From contig CM016929.1 in NCBI GenBank assembly GCA_006247105.1, forward strand, positions 1,070,338 to 1,134,337: a stretch of 64,000 nucleotides of DNA. The letters are read 5' to 3'. This document shows, one piece after another, positions 1-64,000 of the stretch. Each line of letters starts with the position of its first letter. The stretch's first letter is position 1. The stretch comes from Giardia muris (Eukaryota; Fornicata; Diplomonadida; Hexamitidae). Made by a program: the position numbers and the translations under genes. A model generated the notes under the pieces. The model saw nothing but the letters and a program-made list of their open reading frames with translations. It searched no databases and was not told the DNA's origin.

Positions 1-1
1 T

Positions 2-2215
2 GGGTTAGACGGAGATGGGGTTGGGGTTGAAGGACGACCCAAGGCGGGGAAGCGAAAGCGCGTCCGAGTCTGCCTGGACAATTGCAAGTACCCGGTGATC
101 CACGAGATCTGCCGCAACCGGGGCTGGAGGCTCGTTGGAGAGGGTGAGGATTGGAACCTGCTGTGGAGCGACCGTTCGGTTGCCGCAGAGCGCCTGATGC
201 GGATGCGGACGTACCAGCGGATCAACCACTTCCCGGGGATGTACGAGATCACGCGGAAGGACACGCTCGCCAGAAACCTCAACAAGGCGCGGAGGCTCCT
301 CCCTGACGAGTTCGACTTCTACCCCGTCTCCTTCTATCTCCCCGCAGACGCCAACGAGCTCCGCCAGTACGCCGCTCGGGCGTCTCGGAAGACGGTTTTC
401 ATCACGAAGCCCGTCGCCTCGTGTCAAGGAAAGGGGATCCGCCTCTTCAAGAACGTCGACTCGATCGACATTACCGAGCCCCAGGTCATCCAGGAGTACA
501 TGAGCCGCCCCTATCTGATCGGAGGCTTGAAATTCGACCTTCGAATGTATGTCGTCGTCCTTTCCGTCGCCCCCTTCATGCGTTTGCTCGTTTACGAGGA
601 CGGGATGGCGCGCTTCGCGACAGAGCCCTATGCCGAGCCCACCTCGAAGAACATGCGGAAGGCTTTCATGCATCTGACGAATTACGCGATTAACAAGCGG
701 AACGAGAACTTCGTCTTCAACGCCGAGGAGGACGAGGACAACGTCGGTTCGAAGTGGGGGTTACAGGCGGTTTGGGATAAGATCCGTGAGGATGGGGGAG
801 ACCCAGAGCGATTGCGACAGGATATTGATGCCATCTTCATCAAGACGGTCCTTGCCGTCCTCCCAAACCTCCAGCACACATACGCCTCCTGTAGACCTGC
901 GGAGACGAAGCCCGTGGAGCTTGATGGCCCCGGGATGGACCAGCAGTACCTCGGGTCGAATTGCTACGAGGTTCTCGGCTTCGACATCATGATAGATGGC
1001 TCCTTCAAGCCATGGCTCATTGAGGTTAACCATAGCCCTTCTTTCACCTGCGACACCCCTCTCGATTACCGAATCAAGAGCACCCTGATCAATGGCGTCC
1101 TCGACATCGTCAACGTGACGAATGGGGACCGACGGCAGTATGCGCGGCTCGAACGGCAGCGTCACATGACTCGCCTCTATGGGAAGGCTGGCCCGCCCCC
1201 TCGTCCCGCTCCTAAGCCTCCCCCACGGAAGGGTGCCTCCGGAGATGCCCCTAAGAAGATCAGCACCTTCAAGACATATGAGGAGCATGTCCAGCGGTGT
1301 CTGGGCCGCTTGCCCTTCTATCAGATTTATCCCCTCCCTAAAGGCTGTCCAGATCCTTACAACGGGATTCTCCAACGGATCCGAAACAAAGGCTCCGCTG
1401 ACTTGTCCGATAAGCCCGTGGTCGTCCAGAAGGCCTCGTCAGCACAAACGGCGGCACTCCAGACTGCAGGTGTGCGACGAACGGCATCCGCTACTCCTGC
1501 GACTCAGGGTACTGGAGCACGGCAACAGAATCAGGCCCAGTCCCAAGGACAGGGGCAAAATCAAAGTCAAGGTCAAACTCAGGTGCAGTCGGGAATGGAC
1601 TCGGGACAGAGCACGTCTTCGCCCTCTCGGACAGACTACATCCAAGGGTCTGCTCCTCCAGCCTCCAGTCAAGGTCAGCATGGAGGAAATATACGCCCCG
1701 AGCCGACGCATGACGTGGAGCCAATGGATTTACTGCTTCGGCGGGCACTGTTGGAGTTCGAGTATGGAATTCCCAGCCGTTCGATCATCTTCAAGGGTAT
1801 CACAGCTCCAGTCCTCTTACCGCAGGGACCACCGCGGAACGACAAGCTCGAGAAGACGCGAGACGCAGAGCTCCTGTCCAAGCTACGAGCGATGCTGAAG
1901 TTCGGGGTTCGGGAGTATGCAGAGAGTGTTGTCCAGACGGGTCAACGAGGAGGACAAACAAATGCTCGGAACCCTCCACCACCACTGCCACAGCCGCGCC
2001 AGGACGTTGGGCCATACGTCGTGAATCGTTCGAAGTCCTCCGCGCAGTTTCACACGGCAGGGATGCTCCCAAAGACCGCGAACCCGCATGTCGACAGCCA
2101 CACGGCCTCCGTCTCCCGTGGGACCCACTATGGTACAGCCCGCGTCGTTCGCGCCCACGACGAGCCAACAATCCAGCCGATCGTTTATCGTGGTGTCACT
2201 GGAAAGCGGCGGTAG
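2..2215 (+). CDS. Tubulin tyrosine ligase-like (TTLL) polyglutamylase, 5' partial
   Basis: The reading frame is open to the left edge, so the true start lies outside the window; the first start-like codon inside is only a GTG at 95. The TTL ATP-grasp core is clear: the nucleotide-binding stretch FITKPVASCQGKGIRLF (about nt 399-449), the PYLIGGLKFDLRMYVVV segment (about 509-559), and the metal- and ATP-binding end FDIMIDGSFKPWLIEVNHSP (about 980-1040). The CQGKGI form is typical of glutamylating TTLLs (TTLL6/9/13 group) rather than tyrosine ligase itself. The family adds glutamates to tubulin tails, chiefly on axonemes, which fits a cell with eight flagella. The C-terminal third is low-complexity, with a Gln/Gly/Ser-rich stretch around nt 1520-1600. 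The stop codon (2213-2215) directly abuts the stop of the convergent gene. Confidence 0.85.
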   Translation, partial: GLDGDGVGVEGRPKAGKRKRVRVCLDNCKYPVIHEICRNRGWRLVGEGEDWNLLWSDRSVAAERLMRMRTYQRINHFPGMYEITRKDTLARNLNKARRLLPDEFDFYPVSFYLPADANELRQYAARASRKTVFITKPVASCQGKGIRLFKNVDSIDITEPQVIQEYMSRPYLIGGLKFDLRMYVVVLSVAPFMRLLVYEDGMARFATEPYAEPTSKNMRKAFMHLTNYAINKRNENFVFNAEEDEDNVGSKWGLQAVWDKIREDGGDPERLRQDIDAIFIKTVLAVLPNLQHTYASCRPAETKPVELDGPGMDQQYLGSNCYEVLGFDIMIDGSFKPWLIEVNHSPSFTCDTPLDYRIKSTLINGVLDIVNVTNGDRRQYARLERQRHMTRLYGKAGPPPRPAPKPPPRKGASGDAPKKISTFKTYEEHVQRCLGRLPFYQIYPLPKGCPDPYNGILQRIRNKGSADLSDKPVVVQKASSAQTAALQTAGVRRTASATPATQGTGARQQNQAQSQGQGQNQSQGQTQVQSGMDSGQSTSSPSRTDYIQGSAPPASSQGQHGGNIRPEPTHDVEPMDLLLRRALLEFEYGIPSRSIIFKGITAPVLLPQGPPRNDKLEKTRDAELLSKLRAMLKFGVREYAESVVQTGQRGGQTNARNPPPPLPQPRQDVGPYVVNRSKSSAQFHTAGMLPKTANPHVDSHTASVSRGTHYGTARVVRAHDEPTIQPIVYRGVTGKRR

Positions 2216-4369
2216 CTATTGGCAAAGGGGGCAGCTGATGTCGTAGGCGGCGTCATACGAGCAGGCCTCAACCTCTCCAAGCAGATATCGGCTGACGGCG
2301 GCTCCACGGCGCTCGAGGCTCTCCCGTGTCTCCCGAAGACAGCAATGGTGGGCGGCGTGGCCGCAGGAGAACGCATGTGCACGGGTGAGGTCTGCCTCGG
2401 GGAGTAGGCGGTCGATGCGGATGACCTTTCCGGCCTCGAGATGGTGTAAGATGGGCTGAGCGCAGCAGGGGACGAAGAGGCCGGTGTGGCAGGAGGAACA
2501 GATGGCCTGGGGGAGGGCGATGCCCTGGCGGAGGGCGGTGAGGCGAGCACCAAGCGAGCGACCCTGGTCGATCGCGGCCGTTTCGAAGAGGCAGCGGGCC
2601 GTCCGGAGCTCGTCTCCAATTGCCTCGGCGATGTACCGGATGGCGTCCATGCCAAGCCAACACCCACCCCCTCCAGCCGGGGCTCGCGTGAGCGGGGTGA
2701 CGGTCTCGAGGAGGCGAGTGCAATCGCCACCGTAGACGTACCGCAAGAGCGAGCGGGCCAATTGGGTAAAGACGATTGACCGATGGACTTGGGCCTCCCC
2801 AGCCTTCTGAAGGAGGGCGGCGGCGAGGTCCGGACCATGTTTTCCGCACCTCTGGAGGTGAAGAGGCAACGTGCTCGTGACGAATTCTAGAAGCCCAGCC
2901 ATACCGTTTTCTCCATCCGAAAGGTTTGAGAGGACAGTAGCAAATCGCTCGATAAGGCGCTCCCGAATCACCCCCGGGTCACAGACCTCGGCGAACCGTG
3001 ACGCAATCGCAAGCTTCACGTCGTCGGAGAGTATAGGGTTGGCATGGACGCCCTCGTCCAGGAGCTGCTTGGCACTCTCAGGGGGTAGAAGAGGTAGGAG
3101 CATCTCGAGCCAATCAACGATGTGTGAGACAGGATCTCGAATGGTGGGCTCTGAAGTGGCATCAGAAAGGAGAGTTTCGACCACCCTAGCAACAAATCCC
3201 TGCTGTCCTGGAACGAGGACTCCGGACTGTGCATAGAGTTGCCAGTCCTCGGTCGGAGTTTGTCCATCATCCTCGGTATCAAAGAGGAGGAGGGCGAGAC
3301 CGTCGACATCGCGTGCGGCCAGACGGGAGCATTCCTTTCTTGCAGACCCGACTCCTTTCCGGATGCGAGTATCGACGTCGATATGATCGGGGAAGAGAAA
3401 TGCCAGGGTAAGCACTATTGCAAGTTGTGCATGTGGGGTATGGCCTCGTTGCCGGAGGGCGAGCTCAACCATCCTTCGAGGACTATGTCGATAAAGTCGG
3501 AGCAGAGTCTCGTAGAGTTCCAGGCCCGGTGTTGCATCTATCAAGTCCATTGCGTCAAGTAATCGAGTTAAACGCATTAGAACCACTGCGTCTTCGTTGG
3601 CCTCTGTAAAGGCCGCATACTCGGCGGCGACATCTAGAAGTACCCGGTTGCGGGAACGTGGATGCTCACCCTCATCTAACAGAGGGAATAAGCTATCAAA
3701 CGTCTCTACTGTAAGACCCTCTGGGGTTGAGAAGATATAAGAGAGACCAAGGAGCACGTCCCGCCCCGAGCCTTGGGATGACCGTACTAGCTCGCTCAGA
3801 GCCTCAACCAAGGCGGCGATGTCAAGATGAACGACCCAGGTGTACGCTCGTATGAACTCGAGGAATGGCCTCTGAAAGGTATCGTCGTCGCTACCACGAA
3901 GGCTGTTCAGAAGCGTGATCAGTGGATAGCGCCGAATGATGTTCGCTGGAGAATAGGACTGACGTGCCTCCTGCGTCGAGAACGCCCGGACAAAGAGGTT
4001 ATCCTGCTCGTCCCGTTGGAGGGCGTCGAGAAGCTGCTGGCCGTCCTGTAGGACACGAACCAAGATGAGGAAGACCCAACAACATGGGGGGAGGCAGACA
4101 ACGATGCTATTCGCGTGGCTACGGTCAATGGTGGGCATTGCAAGGCCAGGAGTATGGGTACAAAAGGCAGTGGTCTCGGCCGCCAGTCTATCAAAGAGTT
4201 GATGAGCGCGCTCAAGAAGAACGTCAAGGTCGCGCTTCCCTTCCGAGCTAAGCATCCGGACGAAGACCTTGGGGTTCGTGACTGCCTCGACGTCGTAGAG
4301 GCGCGCCACGAAGTCCTCGTCGAAGACCTCCGGGACCGTTGCTCTCAAGTCCTGTGGGGCACCGGACAT
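2216..4369 (-). CDS. Helical protein with C-terminal RING-like zinc finger
   Basis: 717 residues from an ATG at 4367-4369. Most of the protein is Leu-rich and looks all-helical, without a recognisable N-terminal domain. The last ~100 residues hold paired Cys/His positions: CSSC, then FSCGHAAHHCCL, then CPLC four residues from the end. This is a RING-H2-like arrangement with a long insertion between the first and second metal-ligand groups. A helical body with a terminal RING resembles class C Vps and CORVET/HOPS subunits (Vps8, Vps18, Vps41), but I see no signature that decides between them, and a stand-alone E3 ubiquitin ligase is also possible. It converges on the TTLL gene with no base between the two stop codons. 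Confidence 0.6.
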   Translation of the reverse strand: MSGAPQDLRATVPEVFDEDFVARLYDVEAVTNPKVFVRMLSSEGKRDLDVLLERAHQLFDRLAAETTAFCTHTPGLAMPTIDRSHANSIVVCLPPCCWVFLILVRVLQDGQQLLDALQRDEQDNLFVRAFSTQEARQSYSPANIIRRYPLITLLNSLRGSDDDTFQRPFLEFIRAYTWVVHLDIAALVEALSELVRSSQGSGRDVLLGLSYIFSTPEGLTVETFDSLFPLLDEGEHPRSRNRVLLDVAAEYAAFTEANEDAVVLMRLTRLLDAMDLIDATPGLELYETLLRLYRHSPRRMVELALRQRGHTPHAQLAIVLTLAFLFPDHIDVDTRIRKGVGSARKECSRLAARDVDGLALLLFDTEDDGQTPTEDWQLYAQSGVLVPGQQGFVARVVETLLSDATSEPTIRDPVSHIVDWLEMLLPLLPPESAKQLLDEGVHANPILSDDVKLAIASRFAEVCDPGVIRERLIERFATVLSNLSDGENGMAGLLEFVTSTLPLHLQRCGKHGPDLAAALLQKAGEAQVHRSIVFTQLARSLLRYVYGGDCTRLLETVTPLTRAPAGGGGCWLGMDAIRYIAEAIGDELRTARCLFETAAIDQGRSLGARLTALRQGIALPQAICSSCHTGLFVPCCAQPILHHLEAGKVIRIDRLLPEADLTRAHAFSCGHAAHHCCLRETRESLERRGAAVSRYLLGEVEACSYDAAYDISCPLCQ

Positions 4370-4493
4370 TTTTTGGGATCAAGGGGACTAAGGAGAATGA
4401 TGAACTACCTCATCAAGAGGAGAAGGTTCTCGATTCCTGGGTCATACCGCTATACCTCATGTCAAAGAGGACTACTTGAGAGAAGAAAAAAAC
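4370..4493. promoter_or_regulatory. Divergent intergenic region, RING-protein gene / YIP1-like gene
   Basis: 124 bases separate the two divergent start codons and must hold both promoters. An A-rich block (GAGAAGAAAAAAAC) runs up to the plus-strand ATG and a T run (4369-4374) sits at the minus-strand start. Giardia promoters are known to be short A/T-rich initiators next to the ATG. No other element was recognised. Confidence 0.4.
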
Positions 4494-5447
4494 ATGGCCG
4501 ATTTCGACCCGACAACGTATGTGGACTCTGTGGCGCCATCGGTGGGGGCCTCGGACCCCGACCCGAAGAAACGTGGGAAGGCGAAGGCCAAGCCGGTCTC
4601 GTCGCCCTCGCAACAGCCGCCGCAGTCTCCGAAGCCTCAGACGCCACAGATGAACGACCCCTTCGCCACCTTTCAGATGCGGTTTGACAATGAGACGAAG
4701 GAGGCGGTGGCCGTAGAGGTTTTCAAGCAGGCGACCCGCTATGGGCCTGCCCAGTCCTGCTTGAGAGTCTTCGATGTCCAATACTATGAGCAGTTCTTCC
4801 AGCTTACGACGAAGGACTTCTTCAAGCACCTGTTACAGTCTCTCCTCATCTGGAAGGGGTCCTTCCTTCACGACATCCTTGAAAGCCCTCCGGACATGTG
4901 GGCACCGATCTGGATCTCTCTTACCCTCATCGTCGCCCTGCTCTTTGGCCTTGCCGTTAACACGTTCGCGGTGTACATGCAGACCTCGGTGTATGTGGGG
5001 TTTCAGGCTGCCGGGACGTCGGTTGGCTTGGCACTTGTCATCTTCATCCCTTATCAATGGCTCGTACCCCTTGTCTTCTGGGCTGCATGCATCTGTAGTG
5101 GGTACTCGACGATGCGCTACCTGGCCATCGCCTGTCTCTATGCGTACTCCTACGTGCCCCTCGTCCCAGTCTGCCTCGTAGCGGGGGTTTTCTCCATCAT
5201 TGGGACGAAAAACCTCGTTGGGTGTTACATCGCGGCCGGGATCTTCGCCCTTGCGGGACTATGGTCATATGCCTTCTATATCACCAATATCATCAAGTAC
5301 TTCAGGCGGGAGCAGGCCTCACGGAAGCACATCCTCATCATCGGGATCTTCTTCTCGATCCTGCACCTCGCCGCCTTCGGAGGGATCGGGGCGCTCCTCT
5401 TCCTCCCCATGACAGGTATCACATATATCAACATTCCCGGGAAGTAG
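4494..5447 (+). CDS. Yip1-family (YIPF) Golgi/ER membrane protein
   Basis: I chose the ATG at 4494, which follows an A-rich initiator; an in-frame TTG at 4476 is unlikely. The protein has 317 residues. Residues 1-55 are a polar, Pro/Ser/Lys-rich cytosolic tail. The hydrophobic part starts with DMWAPIWI (134-141), matching the Yip1 D-L-Y/W-G/A-P-F/I-W-I motif just before the first membrane segment. Five membrane segments follow, at about 136-162, 169-200, 205-233, 240-263 and 279-305, with [10 protein letters not shown] (203-212) in the position of the second conserved Yip1 motif. Yip1 proteins bind Rab GTPases and act in ER-Golgi transport. Which YIPF subfamily this belongs to cannot be settled by eye. 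Confidence 0.8.
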
Positions 5448-5460
5448 AAGGAATAAGAGG

Positions 5461-5493
5461 GGGGCCGACCGATTCAAATCGGAATCAGGCCCC
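5461..5493. promoter_or_regulatory. Nested inverted repeat upstream of uL15 gene
   Basis: Two nested palindromic arm pairs occur in 33 bases: GGGGCC (5461-5466) with GGCCCC (5488-5493), and CCGATT (5469-5474) with AATCGG (5477-5482). It lies between the YIP1-like stop (5447) and the uL15 ATG (5519). It is followed by an A-rich run at about 5495-5502 that probably serves as the uL15 initiator. It could be an operator-like protein site, an RNA hairpin in the 3' end of the upstream transcript, or chance. Confidence 0.4.
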
Positions 5494-5518
5494 GTTAAAA
5501 AAATCCCTCCGAAGAGAG

Positions 5519-5968
5519 ATGCCGACGAGGTTGCACAAGTCGCGCAAGCGCCGTGGGCATCGCCAGATGGGCTACGGTCGCGTTGGGGGCCACCGCAAGC
5601 ACCCTGGCGGGCGCGGGAAGTGCGGTGGCGAGCACCACCGCCGGATGAACTTCAACATGTACCACCCGGGGCACTTCGGGAAGCTTGGGATGCGCTACTT
5701 CCACAAGAGGCGCAACATCGTCGACCTCCCGACGATCAATGTCGACCGCCTCTGGGCGCTCGTCCCCGAGGACCGCCGGGACGCCTTTCTCGAGCGGAAG
5801 TCCGCGACTGAGGCCCCGGTCATCGACGTCACTAGGCTTGGGTACCACAAGGTCATAGGGCGCGGTGTCCTTCCGGACTGCCCCTTGATTGTCAAGGCCC
5901 GCATCTTCTCCGAGGGCGCTGAGGAGAAGATTCGTGCGGCCGGCGGCGTCCCAGTCCTCGTCCCCTAA
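5519..5968 (+). CDS. RPL27A: 60S ribosomal protein L27a (uL15)
   Basis: 149 residues, the usual eukaryotic length. The basic N-terminus [14 protein letters not shown], the Gly/His-rich loop [17 protein letters not shown] and the [20 protein letters not shown] segment are hallmark uL15/L27a sequence. The C-terminus ending in the conserved GGVPVLVP pattern also fits. It is a large-subunit protein near the peptidyl transferase region and the exit tunnel. The ATG at 5519 follows an A-rich run typical of Giardia promoters. The open frame extends further upstream but overlaps the YIP1-like gene and does not match the family. An AGTGAA poly(A) signal lies 20 bases after the stop. Confidence 0.95.
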
Positions 5969-5987
5969 GTGTCAGACGCTCGGACCG

Positions 5988-5993
5988 AGTGAA
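5988..5993 (+). terminator. AGTGAA poly(A) signal of uL15 gene
   Basis: AGTGAA lies 20 bases after the uL15 stop and 5 bases before the stop of the convergent kinase gene. It matches the Giardia AGTRAA polyadenylation consensus, so the two 3' ends must overlap. Confidence 0.6.
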
Positions 5994-5998
5994 AGCGT

Positions 5999-7351
5999 TT
6001 ACTTCTTCTCGACATTGTCAGCAATCCACTTGACGAAGAGCTTGCGGAGGTCTTCCTCCTTCGCGAGGTACTTCTTGCAGAATGGAAGCTTGAGCAGCTG
6101 GGCCGCACTCATGCGCTTTGCAGGATCCTTCTCGAGCATTGCGGCGACGAGATCACAAAGTCCAGGACTGAACCCGTCATCCTCCTTCAGAAGAGGGGGG
6201 TTTCCGTTGACAATGACGTTCATCGCGTCCCAGAAGCTATTCACGCCGTCATATGGGTACCTACCCGTCACAAGCTCGACGTACGTCAGCCCCATACTCC
6301 AGATGTCGGAATTGAACGTGTAGGGCTGGTTCTGGATGCGCTCGGGAGACATGTACGAGAGAGAGCCGGCGAAAGTCTTCGTCGCGACCTCCTCGTCATG
6401 TGTCAGGACGGAGGACGCAACGCCGAAGTCCGCAAGCTTGCAACGCCCCTCCTCATCGACGAGAATGTTCGCAGACTTGATATCACGGTGAATGATCTTG
6501 CAGGTGTCGTGGAGGTACGCCAAGGCGCGCAGCGTGTCAATGATGAAGACCGCAAGCCCATTCTCCGTCAGCCGCCCACTCTTCAGGCGCTTCAGAAGAT
6601 CCTGGGACGACCCATACCCGCAGAATTCTAGCAAGATGTGCAGAATAGAGTTCGGGTGGGCATAGATGTTATAGGTCTTCACAACGAAGGGATGAGCCGA
6701 GAGCTCGATGCTCGCCTTGATCTCCCGATAGATGTTCTTGCGTGATTGCTCGTCGTCGCTGATACGCAACTCCTTCATGGCCGCGAGCTGGCCCGTCGTG
6801 CGGACCCGGACGAGATTGACGGTCCCGAAGGAGCCCGCCCCCAAGGGCCTCAGGGTCTCAAGCTCGTCCTCCTGGACGTCGAGAAGGACCCCGGCGTTCT
6901 CCGCCTTCGCAATCCCCTTGGCGGTGATCTGAAACGACTCGTGCATGCTCGTCAAGCTCCCGCTCTCTGTCACCTTTAAGGCCTGGGGGTTCGCCGTCAC
7001 CGCCCCACTGACCTCCTCCACGGCCGCCGGGGCCGGTGCAGACTCCAACGTCAACCCAATCGGTCGGCGCTTCATGGCCTGGTTTTTTTGGGCCGCCGCT
7101 CCCAAGGTGGGAATCGAGGCTGAGAGTGGGGAGAAGGGTGGGGGGAAGGCGTACAGCTCCCCGCCCTCGCCCGACGCCCCGAAGCTCCGCCCCGCCCCCA
7201 TGGCCTGGCCATGGGCGCTTGGTGAGGGCGTCGCGTGAAGGACGTGGACCGGGCTCTGGATCAGGGCACCAAGGTCTGAAGATGAGCCCATCGGCATTGT
7301 CGTGTCGATAGGCTCCGGCTGTATGCGGCCAGGACGACTAGAGCCCCGCAT
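5999..7351 (-). CDS. MAP kinase kinase-like (STE7) protein kinase
   Basis: I chose the ATG at 7349-7351, which leaves 26 bases to the upstream Cbf5 stop; the longer open frame would overlap Cbf5. The protein has 450 residues. Residues 1-160 are a low-complexity Ser/Pro/Gly-rich extension. The kinase domain then shows GAGSFG (171-176), the ATP lysine K193 (AMKEL), HRDIKSAN (288-295), DFG (308-310), and an activation segment ending in AGSLSYMSPERIQ (328-340). The S-Y-M-S-P-E-R form and the SDIWSMGL that follows are characteristic of MEK/STE7 kinases. The domain is complete with all catalytic residues present. It probably phosphorylates a MAPK. No docking peptide was recognised in the long N-terminus. 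Confidence 0.8.
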   Translation of the reverse strand: MRGSSRPGRIQPEPIDTTMPMGSSSDLGALIQSPVHVLHATPSPSAHGQAMGAGRSFGASGEGGELYAFPPPFSPLSASIPTLGAAAQKNQAMKRRPIGLTLESAPAPAAVEEVSGAVTANPQALKVTESGSLTSMHESFQITAKGIAKAENAGVLLDVQEDELETLRPLGAGSFGTVNLVRVRTTGQLAAMKELRISDDEQSRKNIYREIKASIELSAHPFVVKTYNIYAHPNSILHILLEFCGYGSSQDLLKRLKSGRLTENGLAVFIIDTLRALAYLHDTCKIIHRDIKSANILVDEEGRCKLADFGVASSVLTHDEEVATKTFAGSLSYMSPERIQNQPYTFNSDIWSMGLTYVELVTGRYPYDGVNSFWDAMNVIVNGNPPLLKEDDGFSPGLCDLVAAMLEKDPAKRMSAAQLLKLPFCKKYLAKEEDLRKLFVKWIADNVEKK

Positions 7352-7377
7352 GGGAACCTTTTTCCCCGACCGCTCGC

Positions 7378-8685
7378 CTAGGTTTTCAAACCCCTTTGCC
7401 CTCGGGTCGAGGACTCCGGAGCCGTCGCCGCGTTCGCGCACGTGTTCCCTGCGGTCGCCAGGAAGCGAGCTTCGGCCTCGGGTGAGCGCCAGCGCTCGAT
7501 CCACTCACGTGGGGTTTGTTCAGTCGGAGCACCATACTTGTCCAATAGCCCTTGAGCTATTAGAGCCTTCCGCTCCTTTGCCATCGGCCCGAGGCCCCAT
7601 TGTTTCTCATAGACATCGCGGTCCATAATCACTCTCTTCGTCGTCGCCACCACCCCATGCGACGCTCCCATGATGTCTGGCGCACCCATTACGGCAACTC
7701 CCAGGGCAATGGCCTCGCCCTTGGTCGTGACCAGGACGACGGCATCTCCGGTACAGATGGTTGGCTCATACCGAAGAAGTCCTGGGATACGCAAGGGCGC
7801 GCCATACGTGATTGCATTGACGGCGGAATCCTTGACGAAAAGACGCTTCATCCCTACCAGAAGGTATTCTAGAGGCATGACCACCCGTCGCAAATAAGCC
7901 TCCTCTCCAAGATTCTTGTAGCGCCAATATGCATCCAGTACATCATGCATGGTCACTAAGTTCGTCTTTTCCGTCAGACGGCCCGTACGAACCCGTCTCA
8001 GCTCGAGCATGTATGCCTCCTGGCCTAGGAGCAAGCCAATGTGTACGCAAAGAGTCCGCATGTACGTCCCAGCTTGGCAAGCCGCCCGAACGATCGCTCG
8101 ACCCGTGGAGAAGTCTAGTTCAATGAGCTCAAGCTCGTAAATCTCACGAACACGAAGCTGCCGTTTGACGGCGCATCCCTCCTTCGGAGGGATCTGGAGT
8201 TGTGCACAGGTCAGCAGCTCCAAGGTACTTGATAGACGTCGTTCGAAATCCGCACGAGCGTGCTTATCCGCTGCCACTAGGTCTTTGAACTGGACAACAC
8301 AGACATACTCCTTCCCGAGCACCTGTTGGGACTTGACAAGCCGTGTTGCACGCTCAAGACAGACCAGAAGACAACCGGTGACGTTAGGGTCGAGAGTCCC
8401 GGAATGGCCCGTCTTCTCGAGCTCGAGGATGCGCTTGACCCAGGCAACAACCTCATGGGACGAGGGCCCAGCAGTCTTATCGAGGTTGATAACGCCGTAG
8501 CGCAGATGCTCCTGGATAGGTCGGGCCAGGGGGGAGTGGCCGCAGGTGCTCGGACTGTACGCCGAGGACTTGACGTTGAGCGTGGTGAAGCCGCGGAGGA
8601 GGAGGGGGAGTGTTTCCGGGTCTGGGACGTGTTGAATATCACAAGCCATATTCATTCTTTTGAGGACGTTTTTAAGGTTCAGCAT
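7378..8685 (-). CDS. CBF5: Cbf5/dyskerin, H/ACA RNP pseudouridine synthase
   Basis: 435 residues from the ATG at 8685; ATGs at residues 11 and 13 are also possible starts. The TruB-type core is strongly conserved: GVINLDKTAGPSSHEVV, then KTGHSGTLDPNVTG with catalytic Asp at about residue 99, ERATRLVKSQQ, and the RAACQAGTYMRTLCVH motif. The PUA region follows (KDSAVNAITYGAPL, GEAIALG, then KRVIMDRDVYEKQWGLGP). It catalyses RNA-guided pseudouridylation of rRNA and snRNA in H/ACA particles in the nucleus. The long Lys/Glu-rich nuclear tail of animal and yeast orthologues is absent; here a short Ala/Ser-rich end replaces it. It is transcribed toward the MAPKK-like kinase. Confidence 0.95.
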   Translation of the reverse strand: MLNLKNVLKRMNMACDIQHVPDPETLPLLLRGFTTLNVKSSAYSPSTCGHSPLARPIQEHLRYGVINLDKTAGPSSHEVVAWVKRILELEKTGHSGTLDPNVTGCLLVCLERATRLVKSQQVLGKEYVCVVQFKDLVAADKHARADFERRLSSTLELLTCAQLQIPPKEGCAVKRQLRVREIYELELIELDFSTGRAIVRAACQAGTYMRTLCVHIGLLLGQEAYMLELRRVRTGRLTEKTNLVTMHDVLDAYWRYKNLGEEAYLRRVVMPLEYLLVGMKRLFVKDSAVNAITYGAPLRIPGLLRYEPTICTGDAVVLVTTKGEAIALGVAVMGAPDIMGASHGVVATTKRVIMDRDVYEKQWGLGPMAKERKALIAQGLLDKYGAPTEQTPREWIERWRSPEAEARFLATAGNTCANAATAPESSTRGQRGLKT

Positions 8686-8819
8686 TTCCTCCCTCCCAGG
8701 GGCAGGAGGGGTAAAACACCGAGGTCATCACAGCCCCATACCAGCTACCCTGTAGTCCTGCAATATTTGCACCCCCGAGGTCAAGACCGCGTCAATCCGG
8801 GCGCGCATTTGAAAATTCT
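8686..8819. promoter_or_regulatory. Divergent promoter region, CBF5 / ornithine cyclodeaminase
   Basis: 134 bases lie between two divergent start codons. An A/T-rich stretch (GAAAATTCT) ends at the cyclodeaminase ATG, and CAATATTTG lies about 50 bases upstream of that ATG. I saw no tRNA-like or snoRNA-like structure here. Confidence 0.35.
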
Positions 8820-9812
8820 ATGCTTCTCGTCACTGGGGCACAGGTCAACCAGGTCTACACGATGGCTGATGCCGTCGCAGCAACGGAACGGGCGTTTATC
8901 CTTTACTCTCAAAGAAAGTGCGACACGCCCCTCCGAGTCTGTCTTCAGGTCGGCTCCCATGGGTCCACCCTCTTCATGCCAGCCTGTACCGACGCGGGTG
9001 CCGGGGTCAAGGTCGTGTCGGTCCGCCCGGATAATCGCAAAAAGGGCCTCCCCGTGGTCCCCGCCACATACCTTGACATCAATGGGGAGACGGGTGTGAT
9101 TCAGGGACTAATCGATGGGGTTGCCCTCACGTACTTGCGCACGGGGGCCGTCAGCGGCGTTGCCGCGAAGTACCTTGCGCGCCCGGACTCGAAGACGATG
9201 CTCGTCTGTGGTTCCGGGATGCAAGGTAGAGCAGCCATCGAGGCCATCATGTGCACCTGCCCTATGATTCAGACAATACGCCTCTTTGACGGGATGATGG
9301 AACGTGCTCAGGAGCTAGCCGAATGGGTGCGGAAGACCTATTCTGAGCGCAAGCTTGAGGTCATTGGTGAGTTGTCTAGCTATGAGACGATCACCCGCCA
9401 TGTCCCTGAGGCAGATATTATCGTCACTGTCACTACTTCGCGAGAGCCTCTCTTCGATGGTGCCACAGTTCGCCCAGGTACGTTTGTCTCTTGTGTTGGC
9501 GCTTATCTTCCCGATTGCCGCGAGGTTGACACCGCGCTCATCCGTCGGGCACGTGTCTACGTTGATACTCGCGAAGGAGTCCTTAACGAGGCTGGGGATT
9601 TGATCATCCCAATTACCGAGGGTGCCTTTACCGCTGACGCCGTCGTCGGCGAGATTGGGGAGGTCGCTTCCGGAGTCGTGCCTAGCCGCCAGACACCTGA
9701 GGAGATCATCGTCTTTAAGACAACTGGCTCTGCTATTCAAGACCTCACCGTCGGACACGAGATTTACGAGCGTGCACGTGCGGCAGGCGTTGGAACCAAC
9801 ATCGACATGTGA
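8820..9812 (+). CDS. Ornithine cyclodeaminase / mu-crystallin family protein
   Basis: 330 residues, the normal family length. Visible hallmarks are GVKVVSVRPDN (62-72) with the substrate-contacting lysine position K64, LRTGA (106-110), and the dinucleotide-binding loop VCGSGMQGR (129-137). Toward the C-terminus come GTFVSCVGAYLPDCREVD and IIVFKTTGSAIQDL, matching family positions. Ornithine cyclodeaminase turns ornithine into proline and ammonia using bound NAD. In Giardia this connects to arginine dihydrolase energy metabolism and proline output. The family also includes ketimine reductases and alanine dehydrogenases, so the substrate is inferred. The family is mainly bacterial and archaeal, so an origin by transfer is plausible. 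Confidence 0.85.
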   Translation: MLLVTGAQVNQVYTMADAVAATERAFILYSQRKCDTPLRVCLQVGSHGSTLFMPACTDAGAGVKVVSVRPDNRKKGLPVVPATYLDINGETGVIQGLIDGVALTYLRTGAVSGVAAKYLARPDSKTMLVCGSGMQGRAAIEAIMCTCPMIQTIRLFDGMMERAQELAEWVRKTYSERKLEVIGELSSYETITRHVPEADIIVTVTTSREPLFDGATVRPGTFVSCVGAYLPDCREVDTALIRRARVYVDTREGVLNEAGDLIIPITEGAFTADAVVGEIGEVASGVVPSRQTPEEIIVFKTTGSAIQDLTVGHEIYERARAAGVGTNIDM

Positions 9813-9942
9813 ACGTGTGAATTTATTGACCGAGCACCAAGTCCTGTGTTGTTCTTCAACAGGGAGCACATTAAAGAAACGTCTGAGTCTCAAGCCTCCA
9901 GGTGGAGCTGAGCTTCACGACCTGCTTCAGCCAAGTACAGAG

Positions 9943-10791
9943 TCAAAGGATGGAATATGTAGGACCATCGGATTGTGGACGTAGAATAGTCGGGTTTGTG
10001 GGCAAGGAGACCCCATCAAGAACACCATTGAGACGCAGGCCGGCCTTAGAGGCACGACTTGCGGCGAGATAGAGATTATCAATACGACTGGTCTCAACAG
10101 ACGTGTTGGAACGTGATTTGGTAAAGATCGATGAAATGGTCTGTTGTGGCATTGCAGCCGTTCGCCGCATAGCCCCAGTCGTTAGCCCAGTGCTACTAGC
10201 TGGTTCTGAGTTGATGGTCGCTTGAAGCCTTGTCGTTGCAGATGTCGTAGAGGGAGTTTGCAGAATTCCCGAAAGCGATGTGAAGTTCGGCTCCGAAAGC
10301 TTCTTTTGTACGGTCTTCGGGGTCGGATCGACCTCGTGTTCCTTCTTGTCAAGCTGACGCTGAAGCTCTAGGAGTTGCATCGTCATCTGAAGCTGGGCGA
10401 CTTGCTGTGCATCAGAAACCTGAGGGTGGTTCTGCATATGTGTCTGCCCAGCCGTGGGGAAGCTCCCGCCGAAGCATGGAGTCGTATGTTGGGGTTGTTG
10501 GAAGGTTTGACCCCCAAGTCCAAAGGCATTCCCAGTTCCCGCTCCTGTGCCAAAGCCCGTAGTCCCACCTCCAAACCCCTTCCCAAAAACATTCTGAGAG
10601 GGCTGTGCCCCTTGAGCCCCTCCCCAAGCAGTCCCCATGGAGGTCGGATTCTGACCAAGATTTGATGCCCCCCAGCCACTTGGAGTCACCCCCGTTCCCG
10701 ACGGCATCGGGCATCGCTGATAGAAGATCCGCTCGAGTAGTCGCCCACTCGGGGCCGACTGTGGTTGAATTGCAGATGGTTGGTGGAACAT
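9943..10791 (-). CDS. FG-repeat protein, candidate nucleoporin
   Basis: 282 residues from the ATG at 10789-10791. The first half is Gly/Thr/Asn/Gln-rich with several FG dipeptides in the contexts NVFGKGFGGG, TGFGTG, NAFGLGG and CFGG, as in FG nucleoporins that line the nuclear pore. A short helical, Gln/Leu-rich stretch follows (AQLQMTMQLLELQRQLD, about 130-150). The remainder is Ser/Thr-rich and disordered-looking. No folded domain was recognised. An FG plus coiled-coil layout recalls the Nup62/58/54 class in miniature, but low-complexity proteins can mimic this. It shares a 99-base divergent promoter with the giant gene to the right. Confidence 0.5.
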   Translation of the reverse strand: MFHQPSAIQPQSAPSGRLLERIFYQRCPMPSGTGVTPSGWGASNLGQNPTSMGTAWGGAQGAQPSQNVFGKGFGGGTTGFGTGAGTGNAFGLGGQTFQQPQHTTPCFGGSFPTAGQTHMQNHPQVSDAQQVAQLQMTMQLLELQRQLDKKEHEVDPTPKTVQKKLSEPNFTSLSGILQTPSTTSATTRLQATINSEPASSTGLTTGAMRRTAAMPQQTISSIFTKSRSNTSVETSRIDNLYLAASRASKAGLRLNGVLDGVSLPTNPTILRPQSDGPTYSIL

Positions 10792-10890
10792 CCTAATGCC
10801 TTATTTTTTTAGGGTGGCATCGGCTTGGGCCGAGAGGTGCGTAAACGATGACATGAAACCCTTCATAGGCTCTTCTAGTACCCAAAATAA
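10792..10890. promoter_or_regulatory. Divergent promoter, FG-repeat gene / giant dynein-like gene
   Basis: 99 bases between divergent ATGs. CCCAAAATAA runs directly into the ATG of the giant gene and a T-rich run (about 10801-10810) lies behind the FG-gene start. Both fit the short A/T initiators of Giardia. Confidence 0.4.
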
Positions 10891-13800
10891 ATGGAGGAAC
10901 CAATTGACCTCGAAGGTCTCACATCTCCGGCCTTCCCGGCAATCCCCAAGCCTCCGGGGGCGACTGCCGTTGTTCTAGCGCCCGCCCTCTCACTCCCCGG
11001 TGCACTCTCCTGGTGCATATGTCCGGCTCTCTTTTATGCAACACCTCGCGAGGTGGACCTTCGGGCAGGTCGGGCGACTCTCCTTCTGCATCTATCCTCT
11101 ACCGAGGCCGTCGAGACATCGGTCCCTCTTCATATGCTCTATGCCCTGGCGGAAGCCACTAATACCAGCTCCGATTCCGAGCTTCCTCCCACACCTCTTG
11201 TATCCTTCTTACGCCCTTGGAACACCTGCAATCTCACCCTTCCTCCTAGAGAGGCACCTCTGGACGAGCTGGGCGAGCGCTTACTAGCCGGGGCCATTCG
11301 GAGAGTAGGTTGGCCTACAGACCTTGAAGGTACTGCCAATGATGTTTATAAGACCACGATTGCAGAAGCTCGGGCTGAGTTGCAGCTGGCTATGGAGGTC
11401 ACTACGCGATCCATGAGTCATGATGATGAGTCAGATATCCAAGCTCCAGCCAGACTCATCGCAGCTCTTTGTCCGACGCTCCCGCCCCTTTTTCCTCTAT
11501 ATGGAACTTCCCCAACGGCAACAAGCGTGGTTTCTCAGCAAGGGTTGCCATTTGCCCGGAATGCCGGGTATGCACCAGAGTTTGCAAGCAATCCTGAGCT
11601 TGTTATTTTACGTCGAAAGAAGTTCGCTGTTCTCCAAGCGTTTTTGGGCAACGAGTTGCGTTACACACCGACGTTTGTTCTTGAGAAGTCCTTCCTCGAG
11701 GAGATGGCCCAGCTGCACGCGGACTTGATCCGTTTCCAGGAGCCTCTCTTCCCCCCAACGCTCGGGAAGCGCTTTGCGGCGTTCCTCGACCGTCTTGACG
11801 AGATCCTTGCTCTTGTCCTCGATCATGAGCGGCGCCTGAACGTTCTGAAGCTGCACGCGGAAAGTCTCGAGACGCTTGCTCAACGGGTTCGCCGCCATGC
11901 AGTCGCTCTCGAGGGTAAGCCCTTTATCCACGCCGCAGAGGTCTTCGTCCACTCTCTCCTTCCTCTCGGGCTCTTTGCCTTCAACGCCCTCGTGTACCTC
12001 CAGCCAAAGACGTTTACGGAGTATCGACTTGCTCAGCTTCTTTCAGAGACCAGAGATGCCCTTGACGAACTCGTTAACGTCGCCGGCCATTCTAGAGCGA
12101 TCGCGGATGGAGAAGTCTACCCGCTGGCACGGCGGCATGGGCTCGCGTACCGGGACACTCTTACTCGGAAGGCTGCACTTTATTCCTATCTGGCGACTAC
12201 GAGTGCAACGGTGAACGAGATGCAAACGACGGAGCTTGCGGAGTATATTCAGGGGAGAACGTCTCAGGATTGGTCATCTCTCGAGGGCTTCGAGGCCGTA
12301 CGGCAGGCAGGCCGGCTTGGCCGTCATTATCACGGGCATATTCACATGTCCGAGCCTGACGAAGAGGTCCCAATCCTTCGGCAGCAGGGTGATGCGCTAG
12401 GTTCCTTGGGAGCACCACATGGGGTCGGCTCGATGCCTACGGTCGTTCGTGAAGAACGACGCGTGGAGATTCGGGAGTATCTCACAGACCATTCCTTCAT
12501 CACCGTTTATATGGTTTCGGTTCGGGCATACGCACAGCTCCTGACCCGTCTCACCGATGAATGCGAGTACGAGGCGTATCTTCAGCGTATGAGCGACTTC
12601 CACACGAAGTTCTGCTTCTCGGAGCTTGTTCTCCTCTCGCGTTCGGATGAGCACGCCGGCACCTTCTCATTACGGGACGAAATGCGCCTTGTCTCGCCGA
12701 TCCGAATGTCTCTGAAGTATGATAGGCTTGCCCAGACGGTCACCTTCGATGGAGGTTTGGACGGCCTGCGCGCTGGACTTCAACCCTACGATTACCTAAA
12801 GTTGTTGATGGCGTTCGTTCCCGCATACAATATTTGCGACTTCATTGACCTGAGCCTTTGGCCGCTCTCACGGCTTATCGGGAACCGCCGTCTGATCGAA
12901 AGGCTCAAATACGCCTTCGATGTCGCCTCGGAGCGGACATATGAGTTCCTAACGGACCAGGTAGCGGCTGGACACACCGTTGCTGCGCCTATGGAGCATT
13001 CCCTAGTCGATTCCACACAACTTGATCAATCGTTGAGTGAGTCATCAAGTACCGTTTCACAACAGCGGTTAAGCCACACCCAGCTCACCATAGACATTCC
13101 GCGCACGGATTCACGCCTACAATCGGTGGATACAGGCTTGCTAACAGATCTTGCCACTTCCCGTATCATCCCTGCAGCTGCACCACCACAGGTCACTCAG
13201 ATTTGTCTCGACCTCCCTGGAGAGCGTCTCCAGACCCTGTATTCACGTAGTCGCCTGCTACCTTTAGTCCAGACCGTTGGGCTTCGAGCACAGCTTGCCT
13301 TACCCCTCTTTAATACCCTTTCCACCGTCATCCAGCGCGTTGAAGGGTATTTTCAGCGGGTCGCATCCGACATCAATGCGGCCGCCTCCGACTTCTTGAC
13401 GTTCTACTCCAGTAACTCATCGATCAAGGCGATCGCTTCCCTTCAGCTCCAGCACTCGAACAAGGTCCTCACCTTCGAGCAACTATCACGGTTCATCCTC
13501 TTCCAGGATGAGGCAATCGCCTCCGTCCCAGACTTCGAGCAAGTCGCCGAGATCTTGGGCCGTCTCGATAGCCTTGAGGCGACGCTTCGTGCCCTCGGCC
13601 GTTTTGGAGGAGATGGGGCCCCCGAGACCCTTTGCCTTGAACAGGAACAAGATCGAGGTCCTGGACTGTTCCAGGATGTCCTTTCATCTTTCGACCTCGG
13701 ATTGGAAAATCCCGAGGCCGAGGGTGTTGGAGAAGGAGAGGGCGAGGATGAGGATGTTGAGGGATTAGATGCGTATTTCAAGCTCTTCGCAGTCCAGGAT

Positions 13801-16800
13801 GAGGCTAAGTTTCTAGATCCACTATATGTTGGTCCAGCTGTCATCGATGTCGCCCAGATCGCTCGACAGCTCTTTGCACACGTTGTCGAGCTTAAGGCAG
13901 ATATCCGGGATAAGTGTCACCAATCTCTTCGGCATTTGGCCGATTACCTCTCTTCCGAGGTCAATGCCGTCAGAAATCTCTTGACTTCCTTCGTCCTTGA
14001 TCCGAACGCGCTTCAGAGCATCATCGACGTCAAGGCGTACCTGACCGACGATCGAGTCTCCCGGGCACTGAGACGGGCGCTTGATTGGCTTTCCCAGTCT
14101 CTCATCTGCTGCTTTGGTCCTTTGTCGGTCCAATTGCTTCAGCAGATGGCTGACGTCGAGAAGGCGCTTCGAACCATACTTGCCCGAAGTGCGAGCGATG
14201 TCGTCAACACGAACCGGGTCAAGATGTCCCGACTTGAAGGTTTGGCGCGGACCATTGACAACTCCAGGACCTTGTGCCCTTGCTTCGTCCAGAGCGGTAC
14301 TCCCTCTTCACTTTCGGTGGCTTCGGAGTCGAGCACGTCATTCCTGGCCGGACTTCTCATTGAGGCCCAGGACCTTTCACTTCTCCCACATGATAGCCCT
14401 GCCGACTTCTTCCTCTTCGAGCCTTTGATCTCCTTGCTTGAGCTGGCGTCTGCAATAAACGCGACGGCAGGAAACTTCCCACAACGACTTCATGCTTATC
14501 GTCAGCTTGTCACGCAGGCTCAAAGGAAGATGCTTGGTATCGCGCAATACCTGAGCAACCATGTCGGAGAGTTGATGCGATTGGGCTACCATGACCTCGA
14601 GGCTGCAGAAAAACAGCCTCTTGTCTTTCAGCAACGCTTCCCACACCTCAGTGCCAACATTGATCTCTCCCATATACACTTCGAGTTTGCCCTCCGAGCA
14701 GATGAGGAGGCAGAGACAGGGACTGATGCTAGCAATGAGGAGAAAGGTGAGTCTGAAGCCCAGATACAATCCCAATCCCAGCTTCTGGATTATGAGCGGG
14801 ACTTCCTGCTTTCGCTTGCGATCAAGACGTCGCTCCCGATTTATAGCACGAACGTCTCACGAACGGACCTGTTTGGGCCATCGGGTGGCATAGATTACCT
14901 CGTCATGGGAGACATTGACTTTTCCGCCATCGCTGACCGCCAGCGTCATGGTGCCACTGAGGCGGATGACCCACGCATTTCCTTGCTGCCGGCGACGGGG
15001 GACGTTGACGTCTTTGTCCGTCAACTGGACGAATTGCTAGCTATGGAGGTGCATATCAAAGGGACTATCCGAGATCTCCGTCGGGTTGCGTTTCAAGGGC
15101 ATCACCTGGTGGAGAAGGAGACGCAGCTCTCACAAGACCGCTTCTATGTCCGTCCCGTCGTCAGTATGAAGACGAAGAATGCGTATGACACCCGGCGGAT
15201 CCTTCTGGAATTGCGGCTAGTTCTGCGGGAGTTTTGCATCATCCAGCTTGGGGTTGACCGTTGGAACCGGTATGTGACGCGTGCTACCCATGGGACTTGG
15301 CAAAAGACCATCTCCCCAATCGAGGTGCTTCTCAATTATGCACTTCCACTCTGTTCTATTGTCATCAACCTGTACGACCTTCGAAGATTGCACGGTCGTG
15401 GGGTTGATTGGCCCGTCTCGGACTACCCCAGTGATGAGCTGATCCAGATCCTTGAGCAGAATGTCTCAATGATTCGCACGCTTCATGGACGTATCAATCA
15501 ACCTGAGCGTTTCTCAATTGTGTTGCCGTTTGCCCTGGATGACGCGACGGAGAATGACTCGGATGTGGACCTCTCCCAATGTGCTGCGGCTTCACAGCGG
15601 CGCGAGCTCCCGGCCCTGACATACGCTCCTTGGACTGAGTATTTGAAGTACGCCCAGGAGCTGCAACTGAACTTCGCGGCGCCCGTCGTCCTCATCCACA
15701 TTCTCCGCATGCCCAATCTTTTTGAGTATCACTACCATGCGATCTCCGACTTCTCGGAACGCCTTGCAGAGGACCGCTCGGATCTTGCCCGTGCGGGATC
15801 CTATAAGGCGCTCGTCCTCTCACATACTCCATCCCGCTTCTTCTTGAGCCACTTCGAGAAGGATCATCTCTTCTTCTCAGCCCTCGTCGCGATCGCTAAC
15901 AATGTCTTGACAGATGAGGAGGCACTTAAGCAACTGAAGATCATTGATGGGATTCTTCATTCGATCATCCTCGAGTGCACATATGACATCCCAATCGGGA
16001 TGTCGGCCTTATCTCAGCCCTGGAACCGTGTGGCTCGTTGCGTTCTTATCACTCCCCCAAACGCAGACTCTGTCATCCAAGAAGCATTGGCCTCGCTCGC
16101 TCCGATCCTAAATAATATTGGATATAGTCACGGGACCGTTCGTGGTGTCCCAGAGTTCCTTGAAAGACTCTTCTCGCACATAGCTATTGGAAGTCAGATA
16201 ACTACGACCCGTTACCTTCCACCACGGTACCAGGCGCACCGCGAGATCATCCAGCAGCAACGGTACACGGCACAGATCGAAGCCTTTGCCCGTTACCTCG
16301 AGTGTACGGCCTGGCTCATGTCTTATCTGTACAAGGCGCTTGTCCGCTGTTCCCAGCTTCTATATGCGCTGCTTCAGATCTCGGTCCATGGGAGTACGAT
16401 CGAGACGGATGCTCGTTGCACGTTCCGCATGCCCGAGACCGCCGAGGAGCGTGCCCTTGCTCTAGCCGCCCGCCCGCTTTTCCATGACTCATGTCTTATC
16501 GCTACCCTCCTCTCCCATACCGAGATTGAGCAGCTCCGCGAGTTCGCGGTCCGATGGATGGAGATCTGCACCACCCGTTTTCATCGCCGTTGCTTACCAA
16601 TGGTCGGGTTGATCTATGACAAGGAGCTTTGCCTCTCGCTTTCGCAGATGTGTCGTGAGCTCACACTCATGTATGGCCGACTTACCCGGGGGTGGAGCGA
16701 AGGGCTTCTGAACAACCTTCAGCTCATTACTCGGTATGTGACAACCCTGGGAGTCAATCCTCCTGAGGCAGTGATGGCCTTGCGGCACTCCAACGTCTTC

Positions 16801-19800
16801 GAAGATTATGTTGTCCCAACATCAAACCCAGTTCGTCCATCGACGGCACCTAAACGCATCATTCCCCTCTTCAATGGGAAGCACTACCCCTCCGCCCTCA
16901 TGTTTGTCCTTTGCCCCAATATTTACTGTGGTAACTTCCTGATCGTGCAACACGTCTTCCGTGGAATCCCTAGCCTCAGCATTGGACTCCTCCCAGGCGT
17001 CGATTCGTTTCTCATCGATCGTACGCGCCGTGCCGTCTCCGACCCGTACCAGGGCCCGGTTCTCTCCCAGATCGTCGGGATCACATCCGTTGACGAGGTA
17101 ATGCGCTTCAGTCGGCCCTGCCTGGCCCCCATTCACCCCTACGTCCTTTCTGATACAATTGTCCCTCTAATGGGAGAGGAAATAGCTCGGAACTCCTCCC
17201 TGGCCTGGGCGGAGTTCACTCAGGCGCTTCAGAAGTATGAACGAAGCATTCAAGAGCAGTTAGCATCTCTCTCGAAGGTGGATGGCCAGGTGGATCCGAC
17301 ACAGCCACCGACGCCCACTGCAGCCATGCCTGGGAATCAGTTTCTTACTCACGAGGCGGTTAAAGCCCAAGTCCCCCCAAATGGTCCCAACAAGGTGGGC
17401 GGAAATGACTTCGCGCGGATTTACCTGGAGGCGTGCAAGCTTTTCGACGAGTTCTTCACGAGTTATCACTTCCGTTCGATCGTTGTGGTCATCTCGACCT
17501 ACATCCGTACCGCCTACACGCGGATCCTGGGTGAGGTCGTCGCCGGAAACCCTGCTCCTCGTGCGCTTGGTTCCTTGATGAACCTACTCGGATATTTGGG
17601 AAAGGCAATCGAGCAGGGCGTCATTTGCGGCCGGAAAGGGATCGTCCACCGGCGTGCCGTCGTTTCGCGCCTACGGGAGTGGTTCGATCTATTGGCCGAT
17701 GCTCGGAAGCTATTCTCACAATGCCAAGGCCCGGGGGTATTAAGCATAGTCCCGTCATTCCCACTCATCTACCTTCAGCACAAACAAAACCGACTTTGTT
17801 TGACCTCCGACCGAGGTAGCTACGCCATTGACGTCGGCCCATATTGGTTCGGTGCCGCAAATCTCTTCGACGCCTTCCTTCGCCTATCCCCACGGCAGCT
17901 CGGGTTGATGAACAAGATCCTTGCCGCCATTTTCGAGCGTTCGATCGTCTTTCTTGTCTGTAACAGCGAAAAGGGCCATGGTAGCACGGAGCTCTTTTTG
18001 GTCATCACGGCGCTCACCCGGTACTTATGCCAACGCCCAACCTTCTGTCTTTTCAGCGAGTTCACCTTCGCACGGAACATGCAGCATCTTGTCGCGGCGA
18101 TCCTAGCGGGAAACATCGCGGTCGTGATAGGACTCGAATATCTTCCAAATTGGCAGCTCCTTGAGCTATGCACCTTTGCCGAGAACCTTCGGGAAAAGCG
18201 GGGCCCGATCCAAGGAGTCCTCTTCACAGATCCCGAAACCCTCGTGACCCGAGCTGCTAGCTTCGAGGACTTCAAGGATAGGCTCGGGACGGTGATCTTC
18301 TTCGTCCCCGAGATGAATGCTAGCACGTGTGTCAACGAGGTTTATTACGTCGAGCCAAATACTCAGCGGACTGGTGACGCCCCGGTCCTACCGTTGGGTT
18401 CTCTTGGGAACGCCCCTGCCGAAGTCTCAGGAACGACACTCCGAGAGCAGAACGTTAGCGACTACTACGACTATGTCTTTACTAGCTCGACGCGCCTCGA
18501 TACGATCGTCCTCCCGTTCCGGGTGCGGACCGTCATCAATTTCGAGACGGAGAGCCCAGAGCAGGTCTATATCGCCCAGTCTCCGGAATTTGGCCGTGCT
18601 TTCTACGAGATCTCGACGTTCCTGCGCGCCTGCAACAATTACACGTACCGGTTCGTGGCCTCGGATATCCAACTGATCCAGGCCCGAGTCAAGGACCGAA
18701 GTAATGCGTTTTATGTGGCGGCACTCACTCTTGACCTGATCCTTCGTCAGAACCTGAACTTTGTCCTGCGTCCATTGAGCAATGCTAACCTTCCGGAACT
18801 CTTTTCGCAACTCGTCTCTTCCGCCTTCGGGCTCGATAAGGTCTCCACTGTCCAACTCCACAAGATGGGGAAGGCCTTCTGGGGGTACATCAAGACGAAC
18901 CTCTACGCTCTGAACATGCTCTCTGAACCGACCGTGGATGAGACGTCTATTCTGATGCGAGCGGGAGCTGCGCGCCAGGCAAGCACGATCAATGTCCACG
19001 CCACTTTCACGAAGTACTTTACCGATCACATCTCGAAATATGTCTCTCCACGCTTCTACAATTATATCGTCACTTTCAGCCAGCTACATCAGCTTCCTCA
19101 TCTTCTCGTGACCGATGTCGTCTTCACTGTCGAGCTCCTCAGGAGTGGTCGTCCCTTACTCGCCGTCGTCCCACAAACGAGCTACGTCCGTGCCTTTGCC
19201 TCCGTCCTCTGCTCCCTTCATGGCTGGCACGAGACCTACGTCATCGATGCGCGTTCTCTTCAATCCTGCCTCAAAAGGATCACTATTCGTGAAGGACAGG
19301 CCGCTCTCAAGGTATCCCAGGCGAACCTTGCGTATCAGGAGGCCATCCATGCTGGAAAGCCCGCCGAGAAGCCAAGTGCGGAGGCGAGGGTCGAGGAGCT
19401 GATCATCATTAGCCCTCCAACGGTTGAGGTTCTTCGCAACATGATGGACCAGATCACGGGGATGTTCCTTCATTACCCTGTTCTTATCGACGAGCTGAAC
19501 TGCACCTTCTATCAGATTGAGCGGGGTAGAGGCCCATACTTCATGATCTGCATCTCTCCAGATACCCTTCGTGAGATGGGAGATACCATAGGACTCTTTA
19601 CAAATCGCGCCTTTCTTTTTCCATCGATTGAGGGCTCGAGTGGCTGCGCCAAGCTCATCTGTGGTTCGTTCTCAATGGAGCCCGAGGTTCTATTACGGCA
19701 TTGCGAACTTAACACGTCTGCTTGGCAGAAGGACCTCTCCCGCATGTCGTTCCGGTCTCCAGACCTGCTCCTCTTCAGCCGCGGGTATGAATCCCGCATG

Positions 19801-22800
19801 CTACACAGTGTTACACGCGAGACGTACCTGCAGAAGGCGGCGGCACGCATCAGCGCGTTACCCATCATCCTTCGAAGCATCGTGACGTACACCTATAATA
19901 CGTTTTCGCGCGTCCTGAGCTGTGTCAACAGCATCGAGGACGTCTTCGCGATCCGCGCGATGTTCTACTACTTCCTTCTACGGCTGGGGATCGTCGACGT
20001 AGTACGACGACCCCTCCAATCAGACTTTCTCGAGACCAATCTTCGGGACATCTCCCGCTTCCAAGGGGATGCGGAGGCGGTGATGAACGAGCGCATCATT
20101 CGGATCAATGAGTTCAGCGGTTATACCAGCGGTGCCGGCCCGATGGCGCAGATTGGAACCTTTGGCTATCTTCTCAACCTTTCTTTAACTCAGACGTCTG
20201 GGTTTTCTGGCCTCGAGCAGGTCCTCTCTCCTGAACAGCTTTTCATCATTGAGCATTATCGTAAGACCTTCAAGGAAGAGCGGCAAATCGCCATGCAGAC
20301 TCCAGAACAGCCATATGAGGTGCGTACTGAGGTTCCCCCACCTCCAGCGAACGCTGATGACGTTCAGCTCGCCTTTGCGCGCCAGGCGGTCCAGAACTCC
20401 CTACAGTGCGCGTTCTATGGGAAATACGCGTCCAATAACAAGACGTTCCTTGCAGACGAGATTTGGCCCTTCCCAGACGTCGCGGGATTCGCGACGACGG
20501 ACTTCCAGGCGATCACAGAGGTCATGAAGAGCATGCAAGGGAGTGGGCGTTCACCGGAGACCAACGCTCAAGCGGTTCTCGAAAGGCATAGCGAAGGGGC
20601 GATCCCACAGCTCGGTCTTGGGTTTTGTGGGTCACTCTCGTTCGACCTCACTCCTACCTTTGCTCTTAATGCTTTGTTCACTCCCTCAGACCACTTCACG
20701 GCCTTTGCGAATATCACCGTCCCAATTGTCGCGGCCCTTTGGAATGCTTGTTCGCTTTTCACTACGATCTTCGGAAATGGGAAAATCCATCTTCAAAAGG
20801 GGCCTGGAACCTATACGAAATGGTTGGCACGGAAGTATGCAGATTCCCTTAAGCAGCTTCGGAATCCTGAGACTGATAAGGTCGCCTTGCACGGGCTCGG
20901 CGCACTGGCCGCCTTGGTACAATATGAGCGCGACTCGGACGTGCTTGATAGTGCACTCGCCAATCAGTTGAGGACAAACCTTGGGAACATCCCCATCGAC
21001 TATTCGGGCGTCCCTATGACGCTGACGACGCGCATCTTCACAGAGTTCATGGAGCATACGCTCTCCGGGCTTCCTAAAGACCTCCCTTCAAAGCTATCCT
21101 TCAGGGGCCATGATCTTGCAAGGATCAACTCGGCGGAAACCTGCTTCGGCTATATCGATTATTCTGGTGGACTGAACACGAATCAGAAGTCAGCAGACTA
21201 TAACACATTCACTTTTCAGGCCGAGTTCCGCCTTTACGAATTCGGGTTCGGAGTACTTCGGAACGTCCATGATGTGAGCGATCGAACACTTCTTGAGCGG
21301 GATATTCACGGTATTGCCGAGCGCTTTCTGCATAACAAGTACACGTCTCTCAAGGCCATTAAGAAGAAGGCAAACCTTGAGCACCAGAAACTCCTTCGAG
21401 ACCGTGAGGATGCTATGTTCACCCGTCTGATGCCACATGTCCGTTCGCGTGATTCTGATAACCAGAACAATGCAGATGCCGTAGAGCTACGGAAACTTGC
21501 ACGGCCTCAACCGGAGGATCCATACATGTCATCGGATGAGGACGATGGTGTTCCAGTCTGGATCTCTCCGGAGGAGGCTGAGACCGATGATTCAGATTCA
21601 GAAGGTGGTGAGAAGGATCAGATGAATGCGGCAGAACGAATCCAACGTGGGCTTCCCAGGTCCTTGCACCTGACCTCTGCAGACCGCCTTTATGTCGAGT
21701 CCCATCTCCTTCAGCTTGACTCAGGAGAGTCGACGTCTGTACAGAACGTGGCGACGAATCCCGTGCACTTCAGCCCGCATCACTGCGCGCTGATCGTTGC
21801 GATGGGGTGCGCGATGCTTACGCCCTCATCGGTGTGCTTGACGGGTCCTTCGGGGAGTGGGAAGACGACGATCATGAAGGCCGCAAAGCTAGTCATGCGA
21901 GATCTTATCGCCCCAGAGTTTTTCCTTCTCACAGATGGGCACTCGGAGTCGACGGTTCAAGCATTGATCCGGACGATTGCGGCGCGGTGCTTACAAAGGA
22001 ACTATGTCACGGCTGCACGGGCGCGACTTCTGGGGAACTCCGCCCTTTCCGAGCGTGATGACTACGTTCTTGATTACACCGACACTTATTGTTATCCGTC
22101 ACTCCACCTTCATTGCTCCGACATCCGGGATGACGCCCCAGTTGATGGGCATCTTGCTCTACTTCTTCGAGACCATATGGTGCACTTGGATGAGGGGGGG
22201 ACGGTTCCAAGTCCGATCTACATTGATGCACCGTTCGACTTGAAGTCAGGCGTCATGACACTATCGGACATCTCTTTGCTTGTCGAAGGGACGTCACGTA
22301 ACCCGTTGGTCAAGTTCTGCAGTCTGACCGCGGAGATGCCAGCACAGACCGAGTCGTTCCTCGTTGGACTTTACCGCCGCAGCTTTCCACAGCAACCCGA
22401 GCTATGGTTCTACCAGTACGTCAGCGGCTTCTTCCTTGCTCGAGGCTCCTTCCCCGAGAGCCTCACAGACACGTACCCCATCTTCTGCAATATGGTCAAC
22501 AACCTCATCTCCGCCATCCTCTCGGGCGGGAGCCTTAGCGAAGGGCTCCAGAAGCTGATCAGTGAGGCGGATGACCAGGCGCGCATTGACGGCCTGACAG
22601 ATGAATCGGAGCCGAGCATAATAACGCTCCTCCGCCGGAATGGCGACTCATTCATCGGGCGCACTGGTGTCCATACCCTCTTCGGCGCTCTTCGTGGTAT
22701 GCCTCAGATCGGCCATAACGAGATGACGGATATCGGAGAACGCTTCGCTTCCTTATGCTTCCTTGGCTACCTCGACAGTACTGGGCTCGAGCCTGCAGTC

Positions 22801-25800
22801 CCGGAGGCCGCTCTTCAACAACAGCAGGCGCAGCCTCAACCGCCACAACAACCGCAACAGCAGCCGCCATCGGTCCATATAGTCGAGCCTGGGGCAGTGA
22901 AACACGGAGGTTCAGGGCGACGCACGAAGGATATCTCAAAACCAGCGCTCAATGTCGCCAAGCGTGATGAAGGGCCTTGGTCAGACGTCAAGGCGGCGTT
23001 ATTGACGCGCTTTGCTCTCTATCCATCATGGGAGGCCTATCTCATCAATCGCTCCATCCATCTCGGCAGAAAGTTGATTGGAGAGGCTCCCAAGACGGTG
23101 TTCGAGCCAGCCGCGTCGCCTCTCACACGTTATATTCCGATCAACAGGCTTCTAAATCCGACGATGACTGGAAGTTATTTAGGACATGTGGATGGGATCA
23201 TTGACGAGCGACCCGCCCTCCTCTCGCTTTCCTATCACACGATCAATGCATTCTGGTTTGCGCACATGCTCCTCCTTGTGCGTGCCCTACCCACCTTTGA
23301 CCCATTCCTCGTCGGCCGCGTCTTTCATACGTTCTTGTATGTACGCTCGATCCGAGAGTTAAATCAGGCGCGATTCCAGACCATCATCCGACACCCTCAG
23401 TATACTAGGCGTGCTGGGGCGCTATCGGGCTTGCAAAGCGGTGATCCCTTCCATGCTGCACGGATGAACATTGCAAAGCGTGCCGTCCCCTTTTCAGGGA
23501 AGATCTATGTCTCCATGCACCGTGGGAAGACGAACCTGGCGAAGAAGGGAATCAGTCAGGAGTTGCTGGATTACATGGACTCAATGGCCATTGCCGAAAA
23601 CAGAGCTTGGAACCGGACTCTTAGAAAAGCCACCTCTTCACTCGTCGTCGAGGATGGGGTCTCAGCGGCTGACGAAACGTTGCTGCGCATAGAGATGTTG
23701 AACCAAGCGCGAGTCCGTCGAGCGCGAACCCAAGGTCTTGAGGTGATGTGTCTTCCACTCGCCGCCCTTCTTGCACTTCGCCCTTCAAAGTGCATTCTCT
23801 CAGTTATCAATGGAACAAACACTTGCTACGACGCCATCGTGTCCAGCTTCCTTGCGATCTCCGGCTTCGAACTTCTGACCATAGAACGTCTTCGCTCACT
23901 CGACACGCTTGCGGCACAGGGGACCATTCTCATTGACCTGGTCGCTCTCACGCAGGCCGGAAACCCCATTAAGAATTACTTGATGGAGATGATCTCATCT
24001 GTCGTGCATGACAGTAATGATGCGGAGTTCCTCCTTCTGATCACTATTCTCAGACTTTCCATGGCTCTTGCGCTCGGGGTGCACCCCACAACCATCTATC
24101 CGGTTCAGAAGGTTCCACGAGATGTCACCAACGGGTTCATCACTTGGAGCTGTTTGAATAGCGGGTTGCCGTATCGAGTCGTCGGGAATGGGCGTGATCT
24201 CGCACTTTTGCCAGCCAAGCTCAACTCCTGGTCGGGATTAAGAGGAAAGTCAGTTGAAATGCTTCGTCAGGACCGTAAGGAAAAGCTTTCGAGCTTTCTT
24301 CTTCCGGCGGCACATGACATTGTTGTGACTGCACCGCGCTCTCTCCTGATCTCCTCGGCATCTGGGAATACGCCGGTTTACGAGCTACTTGCTCGTACCA
24401 TTGAGCCCCTATGCACCATGGATGGACTTTTCTCGGCGGAGGAGGCTCTCGCAGTGTGTACACTCGCCTGCGCTTCTGTTGGGCTTCGAATCACGCCGGA
24501 TCGTCGTTTCCTTCCGGGCCTTCTTTCCCTCAATTTCACCCTTATCGTTGTTGACGACTTACCTCTTGGATCTCAGACGTCCACCCTTCCGACTGGGCGT
24601 GTCGTCCTTGAAGCCCGCTCCTATTCGGACTATCTTCGAATCCCCTACTTCAACTCGATCAAATCTCCCGCCTTCGAACTTCTGCGTCACCTTAGCATGG
24701 GGCTCAGGACGTTTCGGCAGGAACAGACGAATACCAACAAGGGGACGACTCAGGATGCCCAGAAGATGCTGCTGGCCTCGAATAGCAACGTCACGGCTAG
24801 GCGCCAGGAGCTACGCCTGAACCTTCTCGAGCACCACTTCACGGACATCTTGAGTATATTCAAGCTTTCGCGCTGCGGAATCCCCGCAGACCCTCCCAAC
24901 CGCGTTTTCCGGCGTGGGAATACGGCCCGCCGCGTCTTCCTCGCAACATTCAAGTACACGTACGTCGTCGCCGCGCATTCCATCTACGCTTTCGCGTTCC
25001 GCTTCACACGGGCTCCGATCCCAACCATCGTCAGGTTTACCCGGCTTTGTGCTCGTCTCACAGACCTCATCTACCAGCGGCTCGACAGCTTCTTCGGGTG
25101 CATCGAGACACTCAACATGGCGCTCATGGCCTTCGAGGGCTTCGCCGCCTCCAGTAAGACGAAGTGCCGTGTTCTCGACCTGACCCGGCTCAGCTCGGAC
25201 CTTATTTCGCGGATAGTTGCGAGTGCCGTAGCGGCGGTCGAGCGGCAGCAGTCGGCTGGAAAGGCCTTTCAGAGCGCGTATGCGGACAGGACCCGGAACC
25301 TCCAGGCGGCAGTTGCGGAGGCCGTGGTAACCCGAGACATCTTGTACTCGATTATGGAGGCACTTAAGGTCGAGATCCGCCTATATGAGGCCATCGTTCA
25401 GGTCGGGTATCTTGATGCCATCCTCTGCGCCGCGTACCTCTGCTTTTCACAGACTGAGTGCTTACCAGAGGACGTGTGTTACCAATGCCTACTCAATGGG
25501 GATTGCGGGGACGTCACAGCCTCTCTTCGACACTATATAGGATTGGCGAAGGAGGGGACCATCGTGAGCGCCTTCACGGCTGCAATGGTCGTCATCCTGA
25601 ACTCGTCTAGCATCGAGGCACGTGTTCCGCTGTTCAAGAAGACTCAGGAGGCTTTACTCCAGGACCATGGGGTGGTAGGGATTCTTGGGAGTGTTCCGGG
25701 ACGCCCCTTCTTCCTTAGCCATATGTTATCGGTCCTGTCGCTGGACACGCCGATGTTTATAATCATGAAGGCCTTGAATATCGCCTGGAAGCCTAGAGAT

Positions 25801-28800
25801 CCCGAACAGGTGGTGCTAAATAGTGCCGCGATCTACGACCTTGTGGGAACTCAACTCTATGTTGTAACGCATACTGCTGGCCTCGCGACCGCCGCACTCC
25901 TTGAGGGGCTTCATAAGGGCTATCGTGGACACGTTTTTGTCCAAGACACCAAGAAGGTGCTCGAAAACCTGGCCGATAACACGATGGCGACTAACATCAC
26001 GAACCTCTATCTGAAGCGCGTCATTCGAGTCGATCTGACGTCTCCTCCAGATGAGTTCAAGCGTGCACTTCAACTTGATAATCATGATGTGGCTGATTCC
26101 GCACTTCGTGAAGGTGGAGGAGAGATGTCAAACCCTCTCGACGTCGAAGACCCGGAGGCGTTGGTTAATCCATGCGTTGTGTTCGAGGGCATTCCCAAGT
26201 ACTCCAGAGTATGTTTGATCCACAACTTCGGAGCACCGACGGCGAATCTTGCGAATATCAGCGTCCTGCGCTCAATCTACTTCGGCAATAGCGAGTCGAG
26301 GATGTCTCTTATCTTCGAGCTGCATCCGGGGGTAGATTTCATGACCGCTGCCACTCGGTCGAGGCTGTTGACGCAGGACGCCATCGACCGATTCAGCGCG
26401 CTGGTCCCGATCTACTACTCGCGAACGCCACCCGAGACCGGGGAGGATCAAGACCATCTGGAAAACATGACTCTCTACATTTCGAGCCTCATCACCGAGG
26501 CCCTGTTTGGAGAACGGACCTCTGGACGCGCCTTCATCGAGAGTTTCTTCAGCCACGTTGTGACCCTGAGCATTGGGCTCTTCAATCTTGCTCGAGTCCT
26601 CAGCGGATATCTTACCAGTATCGCCCCCGGTTGTGACAGCCTAAATAGCCTGTACAGCGCTAGTGTCGTCCCGGAGCATGCGGCACGTATGGTGCAGGTC
26701 TTGAGCTTCAGTCTGAAGTCTCCCGAGGCTAAGGAGGCACAGCTTCAATCCTTGGGCCATATCATCCGTCTAGGGGCTTCTGTCACGCACCCGGCCATCG
26801 TCAAGCACGCCTTTATCGCGGCTGCCGTTGAGGGCAAGGTGACTAAGCTCGACATCGATACGGAGTTCAATATAGCCTGTCTCGAATATGCGGTCGTCAT
26901 GACTACCGGCGCGCAGATCGCCCGCAGCGTCGCTAACGGGATTGCCATCGTTGTTGCAGTCATGGAAGAGCTTTCGGCGGTCCACTTCCCGGCCACGATC
27001 TTCATATCGAACGAATTACTCGATGACCTGAAACATCGGCTTCAGGTTGCCTCGCAACGGTATTCTGGGATGCTCCTTCAGAAGTACAGTGCTGAACCAT
27101 TGCCGATCCCAAAGGAGCAGATGGTCGCTAAAAAGCTTGTGAGTCTTCGATTATATCGCCCAATGATACACGCCGTGCGTGAGAACCCCGCTGGGATCAA
27201 GAACTTCCTTTCGGCGACGATTATGCCGCGCCTCAACGAACAGATCTTTAGGCTCGTTGACCCACGGATGGGAGCGGCTCTTCAATGCATTCTTTCCGTG
27301 CTCTTCTTCTCGACGGTTGACATCTTCGGAGGTGGTGCTGGAGGTGACCAGGAGAATAGCAGCATGCGCCGGGCGTGCGCGCAGCTCTTGGCGGGGAGGT
27401 GCGTCATCCGCGATATGGTTCGGATGGCGACGTCGCAGCAGCTAGCGAACGCCTTCCTCCTCGAGAGCCGGTTCTCGGTCCTCAACCGATACACGAAGCA
27501 GCAGCTGGCCGCCATTGAAAAGTATGGAAGTGTCACGGAGATAATTCCCGAGATCTGCACGATCAGCCCTCGGATCACGTATGCGTGGCTGGTGGTGACC
27601 ATCCTGTCGCGGTATAACTCGGTCGTGGCCGAGGCCCTCCCTTGGTTCGCCCAGAATCACAGCTCTTTTGTGGCCTTGGCCCTGACCGATAAGCCCTTGC
27701 TTGCCGCCCTGGCTTATTATGCGCAACAGCAACAACAGAGCGCGCCCAAACGTCCGGGGATGGAGCGCCTCTTACCAAAGGTCCACCAGGAGGCATTGAA
27801 GAAGAACGCCATCGTCAACCTCCCTCCAAACATGATTACGCCGACGGGAATCGTCATCTTCGCCATGTATTGCATCCATATCGTCCTTCGACCAGAGCAG
27901 ATCACTGAGGCCGGAGAGGACGTTCTAACCTTCATGTCCGCCCTTGTTGGAGATTCCCCGACCTTATTGTACAATAGGGTTTGCTCAAATGCGTCTTTGG
28001 GGACGTCCGGGATCAACCACTCGCCAATAAAGGCGCTCCTTCCACCAAAGGCGTCTGAGACCCCAGATTCCTCCGATTCTAAGCCCAGTTTGACTCCCAA
28101 GCAGAGAATTGTCAACGAGATCCAGCCTGGCTTCGAGTGCTTGTTACGATTTGTCTCTTGTGACCCTACCGGCTTCCGATTCCCTGAGAAGCTGATCAGT
28201 GACGACTTCTTCTCTCTCTTCGAGATGGCAGACACGGTCTTCGATACCTACGAGTTTCTTCGGCTCCCCTCGACCACCTCATCCGCCTTGGCCTGCGGGT
28301 TGATCTTTTACGATAGCTGTATTGCTGTCGAGACGGTTCTTCAGTTTGTCTTGTTACATACTCGTAGGGACGAAACGCCCATTCGTCTTCTCAAACTACC
28401 AACGCTTGCGGACTTCCTCGGGTCGATCGTCATCCTACCGATTGAGATGGCGTTGGGTGGATACGTCCTCATGGACCGTCTGATGGAGCAACTGATCAAA
28501 CATAGCGTTGCGTCCGAGCACGGGTCTATCAAACCCTTCTTCATCCTCGTCTCGTCCTGCATCTGTGGGGAGAGCATGTTATATCCGCCACGTGCGGGAC
28601 GAGTTCGTATGACCCTTACGCACAAGCTCGGGTCAATCGGCGCACTCAAACGCTTCATCGACTTCGCGCACCCAACGTCCTTCTACTTGCGGATGCCCAC
28701 GTCGCTTGTCACGGGCTTCACGCATACCTTCTGTTTGGCGGTTGCGATCACGTCGATGAATCTCCGAACCATTTGGAATCGTGAGGCCATTCCAGAGGTG

Positions 28801-30804
28801 GCATTACCACTGAACTTTACGATCTCGTTGCGTGGACTTGTCATGCATTGCTTCCGTCAGGCCATTCTAGCCGGAAGAGAGTCCCTGCCATGCAACGACG
28901 TCGATACGGTCAACCTATTGACCTCCTGCATGCTAAAGGGATTATCACAAACGAAGTACCCTCCAATGGACCTCACGAACTTTGCACGTGTTTCCATGGC
29001 CGATTCGGCCCAATTCAACCTACCTCCGGATTCCATGTACTCGACGTCTGATTGTCGTTATTTGACCATCCTCAACAGGCGTATGGCGAAACTGACCCAG
29101 GGGGATGCTGAGGGGATAGAGGGGATGCTTCTCAAGGAGCTCGTCGTATCTGCTATAGAGGCCTATGACCGAATCCTGATGCGTCAGTTACGAGATAAGA
29201 TGAAGGCGCGGGAGGCGGATGAGAATAGGAAACAGGACTTACATGGGAGTAGCGATTCGTCTGAAGAGAATGATAACCAATCCACATCGGATTCGCGTTC
29301 GACGAGTGCGAGTTCATCAGTATCTGGGGCATCGAGTAGTCAATTGGATACTGGGAGCAGACAGTCTTCAAGAAGCTCGGTTAGTGGGATTTCCGACGTT
29401 CATGATGATTTCGACGATTCTGTTAGTCAGGCACTTAGTTCCGTCTCCAAAAGCTCGTCATTATCGACTCAGAGCACGACAATCTTCCGTCGGACGGATG
29501 GAGGTCTAGCCTTCGCCGAGGATGAGTACGACATCTATTCCTTCCTGTTACTCGGGATCAAGATGACTGATAATTGTCTAGATGGGTCGACCACTGTTAG
29601 TACCAGCGACATTGAGAAGTCCGTCATCAATAGCTTACAACCCAAACGGCGGAAGCTTTTGAATATAGCGACTCCGAATCTGATCAACCATGCCCTTGCA
29701 CAATACAAGAGACAACAGCAAGCCGAGGCGGCCCAAGGCGTCATTCTTAAGTCCGGAAGGGAGAAGGTGGACCCATTCCTTTCCGCGTTATCCTCGGACC
29801 TATCTCCATTGGATGTTCCACTAGTGGTTCCAAAGGAATTCAAGACCAGTGCTGACCTGGAGCTATTCTATACCCAGCTGGAGCTGTACAACGTGACAAG
29901 ACTGACCTTTAACGAGTCACCCCTGACGGACGAGGAGAAGGACTATGTTGCGACGGGACTTGGGCATGAGACCTTCAATTTGATCTATCGGATCATTATC
30001 TCATCTCCCTTCCTACATCAGGTGATGGGGAAGGCGCTAGGGATAGTTACCACGCGTCCAACGTATCAGGCCGATGATATGAAGGCGATGCCGCACATCT
30101 TCAAGAACTACTTGGTTACCCTTCGCCTTTTTAGGACGATACATTTCGGGATGCATGGGAATTACCTCTCCGGTGCCTTCACCCTTGATACCTTCCTCTC
30201 CTCGACCTTCAATCTTAGTGCCTTGAAGACTATTGATGGCCATCTCGGCTTTGGTGCGTATGCGGACCACTGGATCATCTCGGGGCGCGCATATAACAGC
30301 GTTCTTGGTGACGTCCTGAACTACCTGCGAATGATTAACGCCATTCTCCTATCTGCGCCATTAGTCAGGCAGAAGGTGGTTGTCCTGCTGAAGAAGCCGC
30401 AGTCTGCGCCGCGGATCCTTGCGGACGGGAGCATTGTCACGGAGAAGGACGACACGCGCCTTGGTCGACGCCCTCTATTCTATATCACCATCCGTGGGAT
30501 GGAACTTGTGGGCGCACACTATGACTCGGTGCTTGATACGATCTGTGACGTCTCTCCCGAATCTCGTAGTGGGTATGGGAGTGCATACGACCTCTACGCC
30601 TGCTGCGCTACCGTCGATGATAATGCCGCCACACACATTTCGGAGGTGACTGGACGCCAGATGCGCCTACCAACGAATATCGTCCCCGTGCCCTTACGGA
30701 TGGGAGGGTATTGTCAGGCAGTAGTCTACGTCCCTAATCGGACCACCGTCAGTAGCGAGGAATGGAGACGACGAAACCCTCGTTTCGTTGCTCGTATGAT
30801 TTGA
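10891..30804 (+). CDS. Giant, highly divergent dynein heavy chain-like AAA+ protein
   Basis: One uninterrupted frame of 6637 residues, against about 4100-4700 for usual dynein heavy chains. Residues 1 to about 2200 are helical, tail-like sequence. A region at about 2310-2560 follows the order of dynein AAA1, but the P-loop reads GHGSTE (2362-2367) instead of GxGKTE and the Walker B position reads VVIGLEYL (2411-2418). An AAA2-like block near 2750 (GRPLLAVVPQTS) also lacks a P-loop. An intact P-loop, GPSGSGKTT, sits at 3652-3660 in an AAA3-like place. The AAA4-like site near 4300 (CILSVINGTNTCYD) is dead. Stalk-flanking sequence occurs at about 4705-4855, but the region is far too short for a stalk head. 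A Gln/Pro-rich linker lies near 3975 and a Ser-rich one at about 6110-6195. The last ~350 residues resemble the dynein C-terminal domain. The family call rests on motif order, not strong identity; midasin- or RNF213-like AAA proteins are weaker alternatives. Confidence 0.6.
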   Translation: MEEPIDLEGLTSPAFPAIPKPPGATAVVLAPALSLPGALSWCICPALFYATPREVDLRAGRATLLLHLSSTEAVETSVPLHMLYALAEATNTSSDSELPPTPLVSFLRPWNTCNLTLPPREAPLDELGERLLAGAIRRVGWPTDLEGTANDVYKTTIAEARAELQLAMEVTTRSMSHDDESDIQAPARLIAALCPTLPPLFPLYGTSPTATSVVSQQGLPFARNAGYAPEFASNPELVILRRKKFAVLQAFLGNELRYTPTFVLEKSFLEEMAQLHADLIRFQEPLFPPTLGKRFAAFLDRLDEILALVLDHERRLNVLKLHAESLETLAQRVRRHAVALEGKPFIHAAEVFVHSLLPLGLFAFNALVYLQPKTFTEYRLAQLLSETRDALDELVNVAGHSRAIADGEVYPLARRHGLAYRDTLTRKAALYSYLATTSATVNEMQTTELAEYIQGRTSQDWSSLEGFEAVRQAGRLGRHYHGHIHMSEPDEEVPILRQQGDALGSLGAPHGVGSMPTVVREERRVEIREYLTDHSFITVYMVSVRAYAQLLTRLTDECEYEAYLQRMSDFHTKFCFSELVLLSRSDEHAGTFSLRDEMRLVSPIRMSLKYDRLAQTVTFDGGLDGLRAGLQPYDYLKLLMAFVPAYNICDFIDLSLWPLSRLIGNRRLIERLKYAFDVASERTYEFLTDQVAAGHTVAAPMEHSLVDSTQLDQSLSESSSTVSQQRLSHTQLTIDIPRTDSRLQSVDTGLLTDLATSRIIPAAAPPQVTQICLDLPGERLQTLYSRSRLLPLVQTVGLRAQLALPLFNTLSTVIQRVEGYFQRVASDINAAASDFLTFYSSNSSIKAIASLQLQHSNKVLTFEQLSRFILFQDEAIASVPDFEQVAEILGRLDSLEATLRALGRFGGDGAPETLCLEQEQDRGPGLFQDVLSSFDLGLENPEAEGVGEGEGEDEDVEGLDAYFKLFAVQDEAKFLDPLYVGPAVIDVAQIARQLFAHVVELKADIRDKCHQSLRHLADYLSSEVNAVRNLLTSFVLDPNALQSIIDVKAYLTDDRVSRALRRALDWLSQSLICCFGPLSVQLLQQMADVEKALRTILARSASDVVNTNRVKMSRLEGLARTIDNSRTLCPCFVQSGTPSSLSVASESSTSFLAGLLIEAQDLSLLPHDSPADFFLFEPLISLLELASAINATAGNFPQRLHAYRQLVTQAQRKMLGIAQYLSNHVGELMRLGYHDLEAAEKQPLVFQQRFPHLSANIDLSHIHFEFALRADEEAETGTDASNEEKGESEAQIQSQSQLLDYERDFLLSLAIKTSLPIYSTNVSRTDLFGPSGGIDYLVMGDIDFSAIADRQRHGATEADDPRISLLPATGDVDVFVRQLDELLAMEVHIKGTIRDLRRVAFQGHHLVEKETQLSQDRFYVRPVVSMKTKNAYDTRRILLELRLVLREFCIIQLGVDRWNRYVTRATHGTWQKTISPIEVLLNYALPLCSIVINLYDLRRLHGRGVDWPVSDYPSDELIQILEQNVSMIRTLHGRINQPERFSIVLPFALDDATENDSDVDLSQCAAASQRRELPALTYAPWTEYLKYAQELQLNFAAPVVLIHILRMPNLFEYHYHAISDFSERLAEDRSDLARAGSYKALVLSHTPSRFFLSHFEKDHLFFSALVAIANNVLTDEEALKQLKIIDGILHSIILECTYDIPIGMSALSQPWNRVARCVLITPPNADSVIQEALASLAPILNNIGYSHGTVRGVPEFLERLFSHIAIGSQITTTRYLPPRYQAHREIIQQQRYTAQIEAFARYLECTAWLMSYLYKALVRCSQLLYALLQISVHGSTIETDARCTFRMPETAEERALALAARPLFHDSCLIATLLSHTEIEQLREFAVRWMEICTTRFHRRCLPMVGLIYDKELCLSLSQMCRELTLMYGRLTRGWSEGLLNNLQLITRYVTTLGVNPPEAVMALRHSNVFEDYVVPTSNPVRPSTAPKRIIPLFNGKHYPSALMFVLCPNIYCGNFLIVQHVFRGIPSLSIGLLPGVDSFLIDRTRRAVSDPYQGPVLSQIVGITSVDEVMRFSRPCLAPIHPYVLSDTIVPLMGEEIARNSSLAWAEFTQALQKYERSIQEQLASLSKVDGQVDPTQPPTPTAAMPGNQFLTHEAVKAQVPPNGPNKVGGNDFARIYLEACKLFDEFFTSYHFRSIVVVISTYIRTAYTRILGEVVAGNPAPRALGSLMNLLGYLGKAIEQGVICGRKGIVHRRAVVSRLREWFDLLADARKLFSQCQGPGVLSIVPSFPLIYLQHKQNRLCLTSDRGSYAIDVGPYWFGAANLFDAFLRLSPRQLGLMNKILAAIFERSIVFLVCNSEKGHGSTELFLVITALTRYLCQRPTFCLFSEFTFARNMQHLVAAILAGNIAVVIGLEYLPNWQLLELCTFAENLREKRGPIQGVLFTDPETLVTRAASFEDFKDRLGTVIFFVPEMNASTCVNEVYYVEPNTQRTGDAPVLPLGSLGNAPAEVSGTTLREQNVSDYYDYVFTSSTRLDTIVLPFRVRTVINFETESPEQVYIAQSPEFGRAFYEISTFLRACNNYTYRFVASDIQLIQARVKDRSNAFYVAALTLDLILRQNLNFVLRPLSNANLPELFSQLVSSAFGLDKVSTVQLHKMGKAFWGYIKTNLYALNMLSEPTVDETSILMRAGAARQASTINVHATFTKYFTDHISKYVSPRFYNYIVTFSQLHQLPHLLVTDVVFTVELLRSGRPLLAVVPQTSYVRAFASVLCSLHGWHETYVIDARSLQSCLKRITIREGQAALKVSQANLAYQEAIHAGKPAEKPSAEARVEELIIISPPTVEVLRNMMDQITGMFLHYPVLIDELNCTFYQIERGRGPYFMICISPDTLREMGDTIGLFTNRAFLFPSIEGSSGCAKLICGSFSMEPEVLLRHCELNTSAWQKDLSRMSFRSPDLLLFSRGYESRMLHSVTRETYLQKAAARISALPIILRSIVTYTYNTFSRVLSCVNSIEDVFAIRAMFYYFLLRLGIVDVVRRPLQSDFLETNLRDISRFQGDAEAVMNERIIRINEFSGYTSGAGPMAQIGTFGYLLNLSLTQTSGFSGLEQVLSPEQLFIIEHYRKTFKEERQIAMQTPEQPYEVRTEVPPPPANADDVQLAFARQAVQNSLQCAFYGKYASNNKTFLADEIWPFPDVAGFATTDFQAITEVMKSMQGSGRSPETNAQAVLERHSEGAIPQLGLGFCGSLSFDLTPTFALNALFTPSDHFTAFANITVPIVAALWNACSLFTTIFGNGKIHLQKGPGTYTKWLARKYADSLKQLRNPETDKVALHGLGALAALVQYERDSDVLDSALANQLRTNLGNIPIDYSGVPMTLTTRIFTEFMEHTLSGLPKDLPSKLSFRGHDLARINSAETCFGYIDYSGGLNTNQKSADYNTFTFQAEFRLYEFGFGVLRNVHDVSDRTLLERDIHGIAERFLHNKYTSLKAIKKKANLEHQKLLRDREDAMFTRLMPHVRSRDSDNQNNADAVELRKLARPQPEDPYMSSDEDDGVPVWISPEEAETDDSDSEGGEKDQMNAAERIQRGLPRSLHLTSADRLYVESHLLQLDSGESTSVQNVATNPVHFSPHHCALIVAMGCAMLTPSSVCLTGPSGSGKTTIMKAAKLVMRDLIAPEFFLLTDGHSESTVQALIRTIAARCLQRNYVTAARARLLGNSALSERDDYVLDYTDTYCYPSLHLHCSDIRDDAPVDGHLALLLRDHMVHLDEGGTVPSPIYIDAPFDLKSGVMTLSDISLLVEGTSRNPLVKFCSLTAEMPAQTESFLVGLYRRSFPQQPELWFYQYVSGFFLARGSFPESLTDTYPIFCNMVNNLISAILSGGSLSEGLQKLISEADDQARIDGLTDESEPSIITLLRRNGDSFIGRTGVHTLFGALRGMPQIGHNEMTDIGERFASLCFLGYLDSTGLEPAVPEAALQQQQAQPQPPQQPQQQPPSVHIVEPGAVKHGGSGRRTKDISKPALNVAKRDEGPWSDVKAALLTRFALYPSWEAYLINRSIHLGRKLIGEAPKTVFEPAASPLTRYIPINRLLNPTMTGSYLGHVDGIIDERPALLSLSYHTINAFWFAHMLLLVRALPTFDPFLVGRVFHTFLYVRSIRELNQARFQTIIRHPQYTRRAGALSGLQSGDPFHAARMNIAKRAVPFSGKIYVSMHRGKTNLAKKGISQELLDYMDSMAIAENRAWNRTLRKATSSLVVEDGVSAADETLLRIEMLNQARVRRARTQGLEVMCLPLAALLALRPSKCILSVINGTNTCYDAIVSSFLAISGFELLTIERLRSLDTLAAQGTILIDLVALTQAGNPIKNYLMEMISSVVHDSNDAEFLLLITILRLSMALALGVHPTTIYPVQKVPRDVTNGFITWSCLNSGLPYRVVGNGRDLALLPAKLNSWSGLRGKSVEMLRQDRKEKLSSFLLPAAHDIVVTAPRSLLISSASGNTPVYELLARTIEPLCTMDGLFSAEEALAVCTLACASVGLRITPDRRFLPGLLSLNFTLIVVDDLPLGSQTSTLPTGRVVLEARSYSDYLRIPYFNSIKSPAFELLRHLSMGLRTFRQEQTNTNKGTTQDAQKMLLASNSNVTARRQELRLNLLEHHFTDILSIFKLSRCGIPADPPNRVFRRGNTARRVFLATFKYTYVVAAHSIYAFAFRFTRAPIPTIVRFTRLCARLTDLIYQRLDSFFGCIETLNMALMAFEGFAASSKTKCRVLDLTRLSSDLISRIVASAVAAVERQQSAGKAFQSAYADRTRNLQAAVAEAVVTRDILYSIMEALKVEIRLYEAIVQVGYLDAILCAAYLCFSQTECLPEDVCYQCLLNGDCGDVTASLRHYIGLAKEGTIVSAFTAAMVVILNSSSIEARVPLFKKTQEALLQDHGVVGILGSVPGRPFFLSHMLSVLSLDTPMFIIMKALNIAWKPRDPEQVVLNSAAIYDLVGTQLYVVTHTAGLATAALLEGLHKGYRGHVFVQDTKKVLENLADNTMATNITNLYLKRVIRVDLTSPPDEFKRALQLDNHDVADSALREGGGEMSNPLDVEDPEALVNPCVVFEGIPKYSRVCLIHNFGAPTANLANISVLRSIYFGNSESRMSLIFELHPGVDFMTAATRSRLLTQDAIDRFSALVPIYYSRTPPETGEDQDHLENMTLYISSLITEALFGERTSGRAFIESFFSHVVTLSIGLFNLARVLSGYLTSIAPGCDSLNSLYSASVVPEHAARMVQVLSFSLKSPEAKEAQLQSLGHIIRLGASVTHPAIVKHAFIAAAVEGKVTKLDIDTEFNIACLEYAVVMTTGAQIARSVANGIAIVVAVMEELSAVHFPATIFISNELLDDLKHRLQVASQRYSGMLLQKYSAEPLPIPKEQMVAKKLVSLRLYRPMIHAVRENPAGIKNFLSATIMPRLNEQIFRLVDPRMGAALQCILSVLFFSTVDIFGGGAGGDQENSSMRRACAQLLAGRCVIRDMVRMATSQQLANAFLLESRFSVLNRYTKQQLAAIEKYGSVTEIIPEICTISPRITYAWLVVTILSRYNSVVAEALPWFAQNHSSFVALALTDKPLLAALAYYAQQQQQSAPKRPGMERLLPKVHQEALKKNAIVNLPPNMITPTGIVIFAMYCIHIVLRPEQITEAGEDVLTFMSALVGDSPTLLYNRVCSNASLGTSGINHSPIKALLPPKASETPDSSDSKPSLTPKQRIVNEIQPGFECLLRFVSCDPTGFRFPEKLISDDFFSLFEMADTVFDTYEFLRLPSTTSSALACGLIFYDSCIAVETVLQFVLLHTRRDETPIRLLKLPTLADFLGSIVILPIEMALGGYVLMDRLMEQLIKHSVASEHGSIKPFFILVSSCICGESMLYPPRAGRVRMTLTHKLGSIGALKRFIDFAHPTSFYLRMPTSLVTGFTHTFCLAVAITSMNLRTIWNREAIPEVALPLNFTISLRGLVMHCFRQAILAGRESLPCNDVDTVNLLTSCMLKGLSQTKYPPMDLTNFARVSMADSAQFNLPPDSMYSTSDCRYLTILNRRMAKLTQGDAEGIEGMLLKELVVSAIEAYDRILMRQLRDKMKAREADENRKQDLHGSSDSSEENDNQSTSDSRSTSASSSVSGASSSQLDTGSRQSSRSSVSGISDVHDDFDDSVSQALSSVSKSSSLSTQSTTIFRRTDGGLAFAEDEYDIYSFLLLGIKMTDNCLDGSTTVSTSDIEKSVINSLQPKRRKLLNIATPNLINHALAQYKRQQQAEAAQGVILKSGREKVDPFLSALSSDLSPLDVPLVVPKEFKTSADLELFYTQLELYNVTRLTFNESPLTDEEKDYVATGLGHETFNLIYRIIISSPFLHQVMGKALGIVTTRPTYQADDMKAMPHIFKNYLVTLRLFRTIHFGMHGNYLSGAFTLDTFLSSTFNLSALKTIDGHLGFGAYADHWIISGRAYNSVLGDVLNYLRMINAILLSAPLVRQKVVVLLKKPQSAPRILADGSIVTEKDDTRLGRRPLFYITIRGMELVGAHYDSVLDTICDVSPESRSGYGSAYDLYACCATVDDNAATHISEVTGRQMRLPTNIVPVPLRMGGYCQAVVYVPNRTTVSSEEWRRRNPRFVARMI

Positions 30805-30977
30805 CCTCTCACTTTAACCTCGGCTCTGACGAGAAAAAGGTCTTACTGATGAGTGATGGCATGTGTCTGTGAACCCCTTGAGATCCTACCCCACCCTGCA
30901 TCAGTACGACTTCCCTTCTCGTCCTCCTTCTTCATGGGGAGGGAAGAGAAGAGGAGGTCAGAAAAAAAGAAAAGGGC
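30805..30977 (+). promoter_or_regulatory. Intergenic region and A-rich promoter of CDK gene
   Basis: 173 bases between the giant gene and the CDK. A purine-rich block ending in CAGAAAAAAAGAAAAGGGC lies directly before the CDK ATG and is the likely initiator. No AGTRAA signal was found right after the giant gene's stop; ACTTTAA is the nearest A/T-rich piece. No RNA gene was recognised. Confidence 0.4.
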
Positions 30978-31898
30978 ATGAGCTCGACGCCAGCCTCGGC
31001 CACCTCGATCGACCGTTACCGAAAGCTGACGAAACTCGGAGAGGGGACGTACGGGGAGGTCTACAAGGCGCTTGACACTGTCACGAACGAGACTGTTGCG
31101 ATCAAGCGAATTCGTCTTGAGCATGAGGAGGAGGGGGTGCCGGGGACGGCGATCCGCGAGGTCTCCCTCCTCAAGGAGCTGCAGCACAGGAACATAGTGG
31201 AGCTCAAGTCCGTGATACACCATAACCATAGGCTTCATCTAATCTTCGAGTTTGCAGAGCACGATTTGAAGAAATACTTGGATAAGGCGGAGAGTGTCAG
31301 CCCGACAGTCATCAAGGGCCTACTACACCAGCTCCTGCTCGGCGTCAACTTCTGCCACAGTCGTCGGTGCTTACATCGTGATCTGAAGCCTCAGAACCTT
31401 CTCCTGTGCACGAATCCTGACTCGGAGGTTCCTATCCTTAAGATCGCCGACTTTGGGCTAGCCAGAGCCTTTGGAATCCCCATTCGGCAGTTCACTCACG
31501 AGATCATCACGTTGTGGTACCGACCTCCTGAGATCCTACTGGGAAGTAGGCATTACAGTACTTCGGTCGATGTTTGGTCTGTCGCCTGCATCTGGGCCGA
31601 AATGCTACTCAAGGCGCCGCTCTTCCCAGGAGATAGCGAGATCGACCAATTGTTCAAGATTTTCGAGGTTCTTGGTCTTCCAGACGACAATACCTGGCCA
31701 GGCGTCACCAGCTTACCCGATTGGAAGCCTACGTTCCCGAAGTTCCGTGGAAAGACCTTAAAGCGCGTCATTGGCGACAGACTCGATGATGAGGGGTTTG
31801 CACTTCTTTCGGCGATGTTGGAGATGGATCCTGTCCGTCGTATCAGTGCCAAGGCCGCCCTTGAGCACCCGTACTTCTCGCACGGTCTGGAGGACTGA
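30978..31898 (+). CDS. Cyclin-dependent kinase (CDK1/2-like)
   Basis: 306 residues, the typical single-domain CDK length. GEGTYG (21-26) carries the inhibitory Thr24/Tyr25 pair, K43 is the ATP lysine, and the cyclin-binding helix reads PGTAIRE (55-61), a one-residue variant of [15 protein letters not shown] (133-140), DFG (158-160) and a T-loop with T173 in [14 protein letters not shown] complete the CDK signature. Cell-cycle CDKs have the same layout, with T173 the expected target of a CDK-activating kinase. The preserved Thr-Tyr pair implies Wee1/Cdc25-type control may apply. Whether it is the mitotic CDK or a relative with another cyclin cannot be told from sequence alone. Confidence 0.9.
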
Positions 31899-31961
31899 TC
31901 TCGTTGGTATTCGTGGGCATGAAGAAGGGGAGAAAGAGGAGGTGTGTAAAACGAAAGAAGA

Positions 31962-34205
31962 ATGAAAATGACAGACGATGATAAAGATAGCTCAGACTCG
32001 TTCGGGGAGCCTCCCGAGAGCTCGGACTTCACCACGGACAATGACATAAGTAGCCCTCTTGACGCCTCAACCCCCTCCGAGTTTGAAAGGTCTGGAGACG
32101 AGCTTTCCTCATCCTCGGATAACGGTGGCCATGGAGACCCTTTGGACGAACTCAACCCTCTTTTTCAGATGGATAAGGATGCCGTCTATAACATCTGGGG
32201 TCAAATCGTTGGATCAAGGTCCAAGGACATCGCACCAGATGGTACAAGCCTAGATACCTTTCTGCAACGGAATCAGAACCCTGAGGACTTCTACAAGACC
32301 GTCTATGACCCAGACAAGGGATATGTTCGAGTAGACCTTTCCCCTTCTGAGCTGGAGCTGGTTCGTGCCGTCATGTTATCCAAAAGTTATGATAAGAGCG
32401 TTGCGCGACAAAACGTTCAGACCTGTCTCATCAACAAGAACAAGCCTAGGACTGCTCTCACAAAGGATGTGGTTGGTCCGAAAAGGAACTACACCCCCAG
32501 ATCGTACCTCGAGGCTGTCGAGCGTATGCGTGAGAAGATGGAAAGGGGAGAGTACGTATATGAGCCCGATAAGTACAAGGTCGACGAGAACAGGGAGCTT
32601 GGGATCAGCACGAAGGACTTGTGGGACGAAGCAAGCACCTTACCCCCACACTCGGGCGTTGGACGAGCAGAGCCGTATGTCAACCCGCTACGGCCCCCTG
32701 TTCCAGGACATGCGGCCAGTTACAACCCCCCGCTTGATTACCTCGACGGAGACAAAGAAATCGTTCCGGTCTCATTGCGCCGCCTCAAGCGCTATGAGGG
32801 GTTAGCACAGGAGCAATATGAGAGGTGCGTTCTGCTATATACAAACCCACGCGAACGTCCGAAGCCACGCGAAGACATTGAGTCACTACTCCCCATTCTT
32901 CCCAATCGGGAGCTTCTTAAGCCATTTCCAAGCATGTGCGCGTACCTCATACGGACGGGGACGCGTTCCATCGAAGGGCTAACGTTTTCTCCAAGCGGGC
33001 TGTTCTTTGCCGCTGGCGGGCGCGACGGAGTACTCAGAGTGTTTGAGACCATGTCTGGCCGTCAGCTCCGCGCAATCCCAGTCCTCTCCCTCAAGCGTTT
33101 GCAGGAGAAGAGTAAGGCCTTCACAGAGTACGCCATCAACGATTGCAAGTGGGCACCACGCTTCGACATCTCCCTCATCGCCGTCTGTGCCGGAGATGAG
33201 CTCATCTTTGTTGACCCGGGGGTGACGGAACGCGGAATGTACGGACAGGTGCGCGAACAGACCAGATCGTTCTTCAATGCACGGCCAGAAGAGGTCGATC
33301 CGGCACCACACATGTATTGGGAGCTTCAGGGCGGGATCGCCGCCGGAGGCCATTCGTACACCCGTGGCTATGTGCATGAGCATGCAGGCCCCATTGGGGA
33401 AGGCTCGGAAGATGATGATGCAGAAAAGGAACGATTCCTCAAGGAGAAGTATCAACGCGGACATGACGGTGGGATCGACCCTGACGTCTACTCGAACTAT
33501 TATCGACTCACCCGTTATGTCCTGGCTCGTGTTAAGCACACGAACCTCGTCACCCTGTGTAATTGGCATCCCAAAGGAGATTACATCATCTCCCTCAGTA
33601 CGGGGGAACATAGCCGTGCGGAGCTGACCGTGCATCAGATATCGAAGCGTCGTAGCTTCAACCCACTTAAGAAGCAGAAGGGGAAGATAGTTAGTGCGCA
33701 CTTCCTTCCCGACTCGGCTTCGCTCGTCATCCTTTCGGAGAGAAGTATCAGTAACTATAATCTTCAAGACTTCAGTCGCGAGAAGAAGCTCTATCCATCC
33801 GTGGGGAGTATCATGGCATCTACCGTCGGGCGAGGTGATAATCTCGTCGTAGGTGGGTCAAGTGCTGCGTGTGCATATTTCCCAGGTCTAATGGGACAAC
33901 AACCAGCCTCTAGACTCCACTACCATACTGCACCGATCAGAAGTCTTGATCTTCATCCCTGCGGTGGCCTCCTTGCCACCTGCTCCGATGATGGGGTCGT
34001 TCACATCTCAAGGATCGTTGATCCACCACTTGCCCAACGAGATAGGGTATTTGACTCACTTCGCGAGAAGATGCTGCCATGCGTCGTCCTGGCGAAGGAG
34101 CAGCGGGAAGGCGACCACGCGGGGATCCATCGGGTGGTGTGGCATCCCTCCCAGCCCTGGTTGCTTAGCGCTGGAACCGATGGGCAAATTCGGCTCTGGA
34201 GGTGA
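31962..34205 (+). CDS. ERB1: Ribosome biogenesis protein Erb1/BOP1
   Basis: 747 residues. An acidic, Ser/Asp-rich N-terminus (about 1-60) precedes the BOP1NT domain, with the family marker PGHAASYNPPLDYL at about 247-260. Next come LRRLKRYEGLAQEQYERCVLLYTNPR and the LLPILPNRELLKPFPS segment. WD40 repeats start near residue 333 (IEGLTFSPSGLFFAAGGRDGVLRVF) and run to the end, which closes with LLSAGTDGQIRLWR. Erb1 works with Nop7/Pes1 and Ytm1 in processing of the 27S pre-rRNA and 60S assembly in the nucleolus. Two ATGs (31962, 31968) are in frame two codons apart; either could be used. AGTGAA follows the stop by six bases. Confidence 0.92.
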   Translation: MKMTDDDKDSSDSFGEPPESSDFTTDNDISSPLDASTPSEFERSGDELSSSSDNGGHGDPLDELNPLFQMDKDAVYNIWGQIVGSRSKDIAPDGTSLDTFLQRNQNPEDFYKTVYDPDKGYVRVDLSPSELELVRAVMLSKSYDKSVARQNVQTCLINKNKPRTALTKDVVGPKRNYTPRSYLEAVERMREKMERGEYVYEPDKYKVDENRELGISTKDLWDEASTLPPHSGVGRAEPYVNPLRPPVPGHAASYNPPLDYLDGDKEIVPVSLRRLKRYEGLAQEQYERCVLLYTNPRERPKPREDIESLLPILPNRELLKPFPSMCAYLIRTGTRSIEGLTFSPSGLFFAAGGRDGVLRVFETMSGRQLRAIPVLSLKRLQEKSKAFTEYAINDCKWAPRFDISLIAVCAGDELIFVDPGVTERGMYGQVREQTRSFFNARPEEVDPAPHMYWELQGGIAAGGHSYTRGYVHEHAGPIGEGSEDDDAEKERFLKEKYQRGHDGGIDPDVYSNYYRLTRYVLARVKHTNLVTLCNWHPKGDYIISLSTGEHSRAELTVHQISKRRSFNPLKKQKGKIVSAHFLPDSASLVILSERSISNYNLQDFSREKKLYPSVGSIMASTVGRGDNLVVGGSSAACAYFPGLMGQQPASRLHYHTAPIRSLDLHPCGGLLATCSDDGVVHISRIVDPPLAQRDRVFDSLREKMLPCVVLAKEQREGDHAGIHRVVWHPSQPWLLSAGTDGQIRLWR

Positions 34206-34211
34206 AATCAA

Positions 34212-34217
34212 AGTGAA
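34212..34217 (+). terminator. AGTGAA poly(A) signal of ERB1
   Basis: AGTGAA six bases after the stop codon, matching the Giardia AGTRAA signal. The next gene's ATG is only 45 bases further on. Confidence 0.6.
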
Positions 34218-34261
34218 ATCTGGTCCAGAATAAGGTCGGAAGCACAATAGTACGCAGATAA

Positions 34262-34711
34262 ATGTCGGCGAGTGGAGAGCCAATGTATCCGAAGCAGGCG
34301 GGTAACCTGAAGAAGGGTGACTACATCGTGATGAAGGACGTCTTCCCGTGCAAGGTCAGCGAGATCTCGACCTCGAAGACCGGAAAGCATGGCCATGCGA
34401 AGTGTTCAATCACTGCCATCGACATCTTCACCGGGAAGAAGTATGAGGACTCATGCCCATCCTCCCACAACGTCATGTGCCCGAACGTTTCCCGCACGGA
34501 CTACCTCCTGATCAACCTGGACGATGAGTATGCCTTCTACTTCGACCAGAATGACGCCGAGCAGCAGGTCAAGCTCCCGCTCGAGAACGACGAGCTGATG
34601 ACGGAGCTTCGCGCTGCCTTCGAGGCCGGTGACAAGAGTGTCCTCATCAACATCCAGCGTGCCATGAATACTGAGGGTATCGTCGGCTTCAAGACAGAAA
34701 ACATCAAGTGA
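34262..34711 (+). CDS. EIF5A: Translation factor eIF5A
   Basis: 149 residues. The hypusine loop STSKTGKHGHAK is intact, with the modified lysine at K42. The rest follows the eIF5A fold: an SH3-like N-terminal domain and an OB-fold C-terminal domain from about residue 75. eIF5A relieves ribosome stalling and aids termination, and needs deoxyhypusine synthase acting on K42. Flanking residues are fully conserved, so modification is expected. The ATG follows an A/T-rich stretch (GCAGATAA). The upstream neighbour Erb1 is on the same strand, but spacing and separate poly(A) signals suggest independent transcripts. Confidence 0.96.
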   Translation: MSASGEPMYPKQAGNLKKGDYIVMKDVFPCKVSEISTSKTGKHGHAKCSITAIDIFTGKKYEDSCPSSHNVMCPNVSRTDYLLINLDDEYAFYFDQNDAEQQVKLPLENDELMTELRAAFEAGDKSVLINIQRAMNTEGIVGFKTENIK

Positions 34712-34731
34712 TCAGGTAAACAGATGGTCAA

Positions 34732-34737
34732 AGTGAA
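34732..34737 (+). terminator. AGTGAA poly(A) signal of eIF5A gene
   Basis: AGTGAA 20 bases after the eIF5A stop, in the 77-base gap before the convergent NAA15 stop. Confidence 0.55.
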
Positions 34738-34788
34738 TCCTGAGGACTCATATCCCTCTCAAACAGGCCCTTGTACCGACTTTCCCGT

Positions 34789-37560
34789 TTACGATAGCCT
34801 CGAGGTAAGGCGTCTCCGAAGCTGTTCTGTTGGAGCGGCCTTGAGAAGTGCTTCCTGACCTGTCTTAAGGAGGGACGATGGGGTCTGAGCTAATCCAAGA
34901 CCCGCTCCCATTCCAACAACAGCTCCTAAGTCCAATTCTTCGAAGTCCTTAGCGGTCTTCAAGGCCAGTAACAACTTCCCGGCCGCCGCTTGCTGGAGAG
35001 CCAATCCACGCAAGTCCTTTGGATGATACACGTGCGTAATACACCAAACACACGCATAGAACGCGTTCTGACCCGCGGTCAGGCGCCGGTTAAGATCGGG
35101 AGTCGTGAGAAGCATCAGGAAGCAGTCCGCACCGGATGCATCGCAATCCCGGACCCGGTCGTTTGCATACTCATCTCCCTTGCTTTTCTCGACCCGGTGT
35201 GCGTATTCCTCCTCCAACACACTCCCTGCTGCCCTCACGGCCGTCTCAATGCGCCCCATTTCAGCGTCATCTGTCAGAGAATAGACGTAACTAAACACCT
35301 CAAGGAGGAACTCAAGAGCAGGCTGAATACACTCCTGAGCATGCAAGGAGGCGCGGAACGACTGCTGCCCGCGTCCAAACGCATAGAGACAACCCGTACG
35401 CGTCGCAAAGCTCATGAAATCGGCGAGGTCGTAGGATTGGCTCTCAATGATCTTAGCGACTTCAACTGCGGCTTTAAAACGTCGTACGAAGCGACCAGCA
35501 GCCTCGGAAGAACGCAATATGTCCTCCGGGCCCTCCCGAATGGCCGAGACGATGTCTGTAAGGAAGGTCACATCCTGGGTCTCAACAGCCGTGATCCATG
35601 GATCTGATGCATAGACGAACTTCCCATAGAGGGCAAAGCCAGTGTCAACGCTATAAGGTAATACGGCACGCGCCGTCAGACGACTGAGATACCTATCCCC
35701 ATTGTCCATGAGCGTTGCGAGCTCCATCAAAGCCACGGCAGTACGTGGTCGTGACGCAAACCCCGCCATTCGCGAAAGAATGAGGCACTCATCCGCCGTA
35801 ATGGTCTTCTTCAGGGCAAGCGCCTCTGTACGCTTGGCCAGGAGGCCTGCATAGAGTTTCGAAAAGGTCTCCTTCTCCACCGCAAGCTCTTCGGCTGTGA
35901 GGCCGAACCTGGACTTCGGGTTGTTGGGTTCCTTGTCCATCTTTTCGGCACGTTCTAGTATCTCATTCTCGTCCAATGGGGTATTCAGATAGAGCTTCCT
36001 AGTGCACTCATGATCCGACTCGGTGGATAGGGTGACCAGCCCATCCTCAACTCCCACGTAATCCTTAACGATCGAGCAGCACTCATCCACGGGCGGGTCT
36101 GGTAAGGCTATCAGAAGGGCGCCATATTGGCAAACAAAGGCGGACTCCGTGGTTACGTTCTTCTTCAACTCGCATAAGACGTCGTCCGCCAGACCCTCCA
36201 CCGATGATAAAAGGCGAGCAACATAGCGCGCTAAGCCTGCGGCCGGGTAATTCTTTCCACGAGCCTCAAGGCAAGCAAGAGCTTCCGCCTTCAGGGCTTC
36301 CCGATTCCGCGCCAAGGCTGCTAAGCGTGCACGGAGAGTCACCACAAAATACTCGGACGGACCTTGGAAATCCTTGGTTGCGTTGAGGCAGCTAAGAGCA
36401 CTATCACTGGGACTAGTAAATCCACGAGCAACATGACCCACGAAGGCGTCATATAGCAAGGCATACAGAGGCGCATGCTCGAGAAGTAATGACGAATCAT
36501 CAGCGGTTAGAAGGAGATTCGGCTTGAAGGAGGAAACGTCAATGTCCCCGTCCCCATGTAAGCGTACATACTCCCGAAAGACCTCCTCATAGATGGATAG
36601 GTCCATGGGATTCTTAGAAAAGCGGAGACGAAGAGCCGTCCAGTATTCAACCCGGGCATCGGTTGCACGCTTGTACTCCGCATATGCTTGCAGCACCTGA
36701 TCCCGATCGAAGCATTTCCGAGTCCCTCCGATCGCGGAGACCTTCTTGTCGAAAGAGGCAAGAAGTCTTGCATAAAGCTCGGGTTCAGGCCGACATTGCG
36801 CAATGACGCGAAGCTTCTCGACGAGCGACACGGTAACCTCATGCCAAGGGAGACGATAAAGACTCACATCACGGTGAGCGGCGGATTCCGCTAAGCTCTC
36901 GTTTGCGGCCCTATGGAGCGCGGAGTAGATCGGATCCAGGTCCTGAAGCATTTCGGAGCACTTTTCTTGTGCATAGTGCATGAGGTAGCGCGTGGCATAG
37001 GCGTAGCGGAGAAGCTGTGCCGTCGACCCGGATGTGAGGGCCTTGAGAAGGCCAAGAAGCTGTTCATGGCATTTCTTGTAGTCCTGACTGTGATAGTAGA
37101 GCGTGGCGAGGTCTCGGTTGAGGACAGCGACGTTAGGGGCGACCACGAGAGCCTTCTTGAGGTATTCGATGGCGCGTCCTTCAAGGCGGTCACTACGACA
37201 TGCAATGCTGGCAATGTGATAGGGCATATAAAGACCCGAATTGCCAGCTGGTATTTGCGCTATCGCCCGCTCAATATAGTTCCATCCCTCGACGCGTGCT
37301 TGGTCTAAGGCGGTGCGTTCCGGAGCGTCGGGGAGAAATTCCCGGGCCAGTTTCGGTGGGAACGAGCAGAGGGCGATCCCCTTCATGCAAAGAACGTCGG
37401 GGTTGTTTGGGTGGCGCTCAAGTAGGGACACCGCGTCTGTGTAAAGTGGACCATATGCCCCGTTGTCGTAGTGCTGGTAGAGGGTGAGGAGAGCCTTCGC
37501 GTCCTTGCGTGACATCTCCTGCTCGTGGGAGCGGGTATTATGCCTCCGGTTCCTGCTCAT
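34789..37560 (-). CDS. NAA15: NatA N-terminal acetyltransferase auxiliary subunit NAA15
   Basis: 923 residues, close to the roughly 860 of other NAA15/Nat1 proteins. The protein is made of TPR-like helical pairs throughout. The N-terminal blocks are recognisable, e.g. ALLTLYQHYDNGAYGPLYTD, PDVLCMKGIALCSF and RAIEYLKKALVVAPNVAVLN followed by RDLATLYYHSQDYKKC. NAA15 wraps around the catalytic NAA10 and anchors it to ribosomes for co-translational N-terminal acetylation. The N-terminus begins with a basic patch (MSRNRRHNTRSH). Its ATG lies only six bases after the SLX1 stop on the same strand, so its promoter must sit inside SLX1 or the two share a transcript. Confidence 0.8.
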   Translation of the reverse strand: MSRNRRHNTRSHEQEMSRKDAKALLTLYQHYDNGAYGPLYTDAVSLLERHPNNPDVLCMKGIALCSFPPKLAREFLPDAPERTALDQARVEGWNYIERAIAQIPAGNSGLYMPYHIASIACRSDRLEGRAIEYLKKALVVAPNVAVLNRDLATLYYHSQDYKKCHEQLLGLLKALTSGSTAQLLRYAYATRYLMHYAQEKCSEMLQDLDPIYSALHRAANESLAESAAHRDVSLYRLPWHEVTVSLVEKLRVIAQCRPEPELYARLLASFDKKVSAIGGTRKCFDRDQVLQAYAEYKRATDARVEYWTALRLRFSKNPMDLSIYEEVFREYVRLHGDGDIDVSSFKPNLLLTADDSSLLLEHAPLYALLYDAFVGHVARGFTSPSDSALSCLNATKDFQGPSEYFVVTLRARLAALARNREALKAEALACLEARGKNYPAAGLARYVARLLSSVEGLADDVLCELKKNVTTESAFVCQYGALLIALPDPPVDECCSIVKDYVGVEDGLVTLSTESDHECTRKLYLNTPLDENEILERAEKMDKEPNNPKSRFGLTAEELAVEKETFSKLYAGLLAKRTEALALKKTITADECLILSRMAGFASRPRTAVALMELATLMDNGDRYLSRLTARAVLPYSVDTGFALYGKFVYASDPWITAVETQDVTFLTDIVSAIREGPEDILRSSEAAGRFVRRFKAAVEVAKIIESQSYDLADFMSFATRTGCLYAFGRGQQSFRASLHAQECIQPALEFLLEVFSYVYSLTDDAEMGRIETAVRAAGSVLEEEYAHRVEKSKGDEYANDRVRDCDASGADCFLMLLTTPDLNRRLTAGQNAFYACVWCITHVYHPKDLRGLALQQAAAGKLLLALKTAKDFEELDLGAVVGMGAGLGLAQTPSSLLKTGQEALLKAAPTEQLRRRLTSRLS

Positions 37561-37566
37561 GTTTTT

Positions 37567-38568
37567 CTATTCGAGGGCTCTAGGAGAAAGGTCTTGGTCT
37601 GTGATATCGATGACGCTTGGAGAGGTGGGTGGGAGGCGCACCTGTGGTGTCGAGACGAAGGAGAGGCCAGGGTGTGTAGGGGTCTGGTCAGAAATCGAGA
37701 TGACTTCCGTCGAGGAGGGTCGGTCGGATGATTTGGAGAGATCATCGCTAGTAGTTGGGGAGGGGCTGGAGATGAGAGGTGCGTCTGGAGAGTTCGGTCC
37801 GGCTTGTCTTTCCTCTACTAATCGTTTGGTACAATTACGCAGAAGATCTTGCCATGTTAGGGAACGACCGCAAAGTGGACAAGGGCCTTGATTCGGAAGC
37901 AGGTGATCCGGGTCCGATAGTTTTCGAGCAAGACAGGACATACAGAAGAAGCTTTGACATGTCGGGCATTGTAGACGGACTTTATGTACCTCCTTCCTAC
38001 AGAGAGGACAGTTAGTATTGAGAGAGGTATGAGTCGATGCATATACCTCCTCTGGGACTACGTCCCATCCGGGTTCCACTTGTACCGAACTCGGGTCATC
38101 CATAAGATAGACTGGCATTGTTCCGATGAGGGCTTGTCTCAACGGTTCCACTAGTCCATGGTCAAACGCTACCACATAGAGCGGCTGTTGTGCGTAAGGT
38201 GGATTCGTCAAGAGGACGAGCAGTACATTGAGGGTGCTCGTGATCGTCCGCGGCATGGCAAGCGCACGCGTTGTCCCAGGATAACAGAGCTTATTTGCAT
38301 ACTGACTCTTTGTAGGGTAAGTCCAGATGAACTCGAACTTGAGTGCGGCGATCTTCGTCGGGAAGCCGCCAACAAACAGGACCATTCGCCACGGCCCACG
38401 TCTTGCAGTGCGCTTCGCACCCCCTGCAATCTCCTTGTTATGCTGCCGGAGACGAGTCTGTGGATGGTTCGTAAAGCCAATATAGCAGGATCCGCGCTTC
38501 TCGTACTCCGGATTCGTACTAACGAGGCAGTAGCACGCGTATAGTCCTTTTGGACCAGATATAAGCAT
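37567..38568 (-). CDS. SLX1: SLX1 structure-specific endonuclease subunit
   Basis: 333 residues. The GIY-YIG nuclease domain spans about 5-90: GLYACYCL (8-15), SCYIGFTNHP (27-36), RLRQHN (39-44) with the catalytic arginine, and the metal-binding Glu79 in KFEFIW. A C-terminal RING/PHD-like finger follows (CPLC at 187, CPTC at 201, FFCMSC at 207, CPLC at 230), as in all SLX1 proteins. The tail after about 250 is Ser/Pro/Thr-rich and not conserved. SLX1 cuts branched DNA and Holliday junctions together with SLX4. That is of interest in a genome with gene conversion among surface protein copies, though no link is shown here. It starts 18 bases from a divergent gene. Confidence 0.92.
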   Translation of the reverse strand: MLISGPKGLYACYCLVSTNPEYEKRGSCYIGFTNHPQTRLRQHNKEIAGGAKRTARRGPWRMVLFVGGFPTKIAALKFEFIWTYPTKSQYANKLCYPGTTRALAMPRTITSTLNVLLVLLTNPPYAQQPLYVVAFDHGLVEPLRQALIGTMPVYLMDDPSSVQVEPGWDVVPEEVYASTHTSLNTNCPLCRKEVHKVRLQCPTCQSFFCMSCLARKLSDPDHLLPNQGPCPLCGRSLTWQDLLRNCTKRLVEERQAGPNSPDAPLISSPSPTTSDDLSKSSDRPSSTEVISISDQTPTHPGLSFVSTPQVRLPPTSPSVIDITDQDLSPRALE

Positions 38569-38586
38569 CTCTTGAGCCGTAGAAAA
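38569..38586. promoter_or_regulatory. 18-base bidirectional promoter, SLX1 / coiled-coil gene
   Basis: Only 18 bases lie between the divergent ATGs of SLX1 (38568) and the plus-strand gene (38587). The plus-strand side has AGAAAA directly before the ATG. At least part of both promoters must therefore overlap or lie within coding sequence. Confidence 0.45.
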
Positions 38587-39075
38587 ATGTCTTCCTCCAG
38601 TTTCGACCCCTTGTCCGAACTAGTTCATAGACTCCTATTCCAGTTCACCTTCGAGCTTGATAACTGCTTCGAGGGTATGACCTTCCGTATTACAGACCCC
38701 CATGTGGAAGGGACCTCCAGCTATATAAGCTTCGGAATGCGGTTCCCACCAGACGAATATGCCCAGATGAGGCTACCAACACGAGGGGAGAATGTCCTCC
38801 AGGTACCTGAGCGGATGCTTAGCGCCGCCGAGAATGGTGGTCGAACCTTCCAGGAAAGCCTTCAGGACATCCGTCGACGCTTGAGAGAGCTTCCTTTGAG
38901 CTGCTTTGCCGTCCCAGACGTGGATTTGGATGCTCTTCGCCGCGAAAACGTGGCAGCTGAGGCGGAGTTGCAGGATGAGCTTCGGCAAACACGGGAGCTT
39001 GCAGATACTCTCCGTTCATATCGAGCAAGCCTTGCTCGGGCTCGCCTTTCTGCCCTTTCTCACGATGCTAGATAG
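38587..39075 (+). CDS. Small coiled-coil protein of unknown function
   Basis: 162 residues from the ATG at 38587, which follows an A-rich run; the in-frame TTG at 38572 is less likely. The N-terminal half is a mixed alpha/beta-looking segment (SELVHRLLFQFTFELDNCFEGMTFRITDP). The C-terminal half, from about residue 110, is Leu/Arg/Glu-rich with heptad-like spacing and should form a coiled coil. A short helical start plus coiled coil vaguely recalls kinetochore Mis12-type subunits, but I see no decisive motif. The stop is a TAG; the next gene follows in the same frame 52 bases on with no other stop between. Confidence 0.6.
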   Translation: MSSSSFDPLSELVHRLLFQFTFELDNCFEGMTFRITDPHVEGTSSYISFGMRFPPDEYAQMRLPTRGENVLQVPERMLSAAENGGRTFQESLQDIRRRLRELPLSCFAVPDVDLDALRRENVAAEAELQDELRQTRELADTLRSYRASLARARLSALSHDAR

Positions 39076-39126
39076 TCACTGTTCTATGGCTATGTCCAGG
39101 TACGAAGCCGTTCTTATAGTGCTTTC

Positions 39127-42100
39127 TTGCTTCTACAGACTCAAAAAGAAGCAAATCCAGCCGCTCAGGCAAACTTCCAGCTCGTCGTCGACTTCTACAA
39201 CAATAGCCATGCGGTCTACAACCTCAATTACAATTCCCTCAATCGAGAGAAGTACAACCGTGTCAAGGTCGAGGAAGACCGTTCTCCTGGAGACTGCGCC
39301 GTCTGTAACGTCAAGTACGAGAACTACAAACTCCACGTCAGCAGCGCCGACCATCTGAAGAACTACCGAAACTACATGGCGCAGGTGTCGGGCCTGACGG
39401 AGAACGGAGAGTCAAATGCGATGATTGACGAGCTTCGCTACCTCTCTCTCCAATTCGAGCGGATCTCCGCAATCGGGGTTCAGCTCTCGTCAATCGTCTC
39501 GACGATCGCTGCAGAGCTCGGTTGCAGTTATGAGTTCGTTGCGGAGATTGTCAACGATCTACTGAAGGCGACTGGAGGAGACATCGTCATCGACGTCTCA
39601 GATATCCCACGAGCGATTTCCCCGAACTGCAAGACGAACGCGTATTTGAAGTGGCGAGAGGACTCCTCTCAGCGGCGCCAGCTGTCATTCGAGCAGCTCC
39701 TGACGGGCAGTGGTTCTCGAAAGACTGGCTACAAGCGGATTAAGGCCTCGGCAGGGTCGATCCTTCTGACAGGTTTGATGCTCGATATCAACCGCATCAA
39801 GTGGGTTCGGAACACCATTCTTGCGCGCTATCAGAGAGCCAATGGAATGGAACCCACGATTGCTGCCTCCGCCACGGGGAACCTCGTATCAACGGCCGAG
39901 AACGGGAGTTACTACCTCTTCCCGCGACTTCCGACGGAGCAGGAGTACGTCGTTCCGAAGCTTGTCATCGATCCCCGCACTCACACTCAGTTCCTCTTCG
40001 AAGAGGAGGACTTCACACAGCTCATCCGCGTTAGTATGGCGGCTGTCCTTTGGAGAGCGTACGCAGGCGACGAAGAGTCTCCAAAGGGCGGTTCAAAAGA
40101 CACGTTGCGCCTCGGAAAGCATACGATCAGCAATTGCAAGACGGATTACACTCTACCTCCGCACCTCCAACACCGCTCGACGATGGGCCTTGACGAATAC
40201 GTCTCGGACGACGAGCTCGACTGCCAACAGACTCGGGTGATTCGGCGGCTCTGTGACGAGACCCCAATCCTTTCGGGCGCTAGGTATATCCACGCGACAG
40301 CAGAGCAGAAACGACTTCGTCACGAGTGCTATCTTGCTCGTGTCCATAGCCACCAACAAGGAACCGAGACGGGTCCGATCGATGGCGGGGAGGAAGAGTT
40401 TGATGACGAACTGAATCCTGGCCTTCGACGAGGGCGATCTGAGGGCCGTCTGTATCATGTTCCTCCGATTACGGGACTTGACTTCAAGCTTCTTCGTCAG
40501 GACGTCCTCGACGTCGAGCTGGGACATGTGCCCCAACATGGGATGTTAGTACGCCTGGCTAAAAGCCTCCTTGAAGTCCGAGAACAACGCTCAATTCGGG
40601 ACGAGGAGCTTGTTCAAATGGCCAATACTCTCTTCAAGGAAGGAGAGCTTGAGGGTGTATTCACATCGAAGACTGCCGAATGGCTCAGGAGGCGGATGTC
40701 TGAAGGTGCGGGCCGCCGTCCCGTCGAGGAAGGCTCTGACGAGCACTCGAACGAACTCGACACGTGTGACGCACGTCTATCTCGGACAAGTCGTCTCCAG
40801 ATCCCTCGCCTTTACTGGTTTGATCAAGCAAAAGGCCGAATGTACGTTGAAGGTTTCAACGACCTCGAGGATGCCTTTGCCCAGCGAGGCTCTGATCGGA
40901 GCGGATTTGACGCCGGTAAGCTTAACGCGATTGAGTTTTCTAGAGCTTATGCCCGGGCTGCTGAGCGGGCTCTTCTGAACGGGCAGAGCGAAATCTCCTT
41001 TGTTGATCGTGACGCATCGGGAGCGCTTCTCGATCGCCAGGCATACGAGAGCACTGACCGCTCGATTCTTGCGAGCCTCCTTGGTCAAGCAACCGAGAAG
41101 AGCATTATGGAGAGGGCACGTCCGAGTGCGCTTGCAGGTGGGACTTCCTGTGGTGGGCACCAGCAGACGACTATGGGATATAATGACTGTGTCCAACGGA
41201 TCCTTACAGCGATTCCTGCAGCCCGTGTCGATTATGGGATGCTCCGAGCACTTGCCTCCATCCCACTCGACGTCCTCCAGGCCATCCTTTCGAACTGCCT
41301 CGTGATTTCGGGGCTGGCCACTGCTCCCTTCGTCATCAATAACCTGACGGAGGTCGTGAGCGTCATCCCTGATGTCGTTCACGGAGCTCATTCTCGATCT
41401 CTCGAGGACGATATCAACTGCATTGCCCTTCTTCAGGACGAGCGGAATGGGGCCCAGGTCATCGCCGATGGCTCGGATGTCTCAACAGGAATGGGGCCCA
41501 TCGCTTTCAGTGCTCTCGGGACGGCGGTGAAGCAATATGGGCTATCCGGACTTGGAGCCGCCCCGGGATATGCGGACCTCCAGGTCGGAAGGCCTACCGA
41601 TGCCGGAAGAGCAGATGCAGTCGTCGTCACAGACGCCCTGATGACGACCGTCTCAGCCCAGCTCGAAGCGCGACGGGCTGGATCGTGTCCAGACTACTTC
41701 ACTTCTTTCCGAAGCGTCCTCACGGATGAGACGTACTCTGGTTCGACCATCATGCGGATCGCCCGATCAAACTCTGTCGCAGCTCCGACACGCATCCAGC
41801 TTGAGGAGGACATGATCAGCCTCCAACTTCTGGCGGGGATGACGGACGATGCTATCGATACGAGCCTTCTCGCTTCTGAGACGGAGCATCTGGTGACAAC
41901 TGGGCATCCGAAGAACCTCGAGCGATACAACAGTGTCCGGGAGACAGCAATCCTTGAGCATGGCATTGATGTTCGGCCGTCGTACGTCACTGTCAATGGC
42001 CAACAACAGCTCAGAGTGACTCGCTATGCTGCCCCGATCCTCTCCCACTTCAACCAGATCGATCCCGGAGCTCCGTTCTTCTCTCCAAAGCACTACGACA

Positions 42101-42621
42101 CGATGATTCCTGTCTCAGACTCGATCTGCAGTGCTATCTATTCGGGTCTCATTCCTTCGTACACTGGGACCTCTCGCTTCCTCGAGCAGGTCTCGGACCT
42201 CTGGAAGGGAAGTGCCGATGCCTTCCTTGGGAGTTGCGCCAGTGTCTCATCTGTCTATAGTGATCAGTCCTTCTACTCGATCAAGATCATTGACCCCTCG
42301 ACGACGACTCTCATCGCCCTTGCGGCACGGGCCGAGGTTCTTCGTCGGAAGGCTGCTCTGAGTGCTCCGGGCTTCAACGAGACGAAGGGGATGGTCCCAC
42401 TCCGTCATGACTGCCGATCTCTCTGGAGGAGCACCGGGGCCTGTCCGATCGTCGTTATGGATCGAGAGGATAGGGAGGAACTTCTGGGGCGTCTTGGACG
42501 AACAGACTCCGACGGAGAGGACGCGGACTTCGACGAGATCAGTGCTCTTGGACCTTTTGATGCGACCCAGAGCGGAAAGCCTGACGTGTATCTGACCCAC
42601 ACATACCAGTTCGTGAACTAG
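39127..42621 (+). CDS. Large protein with N-terminal Dbf4-type zinc finger
   Basis: Up to 1164 residues. Near the start, PGDCAVCNVKYENYKLHVSSADHLKNY has the C-x2-C...H-x5-H layout and surrounding residues of a Dbf4-type finger. That is the zinc-binding unit of Dbf4, the activator of Cdc7 kinase. The remaining ~1080 residues are not recognised; they contain acidic stretches (EEEFDDELNP; DSDGEDADFDE near the end) and long Ser/Thr/Ala-rich parts. The protein is longer than typical Dbf4, so the function is open. The frame has no ATG before the finger; the first start-like codon is a TTG at 39127 and the first in-frame ATG lies just after the finger. Coding-like sequence clearly starts before it, so a short 5' exon or a non-standard start is likely. 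The stop overlaps AGTGAA. Confidence 0.6.
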   Translation: MLLQTQKEANPAAQANFQLVVDFYNNSHAVYNLNYNSLNREKYNRVKVEEDRSPGDCAVCNVKYENYKLHVSSADHLKNYRNYMAQVSGLTENGESNAMIDELRYLSLQFERISAIGVQLSSIVSTIAAELGCSYEFVAEIVNDLLKATGGDIVIDVSDIPRAISPNCKTNAYLKWREDSSQRRQLSFEQLLTGSGSRKTGYKRIKASAGSILLTGLMLDINRIKWVRNTILARYQRANGMEPTIAASATGNLVSTAENGSYYLFPRLPTEQEYVVPKLVIDPRTHTQFLFEEEDFTQLIRVSMAAVLWRAYAGDEESPKGGSKDTLRLGKHTISNCKTDYTLPPHLQHRSTMGLDEYVSDDELDCQQTRVIRRLCDETPILSGARYIHATAEQKRLRHECYLARVHSHQQGTETGPIDGGEEEFDDELNPGLRRGRSEGRLYHVPPITGLDFKLLRQDVLDVELGHVPQHGMLVRLAKSLLEVREQRSIRDEELVQMANTLFKEGELEGVFTSKTAEWLRRRMSEGAGRRPVEEGSDEHSNELDTCDARLSRTSRLQIPRLYWFDQAKGRMYVEGFNDLEDAFAQRGSDRSGFDAGKLNAIEFSRAYARAAERALLNGQSEISFVDRDASGALLDRQAYESTDRSILASLLGQATEKSIMERARPSALAGGTSCGGHQQTTMGYNDCVQRILTAIPAARVDYGMLRALASIPLDVLQAILSNCLVISGLATAPFVINNLTEVVSVIPDVVHGAHSRSLEDDINCIALLQDERNGAQVIADGSDVSTGMGPIAFSALGTAVKQYGLSGLGAAPGYADLQVGRPTDAGRADAVVVTDALMTTVSAQLEARRAGSCPDYFTSFRSVLTDETYSGSTIMRIARSNSVAAPTRIQLEEDMISLQLLAGMTDDAIDTSLLASETEHLVTTGHPKNLERYNSVRETAILEHGIDVRPSYVTVNGQQQLRVTRYAAPILSHFNQIDPGAPFFSPKHYDTMIPVSDSICSAIYSGLIPSYTGTSRFLEQVSDLWKGSADAFLGSCASVSSVYSDQSFYSIKIIDPSTTTLIALAARAEVLRRKAALSAPGFNETKGMVPLRHDCRSLWRSTGACPIVVMDREDREELLGRLGRTDSDGEDADFDEISALGPFDATQSGKPDVYLTHTYQFVN

Positions 42622-42625
42622 TGAA
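42620..42625 (+). terminator. AGTGAA poly(A) signal overlapping a stop codon
   Basis: The TAG stop at 42619-42621 shares two bases with AGTGAA, giving an almost zero-length 3' UTR before the signal. Confidence 0.6.
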
Positions 42626-42829
42626 CGCAGCCACAGGAGCCTTTGGGCGCGAGGGTGAAGTGAGGAATGTGAGGCTGCTCAAGCGGATCTCGGAGAAGGG
42701 TCAGGTCACGGCTTCGACGGTTCTGCCTCCTGGAAGAAGGACCATCTCTGCCCTCCCGGTCAAGATGGGGTAGTTCTCGCTTCCACTGCTGCAGATGATT
42801 GGTGGCTCGCGGGACGATCACGCCGCTTC

Positions 42830-43720
42830 AGTCGCGTGGCGGCGACCGTGAGGTGATTCCGTAACGCCTCTGGTGTGCTTGGTGCTATCTCCACTGGTAC
42901 AGGCGGTGTTCCTTGATCCGTCTGGCGAATGCGATTCTCTTCGTGCTTGGGACCTGTTATCCGGTCCTCTCAGTCGCGTGCACTGAAGATTCGGCTTCTG
43001 ACCTGTTCCATGCAATGAACGAGCATCTGTCCGGGTCGTGGCCCGAAACTCTCGTCTAAAGGCAAGTTGGTGAGAAGAGACGCTCATAACGACTCCTGCC
43101 CCTGCGGCTCCGCATAGAAGAGCGCTTAACGATCTTGAGATGATTGTGGGATGCCGCTATTACAAGCACAGTTACGCCAGAGGAGCAGAGACTCGCACTG
43201 CCATCTGATGTGATCCCCGGCTCCCTCATCAACCGCATCTCCGCTCAGGGAGGAGATGCCGGGTTTATGACCGTTGTAGGTGACATGGGTTTGTACGGCC
43301 ACCCGTTGTTGTCTTGAAGTCCAAGGTCGAGAAGTGTGCCTGGTGTAATCCTACGGTCTTCATCAGGGCCGTGGTCCTCATACCTTCAAGGTTGGCCGTA
43401 ACGGCCTTGGAGCTGTCTCTCTCAGTCCCATTCATCAACTCGGTGATTTCCTGAGCATCAAGCATCGACCTCCCCATCCCTCCCAGCTCCAGACCCCGAC
43501 CCCAATGGGAGAGAGAAGGCCCAGCCCACCTGTCACCTCCGGGCACCTTAGGGGATGAGGGGTGACTGTGTAGGATCCCTCGTCCCTCTCCAGAGAACGA
43601 GGAGATGAGCCTCTAACTTCACTTTCTGTCCTGCGCTCACCTTCCGGACTGATGGGCAGGACTGGAGACCCTCCACATGCTCGTTGAGGCAGCTGCCATC
43701 CAGAACTCGGATCGACCACT
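42830..43720 (-). pseudogene. Decayed ankyrin-repeat gene remnant
   Basis: About 1.1 kb (42622-43728) has no intact gene. On the minus strand, short pieces in different frames resemble ankyrin repeats of the abundant Giardia 21.1 type. One is SGVTVLVIAASHNHLKIVKRSSMRSR near 43100-43190, compared with the usual G-x-T-A-L-M-x-A-A-x-x-G/N-H pattern. Another is EGMRTTALMKTVGLHQAHF near 43330-43390. Frames are broken by stops and shifts. This fits a decaying ankyrin gene, perhaps once part of the kinase next to it. The matches are short, so chance cannot be excluded. Confidence 0.35.
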
Positions 43721-43728
43721 CTTCTGGG

Positions 43729-44688
43729 TCATTGGTGCCTCTCCGCCTTCTTGAGGACGTCCCGTGCTGTCGGACGTCTCTCGGGATCCTTCGAGAGCAT
43801 CCGGGAGATGAGGACAGCAAGTTCTGAGGGACGACCCTCGAGAGGAGGAGCAGGCGTGTTTTCGAGGATAGCTGCTACATTCCTGAATGGACGACCCCCA
43901 GTGCACATCTCATATCCAATCACCCCCAGGGCCCAGACGTCGACCGGGAAGGAGTACTGCGGCTCCGGATCATAGAGCTCAGGGGCCATGTAGAGCTCCG
44001 TCCCTGCGATCGTGCTCATCTGGCGAGACCTGGCGGCATCTCGAACGAGTCCGAAGTCTGCGAGGACGAGCCTTCCATTTGGAGCAAGGAAGACGTTCCC
44101 CGGCTTCAGGTCTCTATGGACGAGCCCCCTCTCGTGGAGGTAGGCAAGACCGCTCGCCATCTCCCGAAGGCATCTCCACACCTCATCGTCCCTGAAGGGC
44201 TCTCTCCTCTCCCCGCGCCCCCGGACCTCGTCGAGGAGCGTCCCGGAGCACCACTCCATCACGAGGTAGGCGGTCCCGTTGTCCGGGTCGTCGTGCACCC
44301 GGTGGTAGCGGAGGACGTGGGGGTACTCGAGGGAGGGAATGGTCCCCATCTCCCTTCGGAGGGAGTCGACGATCGTCCTCTCCATCTCCTCGTACTCGAC
44401 GACCTTCAGGGCGCAGTTCCCGTGCTCCTCGGACCAGGCGGAGAAGACGGTCCCGAAGGCCCCCCTTCCGATCTTCCCCGTAAGCTGGAAGGACGAGAGC
44501 TCATCGGGAAGGTCGGGGAGGTGGACCTTCTTTCTGAGGAGGGGCGTGATCTTCTTCTTCCCGTCGGGAAGGCCGTTGGCGACGTCCTCTGCCGTCCTGC
44601 CCTCCCCGTCCTTCAGGTCCCTCTCCAGAAGGAGGAGGCCGACGCACTCCTCGTGTCCTCTCCCCACTGCATGCATCAGGGCCGTCAT
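43729..44688 (-). CDS. Ankyrin-linked protein kinase, possibly 5'-truncated
   Basis: I give the frame from the first ATG that lies clear of the VSP array (44686-44688), 319 residues. It begins with an ankyrin-like repeat (GMTALMHAVGRGHEECVGLLLLE) and then a complete kinase domain: GRGAFGTVF, the ATP lysine in CALKVV, VHRDLKPGNVFL, ADFGLVRD, and GTELYMAPELY, through to a final helix ending in LKKAERHQ. The catalytic residues are all present. In Giardia, NEK-type kinases often carry ankyrin repeats, but usually after the kinase domain, so this order is unusual. The frame stays open to 45171, yet everything upstream of about 44800 is antisense to VSP unit 1 and not protein-like, so a longer original gene may have been cut by the array. 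Confidence 0.65.
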   Translation of the reverse strand: MTALMHAVGRGHEECVGLLLLERDLKDGEGRTAEDVANGLPDGKKKITPLLRKKVHLPDLPDELSSFQLTGKIGRGAFGTVFSAWSEEHGNCALKVVEYEEMERTIVDSLRREMGTIPSLEYPHVLRYHRVHDDPDNGTAYLVMEWCSGTLLDEVRGRGERREPFRDDEVWRCLREMASGLAYLHERGLVHRDLKPGNVFLAPNGRLVLADFGLVRDAARSRQMSTIAGTELYMAPELYDPEPQYSFPVDVWALGVIGYEMCTGGRPFRNVAAILENTPAPPLEGRPSELAVLISRMLSKDPERRPTARDVLKKAERHQ

Positions 44689-44804
44689 GCCTGAGGGGTT
44701 CGGCTCGGTCGAGGAGTCTTTCAGCCATAGCCGGTGCAGTACTCGGGACGATCGACCGCTCCTCCGGGAGAGCAGTACCGGAGATCGACGTCCTCGAGGG
44801 CTCG

Positions 44805-46541
44805 ATGGGGGTGAAGAACGCGAGAGCCCTCTCGTGTACGGAAGGAGGTGCGTCAGGCAACTGCAAGACGGGGAGCTGCCTCGACCTCGGGACGCTGGGG
44901 AAGGTCTGCAAGGAGTGCAGTGACACGAACCAGGCCTCGATCGACGGGACGTGCAAGGCCCCAACAGCAGGCACGGACTGTACGGAGGCCGCAACCACTG
45001 GTGTCTGTACGGCATGCACAGGGACCTACTTCCTCTTCTACGGGGGGTGCTACAACCAGGCCAGTGGAGGCGAGGGCGCTGCTCTCTGCTCGGCGGCATC
45101 GAACGGGAAGTGCTCAAAGAGGGCCGAGGATGCGACAGGCATCTTCGTGAAGGGGAGCAAGGATGCTCCAACCGGCCTCTACACCTGTGATGATAAGACG
45201 AACGGGGTTCCCAACTGCGTGGCCTGTGACTCCCCCGCCACCAACAAGCCCAAGTGCAATGCGTGCAGGACGGGCTTCCTCCCGGATCAGGACAAGTCAG
45301 AATGCATCCAGTCCTCCCTCCAGCACTGCCTCCTGGTGACCGATGCTGACACCTGTCACACCTGCGAGGATGGGTACTACGTCTCCAACAAGGTCTGCGT
45401 CCCCTGCTCCTCGGGCTGCAAGACGTGCGACTCCAGCGGCTGCTCGGAGTGCCTCGAAGGATACTACTCCACTGGCACTCCTATCACCTGCACGAAGTGT
45501 TCTGTCGAGAACTGCAGGACATGCACAGCCGATGGATGTACCGCCTGCCTCGACGGATATGCGAAGACAGGAACGGGGACCAATACAAAGTGCATCCCGG
45601 TCGGAGGAGCGGACGTCAAGGACCCCCACTGCTCGACCGCCTCGGCTCTCGCTCTGAACGGGACCTTTGCGATCTGCAAGGAGTGCCAAGCAGGCTTCGT
45701 CCCCGTGGACGGCGTCTGCCAGTCGAGCACCACTGCCCCCGCCAGCAACGTCTGCACCTCCAATGGCAACAAGTGCGCCTCCTGCAAGAACGGCTTCATG
45801 CTCTACGAGGGCGGGTGCTACTCCTCCTCCAGGGCTGCCTCCCTCGGGATCTGCACCTCGTCCTTCCTCGTCGGAGACCAGCGGGCCTGCTCCAAGTGTA
45901 AGGCCGGGACCGTCCCGATCGATGGGGCGTGTGTCGAGGTCGGGTCGGCTCTCTCGAGGGCGAACATCGAAGATGTCTGCAAGAAGAGTGACGACAGCCC
46001 CGTCGACGCCTCCTCGACGTCCTGCGACAAGTGCGGGACGAATGGAGGAACAAACTACTTCCTCCTCAACGGGGGCTGCTACCCCGCAGGAACAAGCAAT
46101 GCGGGCTCCCTTGGGAACAAGATCTGCTCAACGGCCGCCAATGGGGCCTGCATCCAGACGGCCCAGGACAGCCCCTTCCTCCTCGAGGGGACCCAGCTTG
46201 TCTCCTGCTCCTCAAAGATGTCAGGATGCGTGGCGTGCAGCGATGCCTCGACCTGCTCGAAGTGCGGGGTCGGGTATGTGGAGACGCCCTCCAGCAACGC
46301 CTGCACTCCCTGCTCCGTCGAGAACTGCGCCTCGTGCTCCGATGCCGCCACCTGCACGACCTGCCTCGACGGGTCCGCCCCCGCCGCCACCGACCCGAAG
46401 TGCAAGGCCCTCGAGGCTTCCGGCTCCAGCTCCTCGGGGCTCTCGGGGGGTGCCATTGCGGGGATCGTCATCGCCGTCCTTCTGGTCCTGGGAGGCCTCG
46501 GGGGCTTCCTCGGTTGGTGGTTCGGATGCAGGGGGAAGTGA
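44805..46541 (+). CDS. VSP unit 1 (type I), no signal peptide
   Basis: 578 residues from an ATG inside a 5' end found in no other unit (MGVKNARALSCTEG). The ectodomain is built of CXXC pairs and GGCY motifs (FYGGCY, LNGGCY and the variant EGGCYSS). A Ser-rich spacer leads into a Gly/Val/Leu-rich membrane helix and the cytosolic tail GCRGK. VSPs coat the trophozoite and are exchanged in antigenic variation. The N-terminus lacks a hydrophobic signal sequence, which a surface protein needs, so as it stands this copy probably cannot reach the surface. The stop overlaps an AGTGAA signal, which overlaps the next unit's ATG. Confidence 0.85.
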   Translation: MGVKNARALSCTEGGASGNCKTGSCLDLGTLGKVCKECSDTNQASIDGTCKAPTAGTDCTEAATTGVCTACTGTYFLFYGGCYNQASGGEGAALCSAASNGKCSKRAEDATGIFVKGSKDAPTGLYTCDDKTNGVPNCVACDSPATNKPKCNACRTGFLPDQDKSECIQSSLQHCLLVTDADTCHTCEDGYYVSNKVCVPCSSGCKTCDSSGCSECLEGYYSTGTPITCTKCSVENCRTCTADGCTACLDGYAKTGTGTNTKCIPVGGADVKDPHCSTASALALNGTFAICKECQAGFVPVDGVCQSSTTAPASNVCTSNGNKCASCKNGFMLYEGGCYSSSRAASLGICTSSFLVGDQRACSKCKAGTVPIDGACVEVGSALSRANIEDVCKKSDDSPVDASSTSCDKCGTNGGTNYFLLNGGCYPAGTSNAGSLGNKICSTAANGACIQTAQDSPFLLEGTQLVSCSSKMSGCVACSDASTCSKCGVGYVETPSSNACTPCSVENCASCSDAATCTTCLDGSAPAATDPKCKALEASGSSSSGLSGGAIAGIVIAVLLVLGGLGGFLGWWFGCRGK

Positions 46542-46548
46542 GTGAATG
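46541..46548 (+). promoter_or_regulatory. Overlapping stop / AGTGAA / ATG junction between VSP units
   Basis: The stop TGA (46539-46541), AGTGAA (46541-46546) and ATG (46546-46548) overlap by one base each. The same arrangement recurs with AGTGAA starting at 48448, 50358, 51871, 53778, 55513, 57404, 58917, 60652 and 62550. This leaves no room for a promoter between units. Confidence 0.75.
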
Positions 46549-46552
46549 GTGA

Positions 46553-48448
46553 AGGGGAGGGAAGAACGCGAGAGTCCTCTCGTGTACGGAAGGGACGGCA
46601 TCAGGCAACTGCAAGGCGGGGAGCTGCCTCGACCTCGGGACGCTGGGGAAGGTATGCAAGGAGTGCGCGACCACGACTCGAGCTGCTGAGTTCCCAATCG
46701 ACGGGGAGTGCACCTCGACCAGTGGGAACGATTGTGTCAATGCGAACAACGGGACGTGCAGCTCGTGCGGGAATGCAGCCAACAACTTCCTCTTCTACGG
46801 GGGCTGCTACAGCACTCAGACAGCTGGAAAGGGGCAGGCTCTCTGCAAGACGGCATCGAACGGGAAGTGCTCAGAGAGGGCTGATACTGCGACGGGCATC
46901 TTCGTGAAGGGGAGCGACTCCAACCCCTCAGGCCTCTACACCTGCGACGACGAGACGAACGGGGTTCCCAACTGCAAGACCTGCACCTCCCCCGCCGCCG
47001 ACAAGCCGACCTGCACGGAGTGCGCCTCCGGGTTCGGGCCTGTCGTGGAGAGCCTCGATGCACCAACGATCACCTCCTGCGTCAGCTGCTCATCGAACGA
47101 GAACTGCAAGAGCTGCATGCAGATCGGGACCAGCTTCGTGTGTCTCGAGTGCAAGGATGCCACTCACGTCCCCGTCAACGGGAAGTGCGTCCTCAAGGAC
47201 AGTGCCTCCTCCTGCACCCCTGCCTCCAGCGCCGGGAAGTGCACGGCCTGCAAGGAGGGGAGCCTCTTCTTCCACGACGGCTGCTTCAGCCCCGAGAGCC
47301 TCAAGAGCCTCGGGATCTGCCTCGAGTCCTTCTCCGTCCCGGGCTGGTCCGAGGTCCTCTGCGGTAAGTGCGGGAAGGGGCTCGCCCCCGTCGACGGGAG
47401 GTGTCTGAAGGTGGAAGGGGGGAAGGCCGATTCGACCAGCTCATGCACGACGAGCCAAAATGGAACTCAGGTCGGGGTCTGCGACTCCTGTGGGTCCTCG
47501 AGCACCTACTTCCTCTTCAACGGGGGGTGCTATGCCCAGTCAAAGGAGCCCGGGAACAAGCTGTGCACGGCAATGACGACTCGGACGGCAGACGGGACCT
47601 GCTCGACCCCGACCTCCATCGCCTTCCTCAAGGACACCAAGCTCTACCTCTGCGGGGACACGACGAACGGGAAGGCGAACTGCAACACCTGCACCTACTC
47701 CACGTCCCTCTCCTGCACGTCCTGCCTCAACGGATGCATGCTCTCCAACTCCTCCTGCCTCTCCTCCTTCGATGCGGACAAGACGGGCCTCTGTGCCAAC
47801 AGCAACCAGCTTCTCGTCGGGGAGGCCCTGGTGTGCAAGGAGTGCAAGAAGGGAAGTGTTCCGATCGACGGGACGTGCCTCGAGGTCAGCTCGACCATCT
47901 CGAGGACGGCCACCAACGACGTCTGCAAGAAGGCCGACGGGACTCCTGTCGACGGGACCGCCACGAGGTGCGAGAACTGCTCGACGACCTACTTCCTCTT
48001 CGAGGGGGGCTGCTATCCCGTGACTCCGAACTCCGTCGGGAGCAAGCTGTGTCAAACGGCCTCCAATGGTCAGTGCACTACTGCTGCCAGTGGCTCCCCC
48101 TTCCCCCTCTCCAGTGGCGTCTTCACCCTCTGTCCGGCCGGTTGTGGGGCATGCTCCTCCTCGACTGTCTGCACGTCCTGCGGTCTCGGGTACTACAACA
48201 CGACCCCCGTCACCTCCTCCTCTGACTGCACGGCCTGCCCCAGTGGCTGCACGACGTGCTCCGCCTCGGCCTGCATCACGTGCTGGGACGGGAGTGCCCC
48301 GACCGACGGGAAGTGCAGTGCCGTCCCCTCCTCCAGCTCCTCGGGGCTCTCGGGGGGTGCCATTGCGGGAATCGTCATTGCCGTCCTGCTGGTCCTGGGA
48401 GGCCTCGGGGGCTTCCTCGGTTGGTGGTTCGGATGCAGGGGGAAGTGA
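46553..48448 (+). CDS. VSP unit 2 (type II), open frame without in-frame ATG
   Basis: The VSP frame is open for 631 codons from just after a TGA at 46550-46552 to the CRGK tail. It has no ATG near its start; the first GTG is at 46904, and the first in-frame ATG codes for a Met within the ectodomain (CMQIG). The junction ATG at 46546 is in another frame because of one additional A compared with units 6, 7 and 9. The coding part is otherwise intact, with CXXC and GGCY motifs, membrane helix and tail. It is probably a silent cassette that could serve as a donor in recombination. No signal peptide. Confidence 0.75.
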   Translation, partial: RGGKNARVLSCTEGTASGNCKAGSCLDLGTLGKVCKECATTTRAAEFPIDGECTSTSGNDCVNANNGTCSSCGNAANNFLFYGGCYSTQTAGKGQALCKTASNGKCSERADTATGIFVKGSDSNPSGLYTCDDETNGVPNCKTCTSPAADKPTCTECASGFGPVVESLDAPTITSCVSCSSNENCKSCMQIGTSFVCLECKDATHVPVNGKCVLKDSASSCTPASSAGKCTACKEGSLFFHDGCFSPESLKSLGICLESFSVPGWSEVLCGKCGKGLAPVDGRCLKVEGGKADSTSSCTTSQNGTQVGVCDSCGSSSTYFLFNGGCYAQSKEPGNKLCTAMTTRTADGTCSTPTSIAFLKDTKLYLCGDTTNGKANCNTCTYSTSLSCTSCLNGCMLSNSSCLSSFDADKTGLCANSNQLLVGEALVCKECKKGSVPIDGTCLEVSSTISRTATNDVCKKADGTPVDGTATRCENCSTTYFLFEGGCYPVTPNSVGSKLCQTASNGQCTTAASGSPFPLSSGVFTLCPAGCGACSSSTVCTSCGLGYYNTTPVTSSSDCTACPSGCTTCSASACITCWDGSAPTDGKCSAVPSSSSSGLSGGAIAGIVIAVLLVLGGLGGFLGWWFGCRGK

Positions 48449-48459
48449 GTGAATGGTGA

Positions 48460-50358
48460 AGGGGAGGGAAGAACGCGAGAGTCCTCTCGTGTACGGAAGG
48501 GACGGCATCAGGCAACTGCAAGGCGGGGAGCTGCCTCGACCTCGGGACGCTGGGGAAGGTATGCAAGGAGTGCGCGACCACGACTCGAGCTGCTGAGTTC
48601 CCAATCGACGGGGAGTGCACCTCGACCAGTGGGAACGATTGTGTCAATGCGAACAACGGGACGTGCAGCTCGTGCGGGAATGCAGCCAACAACTTCCTCT
48701 TCTACGGGGGCTGCTACAGCACTCAGACAGCTGGAAAGGGGCAGGCTCTCTGCAAGACGGCATCGAACGGGAAGTGCTCAGAGAGGGCTGATACTGCGAC
48801 GGGCATCTTCGTGAAGGGGAGCGACTCCAACCCCTCAGGCCTCTACACCTGCGACGACGAGACGAACGGGGTTCCCAACTGCAAGACCTGCACCTCCCCC
48901 GCCGCCGACAAGCCGACCTGCACGGAGTGCGCCTCCGGGTTCGGGCCTGTCGTGGAGAGCCTCGATGCACCAACGATCACCTCCTGCGTCAGCTGCTCAT
49001 CGAACGAGAACTGCAAGAGCTGCATGCAGATCGGGACCAGCTTCGTGTGTCTCGAGTGCAAGGATGCCACTCACGTCCCCGTCAACGGGAAGTGCGTCCT
49101 CAAGGACAGTGCCTCCTCCTGCACCCCTGCCTCCAATGCCGGGAAGTGCACGGCCTGCAAGGAGGGGAGCCTCTTCTTCCACGACGGCTGCTTCAGCCCC
49201 GAGAGCCTCAAGAGCCTCGGGATCTGCCTCGAGTCCTTCTCCGTCCCGGGCTGGTCCGAGGTCCTCTGCGGTAAGTGCGGGAAGGGGCTCGCCCCCGTCG
49301 ACGGGAGGTGTCTGAAGGTGGAAGGGGGGAAGGCCGATTCGACCAGCTCATGCACGACGAGCCAAAATGGAACTCAGGTCGGGGTCTGCGACTCCTGTGG
49401 GTCCTCGAACACCTACTTCCTCTTCAACGGGGGGTGCTATGCCCAGTCAAAGGAGCCCGGGAACAAGCTGTGCACGGCAATGACGACTCGGACGGCAGAC
49501 GGGACCTGCTCGACCCCGACCTCCATCGCCTTCCTCAAGGACACCAAGCTCTACCTCTGCGGGGACGCGACGAACGGGAAGGCGAACTGCAACACCTGCA
49601 CCTACTCCACGTCTCTCTCCTGCACGTCCTGCCTCAACGGATGCATGCTCTCCAACTCCTCCTGCCTCTCCTCCTTCGATGCGGACAAGACGGGCCTCTG
49701 TGCCAACAGCAACCAGCTTCTCGTCGGGGAGGCCCTGGTGTGCAAGGAGTGCAAGAAGGGAAGTGTTCCGATCGACGGGACGTGCCTCGAGGTCAGCTCG
49801 ACCATCTCGAGGACGACCACCAACGACGTCTGCATGAAGGCCGACGGGAAGACTCCTGTCGACGGGACCGCCACGAGGTGCGAGAACTGCTCGACGACCT
49901 ACTTCCTCTTCGAGGGGGGCTGCTATCCCGTGACTCCGAACTCCGTCGGGAGCAAGCTGTGTCAAACGGCCTCCAATGGTCAGTGCACTACTGCTGCCAA
50001 TGGCTCCCCCTTCCCCCTCTCCAGTGGCGTCTTCACCCTCTGTCCGGCCGGGTGTGGGGCATGCTCCTCCTCGACTGTCTGCACGTCCTGCGGTCTCGGG
50101 TACTACAACACGACCCCCGTCACCTCCTCCTCTGACTGCACGGCCTGCCCCAGTGGCTGCACGACGTGCTCCGCCTCGGCCTGCATCACGTGCTGGGACG
50201 GGAGTGCCCCGACCGACGGGAAGTGCAGTGCCGTCCCCTCCTCCAGCTCCTCGGGGCTCTCGGGGGGTGCCATTGCGGGAATCGTCATTGCCGTCCTGCT
50301 GGTGCTGGGAGGCCTCGGGGGCTTCCTCGGTTGGTGGTTCGGATGCAGGGGGAAGTGA
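48460..50358 (+). CDS. VSP unit 3 (type II), open frame without in-frame ATG
   Basis: 632 open codons, nearly identical to unit 2. Visible differences include PASNAGKC for PASSAGKC, GSSNTYF for GSSSTYF, GDATNG for GDTTNG, and a one-codon insertion giving CMKADGKTP. The junction ATG (48453) is again out of frame by the same additional A, and the frame is closed upstream by a TGA at 48457. The tandem copy of unit 2 lies at a period of 1907 bases, which suggests recent duplication. No signal peptide. Confidence 0.75.
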   Translation, partial: RGGKNARVLSCTEGTASGNCKAGSCLDLGTLGKVCKECATTTRAAEFPIDGECTSTSGNDCVNANNGTCSSCGNAANNFLFYGGCYSTQTAGKGQALCKTASNGKCSERADTATGIFVKGSDSNPSGLYTCDDETNGVPNCKTCTSPAADKPTCTECASGFGPVVESLDAPTITSCVSCSSNENCKSCMQIGTSFVCLECKDATHVPVNGKCVLKDSASSCTPASNAGKCTACKEGSLFFHDGCFSPESLKSLGICLESFSVPGWSEVLCGKCGKGLAPVDGRCLKVEGGKADSTSSCTTSQNGTQVGVCDSCGSSNTYFLFNGGCYAQSKEPGNKLCTAMTTRTADGTCSTPTSIAFLKDTKLYLCGDATNGKANCNTCTYSTSLSCTSCLNGCMLSNSSCLSSFDADKTGLCANSNQLLVGEALVCKECKKGSVPIDGTCLEVSSTISRTTTNDVCMKADGKTPVDGTATRCENCSTTYFLFEGGCYPVTPNSVGSKLCQTASNGQCTTAANGSPFPLSSGVFTLCPAGCGACSSSTVCTSCGLGYYNTTPVTSSSDCTACPSGCTTCSASACITCWDGSAPTDGKCSAVPSSSSSGLSGGAIAGIVIAVLLVLGGLGGFLGWWFGCRGK

Positions 50359-50383
50359 GTGAATGGTGAAGGGGGGAGGATGA

Positions 50384-51871
50384 GACGGGGGTGGTTCGAC
50401 CTTCACCATCCCGGGGGTTGAGGGAGAGTTCTGCAAGAAGTGCAGTGACACGAACCAGGCCCCGATCGATGGGGCTTGTGCAGCGAATCCGACTACCACT
50501 GTCACGGGTGCTACTTGTGCTGATGGTGCCTGCACAGGATGTGGAACGGGGAACTACTTCCTGTTCAACGGGGGCTGTTATGACCAGACCAAGGCGCCTG
50601 GGAACAAGCTGTGCTCCGCCCTCCAGGATACAAAGAACGGAACCTGCAAGACGGCTCCAACTACCGATGCCATCACCTTCGTCAAGGACAGCAACCTCTA
50701 CCTCTGTAGCGATGCGACGAACGGGGAACCGGGCTGCAGCACCTGCACCTACGACTCGACTAAAACACCCGCCTTCAACTGCACCTCGTGCCTCGAGGGC
50801 TTCTACCCCAACACCACCACCAGTCCCGTCAACTGCACGGCCTGCACCGTCCAGAACTGCAAGACGTGCTCCTCCTCCGCCTGCTCCGAGTGCGCTTCCG
50901 GGTTCGGGCCCGTCTACGACTCATCCCTCGTCATCACGAACTGCACCTCCTGCCCCGCAGACTGCACCGAGTGCGCCGACCAGGGCTTCTCGACCATCTG
51001 CGAGAAGTGCGGAATAGATAAGGTCCCCATCGACGGGAACTGCTCCACGAACTCGAACGTCTGCACGACTCCATCACCCCCAGACGGGACCTGCTCGTCC
51101 TGCAAGAACGGGTTCCTCTTCTACCAGGGCGGGTGTCTCTCCCCCCAGAAGGCGGCGGACCTCAAGGTCTGTGCCCTGGGAAGTCAGCTCCTCGTCGGGA
51201 ACACGACCGTCTGCACCGAGTGCAAGGGGGGTTTCGTCCCGATCGACGGGGAGTGTCTTCCGATCAAGCAGATCAACACGGGGACGACGAGGGCAGGTCA
51301 GGACATCTGCCTCGACGAGAAGGGGAACAAGGTCTCGAACACCGCCACGAAGTGCGGGGCCTGCATCAATACGACAGTCAACACCAACAACTACTTCCTC
51401 TTCAACGGGGGCTGCTACCCCATCCCGGCCGCGGGGTCTTCCTCCTCTTCCTCCGTCGGGAGCCTCCTCTGCTCATCGGCCTCCAACGGGAAGTGCACCG
51501 CCGCCCCGACCAGCGGGGGCCCCTTCCTCGTGGACGCGAACGGGACCTTCACCCCCTGTCCGGCCGGCTGTGGGGTCTGCACCTCCTCGAACGGAGCCAC
51601 CACCTGCACGTCCTGCGGCCTGGGGTACTTCGGAACCGCCCCCAACTGCACGGCCTGCCCTTCAGGATGCACGGTCTGCACGAAGGACGCCTGCACGACC
51701 TGTTGGAATGGAAGCGGCCCCGACGCCAGTGGGACCTGCCCCTCTCCCCCCTCCTCCAGTTCTTCGGGGCTCTCGGGGGGTGCCATTGCGGGGATCGTCA
51801 TTGCCGTCCTGCTGGTGCTGGGGGGCCTCGGGGGCTTCCTCGGTTGGTGGTTCGGATGCAGGGGGAAGTGA
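50384..51871 (+). CDS. VSP unit 4 (type III), open frame without in-frame ATG
   Basis: 495 open codons beginning GGGSTFTIPGVEGEFCKKCSD after a TGA at 50381; the first GTG comes only at 51530, near the C-terminal third. Type III differs from I and II in most of its ectodomain but keeps CXXC pairs, GGCY (FNGGCY twice), the variant QGGCLS, and the shared membrane helix and CRGK tail. Two ATGs in the leader (50363, 50380) are out of frame. The 5' leader is unlike that of the other types. No signal peptide, so probably silent. Confidence 0.7.
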   Translation, partial: DGGGSTFTIPGVEGEFCKKCSDTNQAPIDGACAANPTTTVTGATCADGACTGCGTGNYFLFNGGCYDQTKAPGNKLCSALQDTKNGTCKTAPTTDAITFVKDSNLYLCSDATNGEPGCSTCTYDSTKTPAFNCTSCLEGFYPNTTTSPVNCTACTVQNCKTCSSSACSECASGFGPVYDSSLVITNCTSCPADCTECADQGFSTICEKCGIDKVPIDGNCSTNSNVCTTPSPPDGTCSSCKNGFLFYQGGCLSPQKAADLKVCALGSQLLVGNTTVCTECKGGFVPIDGECLPIKQINTGTTRAGQDICLDEKGNKVSNTATKCGACINTTVNTNNYFLFNGGCYPIPAAGSSSSSSVGSLLCSSASNGKCTAAPTSGGPFLVDANGTFTPCPAGCGVCTSSNGATTCTSCGLGYFGTAPNCTACPSGCTVCTKDACTTCWNGSGPDASGTCPSPPSSSSSGLSGGAIAGIVIAVLLVLGGLGGFLGWWFGCRGK

Positions 51872-51882
51872 GTGAATGGTGA

Positions 51883-53778
51883 AGGGGAGGGAAGAACGCG
51901 AGAGTCCTCACGTGTACGGAAGGGACGGCATCAGGCAACTGCAAGGCGGGGAGCTGCCTCGACCTCGGGACGCTGGGGAAGGTATGCAAGGAGTGCGCGA
52001 CCACGACTCGAGCTGCTGAGTTCCCAATCGACGGGGAGTGCACCTCGACCAGTGGGAACGATTGTGTCAATGCGAACAACGGGACGTGCAGCTCGTGCGG
52101 GAATGCAGCCAACAACTTCCTCTTCTACGGGGGCTGCTACAGCACTCAGACAGCTGGAAAGGGGCAGGCTCTCTGCAAGACGGCATCGAACGGGAAGTGC
52201 TCAAAGAGGGCTGATACTGCGACGGGCATCTTCGTGAAGGGGAGCGACTCCAACCCCTCAGGCCTCTACACCTGCGACGACGAGACGAACGGGGTTCCCA
52301 ACTGCAAGACCTGCACCTCCCCCGCCGCCGACAAGCCGACCTGCACGGAGTGCGCCTCCGGGTTCGGGCCTGTCGTGGAGAGCCTCGATGCACCGACGAT
52401 CACCTCCTGTGTCAGCTGCTCATCGAACGAGAACTGCAAGAGCTGCATGCAGATCGGGACCAGCTTCGTGTGTCTCGAGTGCAATGGTACCACTCACGTC
52501 CCCGTCAACGGGAAGTGCGTCCTCAAGGACAGTGCCTCCTCCTGCACTCCTGCCTCCAACTCCGGAAAGTGCACGGCCTGCAAGGAGGGGAGCCTCTTCT
52601 TCCACGACGGCTGCTTCAGCCCCGAGAGCCTCAAGAGCCTCGGGATCTGCCTCGAGTCCTTCTCCGTTCCGGGCTGGTCCGAGGTCCTCTGCGGTAAGTG
52701 CGGGAAGGGGCTCGCCCCCGTCGACGGGAGGTGTCTGAAGGTGGAAGGGGGGAAGGCCGATTCGACCAGCTCATGCACGACGAGCCAAAATGGAACTCAG
52801 GTCGGGGTCTGCGACTCCTGTGGGTCCTCGAACACCTACTTCCTCTTCAACGGGGGGTGCTATGCCCAGTCAAAGGGGGTCGGGAACAAGCTGTGCACGG
52901 CAATGACGACTCGGACGGCAGACGGGACCTGCTCGACCTCGACTTCCATCGCCTTCCTCAAGGACACCAAGCTCTACCTCTGCGGGGATGCGACGAACGG
53001 GAAGGCGAACTGCAACACCTGCACCTACTCCACGTCTCTCTCCTGCACGTCCTGCCTCAACGGATGCATGCTCTCCAACTCCTCCTGCCTCTCCTCCTTC
53101 GATGCGGACAAGACGGGCCTCTGTGCCAGGAGCAACCAGCTTCTCGTCGGGGAGGCCCTGGTGTGCAAGGAGTGCAAGAAGGGAAGCGTTCCGATCGACG
53201 GGACGTGCCTCGAGGTCAGCTCGACCATCTCGAGGACGGCCACCAACGACGTCTGCAAGAAGGCCGACGGGACTCCTGTCGACGGGACCGCCACGAGGTG
53301 CGAGAACTGCTCGACGACCTACTTCCTCTTCGAGGGGGGCTGCTATCCCGTGACTCCGAACTCCGTCGGGAGCAAGCTGTGCTCATCGGCCTCCAATGGT
53401 CAGTGCACTACTGCTGCCAATGGCTCCCCCTTCCCCCTCTCCAGTGGCGTCTTCACCCTCTGTCCGGCCGGGTGTGGGGCATGCTCCTCCTCGACTGTCT
53501 GCACGTCCTGCGGTCTCGGGTACTACAACACGACCCCCGTCACCTCCTCCTCTGACTGCAAGGCCTGCCCCAGTGGCTGCACGACGTGCTCCGCCTCGGC
53601 CTGCATCACGTGCTGGGACGGGAGTGCCCCGACCGACGGGAAGTGCAGTGCCGTCCCCTCCTCCAGCTCCTCGGGGCTCTCTGGGGGTGCCATTGCGGGG
53701 ATCGTCATCGCCGTCCTGCTGGTGCTGGGAGGTCTCGGGGGCTTCCTCGGTTGGTGGTTCGGATGCAGGGGGAAGTGA
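51883..53778 (+). CDS. VSP unit 5 (type II), open frame without in-frame ATG
   Basis: 631 open codons after a TGA at 51880. It is a type II copy with its own variants, such as CNGTTHVPVNG, PASNSGKC, SKGVGNK and CARSNQ, most of which are shared with unit 7 rather than units 2 and 3. The junction ATG (51876) is out of frame through the same additional A. The ectodomain, membrane helix and tail are intact. No signal peptide. Confidence 0.75.
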   Translation, partial: RGGKNARVLTCTEGTASGNCKAGSCLDLGTLGKVCKECATTTRAAEFPIDGECTSTSGNDCVNANNGTCSSCGNAANNFLFYGGCYSTQTAGKGQALCKTASNGKCSKRADTATGIFVKGSDSNPSGLYTCDDETNGVPNCKTCTSPAADKPTCTECASGFGPVVESLDAPTITSCVSCSSNENCKSCMQIGTSFVCLECNGTTHVPVNGKCVLKDSASSCTPASNSGKCTACKEGSLFFHDGCFSPESLKSLGICLESFSVPGWSEVLCGKCGKGLAPVDGRCLKVEGGKADSTSSCTTSQNGTQVGVCDSCGSSNTYFLFNGGCYAQSKGVGNKLCTAMTTRTADGTCSTSTSIAFLKDTKLYLCGDATNGKANCNTCTYSTSLSCTSCLNGCMLSNSSCLSSFDADKTGLCARSNQLLVGEALVCKECKKGSVPIDGTCLEVSSTISRTATNDVCKKADGTPVDGTATRCENCSTTYFLFEGGCYPVTPNSVGSKLCSSASNGQCTTAANGSPFPLSSGVFTLCPAGCGACSSSTVCTSCGLGYYNTTPVTSSSDCKACPSGCTTCSASACITCWDGSAPTDGKCSAVPSSSSSGLSGGAIAGIVIAVLLVLGGLGGFLGWWFGCRGK

Positions 53779-53782
53779 GTGA

Positions 53783-55513
53783 ATGGTGAGGGGAGGGAAG
53801 AACGCGAGAGCCCTCTCGTGTACGGAAGGGACGGCATCAGGCAACTGCAAGGCGGGGAGCTGCCTCGACCTCGGGACACTGGGGAAGGTCTGCAAGGAGT
53901 GCGCGACCGCGAACGAGGCCTCGATCGACGGGACGTGCAGCTCGGCTATTGAGAGCAACACGTGTTCCAATGGTGTCTGCACGGCATGCGCAGGGACCTA
54001 CTTCCTCTTCTACGGGGGGTGCTACAACCAGGCCAGTGGAGGCGAGGGCGCTGCTCTCTGCAAGACGGCCACCAAAGGGCAGTGCTCAGAGAGGGCCAGC
54101 GATGCGATGGGCATCTTCGTGAAGGGGAGCAAGGATGCTCCAACCGGCCTCTACACCTGTAATGATAAGACGAACGGGGTTCCCAACTGCGCGGCCTGCA
54201 CCTCCCCCGCCACCAACAAGCCCAAGTGCAATGCGTGCAGGACGGGCTTCCTCCCGGATCAGGACAAGTCAGAATGCATCCAGTCCTCCCTCCAGCACTG
54301 CCTCCTGGTGACCGATGCTGACACCTGTCACACCTGCGAGGATGGGTACTACGTCTCCAACAAGGTCTGCGTCCCCTGCTCCTCGGGCTGTAAGGTGTGC
54401 GACTCCAGCGGCTGCTCGGAGTGCCTCGAAGGATACTACTCCACTGGCACTCCTATCACCTGCACGAAGTGTTCTGTCGAGAACTGCAGGACATGCACAG
54501 CCGATGGATGTACCGCCTGCCTCGACGGATATGCGAAGACAGGAACGGGGACCAATACAAAGTGCATCCCGGTCGGAGGAGCGGACGTCAAGGACCCCCA
54601 CTGCTCGACCGCCTCGGCTCTCGCTCTGAACGGGACCTTTGCGATCTGCAAGGAGTGCCAAGCAGGCTTCGTCCCCGTGGACGGCGTCTGCCAGTCGAGC
54701 ACCACTGCCCCCGCCAGCAACGTCTGCACCTCCAATGGCAACAAGTGCGCCTCCTGCAAGAACGGCTTCATGCTCTACGAGGGCGGGTGCTACTCCTCCT
54801 CCAGAGCCGCCTCCCTCGGGATCTGTGCCTCGTCCTTCCTCGTCGGAGACCAGCGGGCCTGCTCCAAGTGTAAGGCCGGGACCGTCCCGATCGATGGGGC
54901 GTGTGTCGAGGTCGGGTCGGCTCTCTCGAGGGCGAACATCGAAGATGTCTGCAAGAAGAGTGACGACAGCCCCGTCGACGCCTCCTCGACGTCCTGCGAC
55001 AAGTGCGGGACGAATGGAGGAACAAACTACTTCCTCCTCAACGGGGGCTGCTACCCCGCAGGAACAAGCAATGCGGGCTCCCTTGGGAACAAGATCTGCT
55101 CAACGGCCGCCAATGGGGCCTGCATCCAGACGGCCCAGGACAGCCCCTTCCTCCTCGAGGGGACCCAGCTTGTCTCCTGCTCCTCAAAGATGTCAGGATG
55201 CGTGGCGTGCAGCGATGCCTCGACCTGCTCGAAGTGCGGGGTCGGGTATGTGGAGACGCCCTCCAGCAACGCCTGCACTCCCTGCTCCGTCGAGAACTGC
55301 GCCTCGTGCTCCGATGCCGCCACCTGCACGACCTGCCTCGACGGGTCCGCCCCCGCCGCCACCGACCCGAAGTGCAAGGCCCTCGAGGCTTCCGGCTCCA
55401 GCTCCTCGGGGCTCTCGGGGGGTGCCATTGCGGGGATCGTCATCGCCGTCCTGCTGGTGCTGGGAGGTCTCGGGGGCTTCCTCGGTTGGTGGTTCGGATG
55501 CAGGGGGAAGTGA
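53783..55513 (+). CDS. VSP unit 6 (type I) with in-frame junction ATG
   Basis: 576 residues. The junction ATG is in frame (MVRGGKNARALSCTEG) because the leader has one A fewer than in the silent copies. The protein is close to unit 1 over its central and C-terminal parts and very close to unit 9. Differences from unit 9 include CNDKTNG, AACTSPA and CKVCDSS. The CXXC and GGCY motifs, membrane helix and CRGK tail are complete. The N-terminus has no hydrophobic segment, so secretion is doubtful even though the frame is intact. Confidence 0.85.
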   Translation: MVRGGKNARALSCTEGTASGNCKAGSCLDLGTLGKVCKECATANEASIDGTCSSAIESNTCSNGVCTACAGTYFLFYGGCYNQASGGEGAALCKTATKGQCSERASDAMGIFVKGSKDAPTGLYTCNDKTNGVPNCAACTSPATNKPKCNACRTGFLPDQDKSECIQSSLQHCLLVTDADTCHTCEDGYYVSNKVCVPCSSGCKVCDSSGCSECLEGYYSTGTPITCTKCSVENCRTCTADGCTACLDGYAKTGTGTNTKCIPVGGADVKDPHCSTASALALNGTFAICKECQAGFVPVDGVCQSSTTAPASNVCTSNGNKCASCKNGFMLYEGGCYSSSRAASLGICASSFLVGDQRACSKCKAGTVPIDGACVEVGSALSRANIEDVCKKSDDSPVDASSTSCDKCGTNGGTNYFLLNGGCYPAGTSNAGSLGNKICSTAANGACIQTAQDSPFLLEGTQLVSCSSKMSGCVACSDASTCSKCGVGYVETPSSNACTPCSVENCASCSDAATCTTCLDGSAPAATDPKCKALEASGSSSSGLSGGAIAGIVIAVLLVLGGLGGFLGWWFGCRGK

Positions 55514-55517
55514 GTGA

Positions 55518-57404
55518 ATGGTGAGGGGAGGGAAGAACGCGAGAGCCCTCTCGTGTACGGAAGGGACGGCATCAGGCAACTGCAAGGCGGGGAGCTGCCT
55601 CGACCTCGGGACGCTGGGGAAGGTCTGCAAGGAGTGCGCGACCACGACCGAGGCCTCGATCGACGGGACGTGCAGCTCGACCGTCGGGAGCAACACGTGT
55701 TCCAATGGTGTCTGCACGGCATGCGACACGTCCGGGACGAAGTTTCTCTTCTACGGGGGGTGCTATGACCAGGGGTCTGTCGACAAGGGCGCTGCTCTCT
55801 GCTCGGCGGCATCGAACGGGAAGTGCTCAAAGAGGGCTGATACTGCGACGGGCATCTTCGTGAAGGGGAGCGACTCCAACCCCTCAGGCCTCTACACCTG
55901 TGATGATAAGACGAACGGGGTTCCCAACTGCAAGACCTGCACCTCCCCCGCCGCCGACAAGCCGACCTGCACGGAGTGCGCCTCCGGGTTCGGGCCTGTC
56001 GTGGAGAGCCTCGATGCACCGACGATCACCTCCTGTGTCAGCTGCTCATCGAACGAGAACTGCAAGAGCTGCATGCAGATCGGGACCAGCTTCGTGTGTC
56101 TCGAGTGCAATGGTACCACTCACGTCCCCGTCAACGGGAAGTGCGTCCCCAAGGACAGTGCCTCCTCCTGCACTCCTGCCTCCAACTCCGGAAAGTGCAC
56201 GGCCTGCAAGGAGGGGAGCCTCTTCTTCCACGACGGCTGCTTCAGCCCCGAGAGCCTCAAGAGCCTCGGGATCTGCCTCGAGTCCTTCTCCGTCCCGGGC
56301 TGGTCCGAGGTCCTCTGCGGTAAGTGCGGGAAGGGGCTCGCCCCCGTCGACGGGAGGTGTCTGAAGGTGGAAGGGGGGAAGGCCGATTCGACCAGCTCAT
56401 GCACGACGAGCCAAAATGGAACTCAGGTCGGGGTCTGCGACTCCTGTGGGTCCTCGAACACCTACTTCCTCTTCAACGGGGGGTGCTATGCCCAGTCAAA
56501 GGGGGTCGGGAACAAGCTGTGCACGGCAATGACGACTCGGACGGCAGACGGGACCTGCTCGACCCCGACCTCCATCGCCTTCCTCAAGGACACCAAGCTC
56601 TACCTCTGCGGGGATGCGACGAACGGGAAGGCGAACTGCAACACCTGCACCTACTCCACGTCCCTCTCCTGCACGTCCTGCCTCAACGGATGCATGCTCT
56701 CCAACTCCTCCTGCCTCTCCTCCTTCGATGCGGACAAGACGGGCCTCTGTGCCAGGAGCAACCAGCTTCTCGTCGGGGAGGCCCTGGTGTGCAAGGAGTG
56801 CAAGAAGGGAAGCGTTCCGATCGACGGGACGTGCCTCGAGGTCAGCTCGACCATCTCGAGGACGACCACCAACGACGTCTGCAAGAAGGCCGACGGGACT
56901 CCTGTCGACGGGACCGCCACGAGGTGCGAGAACTGCTCGACGAACTACTTCCTCTTCGAGGGGGGCTGCTACCCCGTGACTCCGAACTCCGTCGGGAGCA
57001 AGCTGTGTCAAACGGCCTCCAATGGTCAGTGCACTACTGCTGCCAGTGGCTCCCCCTTCCCCCTCTCCAATGGCGTCTTCACCCTCTGTCCGGCCGGGTG
57101 TGGGGCATGCTCCTCCTCGACTGTCTGCACGTCCTGCGGTCTCGGGTACTACAACACGACCCCCGTCACCTCCTCCTCTGACTGCACGGCCTGCCCCAGT
57201 GGCTGCACGACGTGCTCCGCCTCGGCCTGCATCACGTGCTGGGACGGGAGTGCCCCGACCGACGGGAAGTGCAGTGCCGTCCCCTCCTCCAGCTCCTCGG
57301 GGCTCTCTGGGGGTGCCATTGCGGGGATCGTCATCGCCGTCCTGCTGGTGCTGGGAGGCCTCGGGGGCTTCCTCGGTTGGTGGTTCGGATGCAGGGGGAA
57401 GTGA
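55518..57404 (+). CDS. VSP unit 7 (type I/II mosaic) with in-frame ATG
   Basis: 628 residues. The first ~60 codons match type I (MVRGGKNARALSC... EASIDGTCSS), including the in-frame ATG. There follows a stretch seen in no other unit (CDTSGTKFLFYGGCYDQGSVDKG), and then, from about residue 85 on, a body of type II closest to unit 5. It thus looks like a type II cassette joined to a type I leader. The ectodomain, helix and tail are complete. No signal peptide. Confidence 0.85.
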   Translation: MVRGGKNARALSCTEGTASGNCKAGSCLDLGTLGKVCKECATTTEASIDGTCSSTVGSNTCSNGVCTACDTSGTKFLFYGGCYDQGSVDKGAALCSAASNGKCSKRADTATGIFVKGSDSNPSGLYTCDDKTNGVPNCKTCTSPAADKPTCTECASGFGPVVESLDAPTITSCVSCSSNENCKSCMQIGTSFVCLECNGTTHVPVNGKCVPKDSASSCTPASNSGKCTACKEGSLFFHDGCFSPESLKSLGICLESFSVPGWSEVLCGKCGKGLAPVDGRCLKVEGGKADSTSSCTTSQNGTQVGVCDSCGSSNTYFLFNGGCYAQSKGVGNKLCTAMTTRTADGTCSTPTSIAFLKDTKLYLCGDATNGKANCNTCTYSTSLSCTSCLNGCMLSNSSCLSSFDADKTGLCARSNQLLVGEALVCKECKKGSVPIDGTCLEVSSTISRTTTNDVCKKADGTPVDGTATRCENCSTNYFLFEGGCYPVTPNSVGSKLCQTASNGQCTTAASGSPFPLSNGVFTLCPAGCGACSSSTVCTSCGLGYYNTTPVTSSSDCTACPSGCTTCSASACITCWDGSAPTDGKCSAVPSSSSSGLSGGAIAGIVIAVLLVLGGLGGFLGWWFGCRGK

Positions 57405-57429
57405 GTGAATGGTGAAGGGGGGAGGATGA

Positions 57430-58917
57430 GACGGGGGTGGTTCGACCTTCACCATCCCGGGGGTTGAGGGAGAGTTCTGCAAGAAGTGCAGTGACACGAA
57501 CCAGGCCCCGATCGATGGGGCTTGTGCAGCGAATCCGACTACCACTGTCACGGGTGCTACTTGTGCTGATGGTGCCTGCACAGGATGTGGAACGGGGAAC
57601 TACTTCCTGTTCAACGGGGGCTGTTATGACCAGACACAGGGGGTTGGGAACAAGCTGTGCTCCGCCCTCCAGGATACAAAGAACGGAACCTGCAAGACGG
57701 CTCCAACTACCGATGCCATCACCTTCGTCAAGGACAGCAACCTCTACCTCTGTAGCGATGCGACGAACGGGGAACCGGGCTGCAGCACCTGCACCTACGA
57801 CTCGACTAAAACACCCGCCTTCAACTGCACCTCGTGCCTCGAGGGCTTCTACCCCAACACCACCACCAGTCCCGTCAACTGCACGGCCTGCACCGTCCAG
57901 AACTGCAAGACGTGCTCCTCCTCCGCCTGCTCCGAGTGCGCTTCCGGGTTCGGGCCCGTCTACGACTCATCCCTCGTCATCACGAACTGCACCTCCTGCC
58001 CCGCAGACTGCACCGAGTGCGCCGACCAGGGCTTCTCGACCATCTGCGAGAAGTGCGGAATAGATAAGGTCCCCATCGACGGGAACTGCTCCACGAACTC
58101 GAACGTCTGCACGACTCCATCACCCCCAGACGGGACCTGCTCGTCCTGCAAGAACGGGTTCCTCTTCTACCAGGGCGGGTGTCTCTCCCCCCAGAAGGCG
58201 GCGGACCTCAAGGTCTGTGCCCTGGGAAGCCAGCTCCTCGTCGGGAACACGACCGTCTGTACCGAGTGCAAGGGGGGCTTCGTCCCGATCGACGGGGAGT
58301 GTCTTCCGATCAAGCAGATCAACACGGGGACGACGAGGGCAGGTCAGGACATCTGCCTCGACGAGAAGGGGAACAAGGTCTCGAACACCGCCACGAAGTG
58401 CGGGGCCTGCATCAATACGACAGTCAACACCAACAACTACTTCCTCTTCAACGGGGGCTGCTACCCCATCCCGGCCGCGGGGTCTTCCTCCTCTTCCTCC
58501 GTCGGGAGCCTCCTCTGCTCATCGGCCTCCAACGGGAAGTGCACCGCCGCCCCGACCAGCGGGGGCCCCTTCCTCGTGGACGCGAACGGGACCTTCACCC
58601 CCTGTCCGGCCGGCTGTGGGGTCTGCACCTCCTCGAACGGAGCCACCACCTGCACGTCCTGCGGCCTGGGGTACTTCGGAACCGCCCCCAACTGCACCGC
58701 ATGTCCGACCGGCTGCACGGTCTGCACGAAGGACGCCTGCACGACCTGTTGGAATGGAAACAGCCCCGACACCAGTGGGACCTGCCCCTCTCCCCCCTCC
58801 TCCAGTTCTTCGGGGCTCTCGGGGGGTGCCATTGCGGGGATCGTCATTGCCGTCCTGCTGGTCCTGGGAGGTCTCGGGGGCTTCCTCGGTTGGTGGTTCG
58901 GATGCAGGGGGAAGTGA
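57430..58917 (+). CDS. VSP unit 8 (type III), open frame without in-frame ATG
   Basis: 495 open codons, almost identical to unit 4. Visible differences include TQGVGNK for TKAPGNK and, near the end, ACPTGCTVC and NGNSPDTSG. The leader is the same, closed by a TGA at 57427, with ATGs at 57409 and 57426 that are out of frame. The shared membrane helix and CRGK tail are present. No signal peptide. Confidence 0.7.
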   Translation, partial: DGGGSTFTIPGVEGEFCKKCSDTNQAPIDGACAANPTTTVTGATCADGACTGCGTGNYFLFNGGCYDQTQGVGNKLCSALQDTKNGTCKTAPTTDAITFVKDSNLYLCSDATNGEPGCSTCTYDSTKTPAFNCTSCLEGFYPNTTTSPVNCTACTVQNCKTCSSSACSECASGFGPVYDSSLVITNCTSCPADCTECADQGFSTICEKCGIDKVPIDGNCSTNSNVCTTPSPPDGTCSSCKNGFLFYQGGCLSPQKAADLKVCALGSQLLVGNTTVCTECKGGFVPIDGECLPIKQINTGTTRAGQDICLDEKGNKVSNTATKCGACINTTVNTNNYFLFNGGCYPIPAAGSSSSSSVGSLLCSSASNGKCTAAPTSGGPFLVDANGTFTPCPAGCGVCTSSNGATTCTSCGLGYFGTAPNCTACPTGCTVCTKDACTTCWNGNSPDTSGTCPSPPSSSSSGLSGGAIAGIVIAVLLVLGGLGGFLGWWFGCRGK

Positions 58918-58921
58918 GTGA

Positions 58922-60652
58922 ATGGTGAGGGGAGGGAAGAACGCGAGAGCCCTCTCGTGTACGGAAGGGACGGCATCAGGCAACTGCAAGGCGGGGAGCT
59001 GCCTCGACCTCGGGACACTGGGGAAGGTCTGCAAGGAGTGCGCGACCGCGAACGAGGCCTCGATCGACGGGACGTGCAGCTCGGCTATTGAGAGCAACAC
59101 GTGTTCCAATGGTGTCTGCACGGCATGCGCAGGGACCTACTTCCTCTTCTACGGGGGGTGCTACAACCAGGCCAGTGGAGGCGAGGGCGCTGCTCTCTGC
59201 AAGACGGCCACCAAAGGGCAGTGCTCAGAGAGGGCCAGCGATGCGATGGGCATCTTCGTGAAGGGGAGCAAGGATGCTCCAACCGGCCTCTACACCTGTG
59301 ATGATAAGACGAACGGGGTTCCCAACTGCGTGGCCTGTGACTCCCCCGCCACCAACAAGCCCAAGTGCAATGCGTGCAGGACGGGCTTCCTCCCGGATCA
59401 GGACAAGTCAGAATGCATCCAGTCCTCCCTCCAGCACTGCCTCCTGGTGACCGATGCTGACACCTGTCACACCTGCGAGGATGGGTACTACGTCTCCAAC
59501 AAGGTCTGCGTCCCCTGCTCCTCGGGCTGCAAGACGTGCGACTCCAGCGGCTGCTCGGAGTGCCTCGAAGGATACTACTCCACTGGCACTCCTATCACCT
59601 GCACGAAGTGTTCTGTCGAGAACTGCAGGACATGCACAGCCGATGGATGTACCGCCTGCCTCGACGGATATGCGAAGACAGGAACGGGGACCAATACAAA
59701 GTGCATCCCGGTCGGAGGAGCGGACGTCAAGGACCCCCACTGCTCGACCGCCTCGGCTCTCGCTCTGAACGGGACCTTTGCGATCTGCAAGGAGTGCCAA
59801 GCAGGCTTCGTCCCCGTGGACGGCGTCTGCCAGTCGAGCACCACTGCCCCCGCCAGCAACATCTGCACCTCCAATGGCAACAAGTGCGCCTCCTGCAAGA
59901 ACGGCTTCATGCTCTACGAGGGCGGGTGCTACTCCTCCTCCAGAGCTGCCTCCCTCGGGATCTGCGCCTCGTCCTTCCTCGTCGGAGACCAGCGGGCCTG
60001 CTCCAAGTGTAAGGCCGGGACCGTCCCGATCGATGGGGCGTGTGTCGAGGTCGGGTCGGCTCTCTCGAGGGCGAACATCGAAGATGTCTGCAAGAAGAGT
60101 GACGACAGCCCCGTCGACGCCTCCTCGACGTCCTGCGACAAGTGCGGGACGAATGGAGGAACAAACTACTTCCTCCTCAACGGGGGCTGCTACCCCGCAG
60201 GAACAAGCAATGCGGGCTCCCTTGGGAACAAGATCTGCTCAACGGCCGCCAATGGGGCCTGCATCCAGACGGCCCAGGACAGCCCCTTCCTCCTCGAGGG
60301 GACCCAGCTTGTCTCCTGCTCCTCAAAGATGTCAGGATGCGTGGCGTGCAGCGATGCCTCGACCTGCTCGAAGTGCGGGGTCGGGTATGTGGAGACGCCC
60401 TCCAGCAACGCCTGCACTCCCTGCTCCGTCGAGAACTGCGCCTCGTGCTCCGATGCCGCCACCTGCACGACCTGCCTCGACGGGTCCGCCCCCGCCGCCA
60501 CCGACCCGAAGTGCAAGGCCCTCGAGGCTTCCGGCTCCAGCTCCTCGGGGCTCTCGGGGGGTGCCATTGCGGGGATCGTCATCGCCGTCCTGCTGGTGCT
60601 GGGAGGTCTCGGGGGCTTCCTCGGTTGGTGGTTCGGATGCAGGGGGAAGTGA
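58922..60652 (+). CDS. VSP unit 9 (type I) with in-frame junction ATG
   Basis: 576 residues, nearly identical to unit 6 at 5139 bases distance. Its middle matches unit 1 at some of the sites where unit 6 differs (VACDSPA, CKTCDSS), so the three copies look reshuffled. The ATG at 58922 is in frame. CXXC and GGCY motifs, membrane helix and CRGK tail are intact; there is no signal peptide. Confidence 0.85.
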   Translation: MVRGGKNARALSCTEGTASGNCKAGSCLDLGTLGKVCKECATANEASIDGTCSSAIESNTCSNGVCTACAGTYFLFYGGCYNQASGGEGAALCKTATKGQCSERASDAMGIFVKGSKDAPTGLYTCDDKTNGVPNCVACDSPATNKPKCNACRTGFLPDQDKSECIQSSLQHCLLVTDADTCHTCEDGYYVSNKVCVPCSSGCKTCDSSGCSECLEGYYSTGTPITCTKCSVENCRTCTADGCTACLDGYAKTGTGTNTKCIPVGGADVKDPHCSTASALALNGTFAICKECQAGFVPVDGVCQSSTTAPASNICTSNGNKCASCKNGFMLYEGGCYSSSRAASLGICASSFLVGDQRACSKCKAGTVPIDGACVEVGSALSRANIEDVCKKSDDSPVDASSTSCDKCGTNGGTNYFLLNGGCYPAGTSNAGSLGNKICSTAANGACIQTAQDSPFLLEGTQLVSCSSKMSGCVACSDASTCSKCGVGYVETPSSNACTPCSVENCASCSDAATCTTCLDGSAPAATDPKCKALEASGSSSSGLSGGAIAGIVIAVLLVLGGLGGFLGWWFGCRGK

Positions 60653-60663
60653 GTGAATGGTGA

Positions 60664-62550
60664 AGGGGAGGGAAGAACGCGAGGGCCCTCTCGTGCACGG
60701 AAGGGACGGCATCAGGCGACTGCAAGGCGGGGAGCTGCCTCGACCTCGGGACGCTGGGGAAGGTATGCAAGGAGTGCGCGACCACGACTCGAGCTGCTGA
60801 GTTCCCAATCGACGGGGAGTGCACCTCGACCAGTGGGAACGATTGTGTCAATGCGAACAACGGGACGTGCAGCTCGTGCGGGAATGCAGCCAACAACTTC
60901 CTCTTCTACGGGGGCTGCTACAGCACTCAGACAGCTGGAAAGGGGCAGGCTCTCTGCAAGACGGCATCGAACGGGAAGTGCTCAGAGAGGGCTGATACTG
61001 CGACGGGCATCTTCGTGAAGGGGAGCGACTCCAACCCCTCAGGCCTCTACACCTGTGATGATAAGACGAACGGGGTTCCCAACTGCAAGACCTGCACCTC
61101 CCCCGCCGCCGACAAGCCGACCTGCACGGAGTGCGCCTCCGGGTTCGGGCCTGTCGTGGAGAGCCTCGATGCACCGACGATCACCTCCTGCGTCAGCTGC
61201 TCATCGGACGAGAACTGCAAGAGCTGCATGAAGATCGGGACCAGCTTCGTGTGTCTCGAGTGCAAGGATGCCACTCACGTCCCCGTCAACGGGAAGTGCG
61301 TCCTCAAGGACAGTGCCTCCTCCTGCACCCCTGCCTCCAATGCCGGGAAGTGCACGGCCTGCAAGGAGGGGAGCCTCTTCTTCCACGACGGCTGCTTCAG
61401 CCCGAGAGCCTCAAGAGCCTCGGGATCTGCCTCGAGTCCTTCTCCGTCCCGGGCTGGTCCGAGGTCCTCTGCGGTAAGTGCGGGAAGGGGCTCGCCCCCG
61501 TCGACGGGAGGTGTCTGAAGGTGGAAGGGGGGAAGGCCGATTCGACCAGCTCATGCACGACGAGCCAAAATGGAACTCAGGTCGGGGTCTGCGACTCCTG
61601 TGGGTCCTCGAACACCTACTTCCTCTTCAACGGGGGTGCTATGCCCAGTCAAAGGAGCCCGGGAACAAGCTGTGCACGGCAATGACGACTCGGACGGCAG
61701 ACGGGACCTGCTCGACCCCGACCTCCATCGCCTTCCTCAAGGACACCAAGCTCTACCTCTGCGGGATGCGACGAACGGGAAGGCGAACTGCAACACCTGC
61801 ACCTACTCCACGTCCCTCTCCTGCACGTCCTGCCTCAACGGATGCATGCTCTCCAACTCCTCCTGCCTCTCCTCCTTCGATGCGGACAAGACGGGCCTCT
61901 GTGCCACAGCAACCAGCTTCTCGTCGGGGAGGCCCTGGTGTGCAAGGAGTGCAAGAAGGAAGTGTTCCGATCGACGGGACGTGCCTCGAGGTCAGCTCGA
62001 CCATCTCGAGGACGACCACCAACGACGTCTGCATGAAGGCCGACGGGAAGACTCCTGTCGACGGGACCGCCACGAGGTGCGAGAACTGCTCGACGACCTA
62101 CTTCCTCTTCGAGGGGGGCTGCTATCCCGTGACTCCGAACTCCGTCGGGAGCAAGCTGTGTCAAACGGCCTCCAATGGTCAGTGCACTACTGCTGCCAAT
62201 GGCTCCCCCTTCCCCTCTCCAGTGGCGTCTTCACCCTCTGTCCGGCCGGGTGTGGGCATGCTCCTCCTCGACTGTCTGCACGTCCTGCGGTCTCGGGTAC
62301 TACAACACGACCCCGTCACCTCCTCCTCTGACTGCAAGGCCTGCCCCAGTGGCTGCACGACGTGCTCCGCCTCGGCCTGCATCACGTGCTGGGACGGGAG
62401 TGCCCCGACCGACGGGAAGTGCAGTGCCGTCCCTCCTCCAGCTCCTCGGGCTCTCGGGGGTGCCATTGCGGGAATCGTCATTGCCGTCCTGCTGGTCCTG
62501 GGAGGCCTCGGGGCTTCCTCGGTTGGTGGTTCGGATGTAGGGGGAAGTGA
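60664..62550 (+). pseudogene. VSP unit 10 (type II), multiple single-base deletions
   Basis: A type II copy most like unit 3 (CMKADGKTP) with SSDENCKSCMKIG variants. The junction ATG (60657) is out of frame as in units 2, 3 and 5. The frame is intact until about 61400 and then breaks repeatedly through single-base losses, mostly in G or C runs. They fall near 61402, 61636, 61765, 61905, 61958, 62213, 62254, 62312, 62433, 62449, 62457 and 62512. The tail reads GCRGK-like sequence with one base change (gatgta). Because nearly every loss is a single base in a run, I read these as probable consensus errors over an otherwise ordinary silent unit. Confidence 0.6.
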
Positions 62551-62561
62551 GTGAATGGTGA

Positions 62562-64000
62562 AGGGGAGGGAAGAACGCGAGAGTCCTCTCGTGTACGGAA
62601 GGGACGGCATCAGGCAACTGCAAGGCGGGGAGCTGCCTCGACCTCGGGACGCTGGGGAAGGTATGCAAGGAGTGCGCGACCACGACTCGAGCTGCTGAGT
62701 TCCCAATCGACGGGGAGTGCACCTCGACCAGTGGGAACGATTGTGTCAATGCGAACAACGGGACGTGCAGCTCGTGCGGGAATGCAGCCAACAACTTCCT
62801 CTTCTACGGGGCTGCTACAGCACTCAGACAGCTGGAAAGGGCAGGCTCTCTGCAAGACGGCATCGAACGGGAAGTGCTCAGAGAGGGCTGATACTGCGAC
62901 GGGCATCTTCGTGAAGGGGAGCGACTCCAACCCTCAGCCTCTACACCTGCGACGACGAGACGAACGGGGTTCCCAACTGCAAGACCTGCACCTCCCCGCC
63001 GCCGACAAGCCGACCTGCACGGAGTGCGCCTCCGGGTTCGGGCCTGTCGTGGAGAGCCTCGATGCACCAACGATCACCTCCTGCGTCAGCTGCTCATCGG
63101 ACGAGAACTGCAAGAGCTGCATGAAGATCGGGACCAGCTTGTGTGTCTCGAGTGCAAGGATGCCACTCACGTCCCGTCAACGGGAAGTGCGTCCTCAAGG
63201 ACAGTGCCTCCTCCTGCACCCCTGCCTCCAATGCCGGGAAGTGCACGGCCTGCAAGGAGGGAGCCTCTCTTCCACGACGGCTGCTTCAGCCCGAGAGCCT
63301 CAAGAGCCTCGGGATCTGCCTCGATCCTTCTCCGTCCGGGCTGGTCCGAGGTCCTCTGCGGTAAGTGCGGGAAGGGGCTCGCCCCCGTCGACGGGAGTGT
63401 CTGAAGGTGGAAGGGGGGAAGGCCGATTCGACCAGCTCATGCACGACGAGCCAAAATGGAACTCAGGTCGGGGTCTGCGACTCCTGTGGGTCTCGAACAC
63501 CTACTTCCTCTTCAACGGGGGTGCTATGCCCAGTCAAAGGGGGTCGGGAACAAGCTGTGCACGGCAATGACGACTCGGACGGCAGACGGACCTGCTCGAC
63601 CCCGACCTCCATCGCCTTCCTCAAGGACACCAAGCTCTACCTCTGCGGGGACGCGACGAACGGGAAGGCGAACTGCAACACCTGCACCTACTCCACGTCT
63701 CTCTCCTGCACGTCCTGCCTCAACGGATGCATGCTCTCCAACTCTCCTGCTCTCCTCCTTCGATGCGGACAAGACGGGCCTCTGTGCCAACAGCAACCAG
63801 CTTCTCGTCGGGGAGGCCCTGGTGGCAAGGAGTGCAAGAAGGGAAGTGTTCCGATCGACGGGACGTGCCTCGAGTCAGCTCGACCATCTCGAGGACGACC
63901 ACCAACGACGTCTGCATGAAGGCCGACGGGAAGACTCCTGTCGACGGGACCGCCACGAGGTGCGAGAACTGCTCGACGACCTACTTCCTCTTCGAGGGGG
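62562..64000 (+). pseudogene. VSP unit 11 (type II), partial, many single-base deletions
   Basis: A type II copy cut by the right edge of the window. It resembles units 3 and 10 but loses one base roughly every 50-100 positions, both in homopolymers and elsewhere, so the frame is shattered. Losses are visible near 62810, 62838, 62934, 62938, 62996, 63140, 63173, 63262, 63291, 63325, 63337, 63397, 63492, 63588, 63742, 63750, 63824 and 63875. Only deletions are seen and their density exceeds that in unit 10. The junction ATG (62555) is in the out-of-frame configuration. It is most likely an ordinary unit with poor base-calling. Confidence 0.6.

What the first reader, a model, noticed from the sequence alone, without database searches (positions are those of the whole stretch)
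44805..64000. Spacer-free VSP array in which no unit has a signal peptide
All eleven units keep the CXXC ectodomain, membrane helix and CRGK tail, but the N-terminus of each begins directly in cysteine-rich sequence with no hydrophobic leader and no promoter space. This looks like a library of silent cassettes feeding an expression site by recombination. G. duodenalis VSPs, by contrast, typically have their own leaders.
Basis: partly seen in the sequence, partly recalled or inferred. Interest (0 to 1): 0.75.

Follow-up and report, generated by a model that had tools for sequence, protein, structure and literature searches.

The report
Silent leaderless surface-antigen gene array
This is a chromosome-end row of surface-antigen gene copies in the mouse parasite Giardia muris that lack the export leader and promoter; such rows were published in 2020, but the silent copies sampled here look about as well kept as working genes, which suggests a maintained spare-parts store more than a graveyard.

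Summary
The array is real and already published in kind. The window ends contig C5 of the Giardia muris assembly of Xu et al. 2020 (two VSP pair distances match to the base). That paper calls leaderless VSPs "ψVSPs", finds them in telomere-adjacent arrays, reports essentially no transcription and proposes a silent reservoir.

Corrections: units 1-9 are open, unit 10 is broken as assembled, unit 11 is cut by the contig end. All 29 gaps against a near-identical copy on C1 sit in the last 2.6 kb, on the window side: probably sequencing error. The contrast with G. duodenalis fails.

Added here: (1) 58 of 60 sampled units keep full frames, with dN/dS (0.52-0.65) like leader-bearing VSPs (0.54), against the published idea of relaxed pressure. 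(2) The first unit, like 13 other ψVSP heads read, carries a conserved 75-bp in-frame block in the leader's place (at least 40 places by search). (3) Three of 11 leader-bearing VSPs read are mosaics with silent units, but not with this array's bodies; types A and B showed no leader-bearing counterpart. Donation by this array is inferred, not shown.

The parts
44742..44816 (+). Head block: 75 bp conserved and in frame with the unit that follows, in the place of a leader at the 5' end of the first unit
   Evidence: 109-base query around it matches 40 places at 93-100% identity, a lower bound and including itself; 14 copies read, 13 complete and one cut by the fetched stretch, run in frame into a VSP N-terminus
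44805..46541 (+). Unit 1, body type A, open (its ATG lies inside the head block)
46542..48448 (+). Unit 2, type B, open, no ATG at start
48449..50358 (+). Unit 3, type B, open, no ATG at start
50359..51871 (+). Unit 4, type C, open, no ATG at start
51872..53778 (+). Unit 5, type B, open; similarity to contig C1 jumps to near-identity inside it (last of 28 substitutions at 52668)
53779..55513 (+). Unit 6, type A, open, ATG at start
55514..57404 (+). Unit 7, type B, open, ATG at start
57405..58917 (+). Unit 8, type C, open, no ATG at start
58918..60652 (+). Unit 9, type A, open, ATG at start
60653..62550 (+). Unit 10, type B by DNA, frame broken as assembled; CRGK tail present in the DNA
62551..64000 (+). 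Unit 11, type B by DNA, frame broken as assembled and cut by the contig end
51754..64000 (+). Stretch shared with the right-end array of contig C1 (2776255-2788533)
   Evidence: 99.5% over 12,280 columns; one substitution in 53500-61500, longest exact run 4,535 bp
43729..44735 (-). Opposed protein kinase with ankyrin remnant, truncated at the array side
   Evidence: Pkinase E 1.9e-53, Ank_2 E 2.5e-5 below its Pfam cut-off (query 43732-45099); the ORF's listed extension into unit 1 is antisense to it

Best explanation
A telomere-adjacent ψVSP array of Giardia muris. Each unit is a cassette that runs from near the mature N-terminus to the membrane anchor, stop codon and a putative poly(A) signal, without leader or promoter. 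Units are silent. They are copied between chromosome ends by ectopic recombination and, by inference, serve as templates for segmental gene conversion into the roughly two dozen dispersed leader-bearing VSP genes; indirect selection through that use keeps their frames. Shown here: anatomy, missing leader, near-identity of two chromosome-end arrays, frame conservation in a sample, mosaic leader-bearing genes elsewhere. From the paper: lack of transcription. Inferred: donation by this array's own units, and that its units begin at the signal-peptide end.
For: Units 1-9 lack a hydrophobic N-terminus. None of the 24 leader places lies in the array. The MLV leader query matches 29 further places only from residues 16-22 onward, i.e. 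past the hydrophobic part of the leader; the window's units are not among them, so for them this start point is by analogy through the shared head block and junction. 58 of 60 units between two sampled tails open within 130 nt of the unit start. dN/dS medians are 0.59, 0.62, 0.52 and 0.65 in four unit groups (the last from 4 pairs), against 0.54 in 36 pairs of leader-bearing genes. Private codon changes are synonymous-rich: 50 S, 38 N against 25.1 and 60.7 expected if neutral (P 2.7e-8). Leader-bearing genes L031, L034 and L035 are patchworks with silent units over their 3' parts, mostly 91-100% per 150-bp piece. The 12-kb stretch shared with C1 points to recombination between chromosome ends. 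Xu 2020 reports essentially no transcription of ψVSPs.
Against: This array's bodies are not found in leader-bearing genes. Outside the last 300 bp, window units match the 11 genes read at no more than 79% per 150-bp piece (units 2-10, and with unit 1 added wherever a piece had a 90% match). In the rows listed, type A (15 places at 94% or more) and type B (77 segments at 92% or more) do not fall in a leader-bearing frame; such frames match at 49% or less (A) and 40% or less (B). Type C was not searched genome-wide, and 3 of 14 distinct leader loci were not read. The frame and dN/dS signal could partly predate silencing or come in by conversion: keeping only isolated private changes leaves 13 S and 10 N against 7.0 and 15.6 (P 0.008). 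Constraint is uneven along type B: one ectodomain block has pN/pS 0.92. The C1 identity could be an assembly chimera.
Confidence: 0.7

Rival explanations
1. Graveyard: units are dead duplicates piling up at chromosome ends, homogenised by unequal exchange, with no role as donors.
For: No leader, no promoter, no transcription in the paper; no leader-bearing gene seen with bodies A or B. Adam et al. offer 'discarded vsp genes' as one of two readings for G. lamblia arrays.
Against: 58 of 60 sampled units are open, although a random substitution in them gives a stop with probability 0.03, so about 1.3 stops per unit are expected at 2.5% divergence per lineage (units are related, so this is indicative). 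N/S of private changes is about a third of neutral. 54 of 54 type-B segments at 92% or more identity on the five large contigs lie in frames of 597 codons or more (the two broken copies at the window's end fall below that cut).
Confidence: 0.15
2. Units are expressed after all: a leader exon is trans-spliced on, or a rare internal promoter is used.
For: The paper's Table 1 lists five trans introns for G. muris; units keep frames and a putative poly(A) signal; four units have an ATG at the start.
Against: No acceptor-like ACRCACAG, CACACAG or ACACAG from 60 nt before to 120 nt after the 11 points tested, one per unit start (motif recalled); the paper reports essentially no ψVSP transcription.
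Confidence: 0.04
3. Parts of the array are an assembly product: the contig end borrowed from C1, with an unpolished tail.
For: 53500-61500 has one substitution against C1. All 29 gap events lie from 61400 on, all on the window side, 23 of 29 in homopolymers. The assembly is HGAP/Quiver with 70 Illumina-based corrections in total.
Against: Units 1-5 differ from the C1 copy, and arrays at other ends have the same build. The artefact explains the broken tail and perhaps the identity, not the array.
Confidence: 0.1

Closest known systems
Giardia muris ψVSP linear arrays (Xu et al. 2020, PMC7641422)
   Same: Same assembly; GCRGK tail; no signal peptide; tandem; telomere-adjacent with tail to the end; silent-reservoir proposal
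   Different: The paper suggests relaxed pressure on ψVSPs; here sampled silent units look about as constrained as leader-bearing ones. Term searches of its main text (upstream, leader, conserved element, open reading frame, purifying, selection) showed no head block or constraint test; supplements were not read.
Giardia lamblia vsp linear arrays (Adam et al. 2010, PMC2996952)
   Same: Close-packed head-to-tail vsp genes, downstream members without the initiator element, reservoir-or-remains speculation
   Different: Not preferentially telomeric there (Xu discussion); the first gene often has upstream noncoding DNA and an initiator there, whereas this array's first unit has the head block
Pneumocystis MSG family I with UCS and CRJE (PMC5676039, passages only)
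   Same: Works alike: subtelomeric silent genes that lack promoter and signal peptide, oriented to the contig end, with a short conserved element at their start
   Different: One expression site there, many leader-bearing genes here; the G. muris block was not found at the 11 leader-bearing loci read
Trypanosoma brucei silent VSG archive (recalled; named as a parallel by Xu et al.)
   Same: Subtelomeric silent arrays as sources for recombination
   Different: Telomeric expression sites and 70-bp repeats (recalled) were not tested for here

Membership tests
G. muris ψVSP array (Xu 2020) | VSP homologue with CXXC motifs and C-terminal GCRGK | tested here: met
   Units 1-9; Pfam VSP on the three units tested; units 10 and 11 not assessable as protein
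G. muris ψVSP array (Xu 2020) | No predicted signal peptide | tested here: met
   Hydropathy proxy, not a signal-peptide predictor: 0.74-0.77 in units 1-9 against 3.06-3.2 in 11 leader-bearing genes
G. muris ψVSP array (Xu 2020) | More than three genes in a linear array | tested here: met
   Ten tails, nine spacings, plus one cut unit
G. muris ψVSP array (Xu 2020) | At or close to a main contig end, tail towards the end | tested here: met
   C5 has 1,134,337 bases and the window ends there; ten of ten tails on the + strand
G. muris ψVSP array (Xu 2020) | Not transcribed | not testable with these tools
   Only the paper's statement
Pneumocystis-type MSG switching | Single expression site with promoter and leader | tested here: not met
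   24 leader places of two leader families
Pneumocystis-type MSG switching | Junction element shared by silent genes and the expression site | tested here: not met
   Block found in 14 places of the sequence held, none at the 11 leader-bearing loci read; loci not read could differ
T. brucei-type VSG archive | 70-bp repeats upstream of silent genes and telomeric expression sites | not tested
   Recalled only

The most novel reading that the evidence does not exclude
The 'pseudogenes' are not pseudogenes: G. muris keeps a selected library of leaderless VSP cassettes with fixed borders. At the 5' side of array heads and solitary copies is a conserved 75-bp in-frame block in place of the signal peptide; at the 3' side are anchor, tail, stop and a putative poly(A) signal. 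Frames are held by use as donors, and body types A and B are a reserve with no leader-bearing copy in the sequenced population.
Probability: 0.3. Interest if true: 0.6.

Novelty: already known. Interest (0 to 1): 0.35.

Why it matters
Whether Giardia varies its coat only by switching genes on and off or also by copying from silent stores is, as far as I know, unsettled for the genus. Constraint on silent units, if it holds for the whole set, would argue that they are used, and mosaic leader-bearing genes point to exchange. The G. muris mouse infection is a natural system in which to observe this. The result also warns that broken frames at this contig end should not be read as decay.

Tried and rejected
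Rejected: 'expressed as they stand' (no leader, no acceptor-like motif at the 11 unit starts tested; no transcription in the paper). Rejected: this window as the internal chromosome-5 array of the paper; twelve equal-scoring copies with a 2017-bp period sit at C5 531-554 kb, while this array ends the contig. Weak test: gap lengths between units were multiples of three in 1084 of 2383 (type B, 21 of the 26 units), 655 of 1233 (g1) and 211 of 375 (C) gap events; hypervariable stretches split gaps, so I do not use it as evidence. Upstream A+T did not separate units from leader-bearing genes: two MLV-type genes have 65% A+T in the 40 bases before the ATG, nine MFV-type genes 30-38%, units 40-42%. 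Limits: the selection tests use 60 units from the window and seven other stretches of C1, C2 and C5, none from C3 or C4, and not all ψVSPs; the groups hold open units only, so their lack of nonsense changes is by selection and carries no weight. Tree lengths are inflated by recombination, so its expected stop counts are not used as proof. One search (26 type-B units) gave 55 S and 45 N over three groups, (25 type-B units) 50 S and 38 N; I quote.

Full report
Where it is. The window is bases 1,070,338-1,134,337 of contig C5, and C5 ends exactly there. The genome (9.74 Mb, 52 contigs held) is the Giardia muris assembly of Xu et al. 2020, PMC7641422: two tail-to-tail VSP pairs lie 1658 and 1656 bp apart (computed from the tail places), and Table 3 of that paper gives 1658 and 1656. 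The paper defines VSPs without signal peptide as ψVSPs. It places 183 of 239 in 17 linear arrays, finds arrays at nine of ten main contig ends with the tail towards the end, reports essentially no transcription, and compares the system with Pneumocystis and T. brucei silent reservoirs. So both the observation and its main interpretation are in print.

The observation. Ten CRGK+stop tails on the + strand, 1513-1910 bp apart, follow a first unit starting at 44805. Three body types alternate: A (units 1, 6, 9; 1735 bp), B (units 2, 3, 5, 7, by DNA also 10 and 11; 1891-1910 bp) and C (units 4, 8; 1513 bp). Units 1-9 are open. None of these nine has a hydrophobic start. Four begin with an in-frame ATG, five do not. 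The stop of one unit and the body of the next are separated by about 22-25 nt, and AGTRAAY occurs at 10 of 10 tails, overlapping or next to the stop. That AGTRAAY is the Giardia poly(A) signal is recalled; the paper says a putative signal overlaps the stop codon in most genes.

The broken end. Window 51754-64000 aligns to C1:2776255-2788533 at 99.5% over 12,280 columns. There are 28 substitutions between 51766 and 52668, then one between 53500 and 61500, with a longest exact run of 4,535 bp. From 61400 to the contig end there are 29 gap events, all on the window side, 23 of 29 in homopolymers, plus 12 substitutions after 61500. The paper used HGAP and Quiver with 70 Illumina-based corrections in total. 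I conclude that the frame breaks in units 10 and 11 are most likely sequencing error, and that C5 and C1 ends share a very recent copy, or that the contig end is chimeric; reads are needed to tell. Type-B segments found genome-wide at 92% identity or more number 77; they lie in frames of 597 codons or more in 54 of 54 cases on the five large contigs and 17 of 23 on small contigs. That cut drops the two broken window copies, and the search scored 150 of 547 candidates.

Cassette borders. The MLV leader query matched 38 places, nine from residue 1 and 29 only from residues 16-22 onward. So relatives without leader begin to match near the signal-peptide end. The window's units are not among the 38; for them the same start point is an analogy, drawn from the shared junction and head block. 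Upstream of unit 1 lies a 75-bp block. A 109-base query around it matched 40 places at 93-100%, itself included (58 candidates, 40 scored, so a lower bound). I hold sequence for 14 of them or of further copies: 13 complete copies all have the same length and are 96.6% identical on average, one is cut by the fetched stretch, and all 14 run in frame into a VSP N-terminus. Of 12 heads with a tail in the fetched sequence, 11 are open to the stop and one is not; the other two, L042 and L043, break off inside the VSP. What follows the remaining places was not read. Upstream, the block joins kinase/ankyrin-like sequence at a few distinct junctions. The block encodes a hydrophilic stretch and was not found at the 11 leader-bearing loci read. 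Most VSPs whose 3' flank I printed continue as GGTGAAGGGGAGACC when no VSP follows, while inside arrays the flank is fused shortly after GGTGAAGGGG or GGTGAGGGG to the next body, which looks like an ancestral fusion that spread.

Constraint. 58 of 60 units between two sampled tails are open nearly from their start; the exceptions are one on C2 and window unit 10. dN/dS medians are 0.59 (26 type-B units), 0.62 (11), 0.52 (8) and 0.65 (5 units, 4 usable pairs). Nine leader-bearing MFV-type genes give 0.54 over 36 pairs. As a control, the type-B alignment read in the two wrong frames gives pN/pS 0.92 and 1.69, against 0.60 in the true frame. Along type B the ratio is 0.55-0.92 in seven 80-codon ectodomain blocks and 0.23 in the block with the anchor. 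Private single-base codon changes in three groups sum to 50 S and 38 N, expected 25.1 and 60.7 (P 2.7e-8). Nonsense changes are 0 against 2.2 expected, but only open units were in the groups. Keeping only isolated changes leaves 13 S and 10 N against 7.0 and 15.6 (P 0.008). This does not fit the paper's suggestion of relaxed evolutionary pressure on silent copies. Caveats: related units, conversion tracts, and changes older than silencing.

Exchange with leader-bearing genes. The leader searches found 15 places with the MFV leader and nine with the MLV leader, forming 9 + 5 distinct loci or sets as I group them by position; I read 9 + 2. L031, L034 and L035 are patchworks: their first 200 bp or so have no close silent match, a short stretch near 201-450 matches one solitary ψVSP (as it does in eight of the nine MFV genes), a gap of weaker similarity follows, and the 3' part matches silent units mostly at 91-100% per 150-bp piece, with single pieces down to 81%, the best match changing along the gene. 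These partners are solitary ψVSPs and array units other than the window's A, B and C bodies, apart from tail pieces. Outside the last 300 bp the window units reach at most 79%. Type A occurs at 15 places at 94% or more, two of them next to a leader-bearing pair on C5; type B at 77 at 92% or more. In the rows listed neither falls inside a leader-bearing frame. So exchange is supported for the system, as the paper says, and not shown for this array. Sequence likeness alone does not give the direction of copying.

Verdict. Ordinary in kind and already described; the useful additions are the constraint on silent units, the head block, the artefact at the contig end, and the missing leader-bearing counterpart of bodies A and B. 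Literature seen: PMC7641422 (outline with abstract, section 9 in full, passages), PMC2996952 (abstract, passages), PMC5676039 (passages), and the search listings. That the head block and the constraint are not in print rests on those listings and on term searches in PMC7641422 only.

Noticed in passing
window 39376-42621: 1081-residue ORF left of the array without any Pfam match at E 0.001.
   Followed up: no
window 43729-44735: Kinase-ankyrin gene opposed to the array and truncated at the array border; the head block joins kinase/ankyrin-like pieces at a few distinct junctions elsewhere too.
   Followed up: partly
G000 small contigs C33, C34, C35, C46, C6, C7, C10: Several of their ψVSP segments score the same as segments at the ends of C2-C5 (e.g. 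C46 and C2 left, C34/C35 with C3 right and C4 left), so they may be second assemblies of the same chromosome ends and inflate ψVSP counts.
   Followed up: no
G000 C5:531440-553716: Twelve copies with a 2017-bp period and equal scores: fits the internal, recently duplicated array of the paper.
   Followed up: no
L033 (C5:732900-735400): A leader-bearing VSP directly followed by a leaderless unit; its junction keeps the head-type sequence before the body.
   Followed up: partly
upstream of MFV-type genes (L017, L018, L019, L022, L031-L035): The 40 bases before the ATG are nearly the same in nine dispersed leader-bearing genes, so upstream sequence and leader seem to travel as one 5' cap.
   Followed up: no
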